The notes beneath the pieces were generated by a model, which saw only the letters and a program-made list of their open reading frames with translations, was not told the origin of the DNA and did no database searches. Both the position numbers and the translations under genes were made by a program. This document shows, piece after piece, positions 1 through 64,000 of a DNA stretch of 64,000 nt. Position 1 is the first letter of the stretch. Every line of letters begins with the position of its first letter. The stretch lies in assembly GCF_000764305.2 (NCBI RefSeq), contig NW_025942437.1, positions 978 to 64,977 on the forward strand, read 5' to 3'. The DNA comes from Hyalella azteca. Lineage: Eukaryota > Arthropoda > Malacostraca > Amphipoda > Hyalellidae.

Positions 1-799
1 ACACAAGTTTTAAAGTCCGGGACAGAAGTCTTGTCTCGGTTCATACGTTTATTCCGGGACAAATTTTACCCTCTGTCCCGTTATTTTTTTCCCGGAATTT
101 TCTCGTCTCGTTTCGTCTGTCCCGGTTCATTTCGAGAAAATTATTTTGAGACGCAGGAGTCTAACGCCGGGGTCATAAACGCCAGGGTTGTAAACCAGGT
201 CATAACGCCGGAGTGACTTTGGCCATTGTTTATGACCGTTTATGACCCCGCTTTGGCCATCAACCAAAGGCAGGAATGTGAGACATTAGGAGAGAACCTA
301 TTATATGTCTAATCTTGGAGGCAGATTTGTGGCAGTCTGTGATTTTAGAGCACATGCTCTCTTGTGGGATAGCTGTGGCAGATCCTACATCTCAGGTCAT
401 TCCTTGCAGGCAACAATTGAGGCCCTTCCTATCTTTATGTTGAATGTTGGTAGCTTTCCAATTTACATAGACAACTACTGTGGTGCCACATCCTGCTTCA
501 AACTGGCCATTCTTACTCTTGATTTGTTCACCAGAGCTTCTCTGACCCAAAGACCAGATCTGAGCAGTAGCCATTTCCCCCATCTGTTGCAAAATTGGAG
601 CTAGACTTGAAAGATCTTCTATGAATGTTCTAGTTTGGTGGAAATTCTGTCAGGCCAATTGGACCCTATGTCAGCAAGCTCTTTATCATATGCTGATCTC
701 TGCTGCATATGATCCATAGGATGCTGACAGTGGTTGTGCCTACTTATCCAGTGCCATTCTGAAAGCTGCCTCTACAACAGTTCTAATACTTCAAGAACA
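1..799. other. non-genic flank, no gene recognised
   Basis: No exon of a known family was recognised. The first 250 bases hold short recurring GGGACA/TGTCCCG motifs and repeated phrases around 'ccgtttatgacc' and 'gccattgtttatgacc', so this looks like repeat-derived DNA. On the minus strand 392-592 there is a 66-residue frame without a recognisable domain; it may be a decayed mobile-element fragment, but I cannot name it. Confidence 0.4.
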
Positions 800-1468
800 A
801 TACACTGATGTGTAGGTGTAGCACACAGGTGTTGTCCTAAAAGTAGTACCACACAGGTTTTGGCTTAAAAACGTGATTGATGGAAGTTGCATTGCTCATT
901 GACAAGAAAATGGCAGCCATTGCCACACGATTGGGCAATTAAGGACACCCCTAAAATGCATTTACAGTAGAACCTTGGTTAGCAAAGTCTCCAGTTAACA
1001 AAAAAATCAATTAACAACAAATAATTTTTTATTAAATTTACCTCATTCAGCAAAAAAATTCACTTGACAAATAATTAATGCATCATCTGTCATCACAAAA
1101 TTGTGCATAGAATGTCATAGATAGAATTGTGCACCAAGCAACATAGAATAAAAAGCAGTTCACCTAAACTATGATTTATTTCTTTGAAAAATATGATGGT
1201 TGTCACCAAAATATTCATTTCTGTTTCAGGTGTGTTTTTTATGATTTTTATTATAGTGAATTCCCTTGACTCAATTAAAATGGTGCAAAATTACAAGCTG
1301 TCCTGTAAGCTTACAGATACAGAAGACATTCTACATGGCTGCTGTTTTGAAGCTTGCAGTGGACAAGGTTGTTGTAAATGCTCCATAGGATATCCATGGA
1401 TCAAGTAATATCACATCAATATTACGGTAATGTATGGAAATGGTAATATCATATCAATAAAGAACAAA

Positions 1469-1619
1469 TATAACTCAGTACTCACTGCAGTGAGTGAAAG
1501 AAAGCGCATTTTCTCATCGACGAAAACTTGAAGTCACGGACGGACGGACAGACGGATGGACAGACGGACATGGCGAGCACAATAGTGCATTTCTATCATA
1601 AATGAGAAAATGCGCTAAA
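1469..1619 (+). repeat. family C dispersed repeat, copy 1
   Basis: About 155 bp, starting near 'aactcagtactcactgcag' and ending 'gagaaaatgcgct'. The core is a run of CGGACGGACAGACGG-type tetranucleotides followed by 'catggcgagcacaatag'. Further copies lie at 23279-23434 and 51805-51957 (same strand) and at 52516-52673 and 58846-58999 (opposite strand). The unit contains inverted AGCGCATTTTCTC / GAGAAAATGCGCT motifs and has no coding capacity. It is a short non-autonomous element or dispersed satellite monomer of unknown class. Confidence 0.8.
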
Positions 1620-1769
1620 AAGAATTAAAAATAACAGAAAATGTCATTCTACATCATCTACAAAAGGAGAGTAGGTCTTCAGGGTACTGTTAGTAATGGA
1701 TGAGTACATTCTGCATGCTTCAAACATTTTAAAATTAAGAATAAGTTTTATTTCAAGTGTCCCTTATTA

Positions 1770-2748
1770 CCGTAAAAGGGGGTTACTTTGACTCCTGTGG
1801 TAACTTTGACCACTTTTAGTTTTTTTAACAAAAACCCCCAAAACTCAAAAACTATTTGACATGGAAAAATTTTGTCAATGGGCATTAAAGGCCTAATACT
1901 GAGGCTATGTAACACAATAGAAAGAATAAAAAAGTTTGCATATCTAATAGGTTAAAAAATGAAAAATATGACCCACATAAAAGAGCTATTATTTAGAGCC
2001 TGTTGTAGAACCCCCTCCAATTTTTTTATTTTTTGGTAAAATAACTCCAAGTTTTGGTGCATTGTAGTATAATTCTTCTAGTTACATATGCAAATGACAA
2101 ATTTGAGGGAAGTGTCATAGTTTGCAAATGAGGGGCGCTGTAACTTTCATGGTAACTCTGACCACCTAATGTCAGCCCTGATGGGGTAATATCGACCAGC
2201 TTGGAAATTAAGTTATTAAGTTTAAGTTGGAAATTACCATAGGTACCTATATAACATATTTTATGTTTGATACACCTATTAATGTTTTTTCTTTATGTTT
2301 CACACTCTACAGAGTCTTATATATGGTAATTTTAACTTGATTTCCAAGCTGGTCAATATTACCCTGTCACGGCTGCCATTAGGTGGTCACATTTCACCCA
2401 TTGGAGGGTGCACTTCATATTTGCAAACTATGAAACATCCCTCAAATTTGTCATTTCCATATGTAACTAGAAGAGTTCTACTACAATGCACCAAACCCTG
2501 GAGTTATTTTACCAAAAAATAAAATTGGCTTTACCACCCAGTCAAAGAAACCCTAAAGTAGGGGGTAACAAAGACCATCACTTTTTTTGAAATTACATCA
2601 AAACTATGAGAGGCAGGAGCCAGCATTTTATGGTGAGTAAACCAAGAGTATAGACCTGTATTTTGCATATTTCAATTCAAGTTTAATTTATCTAGTAAAA
2701 AAATGGCATCATTTAAAAAAAAGTAGTCAAAGTAACACCCTTTTATGG
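1770..2748. mobile_element. family B element with TIRs and TA target duplication, nested in family A
   Basis: The two ends are inverted repeats: CCGTAAAAGGGGGTTACTTT at the left and the complement of CCATAAAAGGGTGTTACTTT at the right, with few mismatches over about 24 bp. Each end is flanked by TA (1768-1769 and 2749-2750). Removing the element restores 'cccttattaccccgttccc', which exists uninterrupted in family A copies (compare about 19893-19917 and 19140-19180 inverted). TA duplication suits the Tc1/mariner superfamily. The middle is largely self-complementary. No transposase was seen, so it is a non-autonomous element. Confidence 0.85.
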
Positions 2749-3570
2749 TACCCCGTTCCCAGGGCTAAATCGGGATGCTGTTATGTTGTGTCTGGCACCC
2801 TACAAATAGCATATAAAATTTTTCAGATATGCCATATGATAGCCCTCACGAGTCACGAACACCTTTAAAATTAGCCCAAACTTGTTTATGAAATGTTTCA
2901 TGGTAAGAAGTTATTAACAAAAAACTCTCCAAACCTCCCCTTATTACCCTGTTTGACAGTATTATTTTTAAAGGCAAATTCAGTCAGAAAAGAAAAATTT
3001 TTACATGTATTTTTTTTCTGAGTGGTGACTTGTGTGTTATTAATGGTGCAATTTAGCTGTCTGGGTAAAAGCTTTTGTTTTATTTTGATGTTTATATTTC
3101 AATTCTTTGGCATAGGAGGCTGTATTGGTACATATAAATTTATGAAACAATTGATAAGTGGCTAAGGCATGATAACATAGCCTCAAATCTTTCACAAACT
3201 CGCTTATTTTTCTACCATTATATATAAGTTTTCTTTAGTACGGTATTCATACAAGTATAAATGTAAATTTTGTGAATTCATGACTTCTTCAATTTTTCTT
3301 GAGTTGAATTTTAGCTTAATTCATATGTATATGTCTACTTGTGAATTCAAGACATATTCAACTTTTTTTTGAATTGATCAGTTGAACTTGACCTCTATTC
3401 ATATAATTAATAATACTAATGTCCATAGAATTTTTTGGTGCAAATTACTTCTAACTTCCAATTTTTCAAACAGATTGTTATTGCACATGATCAATTAGAT
3501 TCTAATGTGGTAAGATAATTACCTCCTGTAAATTTTGCCAAGTTGGTTATATCAAAGCTCTTTGACAGCC

Positions 3571-6500
3571 ATGGCTGTTAGCAATGAATCTTCAGAGTCA
3601 AGCAAGCCACCTGCTCCTAATGCCACCACCTCAACTTCCAAGCTGGAAACAAAGAAGTCTCAGCTCACCATCAATATTGTGAGTTCAATTTTGTTGTTAT
3701 ACCTCAGGCCTTGTTACCTCAATTAATTTGCTTTTGAGTGCAGGAGCTGCCCTCTTAATAAAGCCTCATACCTATTTGCCTTGATGTATTGACTTAATTT
3801 ATTATTAACTTTGATATATTGACCATCTTTGAAATATTTGCAAGTGGGGTACAACATAGTGAGATACTTGGATGAATTCCATAAAACATTTTGTTTCATT
3901 TGAGCTGCTCTTGATGTTGATCGTTGTTGTTAAAAAATTCAAAATTAGAGCGAAGACTAAATTACCAGTTTCTTATCGTGAGGCAGAATCCTTTTCACAT
4001 GGGGTATAGAAATTAAAATTAGTCCATGGTGGAAGTCTACTTTCTATTTTTAAAGACACAGATAACCTAAATCATACCATTTCTCATCAGATTGCAGATG
4101 ACTTGCCTTATGAAGAAGAGCTCATACGCAATCCATTCTCAGTGAAGCATTGGCTGCGTTACATTGAACACAAGAAAAGCTGCATCAAAGAGGAACTTGA
4201 ACTGCCACTTGAGAAGCGAAAATTCAGTGACAAAGACCTGCATTATTTGTATGAACGCGCTCTCCTTCAGATGCCAATGAGCTATAAGCTCTGGAGTCAG
4301 TACCTGAAGCTGCGCCTCTTGGCAATGAAAGATTCTTGTCTTGCAAGCCCAGCAGCAGAGAGCGTCAACAACACCTTCGAGCGATGCCTGGTCTTCATGC
4401 ACAGGATGCCTAGGATCTGGCTGCTCTACCTACAGTTCCTGATGGACCAGCAAAAAATTACCAGAACCAGGAAGACTTTTGACCGTGCCTTGTGTGCGTT
4501 GCCAATAACCCAACATGACAGGGTATGGGACTTGTACCTGAAGTTTGTGATGATGCATGATATTCCCGAGACTGCCGTCAGGGTGTGGAGGAGGTACCTC
4601 AAGCTTAAACCTGAAGACACTGAGGACTACATCAACTATTTGGTGGCACAGGGGCGCCTCCAGGAGGCTGCACGGCAGTACGAGTGGTGTGTGAACACCG
4701 ATGCTTTCGCCTCAAAGTATGGTAAAAGTAAATACCAATTGTGGAGTGAACTGTGCGATTTGCTATCCAATAACCCAGAGGAAACATCACTCCACAATGC
4801 AGAGGCCATCATGCGGCATGGGTTACAGCGTTATGTGGACCAGACAGGTCGTCTCTGGAACTGTCTAGCCCAATATTACATCAAGAGCGCCTTGTTTGAA
4901 CGTGCCAGGGACGTGTATGAGGAAGCCATGCGCAGCGTTATGACCGTGCGCGACTTTACTCAGGTTTTTGACGCGTATGCCCAGTTTGAGGAGCTGCTGC
5001 TTAGCAAGCAGATGGAGGACGCCAAGCTCGACGATCAGTTGCAACAGGATGATTTCAACCTCAGGTGAGAATGGAAACTCATCTTTTGTGCTACTTAATT
5101 TATTTGGGTTGTGGTATTGATGAAGTTCTTTTTGTGTTGTTCTGTGTTTGCAAAAAATATTATAAATAAGTTGCAGCTGGAGCCATTTCTTTAATCTGTA
5201 TTTTAATTTCCGATTAATGTAAACTTGCCAAACTGATATATGAGAACCACCATTATTAATATATTCCTTATATGACAAGATACTAAACTAATCAACAGAA
5301 GGCTTTGAACGAGAATTTTTCTATCAGTGAATTCAGAGGAAAATTTACTCATATTTCTAATGATAAATTGTTTTTCAACCAAGCAGTTACATGGATGGTC
5401 ATAGTGATGTTGTTTAAAAGGCTTATAGCATATCATCTTCGGTGTTGAAGGAATAGGCCTGTTTAGACCTATAGCCGCTTCAAGCACTTTTCGTGACCTG
5501 ATCACAGATCTAAAAACTGGCATTCTGACAAGATACCATCACTGTCTATATAAAATTCCAGTCTATACCATCACTGGAATTTTACTAGTTCTGTACGGTG
5601 CAAGGCATTTCAAGACTGAACATATACTTTTGCATCCACCTCTTTGTGTCGCCAGACTGGCTCACTAATGTCATCACTGTTAACCCCTGTAAATGATGTG
5701 CATGTTTGTGTCGCCAGACTGGCTCACTAATTTCGTCACTGTTAACCCCCTGTAAATGATATGTATGTTTATGTCGGCAGACTGGCTCACTAATGTCAAT
5801 ATTAATCCCCTGTAAATGATATGCATGTTTGTGTCGCCAGACTGCCTCACTAATTTCGTCACTGTTAACCCCCTGTAAATGATATGCATGTTTGTGTCGC
5901 GGTCGCCAGACTGGCTCACTAATGTCGTCACTATTAACCCCCTGAAAATATGTATGTTTGTGTCGCCAGACTGGCCCGTTACGAGGATCTGATCGAGCGA
6001 CGCGCGCTGCTGCTGAACAGCGTCATGTTGCGCCAGAACCCCCACAACGTCATCGAGTGGCAGAAGCGAGTGTCCCTGTATGCTTCCAAACCCAAGATGG
6101 TCGTAACCACCTACATGGAGGCTGTCAAGACCATCGACCCTAAACAGGCGGCTGGCAAACTCTGGCAACTGTGGGTTGACTTTGCTTGCTTCTATGAGAA
6201 CAATGGTCAGTTGAAAGACGCTCGTCTGATCCTTGAGAAAGCCACACAGGTTGCCTACGTCAAGGTGGACGACTTAGCAAGTGTGTGGTGTGAGTGGGCC
6301 GAGATGGAGCTAAGGAACGACAATGAGAAGCAGGCCCTACAGCTTCTCAAGCGTGCCACTGCCATACCAGGAGCCCGCGTTGACTACCACGACGAGAGTG
6401 AGACCGTGCAGCGGCGTCTGCATAAATGTCTCAAGCTTTGGTCTCTGTACGCGGACTTGGAGGAAAGTTTAGGCACTTTCCAGTCATGTAAGGCGGTTTA

Positions 6501-9500
6501 TGATCGCATCATCGACCTCCGTATCGCCACTCCTCAAATCATCATCAATTACGGCATGTTCCTCCAGGAGAACAATTATTTTGAAGAAGCTTTCAAGGCG
6601 TACGAGAAAGGCATCGCGCTCTTCAAATGGCCATACGTGTACGACATCTGGAACACGTACCTCACCAAGTTCCTGGAGCGCTACAAGGGCAGCAAGATAG
6701 AACGCGCGAGGGACCTGTTCGAGCAATGCCTTGAGAAATGTCCTGCCAAATACTGCAAGGCGCTCTACCTCCTCTATGCCAACATGGAGGAGCAGCACGG
6801 GCTGGCCAGACATGCCCTGCAGGTCAGTCATGAATAATATGAATTATACTCCATCTGTTCATCAGCATATTCATTCCTGAGGTCGAGTTAATTATATAAA
6901 TATTTATTTTTCTTTTGTTTCATGGCGACGTTGTTGATGTTCATTGATGACGCCGGATTCTGATTGAGCTTGTGTTATCCTGTATAAGTCAACAAGCTAC
7001 CTGTATCGCCTCTCGTATTGAACTCAAGATTATTAGGTAATTTTTCAAGTGATGGTAAAATCGTGCTGCGCTTGATACAGTTTAATTTAAAAGTTTAATT
7101 TTTGTTACTTTTTAAGAATATATAAACTATAGTGTTTCTAATCAACACGCGAGACTGTTTTGCCTGCAGCAGATCGTTTATAGTTTATAACTAATTAATC
7201 AATACGCGGGAGTTCGTTGTCAGCAATTATAGGCTCAGAATATAGTTTATAACTAATGAATCAATAAATAAGCTATTATAGACTCTAACGGTCGTGTACT
7301 CTTGTGCAGGTGTACAGTCGCGCGACCAAGAGCGTACCTCCTGACCAGAAGCTGGAGCTGTACAACGTCTACATCCAGCACGCCTCGCAGCTGCACGGCA
7401 TCGCCAAGACCAGAGCAATTTACCAGGTGAGTCGTGCTCTCTGGGGGCGTGTTATCAAAACTTGCTGAGTACACGTAGCGACCTAAGTAAAAATGGCGGC
7501 AAATTTCTCGTCTGTGATTGGTGGGTTTAGTTTGAAAAACTGTCTGTGATTGGCTGACGGGGTTACAAACTCGGAAGTATTTTCGTTTGTACGAGTCGAG
7601 TTCATGCCTTAATTGGCAAGATAAAGCTAGGATAATTATCCGGTGAATTACGTATTACTGTGAGGATTAACAAAGAAGAAATTATGTACCCTGTTAATCA
7701 AACCAAAGCGTGATCAAATTTTAATGCTGCCTCATTACTGAAAATTGAGCATTAGTTTTACTCCTACAAACATTATAAAATCGGCATTAATACGCAAGTG
7801 ATGTTCTTAGCAGGAAATTGCTTTTAATCACCCATGCCAGCACCTACAGTGTTCTCAGTATCAAATGTTTTATCACCTAAGTGGTGTCTGCAGTGTTAGG
7901 GAATAGTATAAATTATTCATATTTTATAGCAACGATTATTCCATTTTCATTTAGACTTTACGATTGCGCAATTTAGGTTTTCTATACTTACAGGATTGTA
8001 TTCATTCATGCTTTAGTTACTCGCTGGCAAGGACTACCTACCACCGGCACAAAGCATTTGTACACAAGTGTTTTACTGAATTTATTGTGAACTCGGTATT
8101 TTATCTCGACTGAACCTTTTTACGATCGTGTCGAGATACAATAATAAAGGGGTAGCCCCCCAGCAGCAGTATCAGATCCTTTTTTATCACCCAAGTGCTG
8201 TTCTCAGTATCAAATTGCCTTTACTCAACCACATCCATCATGTACAGGAAGCCATAGAGGAGCTGCCTGACGTGGGAGCCCGCGAGATGTGCATGAGGTT
8301 CGCCGAGACCGAGCGTCTTCTCGGCGAGATCGACCGCGCGCGCGAGATCTTCGTGTACGCCAGCGAGCTCTGCGACCCGCGCGTCACCAAAGAATTTTGG
8401 GACAAATGGACGGACTTTGAGGTGCAGCATGGCAACGAGGACACCATGCGAGAGCTGCTCAGGATACGACGGTCGCTGCAGGCCAAGTACAGCACGCAGG
8501 TACGACGCTGCATTCAGTGCATCATGTGAATGATTTACTAAAATAAACTGCGCGATCATTCTTTGAATTGTTCTCCCCCATTTTCTCCAAATGGAGCTCA
8601 GTTTAAGCAAATAAATCTTGTGTCCTTATACGTTTCTTGGTGTTCCATTAACATTTCCTGTAAATTCGCCATTGTGTAATTGTTTGTATCAAAAGAATGC
8701 TATCTTGAACGTAACTGCTGTATGGTCTATGTAAGTAACTTCCCTGACCGTCTTTCCTTTTTTCAGATCAATCAAATGTCGGCGCAAATGCTCTCTTCCG
8801 CTGCAGCAGCTTCTACACCTGCAGCCGCTGCCTCTGCAGACAGCATGCAGGCCTTGGAGGCCCGTACAGCTGCAGCAGCTCCCTCAGCAGCTGCGGTCAC
8901 ACAACCACCTGGTACGAGATGCCCTGCACGACCCAGCTCCCTACACATGCAGTGCCTCGTCTTAGTGTTTCGATGCGTTAATGTTTCATCCAAAAATATA
9001 CTCTATTTGGCGTGTGAAATTTACAGCATGCTAAGTCTTGAGAGACTTATAAGCTAATTATTATATATTGAGAATATTAAGAGTATTATTAGGAATAAAC
9101 TTTAAGAGCCTTATAAGCTAATTATTATATTATTTAATTCTTAAGTAAGCTAATTCTTATAATTTTTTTTAATTAATGTTGCATATTTTGTAGAGGTTTA
9201 CATTGTATAACTTCATCTTGTAAACCAAAAATTGATTGATTTATCAAAATAATAGAAAATATGGTAGGAGGCTTGTAAGCAGTTGTTCTTTGTCATTACT
9301 CTCCCCGGAGAGATGACAGCTCACTGTTATATACAAGACTGTCAAGACATTATGTAGCTCCAGCGTCTCAAACTGGAATTTGGTTCAAGATTTCACCAAA
9401 GTTGTTGCGTGTCGTAAACTTATTATAGCTTCACTATAGTTTGACGTGGAGATCCAACATTATGTATACTGCATGATTATGATCTACATGATCTTATATT

Positions 9501-11404
9501 ATGTATACTGCGGTATATTAGGTATACTGCATGCACGATAACGTGTTATGTATAATGTGTTAACGAACTTGGAGATTGTGTGCACGTATTTATACTGTAT
9601 GCTTAGTAAACGGTATTTATTTAGCTGTTAAATAGTTTAATCTACTACAGCCTTAAATAATAATAAATAATTTCACGTACAGGCGAGGCGAGGATCTTGT
9701 TCGTGCGCAGCGACACGAGCGCGCGGGACGAGGAGGTCGCCGCCGCCGCCCGCGTCCCCAACCCTGAGGAGATCAACCTGGACGATGAGGAGGAGGAGGA
9801 GGAGGAGGAGGGTGAGAAGGAGGGGGAGGGTGAAGATTGTGAAAAGGGTGAAGGTTGTGAGGAGGAGGGTATGGGTGGAGAGGGCGAAGATTGTGAGGAG
9901 GAGGGTATGGTGAAGAGGGTGAAGATTGTGAGGAGGAGGGTATGGTGAAGAGGGTGAAGATTGTGAGGAGGAGGGTATGGTGAAGAGGGGGAAGATTGTG
10001 AGGAGGAGGGTATTGGTGAAGAGGGCGAAGATTGTGAGGAGGAGGGTATGGTGAAGAGGGCGAAGATTGTGAGGAGGAGGGTATGGGTGGAGAGGGCGAA
10101 GGTTATGAGAAGGGTATGGGTGAAGAGGGTGAAGATTGTGAGTAGGAGTGTATGGGTGCCGAGGGTGAGGAGGAGTATGAGGATGAAGAGGGTATGGATG
10201 CAAATTGCTAGGAAAAGGATGATAGTGAGAAGGGTTGATGTGAAAACGAGGAATGTGAGGAATGTGAAGAGGAGCAGGATGAGAAGGATGGAATGAAAGT
10301 GTGTAGGGGGACGGGGAGGGGTGGTGAAGCTAGAAGACGAGAGGGAGCGTAGAAGAATGGATGAGGTGCGGGGAAGGAGTGTATCACAAGACGAGGAGGC
10401 GCCTGGTGAACTTGAACAATGAGGAGAGGCGATGTATTGATGCGACGTAGACAGAGATAGCTTTAGGGTACCCATGGTTGAAGTACTAGTATAAGCTTGA
10501 CCCATGAGAAGCTCATTTTTGCAGATGTAGTTCGTTGTACGCATGTGACGTCACTGATCTCAGTGACGTCACGGGCATTAACCAATCACTGAAATACGTT
10601 CAAACCAGTCGACCAATCCGTCATGGGAATGACGGGATTGTTTACGTTTCTCGATCTCAGTGACTCAAAATGAAAGCTGAACTGAAAGACGGGTCAACCT
10701 TATATTGTTCAACCATGAGGGTGCCTATTGTGTTATCGGAACACAAAGCGGATGAACGTGTTGGGTGAACAAAAAATACATATACAAGTGTACAATACAA
10801 CTCAACGAGTATAATCAAATGAACAGCCATTGATTGGCCGGAGAACCCAAAATTAGGCTAAAATTGTTTACTCTATTTAGACCTCATGTCATGTAAAGTA
10901 ACGAAGACCCAAATAACGGATACAAATAGGTCTTATTTCCTGGTAACCTTCGCAACAGATTTATTTATTTAACCTTATTATTCCAATTAGTAGATGAACT
11001 ATCTTTCACAATTGAGTTACGTCCTGTATTTGTCGCCCTCGTTCCCTCCAACACTATCATTTATAGTAGGAATACCATTGCAATGTAACTGGAATATCAT
11101 TGCGGCTGTGTTTGGTGGTTCACTCGTTGAAGATAGAAATCGGATGTAAAACTCATTTAAAAAGTTCATTCATTTTGATCATTCAATTAAGCGGTTCATA
11201 TCTGAAAGGCCCACAAATTGCCCCACTAATTCTTTCCTAAAGTCTTCATCAGCTCAGAATTCTAAGCCTCCCATTGAAATTCTCAATGATTGTATATAAT
11301 ATTAATTGTCAATTTGGTAATATATCCTAACGCTCTTGTGTTGCATTGCAGACTTGCCACAGCCCAAGGCTGTACCCAGCGAAGTCTTTGCTGGTCTCAA
11401 GTGA
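3571..11404 (+). CDS. XAB2: XAB2/SYF1 pre-mRNA splicing factor, HAT-repeat protein
   Basis: Coding exons: 3571-3678, 4091-5064, 5970-6822, 7310-7426, 8248-8499, 8767-8911, 9683-9811, 11352-11404. All introns are GT/AG and the phases agree (0,2,0,0,0,1,1), giving 876 residues against 855 in human. Start ATG 3571 has a good context (gccATGg). Recognisable blocks include DLPYEEE, FSVKHWLRYIEHK, ALPITQHDRVW, VMTVRDFTQVFDAYAQFEE, RQNPHNVIEWQKRV, DDLASVWCEWAEMELRN, LRIATPQIIINYGMFL, LERARDLFEQ-type HAT helices, HGNEDTMRELLRIRRS, ILFVRSD and the C-terminal PSEVFAGLK. The protein is a tetratricopeptide-like HAT array of the NineTeen/XAB2-Aquarius complex, acting in the nucleus in splicing and transcription-coupled repair. 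An Ala-rich linker (exon 6) and an acidic Glu run (exon 7) precede the tail; the acidic tail is shorter than in human. Introns 2 and 7 carry minisatellites at splice junctions. Confidence 0.95.
5645..5969 (+). repeat. minisatellite copying the XAB2 exon 3 splice acceptor
   Basis: About five units of 62-66 bp, each containing 'gtttgtgtcgccagactgg' (one has 'cggcag'), followed by 'ctcactaat..gtcac' and 'taaccccctgtaaatgat'. The genuine exon 3 acceptor at 5969/5970 has the same sequence, 'gtttgtgtcgccag' then ACTGGC. The array therefore consists of copies of the junction including six exonic bases. Confidence 0.9.
9812..10300 (+). repeat. purine-rich minisatellite in XAB2 intron 7
   Basis: Tandem units of roughly 45-50 bp such as 'gaagattgtgaggagg' plus 'agggtatggtgaagagg', about nine in number, almost pure purine on the + strand. 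The array starts directly at the exon 7 donor, where the Glu codon run (GAG)n passes into the intron. The long frame of 299 codons on the other strand (9645-10544, Ser/Pro/Leu/Thr/Phe-rich) is a by-product of this composition. Confidence 0.85.
10460..10672 (+). repeat. family D repeat with a double CRE palindrome, copy 1
   Basis: About 210 bp shared with 55030-55210 in the opposite orientation; common phrases are 'gacccatgagaagct', 'gatgtagttcgttgt', 'aaccagtcgaccaatccgt', 'catgggaatgacggg' and 'tctcgatctcagtgac'. At 10545-10572 it has two 13-bp arms, each containing TGACGTCA, around a 2-bp spacer. It lies in the last intron of XAB2. Its class is unknown. Confidence 0.8.
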
Positions 11405-11464
11405 ACAACCGCTCCTACACCAGCCGCTGTGCTCACTGTCTGCACTCTCATCAGATGATAAGAA

Positions 11465-11470
11465 AATAAA
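11465..11470 (+). promoter_or_regulatory. probable polyadenylation signal of XAB2
   Basis: AATAAA lies 60 bases downstream of the XAB2 stop codon. The distance is normal for an animal mRNA; cleavage cannot be shown from sequence alone. Confidence 0.55.
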
Positions 11471-13917
11471 TCAATATAATACCAGTCTTGTTTATCCATT
11501 GAGTTGGAAACCCACTTCGTTCTACGTACGTCTGGATGTCGTTTGTTATTGCTCAGGTTCAGAGACTTCCAATTGTCTTATCTCATTAAATCCTGAAGAT
11601 ACGTAAGTGGTATTTACCTTGTGCTAACACTCTGTAAAATAATTTTGTCGTTGTCAAAATAGCTTAAATCTCTTCTTAAACCATCTGTCTTATGTTTACC
11701 TCTTCGAGGAAAATGAGAGAAATTTCGAGGAAAATGCAGATGAGAGACTCGAGAGTCACTGGTCAAATTGCATTCTATATGTTCAGAAAAAACTCTAGTA
11801 TGGGAGCTTGGGTACTTGTCTAAAGTAGACAATTGATTCCATGTCCAGCTCATATTTAAAACTTAAATCATCATTATTAACTTTGAAATATTATACCAGA
11901 CATGAGCCGAAACAAACGAAAGGGATGGAATATATTGCCAAAGATTTTTTTAACTATTCAAGTTTACATCCCTTGACGTTTAATTCCAAATTGCTCTTCT
12001 TATGCTGCAAAACGCACAAGATTTATACTATTTGAAGTATATGCCCCTAGGGAAACTCCGCAAGCAGGAGTTGGTGAAAAGTTTTTAATTCGTCTATCTG
12101 CTCAACAACTATTATTTAGATTTGGCTCGCCATCAGTCGCACGAGGTTTTTTTTAAACCAAATCGATGCGCGAGGAAAACGAATCGATAATCAGCAGATA
12201 GAATTTATTATGATCATTATCTTATGATATTTAGGATTTTCTTAGGCTTGGGTCAGTCAGTAAAAATGGCTTATTGTAAAACGAGCGGCGATTGATGATG
12301 CTTTTGACATGAAGCAAAAAGTTCCGCAGGAGGAACTGCGAAATTTCACAGCTGAATACTATCTGGCACGATTAACGCTATAGTCAATCGTCAACTCCCA
12401 ATTCCTTATACCGTCCGAATCTTGTTGGCTGAAAAATATCAAAGAATTGTAAGCCAATTTGTCGTACTTTCCTTTCGTGACTTGGATAGCAGTTTTCGAC
12501 ACCAGTTTGTAATTCATCGGTGTCGTGGGTCAAGACAATTCTAGTCTGATGTGCCGAACATCCAATCTTGTCCAATCACTCATCTGGTGATACAATTGTT
12601 GGCAGAAATAATGTAATATTATTGAAGATTGTATCCTGGTTATTGCGCACGTTGTACATTATAATGAAAGTAACCGCCTACTATTGCCGAAAAGACGTCG
12701 TTACCATCAAGACTAAGAAAACCGGAATCAAAACGGGTCCACATTGACGCGGATAGAGAAGGCGCCGTTCCTCCGCATAGAAATATTACTTGGAAATAAT
12801 CCAAGATTTTAGACGTTTTCAATAGAAACTTATCTTGATGCACACTTTCCAGCTCTTTAATTCGTATTTTGTACTACACCATAAAAAAAATTTAATGTGC
12901 AAATTGTCTATTCAAATCGCTCACATTAGAAGGGAGATATTTAAGCCTCGGTAATTAGTATATTAATGAGTACCTAGAAGAGGATTAATGAAGCTATACG
13001 AACACGTATGAAATGACAGGAAATTTAGAGACACATTTTACTTTTTATTTACCCTTTTCATCCAGGGCTCTCAACCCCTTCTCTTCATAAAGAACGTCAG
13101 CAGAGAATACCTCAAAAATCAAAATGTACAAATATTTCAACACGTCAGATAGGATAATTTAACCGCAAATTTACCAGACATCAGGTTAAACTCGTCGACG
13201 TAAAAACTGATAAGATAATTTAGGTGGCAGAGTGGTTATTGAGTTCCAAGATTGAAGCAACAGTTTCGGGTTTGAAACCTGCAACAGGTGAAAATTCTGG
13301 TCGAAAGCGGCGAGGTGACAAGGGGGTTTAGAATCGGCGGGAGGCCAACATGGCTTAAGCAAAGCTGACACCACTATTTCATATTATTGTATCAATATAG
13401 ATACAATCAAGGAACCAGTTTATTTCGTTTAGAGAAGCACCGTTAACTTCTCTTAACTAAATAGACATGTCACAGTTTATTCTTTTGTCTCCTCAATATG
13501 ACAAGTCGGACTTGAAGCCCAGGTCAAGTCCGACCTGTCGCCTTGACCAAAGCCCCATCAGGCCTAAGAAAGCCATAACGTAAAAAAAAATCATAAACAT
13601 TGTACAAATTTACTCAAAATTTAATTTTATAAAGATGATTTTATATTTTCTTCCTACAAAGAGCTAAGAAAATGAAGCGACTGTCAGGTAAGTCGGCTCC
13701 AGTTTCACTGGCATGCGTCGCTCAGCCAGCAAGACGGGGGTACGTGCAACGGAGACGTCCAGCGTCTAACGGACCCTTGAAAACTAACCCACAAAAATTA
13801 TTGACGTAAATACACGCAGCATACAGTTACTCTTGTGTCATGTTACAGTACAGCGAAGTAATTAAAATATAACGTCACAAACACTAGAGCAATAATTAAG
13901 ATGATTAAATCGGCCCG
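11471..13917. other. intergenic spacer between convergent XAB2 and RNASEH2A
   Basis: AT-rich DNA with only short chance frames. I see no exon, RNA gene or intact mobile element. It should contain the 3' UTRs of both neighbours. Confidence 0.6.
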
Positions 13918-16900
13918 CTAGAGGCATTGCAAGGGCTGGAGGCAGCGGTCGCTGAAGAAGAAGTGTCGCTGTGCTGCAGCAGCGCCGCGTCTCCCGCCAT
14001 CTCCATTTTCTTCGCTGCCATTCATTCTACCGCCGCCCGCTTGCCGGGCAAAGAACTGAAGCACAGACGGTGTGTTCTTCTTCTCCTTGTCAGCTTCTTC
14101 TTCCTCCGCCCTGGGAAAACATCAGGTGTTCAGGCAATACAGAAGGCAAATAAGTGCGAGTTATACTAGTGTCAGCGGACGTTCGCCGCAACCTTTAATC
14201 TTGCTCAGAATGTCTCGAGCCTTACGGCCAAACGCCGGTAACTATCTTGTAAAGAAATACACTGACTTCGATAAAAATTTCAATTGCACATGGATTCCGT
14301 TAATTAAAACTTCAGTTAACACGAATAAAACGTAAGTTTATTTCAGCAAGGAACAGTTTAAAAGAGACACGTTTAAAATACTAGAATCAGCGAAACAGGC
14401 ATTCATAATGAAAGACAGCGTCATAAAACTTTCAAAGCACTGCCACGATTCTAGCGTTAGGGCACAGAATTGCTGAGAGTTGGTAGAGCGAATTTAGGTG
14501 AGAACCTCACTGTAGAGCTGGCGGAACACGACTAATTACCAGGCTCACAGCCGCTCATATCTGACCTCTCATGACTTCACTAAATGCCGTAAGGACAATG
14601 TGATGGGGCTGTACACTTTCACTTTCGGTACCCACGTTAACAGTGAACGACTCCCACCGTTCACACTAGTATCAAATTGCCAATGGTTCATCATAACTGT
14701 GTTATGCTGAAGGCGTTCGACACAATAGACAGACAATTTAGACAACGCTCTGAGGAAATTTGGGATGGATAAGGAGGAAGGAGACAGCTCCTTGATGTGA
14801 TTGACAGCTCCTTGATGTGATTGACAGCTCCTTGATGTGATTGACAGCTCCTTGATGTGATTGACAGCTCCCAGGTCTGTCCACGTGTCCATCATGCAAA
14901 GGCTGTGCATGGTGGTGCACGTGAATGTCCCCGGTCTGTACCTAAGACTCGCCATGTTACCGATACCTTCATAGTCCTTCCAGTAAACCCATCATGAGAT
15001 GGGCAGCCATCTGTTCTACCCATTACACCAGCCATGAGACTGGTACGTCTTTGGTCTACCCATCAGGCTCACCATGCGCCTGACGTGCCTTTGGTCTCTC
15101 GTTAGACCCATCATGTTATTGGCAAGTCTTTGGTCTACCCATTAAATCACCATGCGACTGACAAGCCTTTGGTCTCTCATTAGACTCATCATGTTATTGG
15201 CATGTCTTTGGTCTACATATTAAATCAATATGAGATTGACAAGCCTTTAGTCTCTCATTAGACTCATCATGTTATTGGCGTGTCTTTGGTCTAAAATTAA
15301 ATCACCATGAGGTTGACAGTCCTTTGGTCTCTCATTACTTATCATGTTATTGGAATGTCTTTGGTTTACCCAATAAATCACCATGAGATTGACAAGCCTT
15401 TGGTCTCTCATTAGACCCACCACGTTACTGGCACGCCTTTGGTCTGCAAGATGGACTCCGCCGTGGACCAGGAAAAGCGGACGAGGCTGGGAAAACCAAA
15501 CACCGGATCGAGCGTCCGCTGTAGGAAGTTTTTTGTGATCGCATCTGAAACGTAGAAATTTTACGCGCTTTAAAACACGTTAATAAGAAGCATAAAATTC
15601 ATGGGATATATTAAATTCACAGGCAATAAGAAATAATATTTTCAATATAAGACATGACGCGCACCGCCAGGATATCCGCTGCCCCAAGTGCCACCCTCGA
15701 TGCCTTCAGGGAACTGCCAGGCAGCCAGAGCGCTGTCACGCGCGACCTGCGGGATCAACAGTACCGCTGAAGATTATATTTTATTTCCTTAGCAAGTAAT
15801 TCAGCAGCTACGACAGAAACAATAAAAGTTATATTGAATTATGAATCAAGTCGTTCAGTATCTATATTGATAGTCATTAATTATAATACCCCTGTTGATA
15901 AATCACAGAAGTAGCGACGATAGTTTATTCAAACAAGTGGTGGTGTCTCGGTTATACCACAATCTCTACACTGAGCTCTGGCACAGACGACCCACCCTGG
16001 CACAGACGACACACCCTGGCACAGACGACACACCCTGGCACAGACGACACACCCTGGCACAGACGACACACCCTGACTAGGATAAAGAGCGTCTGCTTTT
16101 TTAGAAACTGTTATGTCCAACGTGGGGAAAATTTCTTGCAATTTCGCCTGTAAACAAACAATACAAATTACATGCTCGCCTAACACAGTTTGCTTCACAT
16201 AATTTTCTATCAATCAAATAGTTTATTAGCATTTTGTCATAATTTTGAAAAAAGTATATTTTACTCATCAATATTTAACCATTTAGATCATGAAATAATA
16301 GATACACACATCTATAGCACGATGTGAAGTACTTTTCCCAATGCTATAAAACATTAATCATCTAAATGAATTATTAATGTTATGTTAGTAAATTAATTAC
16401 ACCTTTCAGTGCTCACAGTTTATTTAATCAGTATTTTTTAATTGGAGCAATCTCAAGTCTTAGCACATACTTAGCAAGAATTCACTCCCCTTCACAAAAA
16501 AACGCACCTTCAATTAACTAAGAAATAAAGCACAGTAAACTTAGCATCTCATCATAAATTTTGACTTTTTATGTAGAGAAATAATTTGTAAATTGCTAAA
16601 TTCAAGACAAGCTGTATCATCAAAATCATCAAAATCATCAAATGTACAAGATAAAGAGAGATGCACGTAATAGGTAAATACGTGTAATGATCAGATAGTT
16701 GTAACTTAAAGGCACCTGATATTTCTCAGGCGGTCCTACGGTGTCCACGAAGACTTGGGTGATGTTGGCGCCGGCGGTCATTGCGCGTCTGATGAGCGTG
16801 ATGGCAGAGTTGTGCGACACTTCGTTCAGCGAGACTTTAGGCCTGCCAAACATGAAGATAAAATATGGAATATTCTGCATCTGAAGCTCAATAAAATATG

Positions 16901-18515
16901 AAGCTATCAGAAATAAAAATTCTAGACCATACCGTACGTCAGTAATATACGAATCTAATACACTAAAATCTTGAAGACATGACATCAGCAAAATTTGGAG
17001 CTGTTACACAAGAATCTTAAAGACTAAGCTTCAGCAAATTACAAAGTTATTACACTAAAAATCTTGACGAATGAACGATAGCAAATTATAGAGCTATTAA
17101 TGTTGAATCTTTAAAGCAAAACATTACTGATCTAGGACATCGGTAACTTCAAGTTAACAATAGACAATTAACAATGCAGAAGCTGCCCAAAACAAGGTGC
17201 TTTGCTAGTGCCAATTCACTCAACTTAATTTGAATAAATCTCTTAGTGAGCAGAAAACTTAAGTGCAAACTTCTATTTCACTAGTTTGACACACTTTTTT
17301 ACAGTGCTTCTATGAGGGCTAGTATTAAGAAGCTAGGAAACGGTTAGTAATAAAACAAAAAATTAGGTTCAGGAAAGATATTTTGTTATATGGTACATCT
17401 GAAAGAGTGATTAAAATGCTACTTTTCTACACCAAACAAATTACCACTTATCATAGCAGAGAACAGGCTTCAAATTCCTTCATCATAGAAATTTGCTGCC
17501 TGCACTCTTAGCCAGTCAGTTGTACATTATAAAATATTTTTCCTGTACCTAGTTTTTGTTTTATTACAAAACATTCCTAGTTTCTGAATAGCCCTCGTAT
17601 ATCAAGTCACAATTTTAGTACACAAGCATAAATTCAGAACAAATAGGAGAGACAATTTAAATATGTCAAACTAATGGTGCTGGGGTCACCCAGGTTCTTG
17701 CTGCATTGTTCAATGTATAAAGTATTAGCTTTTATTAGGTAAATCATTCATTAAATAAGCACATAAAACTAATTGAGATGCTATGATTGACCTCTTGTAC
17801 ATGCAGTTGGAAATGAAAGTGGGTGAGATGACTTCAATGGACCAGCCAATGTAGTCATTGTTTTCATGTATAGACTGGAAGAGCTTCTCCCGCTGGGCCT
17901 CTGTCAGGGTTTTGGAGTCAGCAGCACCCAGGACTTTGAGGTCCTCATTGCGAGATACTGGACAGTAGCAAATGCCATACACCATTGGACCTGCAAACAG
18001 CAAACATTTGTCAATAAAATGATTGTGAAATGGGTGAAAAAGATACGAATCATGCTTTAAACAAAACTGTAATATTACAATGGAAAAAACATTAACTTAA
18101 TAAAAGTATGAAGACAGTATGAAAAACAATGATCCCCTGATGTGCTTTTATTACACATAAATGCTGAGAAAATATTCAACTAGTATGTATAGTAAGGCAA
18201 AAATTTTTATTATTTGGCTTCAAGTATTCAGGGATCCATTATGAATGGAATAAAATTACACTCAAAAAAGCTAAAATAATCCCTGGAAAAATTTTTGTTT
18301 CCCAACAAACTATTATGAATGATAAGTTGGCTTATAAAAAGTTAGTTTTGTTCTGGCTAAAACTTAGGAAAGTATTTGATATGATCACCTAAGACAGGTC
18401 CTCTTCCTGCTTCATCCACCCCCAGAACGCATGGCTCAGTCTTGCACACTTCAGGCACGGCTGAGTCAATGTGGCAGTTCATGAAGTTATTCGAGTTGTA
18501 TTCAGACAGATCCAT
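13918..18515 (-). CDS. RNASEH2A: ribonuclease H2 catalytic subunit A
   Basis: Coding exons in transcript order: 18515-18389, 17990-17792, 16842-16716, 16147-16078, (short exon not found), 15746-15665, 15544-15421, 14110-13918. Exon 1 encodes MDLSEYNSN..., a human-like start, and [12 protein letters not shown] with catalytic Asp-Glu. Exon 2 continues [10 protein letters not shown] and ADSKTL; exon 3 has TQVFVDTVG and exon 4 KKADALYP, supplying the other two catalytic acids. Later exons give [19 protein letters not shown] and [20 protein letters not shown]. The last exon encodes an acidic linker, [12 protein letters not shown] (a loose PIP-box-like stretch, inference) and [14 protein letters not shown], like the human end. 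Expected length is about 316 residues against 299 in human. The enzyme removes ribonucleotides from DNA and cuts RNA:DNA hybrids in the nucleus. A segment of about 29 nt for VSAASICAK is missing between 15747 and 16077. Confidence 0.93.
14783..14872. repeat. 20-bp tandem repeat in the last RNASEH2A intron
   Basis: Unit 'gacagctccttgatgtgatt', four nearly perfect copies and a partial fifth. It lies in the intron between exons 15544-15421 and 14110-13918 and has no visible link to a splice site. Confidence 0.9.
14960..15440 (-). repeat. minisatellite copying the RNASEH2A exon 7 donor junction
   Basis: About six diverged units of 75-80 bp. On the minus strand each reads like 'agaccaaag..tgcca', 'taacatgatgggtctaatgag'. 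The exon 7 end itself reads 'AGACCAAAGGCGTGCCAG', 'TAACGTG' followed by donor 'gtgggtctaatgag'. The array is therefore built from the last 25-30 exonic bases plus the start of the intron, expanding into the intron. Confidence 0.8.
15978..16077 (-). repeat. 19-bp minisatellite abutting the RNASEH2A exon 4 donor
   Basis: On the + strand the unit is 'caccctggcacagacgaca', about five copies. The array starts at the donor (exon end 16078, intron gtcagggtgtgtcg), so the first unit lies just inside the intron. The missing conserved exon should lie in this intron, so the array may have disturbed it. Confidence 0.85.
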
Positions 18516-18892
18516 CACAGGGAAAACTTTCAAACTGGCTTCAGATAAAAAAGTTATTTTTGTGCTACGGTATAAAAATAAGTACCTACTGTATACAAGA
18601 TGGAATAAAAATATAGCTATATTGAGATATTTAAATTTAAAGAGTACAAGGGTTTAGAACACTCCATTTTGTTACCAATAGTTTATATATACTGCTCAAC
18701 AGGTTTTGACACTTGAACTCTGTTCATTATAGATTGTGATTTTGCTCTTAAAAGGTTTATGTTTCAAAACTGTCTGCTTTGTTGTTCATTTTATTATTTG
18801 ACAGATAAAATGAAATTATTTTTGAACTTAATATTTATTCTCAATTGTTAATAGTAATGATAATTAGTAATTATATATATTTTTGTAATATA

Positions 18893-18972
18893 TATATATA
18901 ATAATGCTGGGTCACTTACATGTTGAGAGATTAGTTTTATCTACAACCGAGTTGGTTATACAAGTAGGCTTA
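18893..18972 (+). repeat. 80-bp flank duplicated at 20108-20188
   Basis: The segment 'aatgctgggtcacttacatg' to 'ggttatacaagtaggct' recurs at 20108-20188 directly upstream of the next family A element. This indicates duplication of a flank-plus-element block rather than two independent insertions. Confidence 0.8.
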
Positions 18973-20105
18973 CCATCAATTGGGGTAATAAGGGACGGTT
19001 TTGAGCGATTTTTGTTAATAACTTGTGTTGTTTCATGAACAGTTTGGGCTCATTTAGAAAGTATATGCATGGGCTATTGTATGGCATCTCTGAAAAAATT
19101 CTATATGCTATTTGTAAGGTGCCAGTCACAAAATTAAAGCCTCCTGAACTAACCCTGGGAACGGGGTAATAAGGGACACTTGAAATAAAACTAAATTTTA
19201 AAATGCTAGAAGCATGCAGAGTGCACTCATTCATTATTAACAGTGCTCTGAAGTCCTCCTCTTCCTTTTCAGATGATGTAGATGTAGAATAAATTACATT
19301 TTCTTTGATTTTTACTTGTTTTTCCTTTATTGATATATTAACTTATCCATACATTACCATATTATTTTTGTGATATTACCTTATCCATGAACATGCCATT
19401 GAGCATTGACAACCACTTTTTCCACTGCAAGCTTCATATCAGCAGCCATGTAGCATTTCTTCTGTAGCTAAGCTTACAGGGCAGCTGGTAATTTCACACC
19501 ATTTTAATTGAGTTAAGTGAATTCACTATAACAAAAAAAATTGTAAAAAAAACATACCTGGAACAGGAAGGAATATTTTAGTGACAACCATTATAATGTA
19601 AGCTTACAGATACAGAATAAATGCTACATGGCTGCAGATATGAAGCTTGCAGTGGACAAGGTCATTGTCAATGCTCAATGGCATGACCAAGGATACAGTA
19701 ATATCACATTAATAATACGGTAATTAATGAATATTTTAATATAATATCAATAATGGAAAAACAAGTAAAAATCACAAAAAATGTTATTTATTTTACATCT
19801 ACAATGAGAGAGGAGGACTTCAGAGTACTGTTAGTAATGGATGAGTACACTCTGCATGCTTCAAACGTTTTAAAATTAACTTTTATTGCAAGTGTCCCGG
19901 ATTACCCCGTTCCCAGGGGTAAATTGGGGTGGTTTTATTTTGCGTCTGGCACCTTACGAATAGCATATGGAATTTTTGAAGATGCCATTGGATAGCTCTT
20001 GCAAAGAGCTATAAAATGAGCCCAAACTTGTTTCTGAAATGTTTCATGGTAAGAAGTTATCAACAAAAAACGCTCAAAACCATCCTTTTTTACCCAGTTT
20101 GACGG
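18973..20105. mobile_element. family A element, copy a
   Basis: Left end CCATCAATTGGGGTAATAAG and right end complementary to CCGTCAAACTGGGTAAAAAA, each flanked by TA (18971-18972, 20106-20107). About 1.13 kb with no intact reading frame. The two halves are partly inverted copies of one another ('gaagcatgcagagtg' at about 19211 and 'cactctgcatgcttc' at about 19847), so the element is fold-back-like. TA flanks suggest Tc1/mariner-type mobilisation. Confidence 0.75.
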
Positions 20106-20188
20106 TACCGTATATAATAATGCTGGGTCACTTACATGTTGAGAGATTAGTTTTATTTACAACCAAGTTGGGTATACAAGTATGCTTA

Positions 20189-21474
20189 CCATCAATTAGG
20201 GTAATAAGGGACAGTTTTGAGCATTTTTTGTTAATAACTTCTTACCTTGAATTGTTTCATGAACAAGTTTGGGCTCATTTCAAAGGTATATGCATGGGCT
20301 ATTGTATGGCATCTCTGAAAAAATTCTATATGCTATTTGTAAGGTGCCAGACACAAAATAAAAGCCTCCTGAACTAACCCTGGGAATGAGGTAATAAGGG
20401 ACACTTGAAATAAAACTTAATTTTAAAATGTTAGAAGCATGCAGAGTGTACTCATCCATTACTAACAGTGCTCTGAAGTCCTCCTCTTCCTTTTTAGATG
20501 ATGTAGATGTAGAACAAATTACATTTTCTGTGATTTTTACTCGTTTTCCTTTATTGATATATTAACTTATCCATACATTACCATATTATTTATTTGATAT
20601 TACCTTATCCACGAACATGCCATTGAGCATTGACATCAACTTTTTCTACTGCAAGCTTGATATCAGCAGCCATGTAGCATTTCTTCTGTAGCTAAGCTTA
20701 CAGGACAGCTGGTAATTTCACACCATTTTAATTGAGTTAAGTGAATTCACTATCACAAAAAAAAAAATTGTAAAAAAACATACCTGGAACAGGAAGGAAT
20801 ATTTTAGTGACAACCATTATATATATTTTTTTAATCATAGTTTAGGTTAATTAGTATTCATTCTATGTTGCCCAGTGCACAATTCTATATCTGACATTCT
20901 ATGCGCAGTTTTGTGATGACCGATGATGCATTATTTTGCCAAGTGAAATTTTTTTCGCTGAACAAGGTAAATGTAATCAAAATTCTTTGTTGTTAATTGA
21001 TTTTTTGTTAACTGGAGCCTTTGCTAACCAAAGTTCTACAGTAAATGCATTTTTAGGGCATCCCTTATTACCCTGGGGGTGTGTCAATTATTACCCCGTC
21101 CCGCGGAAATGGCCGCCCTTTTTTTGGAATGAGCAACACAAATTCTGTCAATCACGTTTTTAAGCCAACACCTGTGTACAACTTTTATGTTGGTACAATT
21201 TTTTTAATACGGCAAATATTTTTTTGCTACAGATCTTAGCAGAGGTACTTTTCCAACATTTTATTTTTCACTTTTTTCCAGGGATTTTTTAGAGGTAGTA
21301 AATGTGTGATTTCTTAACTTGCTTTATGCTACATAGATAGGAAAAATTTGAATTTTATGGCACTATTTTTAGTTTTGCAACATTTTAATTAGTTTAGCTG
21401 CTAAAACATTTCTACGAAATGTTGGAGGACTGTCCCTTATTACCCCACCCATCCCTCATCATCCCGTTTGGCAG
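20189..21474. mobile_element. family A element, copy b
   Basis: Left end CCATCAATTAGGGTAATAAG after TA 20187-20188; right end complementary to CTGCCAAACGGGATGATGAG before TA 21475-21476. The first 600 bp are nearly the same as copy a; the second part carries the inverted CAGTAGAACTTTGGTTAGC motif near 21030-21050. Non-coding. Confidence 0.7.
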
Positions 21475-21542
21475 TATGTTATCAGTTCCTCATCTTAGAA
21501 AATTGTCAAGTCCCAGAAATTGATTCTCAGGTAGATACAGTA

Positions 21543-22687
21543 CCATCAAACAGGGTATTAAGGGACAGGTGGGGCAAATTGGGACGTGTGTCCCACATTT
21601 CATAGAAATGTTGTAGCAGCTAAACTAATCAAAATATTGCTAAACTAAAAATAGCGGCATAAACTTCAACATTTTTACTATCTATTATGTATAAAGCTAG
21701 TTACAAAATCATACATTCACTATCTCTAAAAAATTGCCAAAAAAGAGTGAAAGGTGCAATTATGGAAAAGTACCTCTACTAAGGTCTGGAGCAAAAAAAA
21801 TATTTGCCATATTAAAAAATTTTACTTACATAAAAGTTGCACACAGGTGTCTGCTTGACAACGCAATTGATGAAACTTGCCCATTTCATTCCAAAAAATA
21901 ATGGCAGCCATTTCCATGCGATGGGGTAATAAGGGACACCCCTAAAAATGCATTTACAGTTTAACCTCAGTTAGCAAAGGATCCAGTTAACAAAAAAATT
22001 GATTAACAACAAAGAATTTTGATTACATTTACCTTGCTCAGCGCAAAAAATTAATGCAAAACATTAATTATTAAACATATTTATTCATTAATGCATCATC
22101 GGTCATCACAAAATTGTGCACAGAATGTCATATATAAGATTGTGCACTGGGCATCATAGAATGAAAAGTAATTAACCTAAACTAGGATTTATTTCTTCAA
22201 AACATATAATGGTGGTTTCTAAAACATTCCTTTCTATTTCAGGTAAGTTTTTTACAATCTTTTTATTATAGTGAATTCACTTAACCCAATTAAAATGGTG
22301 TGGAATTACAAGCAGTCCTGTAAGCTTACAGATACAGAAGAAATGCTATATGGCTGCTGATATGAAGCTTGCAGTGGACAAGGTCATTTTAAATGCTCAA
22401 AGGCATGATTATGGATATGGTATTATCACATAGATAATATGGTAATGAATGAATATGGTGAGATCATATCAATAGAGGATAAACTAGTAAAAACACAGAA
22501 AATGACATTTGTTCTACATCTACATCATCTACAGTGAAAGAGGAGGACCTCAGAGTACTGTTACTAATGGATGAGTACACTCTGCAAGCTTCAAACATTG
22601 AGCCTAAACTCGTTTATGAAATGTTTCATGGTAAGAAGTTATTAACAAATAACACTCAAAACCATCCCTTGTTACCCCATTTGATGG
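21543..22687. mobile_element. family A element, copy c
   Basis: Left end CCATCAAACAGGGTATTAAG after TA 21541-21542; right end complementary to CCATCAAATGGGGTAACAAG before TA 22688-22689. Contains the CAGTTTAACCTCAGTTAGC motif near 21957. On the + strand about 22340-22400, a phrase resembling 'MAADMKLAVDKV' hints at an old HTH_psq-like transposase start, but frames are broken (weak inference). Confidence 0.7.
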
Positions 22688-23278
22688 TATACAAAGAGAT
22701 TGGACAAAATAAGGGAAAGACCTGACATTTTGATATCAATATTTTTGGACATGTTATAAACAATGAAAACATGACATATTTTTAGGTTTTATTGTTTATT
22801 ATTGCTGCTAATTGACAGTTTATCCTTGCACTGATATTTTTAGTAAATTTTTGGGTAAAAACTAATCTATAACCAATATATGGCAAACCTCTGACTCTCA
22901 AAGAGGCAAAATTTTTGGTGCCAAGTGTGTATTCTAGTGGGGGTATTAAATTAACCAGTACATTCAGCATATTGGAAAAAAGGACCTGTAAGCTTAGAAA
23001 GACAGGAACTTCATACTTTTAGTCCATTGTATACATATCTGCTGATGATTTCCCTTTGTAGTTGTGATTGGTTGGTGGGATAGTGATGTCATCCCATTTC
23101 CAGCTGTGATTACGTGATGGGATTGGGCTGTCATCCTTTCCAGCTGTGATAGGCTGTGCCCAAATATGTTATGTGTTCTGGTTAACTTAGTTATTACATT
23201 AACTTAATTTAATAGTTAAACTTATTCATTGCAAACAAAGGGCCTGAAAATTTTTAAATAATACAATAAATGAAAAAA

Positions 23279-23434
23279 ATATAACTCAGTACTCACTGCA
23301 GTGAGTGACAGAGAGCGCATTTTCTTGTCAACGAAAACTTGAGGTCACGGACGGATGGACAGACGGACAGACAGACAGACATGGCGAGCACAATAGAGCA
23401 TTTCTTCCATACGTGAGAAAATGCGCTAAAAAGT
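23279..23434 (+). repeat. family C dispersed repeat, copy 2
   Basis: Same unit as 1469-1619, with CGGACGGATGGACAGACGG core and 'gagaaaatgcgctaaaaag' end. Confidence 0.8.
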
Positions 23435-23639
23435 TAAAACAATCAATCAAATAAGAGAGAACTAAACAATTCTATAACAAATCTGATGTACTACACAATT
23501 GAAACTGCTTGTCCATTTTTCATCCCTCTTTTCCTTTATAGTCAGTCACCTGGCAGGCTGGCAGAGTGCTGTATCTAAGAAAAGATTTCCACCTTGGGTG
23601 GAAAGCTTTTTTCTAAGTGTCCTTCCATTCCTACAATTC

Positions 23640-23710
23640 CTTACTGTTGGTGCCCATATGGCTGGTGCTAGTGTGACAGAAATTTTCCAAATGCTTGATG
23701 TTTCTAGAGG
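23640..23710 (+). pseudogene. Tc1-type transposase helix-turn-helix fragment
   Basis: The + strand frame reads VGAHMAGASVTEIFQMLDVS then RG, matching the first HTH of Tc1-like transposases (GARMAGASVTKTAxLxxVSR pattern). It is interrupted at a TA (23711-23712) by the element 23713-24376. After the second TA (24377-24378) the frame resumes as T-V-S-K-L-S-N-G and then meets a stop. No catalytic DDE domain was found nearby, so it is a relic. Confidence 0.75.
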
Positions 23711-23712
23711 TA

Positions 23713-24376
23713 CCATCAAACAGGGTAATAAGGGAGGGTTTTGAGCATTTTTTATTACTAACTTTTTACCATGAAACATTTCCTAAACAAGTTTGGGCTC
23801 ATTTCATAGCTCTTTGTAAGGACTATCATATGGCATCTGCAAAAAATGTTCACATGCTATTTGTAAGGTGCCAGATACAAAATAAAAGCGTCCCAAATTA
23901 CCTCTGGGAGCAGGGTAATCTGGGACACTTTAAATAAAACTGAATTTTAAAATGTTTGAAGCATGCAGAGTGTACTCATTGCTTACTAACAGTAATTGAA
24001 GTCCTCCTCTTCTATCTCAGATGATGTAGATGTAGAAAAAATGACATTTTCTGTGATTTTTACTTCTTTTTCCTCTATTGATATAATAATATCTGTCTCT
24101 TATACACATCTAGATGTGTATAAGAGACAGCTGCTAAGGTCTGGAGCAAAAAAATATTCGCCGTATTAATAAATTNTATTTTTAAGGGATTTTTTAGAAG
24201 TAGTAAATGTATGATTTCTTTACTTGCTTCATGCTACATAGATAGTAAAAACATTAAACTTCAATGTCACTATTTCTAGTTTTGCAATATTTTGATTAGT
24301 TTAGCTGCTACAACATTTTGATGAAATGTGGGATGACTGTCCCAATTTACACCACCCACCCTGCACTGTTTGACAG
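23713..24376. mobile_element. family A element, copy d, inserted in the Tc1 HTH relic and joined by an adapter
   Basis: Left end CCATCAAACAGGGTAATAAG after TA; right end complementary to CTGTCAAACAGTGCAGGGTG before TA. Shorter than the other copies (about 0.66 kb); the middle is missing where the sequencing adapter 24093-24130 lies, so the internal structure is an assembly artefact. Confidence 0.75.
24093..24130. other. Nextera mate-pair junction adapter left in the assembly
   Basis: CTGTCTCTTATACACATCT is followed at once by its complement AGATGTGTATAAGAGACAG. These are the 19-bp Tn5 mosaic ends as joined in Nextera mate-pair circularisation (established knowledge of the kit). The perfect 38-bp palindrome with no spacer is not expected in native DNA. 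An unknown base (N) follows at 24176. Confidence 0.97.
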
Positions 24377-24379
24377 TAC

Positions 24380-27079
24380 TGTCTCCAAACTTAGCAATGG
24401 ACACCTGTGAAATTACAGGATTGTATCTGTGTGACTCACAGCCATGCAGGTATGCATATTGAAGACCATTGCTGCGTTCAGTGCCAGTTGCTGCCACCTG
24501 CCCTGTGCCAGGATTGGAATTTTCCTACTTGTTTCTGAAATCTGGCAGCTCCAACTAGACAAATTTTCAATACGTTTGGAATCTTGTGGCCCAATCCTGC
24601 ACTTTTATTAACAATTAGTGAATTAGACAGATAGGAGTTAATCATCTGGCCGAAATTGCACGGTTCCAGAAATGGCAGGAAAGTTCTAGTTGCAGCCCTA
24701 ATGGTAGAAGTTTTCCATGCTTGCGCTGTGCAGGCATCTGCTACTGCCAACTTGTGCCAAGTTGCCAATTGCGCTGTTTTGAACAATGCTGCACGGTATT
24801 AAAATAATTCTGTACAAACTGTGCCGTCTGGCGTCTGTGCGGACCATTGCCTTCAGCAGGGTTGGCAATGATTAAATCATGTGATTAAATCACTTGATTT
24901 TTTTATAAAGAAATCATGATTTTTTTGATTTTTTCATATATTTAAAAATATTGAGTGGCAGTCTTTAATTTATATTGAGGTATTGTTATTCATGGTTTAG
25001 TATAAAAACTTGCATTTTAACTTAGAAAATATATAAAAATCGGTTTTCTGATGCCAACCGCCATAAACGGATTTCAGATTCTTTATCTACACCCCAAAAA
25101 ACATATAATTTAACAAAAAAAAACTTTTTTGGATGCACTTAATCTAAAGTAATACCTACCACAAATGCTTCAAAGCATTTAGACGAGTGGTGTAAAAACC
25201 TCCAGAATTGGTCTCTTGACTCCAGGCATGGAATGTATCTACTTGGCAAGCCGCGACCAAATTTTTCAAGCCGTGGTTTTATGGATTTGCCAGCCATGAT
25301 ACCATTTCTTCGAGCCATGATTCCATTTCACCGAGCCGTGAATTCCATATCTCAGCCATGAAAAGCCATTTACCAGGCGTGAATTTATTTACAAAGTCCA
25401 TGCACATGTTACCCCAAATCTCTAACTTTACCCTAAAACAGTCAAATGGCAAAGATAAAATTTGTCTTTACTGTAAGTTGAGCATGTGTTAATGCAGTCT
25501 GACCGCTTTGACATGACCGCAACTATGCGCGATCATCAACAAAACGTTTAGTTGAATCGTTTGCATTACAATGTTTATTTTTTTCCGCATGATATTTTGG
25601 TGGTAACGGTAAAGCAATGCAGATTGCGGAAGTAGAAAATTTTATGAAATGACATGTTTGCAAAGTGCAAACCGCGATTTTTCAATCAAACAAAAATTTA
25701 TGACATTTGAGCCGCAAGATTTCATACCTAATGAAATTATATGATATTAGAGCTGCGATATTTCAGACAAAAATAGGACTTTTCCAGCCCTGCTTGACTC
25801 TTGAGTCTTGAGCAGTGAACAAATGTGATTTTCTTTGACTTCGCCTAAATGTTTAGTCAAAATTTTGTCAATTATGGCTTTGCTGATCTCAGGAATTTTT
25901 TCACACAGCTAATGAACTACAAGTGTAATCCATTGAATTTGACCGTCAAGGAATGGACCCTTTCTTGCATTTGAATGAAATGACCTGAATGGACCCTTTC
26001 TTGCATTTTCGCATATGCATACACTCATGGACTCATGGTCGTGCCGTCGTGGGACATGGTATACACTATACAACAATACATAGAACCTGATAGAGGTATA
26101 GTCCAAGTTTAAGTAATACGAGATTATAAATGTTTTTTTAATTCAACTGTACGCAATCGAGGACAAAACACACAAGATCACCTAGATGTTTAATCAATCA
26201 ATTGAATCACTGAATGCATATGCAGCAAACTCTCTCTTATTATGAATAGGAGCACTGGCCACTGGTCCATGCAGCCCCTTGCTTAATTTAATAAAGGGTT
26301 TACTTTGTGCCTAATAGTCTAATAGCTATCCCTATCAGAAAGTTTGAAAATCTGCAAACTTGAAAAGTAAAAAAACAGCAAAAACTCTCTGCCGCCTTCT
26401 TCTTCTTCTTGTTTGATGATTACTGGAGCTTTGGAGACCCGTCCATGTAGCTCCACGTCTGCAGGGGGGTTCAGATGTTACAGCAGTCCCACCAGTCTCA
26501 CAACTGCTCCACAATTCAGAGACTGCAGTAGTCCCAGCAACTATGTGCATATGAAGAATGTCATTAGCTTAAAGCATCATAAACATTGTGTCAATTGATC
26601 AGCTACAGCTCATAAAATTGGGGAGTTATATGTCAATATCATGTTCAGGGAAATATTTTGCAGAGGGTAGATCAAGGGACAACATGTTTCAAAATAAATC
26701 ATTCAATATTATCAGGAGATTCTAGTGACTAGTTCATACTAAACAGAAGATGCCATTAATATACCGTAGCTAGGCCAAATTACCCAAGTTAGTAATTAGA
26801 GGATGCCCTACCTTGTGCCACATATGAGAAACCAGACTATGTGAGGGTCCAGCCTGGGTGGCGCAACCTGGAGCCTCTCTCAGCCAAATGTGGCTAGTGC
26901 AAACAGTATTTGATGCAAATAAGCTAACAAGATGTCTCTCTTATGGGCAGGGCTCAGAAGGAGGCAAGGGAAAAACTGCTTATCTGGTGGAGGCAAATAG
27001 AGGCACCCTTCACATAGGCAGTCATTACAGTATTCAATAGATCTGCACAGAGCACCTCTACTTGAGCTCATGGATGCAC
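24380..27079. other. non-genic stretch, degraded repeats
   Basis: No gene recognised. About 25250-25380 repeats the phrase 'gagccatgattccattt' with variations. A short TTC run lies near 26396-26412. At 26850-27080 the minus strand may hold the eroded end of the LINE that follows, but no conserved motif was seen. Confidence 0.45.
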
Positions 27080-29013
27080 CTAGTGGTGCGTTTGTTGAAG
27101 ATTGAAGATGAAGTTAGTTCCACAGAGTGTTANTCTCAGAAAAAGTGGCTCGTGCAAGAGCAATGAACGATGGTAATAGGGAAGGAGATGTTGGAGGGTA
27201 TGGGTCATTTCTTTCTGCACAGAAAAGATCATTGGGTATGGAGCACATTGGAAGTGTGGTGGTCTGTGGTAGTATCGGCACAGGAGCTGTTTACGGTAGA
27301 TTGATAATGGAGGGATGTTGGCTTCAACTTCAAGTGAGCAAATTGGAGTGGTTTTCCTACACCCCAGCACAGTTCTAAGGCAATGGTTCTGTATTGTGTC
27401 AAGTTTTGAGAGCAGTGTTTTGGTCGCACAAGCATAGAAAGGGGCCGCATAGTCTAGTCAACTTAGGACTAGAGTTTTATATAGTTTTAGCAGAAGCTTG
27501 CAATCTGTGCCCCATTCCTTGTGTGCAATACATTTTAGCATGTTAATAATAGGGAGACATGATGTTTTGAAAGCTTCTACTTGATCCTTCCAATGTAATC
27601 TGGGGGCATCCAAGGTGACACCAAGATATCTAAAGTGTGAAACAACTTCTATTGGGTGACCGCTACATACAAGAGAGGGCAGTTCTACCTTCTTGTTAGT
27701 GAAATACATACATTTAGTTTTGTCAATGTTGAGTTTAAGTCCCCACTGACGAGTCTAGTTGCTGAAAGCATCCAGTTGAGTTTGAAGCCTGGCCAATGCC
27801 TCTCTAATGTCAGAGCCACTGGCAAAGAAGGTGACATCATCAGCGTATTCTGCGCATTTCACTCCCGGGACAGATGGCATGTCATGCATTAGAACATTGA
27901 AGAGGGTAGGGGAAAGTATAGCTCCTTGGGGAACTCCGGAAAATATTTTCCTCATTGTTGAGAACTCGCCCTCAAAGAAGACTTGGAAGCATCTATCAGA
28001 GAGGTACCGTAAAATGGGGTAACTTTGACCACTTTTTTTCAAAATGATGCCATTTTTTTACTAGATAAGTTAAACTTAAATTGAAACATGCAAAATGCAG
28101 GTCTATACTCTAGCTTTACTCACCATAAATTGCTGGCTCCTGCCTCTCATAAATTTGATGTAATTTAAAAAAAGTGGTCTTTGTTACCCCAGCTCTTGGG
28201 GTTTCTTTGACCGGGTGGTAAAATCATTTTATTTTTTGGTAAAATAACTCCAGGTTGTGGTGCATTGTAGTAGAACTCTTCTAGTTACACATGCAAAAGA
28301 CAAATTTTAAGAAAGTGTGAAAGTGAATTTGCATAGTTTGCAAATGGGAGGCACCGCCCCCAAATGGATGAAATGTGACCATCTAATGGCAGCTGTGATG
28401 GGGTAACATTGACCGGTTTGGAAATAAAGCTAAAATTACCATATATAAGACTCTGTAGAGTCTGAAACAAAAAGAAGAAAACATTAATAGGTGTATCAAA
28501 CATAAAATATGTTATATAGGTACCTATGGTAATTTTAACTTAATTTCCAAGCAGGTCAATGTTACCCTGTCACGGCTGCCATTAGGTGGTCAAAGTTACC
28601 CCATTGGGAGGCAGCACCCCCAATTTGCAAACTATGACTTTCCTAAAATTTGTCTTTTGCATATGTAACTAGAAGAGTTCTACTGCAATGCATCAAAACC
28701 TGGAGTTATTTTACCAAAAAATAAAAAAATTGGAGGGGAAAGATGGTATGAAAGGCTGCAGAGTAAGGTCTAAATATGATATATCACTTCTTATAAGAAT
28801 TGCCAAGCCACCACCCACTGTATCACCTTCCCTATGCTTGTAGATTGGTGTATAGTTAATGAAATTAGGTTCATATTCTGCTGATAACCATGTTTCACAT
28901 AAGCAGATGATGTGAGGTTTTGTGCTGTATATGTGGAGTTTCAGGTTACTAAGTTTATTTCTTAAGCTTCTACAGTTCCATTGCATTATTCTTATTTCTT
29001 TATTGGAGGGCAT
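27080..29013 (-). pseudogene. LINE ORF2 remnant: endonuclease start and reverse transcriptase fragments
   Basis: ORF2 begins at 29013, overlapping the end of ORF1 by 22 nt. It opens IRIMQWNCRSLRNKL and IICLCETWL, the N-terminal motifs of AP-type LINE endonucleases, and continues to about 28745. RT resumes at 28004 with SDRCFQVFF, GVPQGAILSPTLFNV and the catalytic YADD box, then HFRYLGVTLD in another frame (27709-27458) and the thumb/connection region to about 27080. Stops and frame changes separate these pieces and the middle is missing. No RNase H motif was found. Confidence 0.85.
28007..28738. mobile_element. family B element, truncated, inserted in the LINE
   Basis: Starts CCGTAAAATGGGGTAACTTT after TA 28005-28006, like the nested element at 1770. 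The body matches that element and is largely self-complementary. The second TIR and about 250 bp are lacking; the match ends near 28738 where the LINE endonuclease sequence resumes. Confidence 0.75.
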
Positions 29014-31009
29014 TTTGTTAAGGTTTCCTGTGGCTGCAGTTTCTTGTTGGGGGTGCTTGCTTCTTTGTTATTATATTTTTCATTTAGGTTTGGGGTTGCT
29101 CCTCTTCCTTTTGGGGTGTTGATGGAATGTTTTTCATTTTTTCTTCCTCGGCCTATGATTGGGGATGGTTCAATGGGTATCTCAATAACTGTCGGCGTTA
29201 GTGGGACTGGGTTCTTCTGTGGTCCCGGGCTATGAATTCTAGAGATTTTGCGTGGTCTGTTTATTACTTGTGCTCTATTTCTGTCTATTGTGGGTAGTCT
29301 GTCTTTAGAGTTACTGAGGTTGATTACTGGTGTCTGCAATTGAGGATCTGTTACCACACAGGTATTTTTGTCATTGAAAGGAGAGGGAGGTATTTTATTT
29401 TTAGCTGTGTCTTTTATAGTTCTGCTAGATGTCTTTGGAACTGTTCCATTTTGTGTTAATGTTGTCTGCGTAGGGGCTGCAAAGGTTTCCTCTGCAATCC
29501 TAGTAAGGCAACCAGCAATATTCAAGTTGTCACTGTTTTGGCAGAGGTTTAAAAGTTTAGTTAAGAGTTCTATCAATTTGGAGATAGAATTTTCTGGAGG
29601 ACAAACATCAATGTGGGTCATTTGGGTAGAAACTGAAATTTTCTCTGGTCTCATTTGTATGCCCCAACTTCTGTGTTGGTTAGTCTGAGGTGTGAAATCT
29701 GAGTGGGGTTGGAAACTCTGTGATGCCCTATTAGTTTTGCTATGGGTTGGGTAACTTGGGTTTGTGGTAGTGTGTTCTTTGACACGTTTTACAGCATCTC
29801 TGTATGAAATCTTGTCAACTGAACGGGTTTTTTCCACCAGTGCTTCAAATTTCATACGGGGACATCCCCCATAGCTGGCTGTGTGTGCACCTCCACAGTT
29901 GCAACATCTCAGTGCTTGAGTTCTAGAGGAAGAGCAGTCCCTAACACTGAGGGCCCCCGCAAGCAACACAACGGGCTGGACCCCTGCAATCACTAGCATT
30001 GTGCCCAAAATTTTGGCATTTGAAACATTGCCATGGCTTACTAACATATGTTTCCACTTTGAAACGCTGGTAGCCCAAGTATACAAAGGGAGGGTGAGAT
30101 TTAGTTGCAAAGATCACTTTGAACATTGATGTTGGGACCCTATCCCTACCTTTGTGTATTCTTTCTGCTGAGGCGTCACAGTATCCCGCCAGTTGCAACT
30201 CATGAGTTAGATCCTCATCTGAGGTCTCACTACCAAAAGGACCTATCACCCCTGTTGACATTACTTGATTGAGTGGGAGATGGCATTTAACCTTCCAAGT
30301 CCCAATTTCTGTTGTGGAAAGGAGTTGAGGTATGCATGGTGCAGATGGGTTATGTTTTTCCATGTTAATAATCACAAATCCTCTACTAATGTTCTTTTGC
30401 ATTCCCTTTATACCAATTTTACCAAAGTATGAGTTAGCTAAAGCTTTACTGAGAGATATGTCATTCGCAAAGAATTTTGATACTGGCCGTTCATCTGGAA
30501 GAGGCTCCACAACAAGATGAGGAGAGGACCCTCTGAGGCTCTGATCAGCTGTAAGGACAGACTCTGCATCACTCACATCATTCAGACGGTCAGACCTGAA
30601 ACCTGATGAAGGCATAAATGATGGATCTGATGGCAATGGGCATGAGGGAGGGTCACGAGAGTGGAACCTCTGACCAGCTGTAATGACAGATTCCGCATCA
30701 CTTATCACTCATATTGTTTAGATCTGATGACTCCAATGAAGGATTGAAGCCCTCAAAATTTGCATCAGCACCTTCATCATGCATATTCAAATTCATTTTT
30801 TCCACCATTTTCACCATCTCCAAGCCCACCCCCAAGCTAGGGCCTTCAAATTCTACTGAACTGGTGGCATTGCTTGTCCTATTTGAGTACTGGATCTGTG
30901 AGTCTGAGCAAACATTGATCGTCTGACCGGCCCCTGGCAACACCGACATTGGTATTGGCTGGGACATATCCGATTCAGCCTCGTCAAAAGTCGTCATCAG
31001 TTGACTCAA
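28992..31009 (-). pseudogene. LINE ORF1, Gag-like zinc-knuckle protein, frameshifted
   Basis: Three overlapping frames (31009-30698, 30708-29941, 30110-28992) together encode one Gag-like protein. Zinc knuckles are visible: CFKCQNFGHNASDC (CX2CX4HX4C), CVACGGPQC broken by the second frameshift, and CCNCGGAHTASYGGC. The N-terminal part is acidic and Ser-rich; the C-terminal part is low-complexity and basic. Such proteins bind the element RNA. At least two frameshifts make it non-functional as written. Confidence 0.8.
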
Positions 31010-31449
31010 CTTGACTGTTGATCCAGATAACGAATTACTATTTGCTTTTTTCCTACGTTTTCCCTTTCCCAGTCTAAGTTAATTGGACCTACAAAACAAA
31101 CTAAGAGATATTATATCAATCTTTCTATTTCAAGAGAGCCTTCAGATTGGTTACTCACCGATTTTCAAAGTGTCACAGCTCTTACCAACATCCGTCGTCG
31201 ACCGCAGCTCGAACCGCGCTCATTCTTTTCTCAGTAAGCTTACGGAGTCAGCTGACTGAGGATGAATATCTGACATTTCCGCGAAAATATGTAATTTTTG
31301 GTTATTCATATTCCAAAATGCAATTATAATTTCAAACGAATTGGTAAATTATTCAAACTATTCATTAAGGCATTTGAAAATTTTATACAACTGCTCAAAA
31401 TTTATTAAAATAATTTATTCGGCAGTTAAGGCGTATGCAATATATTCTC

Positions 31450-31980
31450 TATTTGAGAAAAATATCCGCGATCCGCGGATTGTTGAGGGGTTGGTTATCC
31501 AAAATAACATTTAGGGAAACTTCGACATTGGAGGTCTCCCAGAAGGGAATTTTTCTGAACAACATCATGGAGGAACCTAGACTGCGTCCTTGGCTCTGTT
31601 TGAAGTCTCGAAGACTGGAGTGCGCAGCTGCCCGACTAAGAATAGGACATGCTGGTGTCAGAAGCCACCTCCATAGGTTCAACATGAGCGACTCCGATCA
31701 ATGCATCACCTGCAGCACAGCAGATACAATTGAGCACTTCCTATTGCAATGTCAACGTCATGTACAGCCCAGACAAGAACTGGAGACTAATTTAAGATTT
31801 TTAAATGTACCATTTACTATACGTGACCTCCTGGGGGGAGGGAATTATAACAGTGATGTACAACGTAAGATCTTTCAGTTTCTGACCAACAACCAATCAC
31901 AGCTTGAAAGCATCCCCATCAGCCAATCACAGCTTGAAAGCATTTCCATCAACCAATCACAGCTAGAAAGCAGATAATAT
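31450..31980 (+). mobile_element. LINE 3'-end fragment, C-terminal zinc motif
   Basis: The + strand frame 31435-31977 encodes ARLRIGHAGVRSHLHRF and CITCSTADTIEHFLLQC, the CX2CX7HX4C motif that follows RNase H in Jockey/I-type LINE proteins. It lies opposite in orientation to the LINE at 27080-31080. Its 3' tail is made of three copies of a CAATCACAGCTTGAAAGCAT unit. Confidence 0.8.
31891..31974 (+). repeat. 30-bp tandem repeat at the LINE 3' tail
   Basis: Three units of 'caatcacagcttgaaagcat' plus about ten variable bases. It overlaps the end of the LINE-derived frame; short tandem repeats are common at LINE 3' ends. Confidence 0.85.
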
Positions 31981-32754
31981 TACAATTCTATTATCCAATC
32001 AAAGCTGGAAAGCTGAAAGTGGCTAAAATAACAAACCAATCACTAATGGAATTCTGGAAAGGGATAGGATATGTAAATAATGGACTGAAAGTGTAAAGTT
32101 CCTGGCCTTTCCAAGCTTTCAGATCCTGCTTTCCAATATGCTATGTGTACTGGTTAATTTATTATCCCTCTAGAATTCCACACTGCATTGGAGGTCACTC
32201 AGCTCAGATCCAAAAGCTATAAGCCCATTGAATAAGATCTCAAAGAACCAGTGAAATAATACTGAAACTTCCCAAGTAAATCCTGCTGAGTCCAGGTGTA
32301 ACAAGTGGTCATCGGGCAGCTACTTCCTCACCTTCAACTTTCAAGCTGCTAACAACAACAAACTTCGACATTGGTTAACCGGCTTAACCCTTAAATGCAG
32401 TTAATGCACGCATTTAATGTGTAGCTTAAAAAAAATTTTCAATGGTGATTCTATTTTGAAATGGGTCAATATACACATAAATTGCATCAAGTTTGAATTT
32501 TTCTTTTTATTATATAAAATCGATGGTTGTATCATTATCATATACCTAGCTATATGATACAAGGCGCGTTTGCGGTAAATATTAGTTACTATGGAATTTG
32601 GTGAAACATTCACTATTTTTTCTAAAACAAAGGGTAATAGGCTACCACACTTTTGGCACGTAACATAGGAAAGTGAATAACAACCAGGCTGTCCAGGCAT
32701 TTTGCATCTTTGTTGCATTGTCGGTCACCACTCTGTCCACTCACCGACTCACGG

Positions 32755-33065
32755 TTAGTTCTTATCACATGGCCCCCTTCTAATCGCATGATGCTTTTTT
32801 TTATCACATGGCGCCCTTATAATCACAGAGCACACTTCTTATCACATGCGCCTTTTTGATCCCATGGCGCCATTCTTATCGCATCATTGCATGGCGACCA
32901 TCATATCGCATAGAGACTTTCATATCACGAGGCGCCCAGTGGCCCATCTTATCACATGGCACCCTTCTTATCACACGATGCCCTTGTTATCACATGAAGC
33001 TCATCTTGTCAAAAGGTGCCCTTCCTATCACTGTATCACATGGTGCCCTACACATAACATCTTGT
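32755..33065 (+). repeat. degenerate short tandem repeat inside the piggyBac-like element
   Basis: Many variants of 'cttatcacatggcgccctt', 18-22 bp apart, about a dozen units. Not coding. Confidence 0.8.
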
Positions 33066-33123
33066 GCTGCCTGAGATCTGGTTGCAGTCTCTTATCTAGT
33101 GTGAAGCTTTGAGCCTTGTAAGT

Positions 33124-33345
33124 TTTTTTGTTCTCTGTTGTGTTGTATTGTGTTGTTCTGTGTTGTATTGTATTGTATTGTTCTGTGTTGTATTGCATTG
33201 TTCTGTGTTGTATTGTATTGTTCTGTGTTGTATTGTATTGTTCTGTGTTGTATTGTATTGTTCTGTGTTGTATTGTATCGTTCTGTGTTGTATTGCATTG
33301 CTCTGTGTTGTATTGTATTGTTCTGTTGTGTTCTATGACCTATGT
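33124..33345 (+). repeat. TGTTGTATTG minisatellite
   Basis: Units close to 'tgttgtattgtattgttctg' (20 bp), about nine to ten copies, grading into further TGTTGTG-rich sequence up to 33450. All overlapping reading frames here (Cys/Val/Leu-rich or Asn/Thr/Gln-rich) are by-products. Confidence 0.92.
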
Positions 33346-33810
33346 TGTGCTGCGTTGTGTTGTGGACGTGGTGTTGTTTTATGTTGTGTTGTTACTGTTG
33401 TATTGGGTTGTTCTGTGCTGTATTGCGGTGTTGTGTTGTGGTGTTGAGTTGTGCCTCTTGCCTCTGGATCTTCTTTTTACCACCTTTAATTTTTTTCACT
33501 TCTGCTGTCGCTGGCTTCCGCAGTTATTGTGCAGTTACTATGAATTTTAGATGGGCTATTGTATTCTAAAATTGTGATTGCAGAATATGTGTTAGCAGAG
33601 TCATCACCATCTGAAAATACAATATAACTGTAGGAGAAAACTCATCATCTATTTGTAAACAGGTATTATTCAATCAGGATTAACTTTACCACTTGATAAT
33701 GCACAAATATATTAATATACTATATTGCCATCACTGTAAAATAGAATAAAAGTCTATGACTTGTTTGTATCAAATGAATATATACGGCTTGCATAAGTAA
33801 GCAACTGACA

Positions 33811-34041
33811 TCATGCTTGCAGACTTACCCTTATTTTTGGCGTACTGCCGAACGCAAAAGAAATAATTTTCTCACCTCCGGAATATGATTCAAGCAAGTC
33901 CACATCACAGATATAAGCGGCTAATGGGTTATTGATGTTGTCAGCATCACTGGAAGTTTTGTCATCGTCATTTACATCGAAAAAGAGAGCCTCCAGAAAT
34001 TCCTTCTCAGACAAATAATGCGGCATCACCTGGTGAAACAA
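33811..34041 (-). pseudogene. possible piggyBac transposase N-terminal remnant
   Basis: 76-residue frame opening MFHQVMPHYLSEKEFLEALF followed by a very acidic stretch (DVNDDDKTSSDADN). piggyBac transposases typically begin with a short helix such as LSDEEIxxxL and a run of acidic residues, and the frame sits inside a TTAA-flanked element. No catalytic DDD core is present. Assignment rests on position and composition. Confidence 0.5.
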
Positions 34042-34689
34042 TATTTATTAAATACATTACGCATTTGGAAGATGCATAGCTGCTAATCTGATGAAGAATA
34101 CATTTTTCTAGATATATAATAACTAAACATACCTATTTGAATGCATTAAAAAGCATAAAATGGCAGAAAACTACCATGTTGTATCATTAATGATACACAT
34201 ACATTTAATGCAGAAAAGTTGCCCATACGCCCCTTGTATCAGAAATGATACGACATTTTCTCTTATTGAACAAAAAACAAATACTTGAAAAGACTTATTG
34301 AAGGCTTCCATATAATCATGACAACATAAAAAAATAGGGTTTATTTTTTTCTTACCTCTGAGAGAAACGTAGAAGCCAGAATGAACCAAGAAATATGGGG
34401 CTTCCGCACACTTCCACCGACCACACCTTGTCGCTCACTGGCGTTCATGTTCACCGCACAACACAACACCGATGTAACTTGTTTTATTCTTGTTCGATTG
34501 CGTATGTATCGTACTTGATACTAGATGTGCCACAGGCAAGTAGCCTGATTACCTTAGCATTTATAGGCAAAAATTTGGTTTGTATCATTTTTGATACACA
34601 GTGCATTTAAGGGTTAAGGATGGACGTGTGCAAGACTGCGAGTCACTCTTTTGAACTAGTCTATTTGCTATCAGATCTCATACTTTCGA

Positions 34690-35066
34690 CTGATTCTTGA
34701 AAACTCTATTGATCACATTGACTACAGCTGCCTCAGACGGAGAATGCAGTGTGCAGTGGCCCATTTGCGCCTTAGCCACGCGGGCGTTGGTGCACACTGG
34801 GTGGACCAGGCCCGGTTTGGGATGGCACAGGACTCGACCTGCTCTATTTGTCACCAGGAGGACACCATCTCGCATTTCATGCTTGCCTGTGTTAGATTTG
34901 CAGGTCCTAGAGCAGCCTTTACCATTGCATTGGAGTCCCTTGGAAGTTGGAACCTGAACACAGCCTTAGGAGCTGATCAGCTGAGATCAATGCAGCTCAA
35001 TGCCCTTTAGTAGGTATTTTCTTATAACAATATGGAATTTTGGGCAATGCCCAAAATTTCATATTG
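34690..35066 (+). mobile_element. second LINE 3'-end fragment
   Basis: Frame 34744-35010 encodes VAHLRLSHAGVGAHWVD and CSICHQEDTISHFMLAC, the same CX2CX7HX4C motif as the fragment at 31450 but diverged, so a different subfamily. It is followed by a hairpin at 35028-35066. Confidence 0.8.
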
Positions 35067-36734
35067 TTTTAGTCACATATTTAGTCCATATTGTTTTAGT
35101 TGTGGCTCATAAGGTAGTTTTTTTTTTGTCCCTAGATTATTCTGGAATTACCAGACATATCACATAACAGTCATGAGTTTTGACTGAAAGTCTGACTAAG
35201 ACATGTCTGAAATCTGAATGAATCTGCCTCCTAGGCTCCTCAGTCCTCATTGCCATCAGTCGATCCAGATGGGTGAATGACTATTGATTTTTTCCTACGT
35301 TTCCCTTTTCCATCTTCCTAAACAAAATGAAAGAAACTTACAAAACATGGGCATGACTCGTGAGATCTGATGAAATTTTTTTTAGTTGGGATTAAGACTT
35401 GTGGCATTAGCAACAAAAGCGCCCACCAGCCTAATCTCTGTCAGAAAAAGAAAGCAAAGCAGCAGACTCGAAGCTCTGCTAGACTAGGTTGCTGCCCCAG
35501 CACACTATGGAGCATAGTGACAAACCAGAGATTTTTTTTAGAATCAGTTCATTTTCAACTTCCTCATTTATTAAAGATGTTAACCACTTTCTTATGTATG
35601 ATAATGCTGGGATCCAGAATACTTTGCTGGTCTTACCATATAGGACTAAAAAATGAACTTGATGGAGAGTCTAAAAAACTCCCTGCTCTGCCACTATGTT
35701 GGGCAATGAGCAGAACTTGCCTAAAATTGCAGGTTAAATTGATCATTTTGTGGGTGATTTGTAATTTATTGTGGGTGATCAAAATAGCCAAGTTCATGGG
35801 CATTCTTGTTCAATTCACAGTTAACAGTTACTTATACCAAATTTTCCAGTTTGTCAACTCAAGTTTTGCCAGAAGATTCCTGCTTTTTTGAACAAGAGAT
35901 TCTTGCTTGATGAATTAGGGTAAATGCACAATTAAGCCACCATATTCCAACATTGTGGGTAATTCCAACACTTCTCAACTTTTTCCTTTATATTAGGCTT
36001 TGTCTTAGTTCCACGCATGCATAGATGGCTCAAATAGTGACATCATACTATTGCGTGCAATATTTCCGCTAAACACTAGGTCTGGTGGGAAAATGTTAAG
36101 ATTCTCAGAGCAAAAGTCCACATCACCCAGTGAGGACATTGAAACACGTGTCAAAGTTGATAGTTGAAACCGGCACCGCTGCAGCCCATCCACCTACGAT
36201 CAGAGATACCGCTCAGCATTGGGTTGACCTTGTTCTACCAAATAGTGATAACTGTTTGTGTAGAAAGAATATTATGGTTTGAGACTTTTAAATATATAAG
36301 TCTGTGAATATATTAGGAATCCTTTAAGTATAATTGTATTTGCTGATTTTAAGTGGTAAATAAATTAATAGATGATTAAATTAAGAGACAGTTTTAGACA
36401 CATAAAAACTAATTCCGACACAGCTCGGAATTAGACACACATAGCTCGTTCCCAGCTGTGTCGTATTCCGACTGTCTGACACAGCTCACACAGGGTATCA
36501 GAATTCCCACACAGGGTGTCAGAATTATGAATTACGATTTTGAAGCGCTGTTGGAATTAGTCTTACAATATGCCGCATTTAGTCACACACGTGTCGGAAT
36601 TCAGCGATTTTGTAGATTTGAATTCTAAAGGCTTTGACTACATATGGCAACAGTTTGTGACGTTTCATCATTGCTGGCGCATAGTGTGGTGTTTTGAGAG
36701 TGACGTAAACCAATCAGAACTTGAGTTGCGCTTA

Positions 36735-37585
36735 CAGCAATCCCTTGATTAACGCGGTTAATAAATCCCCAAGTTTTACCGTGTTAAGCAAAACCGCGCT
36801 AATCAAACTTAAGAATATATGGGAATAATTATAATGAATCCTCAAAAATAGCAAAGGAAAGGAAAATTATGTAGTTTGATAAAAGTGAGCAGTAGATATG
36901 GCAGCGATCTTGACCAGTTGAAGGCTAACTAGTAACTAGCCCTTTACACACTGAATTATGTTTCGAAAGTGAAAAAACAATCTGAATTACTTTTCAGATC
37001 ACGGCAGTCTTTGTGTTAAACTGGCAGTAGCGACGCGCCTACTCCATCGAACGTCGTTCGAACGAGTTCACAACATGTGACGCTACCGTCACACTCGCGG
37101 CTAGATTCCAAACATGTAATTACTCTCGGTAGGAGCTTTTATTTTCTGTGTGACGAATTCGTCACACCAGGGCTTAGAGGGCTAGAGCACCGGCATGGCG
37201 CACTTACCGGCGAACATTGCCGAACTCGATCATTCGAGTTATGAACGAGACAAGGCGCGGTTAAACCGACTCTGTAGTCAGCACGAGTGCCTACGGAACG
37301 GGACCTTATTTAAAGAATTATTGGCTGAAATTCATGAAGTAACAACATTTGGCGAATTTTTCCAAAAGTCGTAACAAAAGTAACAACATAAGATCTAATA
37401 AGCAAAAAGTAACACTTTTGTTACGAACATAACACCTCTGGCTAGAGGCGGGAAAATGATGCGTTATGAAAAAAAGTCGCGCTAATCAAAACTGGCACCG
37501 CGTAGATTAAGGGTAGGTCGCAAATTTTTTTTCCGCGTTAATCAAAACCGCGGTATTCAAAACCGTGCTAATCAAGGGATTGCTG
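36735..37585. mobile_element. MITE with pogo-like ends and TA target duplication
   Basis: Left end CAGCAATCCCTTGATTAACG; right end complementary to CAGCAATCCCTTGATTAGCA; both flanked by TA (36733-36734, 37586-37587). Inner parts repeat 'ccgcgctaatcaaa' and 'ccgcgttaatcaaaa' in both orientations. About 0.85 kb, no coding frame. The termini are of pogo/Tigger style within Tc1/mariner (inference). Confidence 0.85.
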
Positions 37586-38454
37586 TACAGTGATCTATTT
37601 ATAGCCATTTATTTCTTGTTACGTCCATAAGGTGTTGGAATATGGTGTGTTTACTATACAATATTCTTAACCACAATTTTTTACAATTCTGTTGAATAAT
37701 CCAAATTTGACCTACACATACTGGCTAATGATAATTTTTAGACACCAGTTTATTCTGAAATTTGATTTAGAATCTGTGAATGCAACAAAAATCCCAATGC
37801 TTGTAGGTAATATATTTCACATTTTTGTGGCACTTGCCTAATTTCTTTTATACAAAGCAAGAAAAAAAAGTATATTTTGCGTTCAATCTTTAAAATTGGT
37901 TGTTACATGAAAGTTTTTATCTGCAATTTCAGGAAACTCTGCCCACATTCCAAATTAATAGGTAGTAGGTATATTGACAGAATTAAATAAAATTGAAGGA
38001 GAATAAGCACATTTAATAAGTGATTATTGAAATTAAAAGATAAAATAGATAATTTCATTTATTTTCAGACCATACTGGAATTGTAAAAGAGGAAGTATAT
38101 ACTACCTTTACTTCAGTTCACCATAAGCATTATGCACTCCCAGACTTGAAAATCTGACAGAAGCTCTCGATAAACGTGACATAAATGCCTGTGATTGTGG
38201 CCAATTTTATATGTTTCTATTGCCCTCCCTTAATTTTCATAGGGAAATTTAAAATACCAGTACCTACCAATTTTTTCCTGCAATGTGCAAAAATTCCCAT
38301 GGAACAATATTTAGCCATAATTTCTAGAAAATTCTGCTCAATATTCCAGATTTGATGCATTCTACCTGCATCACTCCACCTGACCTGAAAGAGTCAGGTT
38401 TGGTTTTTTATAGCGCTGTGAACTTTAATTGGGTTGTTTGATCTGTTGCCAATT

Positions 38455-38655
38455 ATTAACTTTGCAGATCATTCATAGCTTGTTGCAGGTCTAGAACACA
38501 CTACTCACTGCTGCAAGTTTGCATTGCTTAACATCCTGGCCACCTTGCTGATTTAACCAGAACTATTGCAGAAAGCCTGTATCAAACCCCTAGCCTGCTG
38601 CTCCAATCTTGGTACTCTGCACTGTTACCCTTGGGCTACCCTTGCTTTTGGTTAA
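38455..38655 (-). mobile_element. tRNA-derived SINE, degenerate copy
   Basis: Resembles the SINEs at 44896, 46444 and 46847 on the minus strand ('catagcttgttgcaggtctagaacac', 'ctggccaccttgctg', 'ccaatcttggtactctgcactgttaccc'), but many positions have changed, including the B-box. Confidence 0.6.
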
Positions 38656-39575
38656 CCAGCTTAGTACCATATTTCCAATTGTGGCTGAAGTTGCATTATT
38701 TTCTTGAAGTCAATATGAGTTAAAAACATTATTATATTTCAAGTTTTCACATTTTATGCTTCTCAAAAATTATGATACAAAAAAATATATTTGCAGTGAA
38801 TATTTGATCATGCACTTTTTCTAACAATTATGAGATTCATCCAGCAGAAAACTTTGCAGCTTCATAAATGGCAGAAAGGTGCTATTCATTTCTTAAAAAG
38901 TAGATACAGTAATATATTTTATGATTGTGGTAGTTGTATGGCATTCCTAGAACATTAGTGAAAAGTCCAATATCCAAAAAGCCCAGTTTTTTTTCATGTA
39001 ATTCAAAATATCACATTTTCTTTACTGATGGAATGAGACTAAGTCCATTTAGTGATAAAAATACCTATATATACCTATATATTAATGATTTTAGTAAACA
39101 GTCAATTTGGCTCTGGAATATATTTTTAGAGAATGTATTTTCTTTAGATACTTTTTGGTTGAATCTCTTAGTGCATTGCACATATTTCACTTGAATTTAA
39201 AAATCAATATTTTTTTCTAATCGCTACCTACCTCAGATTCCATTAAATAATAGCCTTATAGCATAACTCAAATATCTCCCTTCTAATGAGTCAAATTTCT
39301 TTCTGAGTCTCCAGGGAATTGATCTGAAGTACCTAATGAAAATATCTGCTTCTGTTAAAACAATGATTTGATGCAATATCTGTGTCGTTTTTATTGGTAT
39401 ATAAATCTTTGTTTTATAGATCACTACTTCTTGCTTCTACTTGACATCTGTCCAACTATTATTTAGATTAGATCTTTCCAGACTATCTCAGCACAGCAAT
39501 AACTAAAAGTGAAGAGTTGAAGATAGTTGTATAGAGTACAAAACCGTTGTAGAGCTTCAATACTGGCACCACATA

Positions 39576-41007
39576 ATGGGAGATGAACAAGAAAGAACTA
39601 TGTATGTAGGCAATCTACACGATGATGTCACAGATTCATTGCTGTATGAACTATTCTTACAGGTGAATTGTGTTCTTTAGAATATACCCTTTAAGAAATT
39701 TCAATTGTTTATGTAAATTTATATTCAAATATTTGAAGTTTCATTATATACTAGGTTTTATTGCACAATAATAATCACAGTTTGTTTTTATGTTGATAAG
39801 ATATTGATAATATTATCCCTAAAATTTTAGTATATTTTGCTAATAACTGGTTCTTTTGGCCTAATTTGTCAAGTAAAGGCCTGAATTTTTACCTTGCTTT
39901 TATCTGAAGTTTTAACTATATGTTCCTCTTAATTAAGTCTACCAGTTCGTCTTCTTGAACAATCTCAAAATTACATGGCGATAACTTGTATTTACTTTGT
40001 AGTAATAACTTATCACACATCTACAGGCTGGACCTCTGCAGTCAATCAATCGTGTCAAAGACCGAGAAACTGGCCGACTGAAGAACTTCGCGTTCGTGAT
40101 ATTCACACACGCCGTCTCGGTGCCGTACGCCATCCACCTCACGAACGGCATCAAGCTCCTGGGCCGACCTCTGAAGACCCAGCGCCGTAATAACGTAGAC
40201 CTTCCTCACTACCTCAGCGTGGGTGTGCACTGTATTGAAAATGAATCCGACATTCAACGAACTCTTAATGGTGATGAAAACCCTAGAGCTGAGGATTATT
40301 CTAAGGGGCGTGACAGCTCCTATGTACGGAAGAGTCGACATGATGGCAGTTTCAAGCCTAAGCCACTTGACCCAAACCAGACATGGAAGAATACCATTGA
40401 CTACAACCTGCAGCAACAGCAGGCGCAACAACAGACCAATCATTACATGAATAATGCATCTCTTACGGGGAACGCGTCACATTTGCTCCCTGACCGCCAA
40501 CAAAGAAATGTAAACTCACGACCATCGTCGCAGTCATTCAGTGGTGGCTCCCCAGCTCGATCTGCCAGCCACTACCACCAGATGAACGACAACATTTTAG
40601 GCCAGATGAGCGGTAGTGGGGATCTTCGTAATAAGCTCGGCGGCAACAACTACCGGAGCACACGCGATGACCGCGGTGCAGCTTATAGCAACCAAAGTGC
40701 TGGTGGCTACGCCGGTGGTTATAATGGACCAAATAGATCCAGTTCACTTTACCATACGCATTATGGCAGCACCAGTTTCGTCAACACGTATTCAGCTCAA
40801 GACAACAGTCGCAAAGGTTACAGCGGGAGTGATTACAACTCTGGGTACGGTAGTGGTCGTTATTATGACTCGTACGACAGAAATAATGGAAATAGAAATA
40901 CTAACGAGGGTATGCAGCATCGCCTTGGCCGGTCTCCTAACGAAGCTCATCACCGCAGCCGCAGTTACGACAGTAAAGACTACAATAGCTGGAACCGCCG
41001 TACCTGA
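39576..41007 (+). CDS. RBM7: RBM7-like RRM protein (NEXT complex)
   Basis: Two coding exons, 39576-39662 (29 codons) and 40027-41007, one GT/AG intron in phase 0; 355 residues. One RRM at residues 8-85: RNP2 MYVGNL in exon 1 and RNP1 LKNFAFVIF in exon 2, followed by HAVSVPYAIHLTNGIKLLGR, very close to vertebrate RBM7 (HEVSVPYAMNLLNGIKLYGRP). The rest is low complexity, rich in Ser, Asn, Gly, Tyr and Arg, as in the family but longer than the 266-residue human protein. RBM7 binds U-rich RNA and, with MTR4 and ZCCHC8, guides nuclear transcripts to the exosome. RBM11 is the close paralogue and cannot be fully excluded; the VSVPYA block fits both. Confidence 0.9.
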
Positions 41008-41540
41008 AGATAATTTTTATCCTGCAACTAAGAACCATTGTGTTGAGTAATTGGTTTCAAAATAACGAATTATGATATTTTTCAATGTGTCTCATTTACT
41101 GCCAAATTGCCAGCTTAATGAGAAAGCGTAGTACGAGGTGAATTGGTTGTCTCGCTTCCAGGTTTCGTTGAATAACAAAGTTTACGGGCAATAGTTACCG
41201 GTTACTTTAAATTTTTGGTGCATACTCCGTTGGAATTTTTTAGGTAACAAATTCTGTGCCGATGATAATCAAGGCCGCTGAGTTTTTTTATTTTTATTTT
41301 GCGTCTGCCCCCAGTACAATATAAAAGCTTAGGTTCTGCTTGCAAGGGATTTTGTCGCGTTTGAAATTGAAGATGTTCATGAATCTGGTTCCATATTTTT
41401 ATTTGTAAGAAAAAGAGCCATGTTGATGTGTACGTTGTACGTGTTAGGACATTTTTAGACAATTTACATTTTTAAACCTGACATCTTCAAGTTTTCTGTC
41501 TATTCTTTTAAGAATTTTGTTCACACTATGACACTTGTAA

Positions 41541-41612
41541 TACGACGGTACCACATTTTCGACGGTACCACACGACGGTACCACACGACTTGATACGACG
41601 GTACCACATTTT
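41541..41612. repeat. short tandem repeat with GGTACC palindromes
   Basis: Four copies of 'acgacggtaccacattttc' or shortened 'acgacggtaccac'. Likely within the 3' UTR or flank of RBM7. Confidence 0.8.
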
Positions 41613-42878
41613 CTGACGTAACTCTTGCCGACAAAACTGTCCAGTGAAAATTTTAGGCGACTTCTGTGCTAACTGCCAGATGTAGTACAAACTTTGAAAC
41701 TAATTTACCTCGTTCAAGAGGACAGTTTTGTTTCTATTTAAATGGACCTTTAGCGATTAGGGAGACTAGAAAGACTAATTCACGACATTGAAATAGTTTA
41801 GTTCAGACAAGTTTTAGAAGATAATTTTGCTCTATATGCATTGGTAGGGAAAAGAATTGAAAATTTAATCATATAATTAGAGGTAAAATTCGTTAACTCC
41901 TTCACACTAGCTGACTATATGTACGTATGTAGATGTAATATGTATCTTAAAAGCCTGATCTTTAGCGATTATTCAGTATGCGTTGTAAATATTCTGACCG
42001 GTATCGAAGTACGAGGCATGTAAATGAATTATTTTGATCGCAAGACGCGTTTCCAGTTAAGGAATCATAAATTTTTATATTTTTTAAGGCGCTTGCTTCT
42101 TTCATCGCGTAACGTCCAGATTTTGTAGTAGGTAGATCGCGTAACAGGAGGACTGATCTTCCTTCCTAAAATGGACATTTTCGTACGTCAATTTAACAGT
42201 GTTATAAAATTTTCCGCAATTTAACTCTGATATAAGCGTAGCTCTATTTCGGCATTGATGAAGATATCTAAGCGCACCAGATTGAACTTCATGAGAAAGG
42301 CGTGCGAATATCAAGCAAAAATTCGCGCCTAATGCAGTACAAGTTTTTTTCTGTCGTGTTACCCAGTAAAGTTTTGTTCGAGCAAGTTTTACTTTCAGTG
42401 GTGGTCCATTGCCCTTTACATGGAAGATGTAGGCTTAGCGCAGTTGAAAGTTCGGTTAGATCTTCTAGTTCCAACTATCAGAGTCAAAGCCCAAATTATC
42501 AATATTCGAAGAGGCTATTCATCTGTTTTCCATTCCGACCAGTAGAAACAACATTTGGTAATGTGCTTCTTTGTTCACGAAACGGGTTAAAATGGCGTTG
42601 GCATACGCGCAACTTGCCGGGAGGCAGATTGCCGCAGGTTTGAATATTAGTAGTTGCCAAGCTCTTCGTGCTATTAAATCATGATAAGATTGCTTGGCCG
42701 AACTATGAACATTGTAATAGGAAATGGCAGAAGAATAATGCACTAAATCTGAGTTAAATATAGAAGCCACGCAGTTAAATGCGATTTACGACGAATTCTG
42801 ACATAGTTAAGGTTTATCCTCTTCATTGAAGCTTCTAAAACGAGATAGGACGCAACCAACTCTCCGAAACTCATAAAT

Positions 42879-42884
42879 TTTATT
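42879..42884 (-). promoter_or_regulatory. probable polyadenylation signal of the RING protein gene
   Basis: AATAAA on the minus strand, 71 bases beyond the stop codon at 42955. Confidence 0.5.
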
Positions 42885-42954
42885 TAAGAAAGTGCTTTAA
42901 TTTCATTCATATTGAACGTAAGAAAAATTCGTAAAATCGATGAGAAATTTATCT

Positions 42955-44529
42955 TCAGTGATCAAAAATTTGAGGCGAAAAGGTCGTCAGGGTATTGTAG
43001 TCTTGGCTGCTGAGTAGAGCTTCCTTCATCATCCTCACGCCCTTGGTGAAGTTTATCTTGGACGTCCATGTGTCAAAAGGCTTGCGACACAAATCGCAGT
43101 TCCTGCAAGAGCAATCTTTTAAGAAAAACTATAATTTTAAATCATCCGCTACCAATTGGCTCTACTACCCGTACAATGCTAGCTTCTTTATAACAAAGTT
43201 GGCAAATAATCTAGGCATTAGCAAGCAAAATAAAATGTTCATGAGTAATGAGACGTGTCGAGCTGATTGCAATAGTGAATAAATTTGAACGCCTACCGTT
43301 TACGGGGAGGATCCTGCACCATATTCTTGACGCATCCCAGGCACATGTACTCGCCACACCCATCGAGAACTGCCAACAAATTATCTTCAAACTGTGTATG
43401 ACAAATGGGACAGATTTGCTTAATGCCCATAATTTCTGCCTGGTGCTGGTTCTTGCCTGCATCAGCAGTCATGGCCATTTTGTGCCACATTGTGAACCAG
43501 AGACTGCAGAAGAAAGGGTTGAGTGTAAGGTGCCATTCCTTAATTTCTCTAGTACGGTTCAAGTCGTCGTAGTAGAAGTTGGAATAAGCTACCGAGAATC
43601 TTTTCATTAATCCGATCTCCTTTCGTTCCAAGAGAGGGCGAGTCAGCGTGTCGACGGGGAACTTCGACATATAGTGACATCCCAAGCGCTTTATGGCTCT
43701 CTTCAGGGTTTCGTCCTGAATATCAATAGCGGAAGTTTGAATGCTCACATCAACTGCCTCTGGCTCCGCATGCTTGAACAAGATTAACATCCGTCTCCCC
43801 ATGTCATGAGCATAGTGACGAACAAGATCCAGGTTTATCAGAGCCTGCACGATTCTGACCAGGCTTTGATCCGTCACTTTCGCTTCTTTAGCAACGATAT
43901 ACTTCATCGGTGCCTTGAAAACCAAATCCACACAATGGTCAGCGTACTTGCAAAAAATTCCGGATTGTGTGTCGTCCTCATCGACGCTGGAGTCGGTGCC
44001 GAATAGGAGATCTTCTGATATAACAGTTTCTTCAGATTGGGTTTTAATGTAGTTGGCTATTTGTGAATGCAGAACCAGGAGATCACGTGGAGGAGCTTTC
44101 ACTATTAAGCTGTGCACGGACAGGCACGCGAGATCCAATTCTTCTAGACCGTAACATGGGATCAGTTCCTTAGCTTCTGTTGGAACTTCGCACGCACTCT
44201 TCTCCACCCGTTCAATGGGGATGCGCTTCCAAGCTCTCAGCAGCTGGTAAAAATCCTTGATCATATTTCTCATCACAAACTTGCTATTTACTTCCTTCAT
44301 AGGAGAATCTGGAGCCGAAGTGGAGTCTGCGTCCTCCTGCTTCTTCTTACGCGGAGAGAAGGAGAACCCTTGAACTCCTTTCTGAGGTGATGCCTGTAGG
44401 CGAGTAAGAAAATATAATATTGGATATACGGCCCTACAATCGGTTAATATACAGTATTCGCAAATTAGCTACATTGTTCTTGAAAAACAGAATCTGATAG
44501 AGTTCTATCGTCCCACTTACCTCCGCCAT
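42955..44529 (-). CDS. uncharacterised protein with C-terminal RING-like zinc finger
   Basis: Exons in transcript order: 44529-44521 (Met-Ala-Glu only), 44393-43297, 43102-42955; GT/AG introns, phases 0 and 2; 417 residues. The N-terminus is Lys/Ser-rich (ASPQKGVQGFSFSPRKKKQE), possibly a nuclear signal. The body of about 300 residues is helical-looking, with no domain I recognise. The C-terminus has CPICHTQF, then DGCGEYMCLGCV, then, across the last intron, NCDLCRKPF. Spacing fits a RING finger (C-X2-C, C-X-?-X2-C-X2-C, C-X2-C), but the usual His ligand is Glu. It may be an E3 ubiquitin ligase (inference). Because the finger is split by an intron with matching phase, the gene is a real spliced gene and not a retrocopy. 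No paralogue or symbol recognised. Confidence 0.8.
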
Positions 44530-44895
44530 ACTGAGAACGCGACTTTTTTTCCTTTCTCTGATCGATCTAAAAACTGATAATTTGGATTACTGTATCAATG
44601 GAAGCGTGTAGTTACGAAATGGTAAAGGCATGTCAATAAATCTTTTTATTCAGGTAAAACAATCTAAGTACAAATAAGCCTACTCTGAAAGAATAGAAGT
44701 TTCCGTGCTGACACTTAAGTAGATAGGAAGGTTACTAGTGCTGTCTGAACAGCGTTAGTTTAATATCCAAGGTGCAAGTGATCTTGTTGACGGCCTTGCA
44801 GAAAGGGGAGTTCATATGCAGCCTTCAACTATAAAGTTTAATTGAGCAGAGGAACTCTGCTATAGAGCGCTCATAGCTCTGGCTTCCCGACTTTT

Positions 44896-45143
44896 AATAT
44901 AGCGGTTTCAGTGCTTATTAGGGCGTAGGCCTGTAGCCTATTCTTAACATTGCAGAACATTCACAGCATGTTGCGGGCTTGAACTCACAACTCACTGCTT
45001 CAAATTTTCTTTGCTTAACCGCCTGGCCTCCTTGCCGTTTCTGACCAGTAACTGGCGCACAGAGCTGGGATCGAACCCGCAACTCTCGGCGCCAATCTTG
45101 ATAGGTATTCTGAACTTTAACCACTGGGCCATGGCCTCCTAAG
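44896..45143 (-). mobile_element. tRNA-derived SINE, copy 1
   Basis: On the minus strand it starts with 'tggcccagtggttaaagttc' (A-box) and contains GGGTTCGATCCC (B-box), then 'tggcgccagttactggtc', 'aaggaggccaggcggttaag', 'gagttcaagcccgcaacatg' and an end near 'ataagcactgaaaccgct'. Pol III-type promoter boxes mark it as tRNA-derived. Confidence 0.85.
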
Positions 45144-46443
45144 CCAAGGTGGATATTCATGAACGAATTTCATGATAGGCCCTGTTAGGCCTTCATGTTC
45201 AGCAACTAACTCCATTCTGGCAGCAAATTTTGTTACTTCATTAATGCACGTTTATATATCGTCAGTAAGGAACTGACTATCGTCAAAATCATGGTAACGC
45301 AGCTAGCAGCACCGCGATATTCACGGTTCATCTCGCGCTGTTAAGGATTGAAGTACGAAAACAAATTACGTATACCCAATGGGAGTCCACCGTATATTAC
45401 ACAATCGCACACCGTGGTAAAGATCAAAAAGATGCTGAAGCCTAAAATCACGATTGATCTTATATCAGACAAGTTAACACTCCCACGATGGTCGAAACCC
45501 CGCGAATATATAGTTGGACAAGATCACGCAAGCCCGAAGTTGGTTAGGAAGTTGCTAACTGCAGGCCATGATGAGACTTCCAAAGTTGCTGTCATCAATC
45601 AGGTTCCCGCACCGCCGCACGTCATTGTGACTATATACGCAATGGTTCAGCCGCTCAAACTCAAATTGGGAAGGTGAACTATTAATTTCCTAAACGATAA
45701 CTTGTGACCTTAGGTTAACTTGTATAGTAATCTTTCAAGAATTCCCCGACGGTATCAGAAAGTTTACAAGGACGGGGAGAGAGTTCCGCAGTGCCTACAG
45801 CCAATGAGACAACGCTTAACGATGCCCTATAGCCCACTTAGATACTACCAGTAAAAGAAAGAACTTTCTGCCAGACTCGCCGTCATAGTGAAACCTGCAT
45901 AGTACCTAATTATCTCTTAATATTTTACTGAACTAAGTTAACATGCCTGACCATAACTGGAAACTTAAGACGCCATTAAAACCACCCACACGAGTATCAC
46001 TTGAACCCCGATTACTTCAGCTTTCCTACAACTCAACATGATCATAAAATCATTCAAGCTACACGTTCATCGGCAAAGATTAGCTTGCGATCAGTTAACG
46101 CTGGCCTCAATCAACCGGATGGTAATGACTTCGTTTTGAAAATGCCGCATATGGCCCATGCAGACCACTAGCTTCAACCAAATGATTACATTTCATTGGC
46201 GACTCAATCTATCTCTAAGTTATCAGAAATGTGGATGCTTTCAAGCATGCATGTTTTCCCGCGCAATAAAATAAGGCTTGAACAAAATCGCAAGAAATTT
46301 GGAGTAATTTTTTACTAACAATCAAGATGTGCCGTACCACTTAGCGTTGAAAAGATGTAATTGATGGATCAATAATTAGTCATGGGTTCCTTCTAAATTG
46401 CGTTGAAATTTAGTTAACATATAATAAAGCAGTGTCTGCGTTA

Positions 46444-46674
46444 AATTGGCCATTAGACTTGTAGCTAATTCCTATCATCGTAGAGTATTTACAGCTTGTT
46501 GCGGGTCTAGAACACGCAACTCACTGCTTCAATTGTGCTGTGCTTAGCCCCGCCCAGCCACTCCGACAATTTTACCAGAACTCTCACTTGTAGCTGGGAT
46601 CGAACCCACAACTCGATCACTGCCCTAATCCTAGTACACATACCTGAAACTGTAACCATTGGGCCATTCTCGGA
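46444..46674 (-). mobile_element. tRNA-derived SINE, copy 2
   Basis: Same family and orientation as 44896-45143; B-box GGGTTCGATCCC and 'tggcccaatggttacagttt' A-box region conserved, with more substitutions in the tail. Confidence 0.8.
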
Positions 46675-46846
46675 GATATTTTACATTATTTAAGTAGTTA
46701 ACCCCGAGTATAGCAACAAAACAAATGGTGGGTTAATGAATTATATATGAGTAACAGGGTGAAGATTGATAAAATTGTACGCGTCATTCAGTTAAATGTG
46801 ACTTTGGAACAATGCCACGGTTTAAAGTAATTTAACCACTGGGCCA

Positions 46847-47092
46847 CGGCAGGGTGGCCCAGTGGTTACAGTTCAGAGTACCAAGACCATAGCAGAGAGG
46901 CGCGAGGTCGATCCCAGCTCTGTGCGCCAGTTTCTGGTCAGAATCGGCAAGGAGGCCAGGCGGTTAAGCACAGCAGAATAGTAGCAGTGAGTTGTGAGTT
47001 CGAGACCGCAAAATGCTGTGAATGTTCTGCGATGTTAAGAATCGGCGACAGGCCTACGGCCTAATAACGCTGAAACCGCTATTATTATTATA
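46847..47092 (+). mobile_element. tRNA-derived SINE, copy 3
   Basis: Starts 'ggtggcccagtggttacag', B-box-like GGTCGATCCC, body 'aaggaggccaggcggttaag', tail 'aagaatcggcgacaggccta' and 'cgctattattattat'. The last tail phrase is shared with family E (55352, 61455), suggesting a common 3' tail acquired from one LINE. A short inverted head (46826-46845) lies upstream. Confidence 0.85.
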
Positions 47093-47875
47093 TTAATAGC
47101 CATCACTTCAACGGGCGAGGAATTGATATTGTTTTACTATAAAAAATTAGTTTGCATATTCATTAGCAGGCGGAACTAAAAGATGATAAAAAATTTCACT
47201 AATAACATTAATTTTATTTCGAGTAAAATTTTTCATTTGTGTACATGGATTCATGATTTTTTTCTTGACCAGTCAATTGTTTTCCTGTGAAATATGTTCA
47301 CGTAAATGTCTGTCAAATAATCAATTTTAATTAATCAATAGACTCAAATGAGGACACTAAGAAAGCATAGGGTTGAAAAAAAAATACATTGGTAAAATTC
47401 ATATTTTTTGATAAATCTTCTATATATTTTTTGCGAGAAATTTTATTCTCTCACTAATATAATAGATATAAACATTCAAATTACATTTGGGGAAATTAAA
47501 GTGAGCTCAGAAGCCAGTATTATTAACGTGGTTAATATGTATTTAATCGTATATAATGTAATTAACCTATTTATAATACATTTCATTACAGCTAATAATC
47601 TTTAATTAAAGGGGTTTACGGTTAACATGTTTCAGTTCCACTATCGTTTTAATTGATGTAATAACTGATTGAGTTTAATTAAATTATTGTACTTAGAACT
47701 CGATATTGGCATGCTCAATATTTTGTAGTATTGCGAACTACAAAATAATTTACCGTACATTTCAAGGAAACTTATTTAGCGTATCGCAATAACTGTTATC
47801 ATTGGTCAAATAATTTTTTTTTCTCGCAAAAAAATCACCTGCGCAACAGGGCAAGGATAGGACAGACAATCTGTT

Positions 47876-47955
47876 GAAGAACAATCTTTAAAACTATGAC
47901 TATCAGTTGTTGTAAGAGAGACCAGGATTGTCGATGCCGATCTTTGTTTTCTCGC
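47876..47955 (-). repeat. duplicate of the SLC6 last-exon 3' half
   Basis: 'atgactatcagttgttgtaa', 'gagagaccaggattgtcgat' and 'gccgatctttgttttctcgcc' repeat the last-exon sequence of 48070-48131 with one base change. It still encodes GEKTKIGIDNPGLSYNN and stop in the minus-strand frame. It lies downstream of the real stop codon, so it belongs to the 3' UTR or flank. Confidence 0.9.
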
Positions 47956-48060
47956 CAAAAAAGATTGTTGAAGAATAAGCGGTCGTAAAAATTGTTGAAG
48001 AACAATCGGCCGTAAAGATTGTTGAAAAACAATCGGCCGTAAAGATTGTTGAAGAACAAT
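47956..48060 (-). repeat. 30-bp tandem repeat downstream of the SLC6 stop
   Basis: Three to four units of 'gattgttgaagaacaatcgg' plus 'ccgtaaa', each with a small inverted repeat (gattgtt/aacaatc). It separates the two copies of the last-exon tail. Confidence 0.85.
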
Positions 48061-48077
48061 CTTTAAAACTATGACTA

Positions 48078-51000
48078 TCAGTTGTTGTAAGAGAGACCAG
48101 GATTGTCGATGCCGATCTTAGTTTTCTCGCCGGCGCGGCGCGCGGCGACGAGCAGCTGCCTGGCGTCGGGGTCGCCGGGGCCCCAGCTCAGCGCCGGGCC
48201 AAACACGCGCGCCATTTGCTGCGGCGTGGAAATGATACAATGTTAGGGACAACATGTCATTGTTTATCATAGGAGTGCTAGATATTATATTTGGTAATAC
48301 GAGTGTTACATATTATATTTGGTATTATGAGTATTATGACATAACTAAAACATTGATGTTTAGAGGAACGTGTGATTGTTTATCATAGAATATGAATGTT
48401 AGATATTATATTTGGTAATACGAGTGTTACATATTATATTTGGTATTATGAGTATTATGACAACTAAAACATTGATGTTTAGAGGAACGTGTGATTGTTT
48501 ATCTTAGAATATGAGTGTTAGATATTATATTTGGTATTGTGACATAAGTGAATCATTGACGTTTTAAGGAGCGTGTGATTGTTTATCATAGAACACGAGT
48601 GTTTGTTATCCAATGTTATTGAAAACATGTCATTGTTTATCATAGAACAGAAGTGTTATAGTGTATATTATATTTGGTATTGTGACATAAGTGAAACATT
48701 GACTTTTGAGGAACGTGTGATTGTCTTTCATGGAATACGAGTGTTTGTTATTTAATGTTAGGGAAAACCTGTGATTATTTATCTTAGAACAGGGGTGTTT
48801 GTTATCTAATGTTAGGGAAAACGTGTGATTGTTTATCATAGAACACGAGTGTTAGATATTTAGATATTAAATTTGGTATTGTGAAATAAGTGAATTATTG
48901 ATGTTTAGAGGAACGTGTGATTATATGGTTTGGAACATGGCCTAACATGGAATTAGGCAGGGTGAATGACATTCTGACAAATTTGACTCAATGACATCAA
49001 CAGTGAGTGGTAATTTTGCATGAGCCTGGGGATACATGAATTGCTAAAGTGTTTAATCAATTTGAATTCATTAATTAGCTCAGCTTACCACGTGAAAAGA
49101 CGCTAAACTCTTCTTAACAATGACGAAATTCATTTCAAAATTTCTATTTAGGAACGAAGCGATATGACTCGTGAACTATATAAATCATATGTACCACACG
49201 ATGAGCCAATATAGGTAGACTAAAAAAAACTTATAACATCAATCTGCTTGAATCGCAAGTTCAACAAGAAATTAACGGCGTAAGAAACGTCATTAAAGAT
49301 ATGATGAATTTACTTAGAATTTTCTTTGCTTCTAAGTTCTTGAATATAAATAAATCTCACTCTGGTGACTAGTCGCTTGCAGACCATCAAAATAAAGACC
49401 ACGGGGATCATACAGACTATAAATAAATCTCACTCTGGTGACTAGTCGCTTGCAGACCATCAAAATATAGACCACCGGGATCATACAGACTATAAATAAA
49501 TCTCACTCTGGTGACGAGTCGCTTGCAGACCATCAAAATGAAGACCACCGGGATCCAGCCGATGGACACAGCTGTCAGGGTCCAGCGCAGGGGCGTGGCC
49601 CAGGTGGGGTCTGAATCCAGGGCCGCTGCTGGGTCGGTCCAGGTCAGCACAGAAAATATCAGCATCACCTGCACGCAAATTTTATGATGAAGTATCAAGA
49701 TCTTTATCATGATTTTATCGTTAATTAACTTCATGCTAATTAACCTTTTACCATTAATCTCGTTAATTAACCTCATTATTTCAACAGGTAACCTTATATA
49801 CGCAAGGCCATGCGTGTAGGTCGCAACGTTCATCTCGCCATCGTCTTGTTACAAGTCACAGTTCGTTGTATTGAAATTATTTACAAGCAATATTGTAATT
49901 GATCGATAAAATTATAATGACAACATTAATTCCAACGTTCTTATCTGAACGAACTTGAGTTCTTACGAGACAACTAACAATAACAATGACACAACTCACG
50001 ATAACGGTGACACAACTCACGATAACGATGACACAACTCACGGTAACAATGACACAACTCACGGTAACAATGACACAACTCACGGTAACAGTGACACAAC
50101 TCACGATAACGATGACACAACTATGACACAACTCACGATAACAATGACACAACTCACGATAACGATGACACAACTCACGATAACGATGACACAACTCACG
50201 ATAACGATGACACAACTCACGATAACGATGACACAACTCACGATAACGGTGACGGGAGAAAGGAAGGTCCAGCAGAGTTTCCAGAAGATGGAGGGGTTGT
50301 AGCCCAGCATGAAGGCGAAGTCTTCACTCAACCTCCTCACGCCGTACAACCAGCTTAGCGTGAGCAGCTCGCACGCTGCCACAACCATCACGCTCACACC
50401 CACCCCGTACTGGCTCAGCATGTTGAGCAGGAAGTAACCTCGCTCCTGGAGGGTGTACAGTGATGACATCGTTAACTTTTATGAATAAATGTTTGAATAA
50501 TAATATTTGATAATGTTTGTAATAAATAATAATAATGCTTGAATAATAATATATTATAATTACGAATAAATATCTTGAAATATTTATAGATGAGTATCGC
50601 GATCCTGGTAGGTTTGCAATGATGGATTCGTTATAGTTCAAGAAGAATTAATATTTTCAGTCAATTTTGAAAAAATAAAAAATTATAATCGCGATCCCGG
50701 CAGAAGTGAAGTTATTATGACATCATCTTTGCGTGAGGAACGAAGGAATATTTTTAAGCAATTTTGAACGATTATAAAGTGTTGGTGACTAGCGATTCAA
50801 TCGTGATATTTTCAAATCAAATCAATACATAAACAATAATAAAATGAACATAAAATAATATTCATATAGTGATCCCCGTTTCCGTCGAGTGCCGTAGGAG
50901 GACATTACGTATATAATAATTCCAGAATTGAATAAGAAATAAAGTGAACGAATCTTCATTAGATTGTGAAGGCGGGGTAAAGATTGTAAATTTCAAGTAA

Positions 51001-54000
51001 AAAAAGGGTTGGACTGAAACAATATTCTTCACCGATGAAAGAATAAAGCAGTTCAGAGAAATCACGATTTATTAATAAAATATCAGGTAGTAAGCAGTAA
51101 AAGCATTATGAAATATAATTTTTGTAAATTAATTACAGAGAAATTTCCCACTCTATATGCGCTGTAGCTCAGAATGCCTGAATAAAGTTAAAATCTGCGG
51201 GACCACTCGTATGTATGTATGAATTTAAAGTGTCAGAGAGACTATGGTGATTATCTCTATTGTACCATTTTATTTAGATTTCTGCTAGTTATGTTCATCG
51301 ATAATGATTAACCATTCAATGATAATTAGACAAGTCAGTGATAATTAGACCAGACAATAACAATAAGACCAGACAACAACAATAAGACCAGGCAATAACA
51401 ATAAGACCAGACAATAACAATAAGACCAGACAACAATCAGCCCAGTCACCTCAGCACAGAGCGGCAGAGCCAGCAGGGCGCCGCAGCAGCACAGTCCCCC
51501 CGCAACTGTCATGGCGGACGCGCGTAGTCTCGGGACCGTATCCAGGATACCCCCCACCACGACGTGCACGTGTCCGGCCTTAACACATCAACGTTGATTC
51601 GTTGATCAACGATATACGTTGATAAAGCTTAGGTTTGTTACTTAAACTTATTACGATGCTTTACTTGCATGATGCTTTACGCTATGTTTCGTCATACATG
51701 CATGATGCTTTACGCTGTGTTTAATCATGCGGTTTCTACAAAATTTGTATTTATTCCTCTCACTCAGAATTAGGAGAAGAAAAGTTGCGGAGAATTGACT
51801 AAAAAAATATAACTCAGTACTCACTGCAGTGAGTGACAGAGAGCGCATTTTCTCGTCCGTCCGTTCGTGAAGTCACGGACGGACAGACGGACGGACGGAC
51901 ATGACGAGCACAATAGCGCCTTTTTTCCGCAAATGAGAAAATTGTATAAAAAGTTATCGTTGAAAAATAATGGAAGACTAATATTAAGATATTTATTAAA
52001 TCATATTTTTCTTCACATTCAACGGAAAAAATATTTGAAGCATTAGAAAAATTACATGACAATTACAGGAATACACAACTTCTAAGCTGTAATTTTGAAA
52101 TTATTTAGTTATTACCTATATAACTGTAATCAAAGGTAAACTATTTTATAATCATAGTCTCACCAAAGAGCCCAGGCCGAGGGTGATGAGTGCCACGTAG
52201 AAGAGAACGGCCCAGAGATGAGGCACCGGCAGGGCGCTGCCTATGGCGCTCGGGTACACTACCAGGGCCAGGGACTCACCTGGGGGATATTTATTACTAA
52301 ATATTAACTTAATACTTAAATTAACTTATTACCTGGGGGTGACAAGTTATTTGTATTACTCATTTTATTTCATTGAACATTGAAGAGTCATGGGAATTAC
52401 ACATTAAACGTGTGGCTTACACTAAAGAGGGGAACATGTGGAACTTGATTTCAAGCTCATAAACGTAGATTTACTGTTCGAACAGTCGAAATGGGTGAAG
52501 CAATATGATTATTTTTAGCGCATTTTCTCATTTGCACTATTGCACTCTATTACTATTGTGCTCGCCATGTCCGTCTGTCTGTCCGTCCGTCTGTCCGTGA
52601 CCTCAAGTTTTCGTCGACGAGAAAATGCGCTCTCTGTCACTCACTGCAGTGAGTACTGAGTTATATTTTTTTTAACATAACTCGGAATGACCAATAAACA
52701 GCCCTTAGCGGAAATAATAAAATCTGCTGAAATACTTTGAGACATATTTCGACTTTGCAAAAAATGACATAAAGCATATATGACTAATTATTCATTTTAT
52801 TTAATGGAAGCGTTTTTAATTCATTGATGAAATCGATACCAGGTTCTCAGGTATTAATTAAAAATTTCATAAGGTCATAACATATTGCGCGAGTCAAAAC
52901 AATACTCACAGTAACAAAGTCACGCTAACAAGCAAACCGGAATCTATCATCGACTTTTCTAAAACCTAAACTTTCAGCTGCTACCACAGGTACACTAACA
53001 CATGCTACAAAATTAATTTCATAAAATTCTACTGAATTGCAGCGAGAGAATACTTAAGTTCTCGCTTTCGAATATACTTTTTCATGAGTATACTTTTCGA
53101 ATTTGATATTACTTAAGCTTGATATAACTTATTAATTTGAATTTGATATTACTTATTAATTTGATATTCTAATTCGAAAAGTATACACAATTACCCATGT
53201 CAGGGAGGTTGGCCACGTCTCTGAGGCCCAGCTCGTGGGCCATGGCCCCCAGCACGGCGAACACCGCCACGCTCGCTATGATCGACACCACCAGGTCTCC
53301 CACGCACATCACCACGGCGTCCAAATGCACCTTGACAACGTTACGCAACATGAGATTTATAGTAAAACCCAGAGATTATATAATAATAAAACGGAGAGAT
53401 TATGTTATATTAAAACGGAGAGATTATACTATAATAAAACGGAGAGATTATATGATAATAAAATCTAAAGATTATATTATATTAAAATGGAAAGATTATA
53501 TTATAATAAAATGGAGAGATTATATGATAAAAAAGCGGAGCGATTATATTACATTAAAACGGTTAAATTATATGATAATAAAATGGAGAGATAATGTTAT
53601 ATTAAAATGGAGAGATTATATAATATTAAAATAGAGAGATTCTCTTACGTTAAAATGGAGAGAACAGCGGTCCGATAGAAGGTTGAATAGGAATGATTTT
53701 TTTCTTAGTTGAGACGTTTTTCGAACCTTATCATTTGGTTTCTTGAAAGAATTATCGAAAATTCATGATTTAATTACCATTAATTGAGGAAATTTTCTTT
53801 TCACTTAAAATTTGAACATTCATTTTTATACGTAAGTATTGGGCCTTCATAAACTTATAATCGGATTACCTACCATTGCAGAATTTGTAATTATTTCAAA
53901 ACTGAAAATTCCATGTGAATTTTACTAGTCAAAAACATATCTCTTTGATAAGATTTGTGAATTTCGGGCAAAATATTCATAATTAGTAAAATCATTTATA

Positions 54001-57000
54001 AACTTTTCATAGTATAAATCTAACCATTAATCTACAGGTAGTTGGTTTCGACTCACTTTGTTCCTAAATGAGTTGTAAGAGCCGTACATGATGACGCCGC
54101 CATGGGCCAGGGAGAGCGAGACCAGCACTTGCTCCAGGGCCTTGGCCCACACCGTCAAGTTGGTCAGATCTGACCAGCGCGGGGCAAACAGGTACAGTAG
54201 GCCCTGGTGGTGAGGTGGGAATTTAGGTAAAGATATCGATGATAAAATTAATATAAAAATAGACAATAACTGGAAAATTCTTTAATATAAAAGGTAGGGG
54301 TCAGTTCTGACCAGCGAGGAGCAAACAGCGAAACAGGTACAGAAGGCCCTGGTGGTGAGGTAGAAATTTAGATAAAGATATTAATGATAGAATTTACATA
54401 AAAATAGACAATAACTTGAAAATTCTTTAATGTAAAAGGTAGGGTCTTAAAAGTACTTGAATAGTAGGTCAATGGATTGGTTTAAGTTCTGCTGGGTCAT
54501 GGATATAATTTACTAGAACAGATGATGAACTGCAGATTTATTTAATCTGAGTGAATTTTTCCGGTGTTAAACATTGAATTCATTTAGCAAAAGACTTGTT
54601 GTAACTAGGTATAAATTTATGAATCTTCCCGGTGTCAAATATTGTATTCATTTGATTAGGAATGAATTCAATATACTTCAAATTACTTACAATGTCAGCG
54701 CCTTGCATAAGCAGTCCATTGATCATCAGAATAAAGAGCACCACTACAGGGATGATGGCGAGAGCGTAGGCAGCTTTACCGGTGCTCTTCACGCCACGAA
54801 GTACCACGAGGAAGACCAACGTCCAGGCCAGCACCAGGCACAAGGTCAGGTCCCAGCGTATGGTACCGATATCATCAGATGGTACCCTGAATACCGGCTT
54901 GTGTAGTACTTGGTTCCTGCAATAAATGAACTTGTGGCATGCTAATGGTCGCGCGACATTGGTTGCAACTATGGATGAACTATATAAGGTTGACCCACGA
55001 GGATTTAAGGCTTTCAATTCAGCTTTTTTGTTGCGTCATTGAGATCGAGAAACTTAAACCATCCCGTCATTCCCATGACGGATTGGTCGACTGGTTTGAT
55101 CGCATTTCGGTGAATGGTTAATGCCGTGACGTCACTGAGATCAGTGACGTCACAGACGAACAACGAACTACATCCGCAAAAATTAGCTTCTCATGGGTCA
55201 ACCTTATACTACGTAGTTCAACCGCGGTTTGCAACATTTTTCGCCAGAATTGTGTTGGGTCATCGACAGCTTTCATTTGGGACTGACCTCGTCCGGCAGC
55301 TTAAGATAAATCAGTAAATATGATAAGATAAAGCATTAAATAAAATAAAATATATCAGTCTTAAAATGCCTAGCAAATTACGGACCAGGCAATAAGTCCA
55401 GCAGCTATCTCAATCAATCGTCAGTTATGGAAAGATCGGGTTCCAAAGGCCGGATCCCTTGTGAATCAAGTCACGAAAAATTCAAGAATCGGCGACAGGC
55501 TATGGGCCTATTTCTTCAATGCCGACACTTCTATCCTATTCTATTATAAATAAACATTATCTACCGCAACTTCAATGAGTTTTGATTACTTTTCATTTTT
55601 TGGCTTGAAAGCAGCAGGTGGAAAATATTTTTTACTTGAACGACCACAAACTTTGAGTGATGTTCAAAGCGGTAACAGATGCATGTCAGAGCCTCGGTTC
55701 CAAACGACGTGCCAGCAGAGCGTCCAAGAGTTATAAAGGAAAATAATTTTTTCAGGAGATGGGTTTCGCAATATATAGTAAATAGATCGTAAAATATAGT
55801 TTTTTATGTAGTTGGCTCAGAGTCATACATAACATGCAATACATCTGGTCTTTGGAACTGTATAGTGTACATATATCTACGGAACAAAGTGCTATCATAA
55901 TGATTATGTGCCATTAATGCTATTTTTTCTTCATTAACCTGTATTCTTACGCAGTGGTGACAAAGGTACTTCGCGGTACAGCAATTCATAGCTTGAGTAT
56001 AGCCTGGTGCGAACATAGTACAATACCCATCAAACATTCGAAGTCAAATTCCATGAAGGTTAATTCGCAATTGAAAGTAAAGATTTCATCGAAAGGAGGG
56101 AGACATAAACCAATTTGCAAACAAATTATGCAAATGACCACTTGACTTTGATTTCGGGCCACGTATTTCTTGGTTAAGAATATCTTGAATATATATGTAT
56201 AATAGCCCGAGTACAAACACCAAGATTAATGTTATCAAATTCAAGGAAACATACGAGAAAAACTGCTGCGCCGCCGTCTGCTTGAATTTTGAGTGTGGTG
56301 ATGCAGCGATGATGGTGGTGTTGCCGAGCAGTATAAGGGAGCGGGGCGCCCCCATCTCGTAGCAGTGGTGAGTGTTCCATGCGTGGCCGCAGCTGGTCCA
56401 GGGCAGCTGCGGGTGGTCAGTGAATAGAGAATAAATTAATTAATTATAAACTACATGCGTCTATAGGCTTCCGTATCTTTTTAAAATATTGTGAATGAAA
56501 TATTATATATTAGAAATGAAAATAATTAATAATGTTATATATTATAAAAAATAAAAATGGAATAAAATATTATATATATTTATTCTGTAAATGAAGAAGG
56601 GATTTTGTAGCTATTAGTGGTGAATGAATAAATAATGTCTTTAATTTCATCAGCATAGGTTTAGGTAACCCATTTATATATTATATATTAATTAATTTTA
56701 TGCTTTAAATGAGCAAGGGTGTTTTTTTACCCCTAAAACGTAGAAAAAATAAAATATTTAGAGAGATCGGAGTTTCAAAAGATTGTTAAATACTTTCGTC
56801 TTTACATCATCGAGGGAAATGAGCCCCGAAAAAATATTTTTTCGTTGGCACATCGATTAATGAATAACAGTATACAGAGTCGTACTCTTCAAAAATGTAT
56901 TTTGCCAACTGAATTGAGATATTAATTTGCCTGAAAAACGTTTCCTGATCTACTTATCTACGTGTACTAATCTACTAATTCACAGGGGAGCCGATGTAGG

Positions 57001-59642
57001 CGAGGCTGGCGAAGAGGTAGTAGAGGCAGTAAGCCACCATCTGATTAGCGTAGACGGCGGTCAGTAGCGACAGCACCGACATCGCCACGCCGATGCCTGC
57101 AAGGAAAAATTGCTGCAGTCTGTTAGAAAAATTACACTTAACGGTATTACCGGTGTTTCAGTGGCCGGTCGGCACGTGAAAAGAAACACCGCGTGGCGTC
57201 GTTTTTATTCTAATTTAACACTAGAATTCCGTAAAACATCTGACAAAACGGCGAAACAGTTTATTTTCACGGGGGCGACCGGCAACTAGAACGCCAGTGG
57301 GACCGTTTTTTCACCGTTTTTTTAACAGTGCAGTCAAATACAAAATAAAATATTTTAAAATAAAGTTAAGGGAGTTGAGGGGTGGGTTTGGGGTATTGAA
57401 TAATATACATAATATTTATCCTCGATTGACATGAGCTACACAATCTGTTTGTTGCTCGCTATTATCTATGTTGAATAAAATATATTTTTGGTGAATTATA
57501 TGTCAGGCAAACAGATTAAACGCAAGAGCTTTCCAAGTTTACATGATCTATGAATCATTTCTATTGAAGGCACATGCCAATATAACACAATAACTTTACA
57601 ATAACAAAAACTAGTCCAGTTCACGGGATATAAACCCTGAGAAACATAAACTCTGAAACTATGTCCAAATAGCGACGAATTTTTTGCTCCTGCATTGTTT
57701 ATGCTGATCCAATTCTGCCCGGCAAAAGAGTGTATCAGCGCTACGCACAAAAATTGTGTTACAGTTTGCAATATATGAGCCATTAACTTGTGTGAATGTA
57801 AATGTCTATAATGATGGTACACACATAAACTGTCAGTTTATGTGTGTACCATCAGGGTCAGTTTAAAACTGACCCTGCATGGCGGATCATTATGGTACAC
57901 ACATAAACTGACCCTGCATGGCAGATCATTATGGTACACACATAAACTGACCCTGCATAGCGGATCATTATGGTACACACATAAACTGACCCTGCATAGC
58001 GGATCATGATGGTACACACATAAACTGACCCTGCATAGCGGAGACGCACTTGAAGACGTTGAGAGGTCCGAGCTGCGCGTACTGACCGAGGCCGAGCTCC
58101 AGGAAGAACAGCGGCACACCGACCAGCGTCAGGAATATCACGTACAGAAGCAGGAATGCTCCTGTGTACGTGATCGTGTGAGATATTCAGTTAATTCCAA
58201 CTCCTCATATTATTAATATGATCATAATGACACAATTTCAATCACATTCTCATCAAATTAAAATACTTAGTGAACAATGAGGTATTTTCACCGCATAAAT
58301 TGGCCCATTAATTAACAATTTTTTCTTGGCATTTCTCTAACGGATTCATCTTGATCGGCCCAGCCTGCCCAACGAATAATCATAATCGTCTAACCAAATC
58401 CTTATATAATATTCATGTCCTTATGTCAAGTTTAGGACGTCTTCGTACATGGTCACGCTGATGCGCCGCCTTCGTCGTCCACCATACCCAAACTGTCACT
58501 ATGAGGTCGCCCGGCCAAAAGGTCCCGGAGGTAACGTTGAACGTGACCGTGCAGCTGCCCTTATTTGAGCAGCTAATACAAAGCATCCCAAAGATCAGCT
58601 CCATGCTTCCATTGTTTACAACTGACCTCCTCCATGATTGTAGGCCATGTACGGGAATCGCACGACGTTGCCCATGCCGACGGTGAGGCTGAAGCAGGAG
58701 AACAAGAACTCCGTCTTGTTGGTCCACTTGGGGCGAGCTGGGATGCGGCGAACTGGCGGGGCATCTTCTGTTGCCTCCTGCACCTCTACCTGCGTGGCAA
58801 CCATGTGGACTTATGATCAAATAATCACATTTTATACAGGTTTTTTAGCGCATTTTCTCATTTATGGAAAAATGCACTATTGTGCTCGCCATGTCCGTCT
58901 GTCTGTCAGTCCGTCTGTCCGTCCGTGACCTCAAGATTTCGTCGACGAGAAAATGCGCTCTCTGTCACTCTCTGCAGTGAGTACTGAGTTATATTTTTTA
59001 TATTTTTCAATATCTACTGTGCATCCATCTGCAGGCTTGAATCACGTTTAAAGGATTGGCAACTGTCATGTCTCGTAAATGGTACATGTCATGTCTCGTA
59101 AATGGTCTTTAGCCGTGAAAAGTTTTTGTCCATATGATAAAGTAATTGAATACATATAAACCAATGAACATGATAAATTAATAAACAAAACAAAAACTCA
59201 CCTTATTGATATCGTAAGGAGTTGGAACATAATTCATTTTCCACCTGGCGTCCAAATCGTCGTCTTCTTTTAGGCTTTCAGTTTTTCCATTACTGGCTTT
59301 TGGACGGCCGTTCGTCTCTGTACCTTCTGAGCGCTTTTTTGATGGTCCATCGTACGGCGTTGCGACGTAATTGGCTCGCCATTTGGCATCCAAGTCAGCG
59401 TCATTTTTGTCCTTCGCGTCATTTGCTATTTTATTGATGGCTTTATCGTAATTTTCTTTATCTGGAACGCCTTCTTTGTCGACGTTTAGATCGTTGTTGT
59501 TTGAGACACCGTTCGACATCCCAGTCGCAGTTTTAGGTTCTGATGAAGATGGCGCTGAAGAAGCTGTCTCACCAGTTTTATTGGGACGATAGCTGGTTGA
59601 TGTTGGTTCGGGCTGAGAGCCCTGTAGGTTGGAAGCAATCAT
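48078..59642 (-). CDS. SLC6 family Na+-coupled transporter, invertebrate nutrient amino acid transporter-like
   Basis: Coding exons in transcript order: 59642-59202, 58789-58627, 58161-58030, 57096-56984, 56406-56255, 54916-54691, 54203-54057, 53330-53195, 52279-52164, 51578-51450, 50445-50242, 49668-49507, 48218-48078. All phases agree; about 753 residues. TM1 has GMGNVVRFPYMAYNHGGGAF; TM2 GVPLFFLELGLGQY; loop 2 LPWTSCGHAWNTHHC with the disulfide pair and an NTT glycosylation site; IRWDLTLCLVLAW (TM4), VSLSLAHGGVIMYGSYNSF (TM6), VLGAMAHE (TM7), ITLGLGSL (TM8), LPLCAE (TM10 side), WLYGVRRLSEDFAFMLG. Asp in TM7 and Gly in TM8 at the Na-site positions fit NATs better than neurotransmitter carriers. 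TM1 has Val instead of the usual Trp before RFPY. The first exon may begin at an acceptor (59622) with its true start in an unseen upstream exon. The N-terminus is long, hydrophilic and has two copies of a DLDA(K/R)WxxNYVxTPYD motif. Confidence 0.93.
48240..48930. repeat. long-unit tandem repeat in the last SLC6 intron
   Basis: Six to seven diverged units of about 90-120 bp with the phrases 'aacgtgtgattgtttatcat', 'agaatacgagtgttagatat' and 'tatatttggtattgtgacat'. It begins about 20 bases inside the intron from the last-exon acceptor. No coding content. Confidence 0.85.
49355..49556 (-). repeat. 73-bp triplication of the SLC6 exon 12 end with its donor
   Basis: Donor motif AGA/GTGAGA occurs at spacing 73 bp: the true one (49507/49506) and copies at 49434/49433 and 49361/49360. 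Each copy holds about 48 exonic bases (GATGGTCTGCAAGCGACT, GTCACCAGA) and the following intronic 'gtgagatttatttatagtctgt'. Because 73 is not a multiple of three, use of a downstream donor would change frame. Confidence 0.92.
49979..50246 (-). repeat. 21-bp minisatellite carrying the SLC6 exon 11 donor
   Basis: Minus-strand unit 'gttatcgtgagttgtgtcat' (21 bp with one more base), twelve GTGAG copies including the true donor at 50241. The six copies nearest the exon keep the reading frame open (VSCVIVI repeats); then a 9-bp irregularity near 50121-50130 shifts the frame to a stop. Confidence 0.95.
51340..51440 (-). repeat. minisatellite next to the SLC6 exon 10 donor
   Basis: Units of about 20 bp, 'aataagaccagacaacaaca' on the + strand, four to five copies, beginning about 12 bases inside the intron from the donor at 51449. 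A diverged trailing unit is at 51330-51350. Confidence 0.85.
51805..51957 (+). repeat. family C dispersed repeat, copy 3
   Basis: 'aactcagtactcactgcag' start and GGACGGACAGACGG core; the end has decayed to 'gagaaaattgtataaaaag'. In the intron between exons 9 and 10 of the SLC6 gene. Confidence 0.8.
52516..52673 (-). repeat. family C dispersed repeat, copy 4
   Basis: Opposite orientation: 'agcgcattttctcatttg' ... 'cactgcagtgagtactgag'. In the intron between SLC6 exons 8 and 9. Confidence 0.8.
53357..53650. repeat. AT-rich 25-bp minisatellite upstream of SLC6 exon 8
   Basis: Units such as 'ataataaaacggagagatta' plus 'tat', about twelve copies, starting 26 bases from the exon 8 acceptor (53331). 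It does not obviously contain junction sequence. The 145-codon + strand frame across it (Asp-Tyr-Ile-repeats) is a by-product. Confidence 0.88.
54300..54446 (-). repeat. tandem duplicate of the SLC6 exon 7 start and preceding intron
   Basis: 140-150 bp copy of 54163-54299, with 'gaccagcgaggagcaaacag', 'ggccctggtggtgaggt' and 'aaaatagacaataact' shared. It contains a second acceptor (cag/GGCC) and the first codons of exon 7 (Gly-Leu-Leu-Tyr-Leu-Phe), then a small insertion shifts the frame to a stop. It lies upstream of the true exon in transcript direction. Confidence 0.9.
55030..55210 (-). repeat. family D repeat with a double CRE palindrome, copy 2
   Basis: Inverted relative to 10460-10672. 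The palindrome at 55126-55153 again carries two TGACGTCA sites in 13-bp arms. In the intron between SLC6 exons 5 and 6. Confidence 0.8.
55352..55548 (+). repeat. family E repeat, copy 1
   Basis: 'aaaatgcctagcaaattacg', 'gaccaggcaataagtccag', 'caaaggccggatcccttgtg', 'aagaatcggcgacaggctat' ... shared with 61455-61637. The tail is shared with the SINE at 46847, so probably a retroelement 3' end. Confidence 0.8.
57845..58035 (-). repeat. 39-40 bp minisatellite copying the SLC6 exon 3 donor
   Basis: Five occurrences of the minus-strand phrase 'atgcagGGTCAGTtt' or close variants, spaced 39-40 bp, including the true donor (58030/58029). Each copy also has the exonic 'ccgctatgcagg' (two with ccgccatgcagg or tgccatgcagg) and intronic 'tttatgtgtgtaccat'. 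The far end folds back into an inverted copy (57826-57870). Confidence 0.93.
58846..58999 (-). repeat. family C dispersed repeat, copy 5
   Basis: Opposite orientation, nearly full length, in the intron between SLC6 exons 1 and 2, about 55 bases from the exon 2 acceptor. Confidence 0.8.
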
Positions 59643-61390
59643 ATATAATTAGATATTATTAATAATATTATTTACGTATAACTCGTCTATTTTTAGAATG
59701 AGATTGTGAAATAAGAGAGCGTAGAAAAATAGAAAAAAAATCACTAGAAATATTGTGTCGTGATATATGATATATTTCGGGCGATTAAAGTAGACAAGTT
59801 ATTTACGAGCAATTATAATATTGTTCTGATAGGATAAATGCTAATGAACAATTAAACAGCAAATCAACGAGTGCAATATAATCTAGCATCAGAACAGATC
59901 TTAGCAGGTGAGTGAAAGCCGATGCTCTCGTTAAATGAGTAGGCTTATTCGTACGAAGGAATCACTTTTTTGTTTTGTGTGTGTCGTCTTGACCCAGTTT
60001 GGCTCGGAAATATTGCCACTCAGTGCTGATGTGGCTCTCTGCTTGTTATTGTTATATGTTTGGAAGAGGGAAACTATTTGAACAATATGACCCTTTAACT
60101 TTTCTGGAAGTAGATACGATCAAGCATGTTCATTCCTTGAGTTAAATGGGAGTAAAAAATTGATTGGTAGACTGGATTTAATTTGACTTTGCTAAATACA
60201 TTCAAAATGAGCTTAGTGGTCCTGAACTGGCTCGCTGAGCAAGTTTTTTGCGAAAACCTTCGTGTTTTGATTATTTTTGTAACGAACCAAAGCCTAACGA
60301 GGGCACTCAAGATATTTTTTAATTGAACAGGTTTTCTTGAATAAACTTGTACCAATTTAATTTATTGGCTACGCCTTTAGATTGACTCTGAAAGAGATCA
60401 GAAAAAAGCGAGGTGTTTTAGCTCACAGTGTTCGATATATACAAAGATTTTATTTGAAAATTTTCCTGCATTGCTATATATTATCATTATTGTATAATAA
60501 GCAGATATTTGCTGCCAATAATTTAATTATAATGCCACATTAATTTAGGTATTTACTGTGGAAAACTTCAACTCCTCTCGCTCAGAAGTTGACGTCAGAA
60601 GAGCAAAGTTTTCTTAGGTTGAATAAATTACCGTAAGCTCCTAGGTTTGCTTTGCACCAAATGTACAATTATTGCCAAACGAAACGTTAGCGTCAAGAGA
60701 AATTTTAAACGAGTATAATTTTTACTGTCGTAAAGAAGTTCATGAATGTCACACGAGAAAAACAAGCCGCGTTCCCGCCTCAAAGTGACCTTGAGGGAGA
60801 CCTGTTCCTGCAGGCTGCGTATCCTGCGGCCTCCTCCGGCGACTGTTGTTAGCGCGGGATGACCAAGACTTTATTATAGTCATTGCATATTAATAGTCAA
60901 TGCAACGGCAATGATAAATAGTCAATGCAACTGCAATGATAAATAGTCATTGCAACGACAATAATAAATAGTCATTGAGGAAATGAAGCGTTTGACATCC
61001 ATTACGATTGCTCAATACAAAAAACGTGCAAAGAAAAACACATGACGTCGTGGCAAAGTCAATCCTAAATTTCAGGCAAAATGCGCAATGTTAATTGTTA
61101 TGGTAAATTATTGCCAAAATGTCTTGATAATTTTGCGCTAGCTATCTAACCTGCAACTCGCATGATAAGACAAGTCATTTTTGGTGACAGCGTGAAATTT
61201 TAGGAAGTTTATTTCGAAAAATAAAATTATCATAAGGTACTTTGAGCACACAATAAAAGTCAAGTACCGGTATATTCAGAATTTCGTTAGAAAAGAATAT
61301 GTTTACACAGCCATAGCATCCGTCTCATGATATTCTCTGAAGTGTTGGACCAACAACAGGGTTGGTGCTGGAGAAGCAGAGCATATGTTC

Positions 61391-61436
61391 AGTCTTAAAA
61401 TGCCTAGCAAATTACGGACCAGGCAATAAGTCCAGA
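61391..61436 (+). repeat. family E repeat, fragment
   Basis: 'tcttaaaatgcctagcaaat', 'tacggaccaggcaataagtccag' only; directly repeated as the start of the copy at 61455. Confidence 0.8.
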
Positions 61437-61454
61437 CGAAGCTATGCAGGAGCA

Positions 61455-61637
61455 TATGTTCAGTCTTAAGATGCCTAGCAAATTACGGACCAGGCAATAA
61501 GTCCAGCAGCTATCTCAATCAATCGTCAGCTATGGAAAGATCTTGTTCCAAAGGCCGGATCCCTTGTGAAAAAGTTCAAGAATCGGCAACAGGCCATGGG
61601 CCTATTTCTTCAACGCCAACACTTCTATTCTATTCTA
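61455..61637 (+). repeat. family E repeat, copy 2
   Basis: Close to 55352-55548 along its length, with a small deletion after 'cccttgtgaa'. Confidence 0.8.
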
Positions 61638-63326
61638 GAAGCAGCTTGCGGTTGAGCGGTGACTCGTATTGGCTTATCAGCGGCTACAGGACTAGTGGAG
61701 CATCATGGAGATAAATGAGTGTAACTTTGTCCAAAGAGCGATACACTTTCAGTTCTTGTGTGGGTCATCCTGACCCAATTTGGCCAAAATAATATTTATC
61801 AGGACTATGGGGAGAAATTGTAACGCTCCCTGGACAATATTACCCCACCATTTTTCCTAGTGTAGGTTTTCGACGATTCTTTTCGCTTTTCTAACTGAAG
61901 CGATGTTATTAGTAAGTATAACTCAAGATTTTCCATGAGCAGCGTCAACACAGCTACTTTGGTGGCACAATTACTATATGCGAATGGATTCGTTGTGATT
62001 TAAAATTCAGGAGTTGTCGAGATTCTTAAATTTTCGAATTTATCTCAGGCCAATTAATCACCTGCATAATATTGTCGAGATTTGCCTCGCGGGAACCACT
62101 AGCGTTGATTAAGCAGAACGAATGATTGCTTCTCAAGAGTTACTTCGCTCCACTGATCACTACAAAATGTGAGAAAAAATCCCTTACTCAACTAAATTGA
62201 AGTGGAAGGCTCGAGTGAAAGTCGATATAATACATCATTTATAATCAAGCGGGAACACTACAGAAAAACACTTAAGAAGGATAGTGTAACTTCTACTTTC
62301 ATTGGCAATAAATCAACATTACCTTCACTACCCAGCGAGTATGTTGGAAATGTGCTGGCTGTCTTTTGAAGGGAAATTATTCGTATTCTTTTATTCAGAA
62401 ATTGTGAAAGTCAACAAACCGACTCCGAGTTAATTGTTTTAAACAAATTTTCGTTTGAAAGAAATTACAGAATTAATTAAACTAGCCCTTTCTGCTGAGC
62501 TCGAAATAGCATGCAAATTTGTATAGTATATTTTTAACCGGAATTTTGATGTTCTAATTGATGAGTGACGAGTCAACTGATCGGGCGGCGACCCATGCGT
62601 CGTTGACGGATCTGCGTATCCGTGCAACCAGCATATCAGTGCAATCGAAAGTCACTGCATATTGTTTCGACTATTATATATTCCTCAAGAAAACGTCTCA
62701 TAACTGAACTATGATTTTGCATGGCGGAACTTCGCTTAAAAATGATAGCTCAGTTATTGGAGCGCTAGGGCATTTCAGAAGCATTGCTGGTAATTAAATG
62801 CGCACTGCAGCGCAGTTCATAAAAACTCGGCGTGGTGTGGGGAAAAAAACTGGGGCAAAGCCAGCAGACCGACAACTCTGCGGCAGGTTTTGGATCATGG
62901 GAAAACATTGCAACGATCGCTGCAAGATTTCGACGACTTTTTTTAAAATGCAAGCAATCCTGCCAAAAAAATCCTTACTCCAGCATCATATAGTCGTAGT
63001 AGGACTATATAAGGACATCGTATATTCAAACCTATTTAATTTAAAGGAGCATATATGTTGAGCGAGAAATCTACTTTCAGGTTGAGCCTTATCAGAGGTC
63101 ATGATGCAAAAAATGTAAATTAATTGAAAGATATTTCCAATTTCAGCACAAATTTTGAAATAAAAACAGAAAAATATGGTCCACAACATCCACTATTGGA
63201 AATTGTGTTCGGCAGAATGTTCAATTTACAAATAAATACTTACTAATTTGGTAAGCATATAGGAGGATACTGTAATAGCCGCACTGTGCAAGTGTTCCTG
63301 CAGATGCAAATAATAGGATAACAATA

Positions 63327-63327
<1 letters not shown>

Positions 63328-63372
<45 letters not shown>
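63328..63372. repeat. AAT microsatellite
   Basis: About fourteen AAT units (aataataataat...). Confidence 0.97.
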
Positions 63373-64000
63373 GCTTCACTGCAACGGGCGGACTGTGTCG
63401 GCGATGCATGCAGCTGTTACATCTGAATATTGTGCACGGTCGTTATTAGCAAAGCGTGTACACTGCGCACCAAACCTGTTCACTGCGCACTATTGTGCAC
63501 TTGAAACGTTCACTACGAGAATAAATAGAGTCAGATTTGACTCCAAAATACGATGTTTCGATCAGAGAAATTCTTTAGCAAGGTCCAAGTAAAGAGCGAT
63601 GTTGCTATAGTTTTGAAGTACGGAACATAGCAATAATAGCGCTGGATGCAGATGCTGCTCGACCAACAGGGCAACAAAAAACGTTAGTAAATAAGAGATC
63701 AAAGCTCGTCCAGGTAGACGAGTTTGCCTAGACCTAGGCCAAGGTCTGCATATAGACCTTGATCTTATATGATGTACATAAAAGGTGTAACTATTTACTT
63801 TTTTTTATATAAAGCTAGCATATAATTAACTTTCCAAAAAGTTTTTAAATAATGATATACTCTCTGACTTTATATATGTCATAAATCTCAACTATGTACC
63901 TATTAATTTAATCATAAATCTCAACAATGAACTAATTTCATGTAGGAGTTCAGCAAAAGGGATAAATTTTTACGTAATGGTTTTTTATGAACAGGGAGCC

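Follow-up and report, generated by a model that had tools for sequence, protein, structure and literature searches.

Mirage-like tandem arrays at splice junctions of three Hyalella azteca (Amphipoda) genes

In lancelets, minisatellite-like duplications of intron–exon boundaries, both 5' and 3', have been described under the name of mirages (PMC3087553; PMC3902484). Their units are 10–160 bp long, many of them carry AG/GT signals, and RT-PCR found regular splicing to be undisturbed (PMC3087553). The genes concerned are Adh3 and those for the globins BflGb6 and BflGb9 (PMC3087553), with PGBD5 and troponin C as further examples (PMC3902484). Minisatellites with units of about 30 bp are likewise located at exon–intron boundaries in human segmental duplications, where they accompany recent paralogues, altered exons and new introns (PMC2812944). 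In the model of intron gain through tandemly duplicated AG/GT sites, sequence that holds splice signals is also copied (PMC3087553; see also PMC4974935), and tandem alternative splice sites (TASS) likewise place candidate sites close together (PMC8055015).

How does a crustacean locus compare? We analysed a 64-kb stretch of DNA (the window) from the amphipod Hyalella azteca, and within it studied three genes: XAB2/SYF1 on the plus strand, and RNASEH2A and SLC6 on the minus strand. Arrays in all three have in common with lancelet mirages a unit that spans the boundary, an occurrence at both types of junction, and the retention of splice signals, and their units (21, 39, 39/78, 62–63, 73 and 137 bp) fall inside the 10–160-bp lancelet range. 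Judged by their sequences, they are mirages in a new phylum, and the statement in an earlier, sequence-only reading of the window that no named process fits the pattern is therefore wrong. Among the titles and abstract openings of the open-licence PMC literature, no boundary repeats were found for Hyalella or other amphipods. The differences from lancelet mirages are that the host is an arthropod, that six to seven cases come from three genes in one 64-kb window, with an excess that could be counted, and that splicing is judged here from protein models, whereas in lancelets it was checked by RT-PCR. In contrast to the human case, the genes are conserved and so, at protein level, are their junctions; in contrast to intron gain, the introns keep their junctions and the arrays lie at one end only; and in contrast to TASS, the spacing is that of the repeat unit (21–145 bp) and the decoy sites are candidates by sequence only.

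Exon limits were set from reading frame and splice dinucleotides, and then compared with three H. azteca proteins in GenBank (models P0001, P0121 and P0154). The seven-exon XAB2/SYF1 model (856 aa) is identical over its full length (100%) to P0001, entitled 'pre-mRNA-splicing factor SYF1 isoform X2 [Hyalella azteca]'; the SLC6 model shows 100% identity to P0121 (labelled 'partial') across 93% of the model; and the RNASEH2A model has full-length identity of 95% to P0154, entitled 'ribonuclease H2 subunit A [Hyalella azteca]'. Together the three models have 25 introns and 50 junctions. Their introns sum to 18,182 bp, which replaces the figure of some 30 kb previously claimed.

Local duplications were catalogued over the entire window with Tandem Repeats Finder (TRF) and self-BLAST. 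Arrays reaching a threshold of TRF 100 or 50 bits were called strong, and there were 12 of these within the three gene spans (Table 1); self-BLAST clusters below 50 bits were left out of the count, and nine weaker arrays (TRF 50–100) were kept apart and tallied separately. Five further arrays of equal strength (TRF, self-BLAST) lie in the approximately 40 kb outside the gene spans. Also outside XAB2, RNASEH2A and SLC6 are a long simple array of the TGTTG type (TRF; 33128–33453) and, at 26800–31500, open reading frames that, in translations inspected by eye only, resemble a non-LTR retroelement, with a zinc knuckle and a reverse transcriptase-like YADD. RNA family searches gave no match at gathering thresholds.

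Table 1. Tandem arrays and local duplications in and beside the three genes (positions are those of the window; intact decoys are given as a fraction of the listed copies besides the real site)
Feature	Positions	Strand	Detected by	Unit (bp)	Exon share of unit	Intact decoys	Remarks
XAB2/SYF1 exon 3 acceptor, apparent mirage	5643..5975	+	TRF	62-63	6/62	5/5	exon 3 starts at 5970
XAB2 exon 7 donor (9811), array	9787..10200	+	TRF, self-BLAST	35
RNASEH2A exon 7 donor (15421), apparent mirage	14980..15448	-	TRF, self-BLAST	39/78	28/39 (or 28/78)	2/6	28 exon bases
SLC6 exon 12 donor (49507), apparent mirage	49342..49555	-	TRF	73	49/73	2/2	49 exon bases
SLC6 exon 11 donor (50242), apparent mirage	49964..50253	-	TRF	21	12/21	12/12	junction in P0121
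SLC6 exon 7 acceptor (54203), duplication	54162..54444	-	self-BLAST	137 (intronic copy 145)	42/137	1/1	junction in P0121
SLC6 exon 3 donor (58030), apparent mirage	57808..58042	-	TRF	39	13/39	4/5	junction in P0121
RNASEH2A exon 4 donor (16078), array	15978..16075	-	TRF	19			starts 2 bp past donor
SLC6 exon 10 donor (51450), array	51343..51433	-	TRF	19			about 16 bp after donor, not spanning
SLC6 exon 8 acceptor (53330), array	53357..53663	-	TRF	24			ends 26 bp before acceptor, not spanning
SLC6 exon 13 acceptor (48218), arrays	48235..48922	-	TRF, self-BLAST	28/119/142			end 16 bp before acceptor
RNASEH2A intron 7, interior array	14783..14871	-	TRF	20			549 bp from junction
SLC6 last-exon tail, duplication including stop codon, into 3' flank	47872..48131	-	self-BLAST

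The six junction-spanning arrays or duplications named in the sequence-only reading were all found, and in register with the exon edge. These unambiguous cases, at four donors and two acceptors, are joined by a seventh, low-complexity one at the exon 7 donor of XAB2. Five of the six unambiguous junctions are supported by P0001, P0121 and P0154, and at each of the five the exon-proximal site is the one used by these protein models. At the XAB2 exon 3 acceptor, where the junction agrees with P0001, six exon bases are repeated, and five decoy acceptors precede the real one (copies at 5651, 5713, 5776, 5836, 5905 and 5965, located with a pattern that required CAG; the number of decoys fits the length of the array). 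The RNASEH2A exon 7 junction is read in P0154 as GVPVTW followed by AEEEE. SLC6 contributes the other four. The array at its exon 3 donor contains four intact decoy donors and a broken one, and at its exon 11 donor each unit consists of 12 exon and nine intron bases, with GTGAGT in 11 of the 12 decoy donors. The exon 12 array has two decoy donors whose nine-base site is identical to that of the real donor; P0121 ends one codon short of this donor and thus leaves it uncovered, and the join is backed instead by P0122, the SLC6 protein of the amphipod Trinorchestia longiramus (KRLVTKQLSRLMGPALSW versus KRLVTRQMARVFGPALSW). The exon 7 acceptor case is a simple head-to-tail duplication that takes in 42 exon bases and provides one decoy acceptor. 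In the weakest spanning case, that of XAB2 exon 7, a coding GAG run (DDEEEEEEEE at the end of the exon, then DLPQ, according to P0001) spans the donor and leads into the 35-bp array.

This last array had earlier been listed with two others as merely starting close to a donor; instead, it continues a GAG run by which the donor is already crossed. The other two are indeed near donors, although at SLC6 exon 10 the distance is about 16 bp and not, as claimed, within about 12; the array at RNASEH2A exon 4, 2 bp away, holds no exon bases. The near arrays at the SLC6 exon 13 and exon 8 acceptors were absent from the earlier list. The duplicated tail of the last SLC6 exon, also reported before, does exist (85 bp, 98.8% identity, copies 175 bp apart; a 27-bp array sits between them); as it straddles the stop codon and includes no splice junction, it was left out of the count, which would otherwise be 7 of 13.

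In the six unambiguous cases the junction lies at varied points of the unit (Table 1), so the breakpoints were not at the splice site itself; this is what random breakpoints would leave, and not what precise cutting at splice sites would. Apart from the real sites, GT or AG is intact in 26 of the 31 copies listed (the list omits copies less than 66% identical to the junction segment). Might the decoys serve a function, in that they buffer or tune splicing or supply additional coding units? By a donor matrix built from the window's own 25 donors, real sites included, 14 of the 19 listed decoy donors at SLC6 exons 3, 11 and 12 score equal to the real donor, and at SLC6 exon 11 five of the 12 decoys (+21 to +105) are open and in frame, so that use of the first five would append one to five hydrophobic heptads, (VSCVIVI)n. 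Against this, use of the other 21 of the 26 intact decoys would add a stop codon (19 cases) or only shift the frame (two cases: +73 at exon 12 and +137 at exon 11). The suggestion that decoys are useful is thus unsupported, and function seems to us highly improbable. Because 21 of these 26 would, if used, introduce a stop codon or disrupt the frame, their survival suggests rather that they are mostly ignored.

Could the arrays be artefacts of assembling a repetitive draft genome? Within each of the six unambiguous cases, substitutions or small indels distinguish the copies from one another, and draft assemblies usually collapse such arrays and seldom create several unrelated ones. Both points argue against artefact, which we consider very unlikely, even though the lancelet draft offers a precedent in an aberrantly assembled mirage (PMC3087553) and a local misassembly is possible next to the RNASEH2A 19-bp array. 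There, P0154 continues exon 4 into the array, at the point where the Hirondellea gigas protein P0155 has the conserved segment VSAASICAK; the exon 4 donor used here, which differs from P0154, was placed by phase and by comparison with P0155. By phase the segment would be a 29-nt exon 5, expected between exons 4 and 6 (15747–16077), but a pattern search of the minus strand of the RNASEH2A region did not find it. The absence may reflect either a lost exon or misassembly.

The arrays are also unrelated to one another, as had been claimed: at E 1e-3, none of the 12 matched anything outside itself in the 64-kb window, and within it one shared mobile repeat or introner is accordingly rejected. An alternative of a different kind is that the introns themselves were newly born from tandem arrays, a model of intron gain by duplication proposed both for mirages (PMC3087553) and for the human exon–intron boundary repeats (PMC2812944). 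It is hard to reconcile with the present cases, as none of the 12 arrays reaches both ends of its intron and related proteins cross the junctions without insertion (evidence against an extension of the exons, though no guide to the age of the introns); we think this origin most improbable.

The arrays are very probably mirages in the lancelet sense, that is, tandem duplications that included a junction and were expanded on its intron side. Each would have begun with a tandem duplication whose unit happened to include a splice junction. If, as seems likely, the exon-proximal site stayed in use in the animal, the remaining copies would fall within the intron and be spliced away, and duplication would have been followed by neutral expansion into a minisatellite on the intron side. 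Duplications wholly within exons would presumably be purged by selection, leaving junction-spanning or intronic ones to survive. Under the mirage reading, the exon-bearing copy might be expected to be frozen relative to interior copies, but no clear difference appeared in the five arrays compared (terminal–interior versus interior–interior identity: 0.925/0.904, 0.957/0.966, 0.931/0.939, 0.729/0.752 and 0.812/0.805).

Is such a sequence of events enough to account for the number of junctions affected? Seven of the 12 strong arrays each span a junction, out of 50 in all, and another four stop 2–26 bp short of one, the RNASEH2A intron 7 array being the sole interior one; thus 11 of the 12 span a junction or lie within 27 bp of it. 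The contention of the sequence-only reading that junctions are struck too often for random placement holds within the window (7 of 12 observed against 1.27–2.03 expected). With units scattered randomly within introns or across junctions, the expectation was 1.27 spanning arrays of 12 (P = 3e-5 for seven and 4e-4 for at least six, conditional, like every P value here, on a window chosen because of its array pattern). High GC content of exon edges does not account for the excess, since GC-matched placement of units still gave an expectation of only 1.53 of 12 (P = 9e-5; 1.1e-3 for at least six). When arrays were placed whole, and no more than 50 exon bases were allowed, the expectation was 2.03 (P = 0.001; 3,000 runs). 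For arrays that span a junction or lie within 30 bp of one, the observed 11 of 12 compares with 3.2 expected, and was reached in 0 of the 3,000 runs. The nine weaker arrays include none that spans a junction and two within 30 bp of one; pooled with the strong ones, they give 7 of 21 spanning against 1.70 expected (P = 6e-4).

One view of these figures is that tandem duplication is plainly random, has no preference for junctions, and that the window is an extreme draw among many read. As long as the outer site is used, a duplication across a junction does no harm, so that some (1.27–2.03 of 12) are expected by chance; none of the weaker arrays spans a junction, and the window was chosen post hoc. 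Values of P from 3e-5 to 1e-3 under three nulls, together with the concentration of arrays on or near junctions, weigh against chance, as does a further candidate in Trinorchestia (below); we regard this view as possible, if rather improbable on balance. The same figures count against the mirage explanation, since random duplication by itself does not predict such an excess (7 of 12 against 1.3–2.0).

The other view is that of a true hotspot: in amphipods and lancelets, tandem duplication would strike preferentially at junctions or in the DNA adjacent to exons, for example through break repair or replication template switching tied to transcription or exon structure. We put the chances of this view at somewhat short of even. 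The excess under all three nulls favours it, as do the four arrays that adjoin a junction though not containing it. So does a perfect 21-bp inverted copy of unit sequence, with a 1-nt loop, at the distal end of the array beside SLC6 exon 3 (57812–57854): it resembles a fold-back scar, which is not produced by slippage alone, and hints at template switching there. Of the three spanning arrays examined, those of SLC6 exons 7 and 12 had no fold-back, so that the feature is seen in one of three, and the case for a hotspot draws on one window and three genes. A junction hotspot is thus suggested, by a single window picked post hoc, and the local excess is a strong lead, short of proof; as its cause, we find a true hotspot about as likely as an extreme draw. 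Our preferred guess is that a higher rate of duplication in or beside exons would combine with the purging of exon-internal events.

The candidate from the second amphipod comes from P0122, which is 65% identical to the H. azteca SLC6 model. It contains three copies of LMINGLLMRGADL with VSGVIIF(F) as linker; GLLYLF, with which exon 7 begins, follows immediately. We treat this as a lead only, from one protein model: the triplicate may be a translated mirage of the exon 6 donor, in which, to judge from the protein, the VS of the linker could be an in-frame GTGAGT. The exon 6 donor of H. azteca has no spanning array, so the candidate concerns another junction (exon 6/7) of the same gene.

Finally, we draw attention to the state of the GenBank models: those of SLC6 and RNASEH2A, though not that of XAB2, are cut short, thrown out of frame or overlong at an array or next to one. 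A second H. azteca SLC6 model, P0123, is frame-shifted through exon 3, exits from the first decoy donor of the array there, and omits exons 4, 5 and 12. We take this splice from a decoy donor, and the run-on of P0154 beyond exon 4, to be probable errors of automatic annotation, although the two models may reflect real use of decoys. Mirages may therefore corrupt automatic gene annotation in amphipods. If the excess proved to be genome-wide, the birth of minisatellites would be tied to gene architecture, and H. azteca would offer a tractable animal model of the duplication of splice sites, their tolerance and perhaps their recruitment into new introns. That exon–intron junctions are a general hotspot of tandem duplication in animals, in arthropods and lancelets alike, we think unlikely on present evidence; if it were true, most strong genic minisatellites would lie on or beside a splice site, and the hotspot would keep supplying duplicated splice sites and would occasionally give rise to new introns or to coding repeats in frame.
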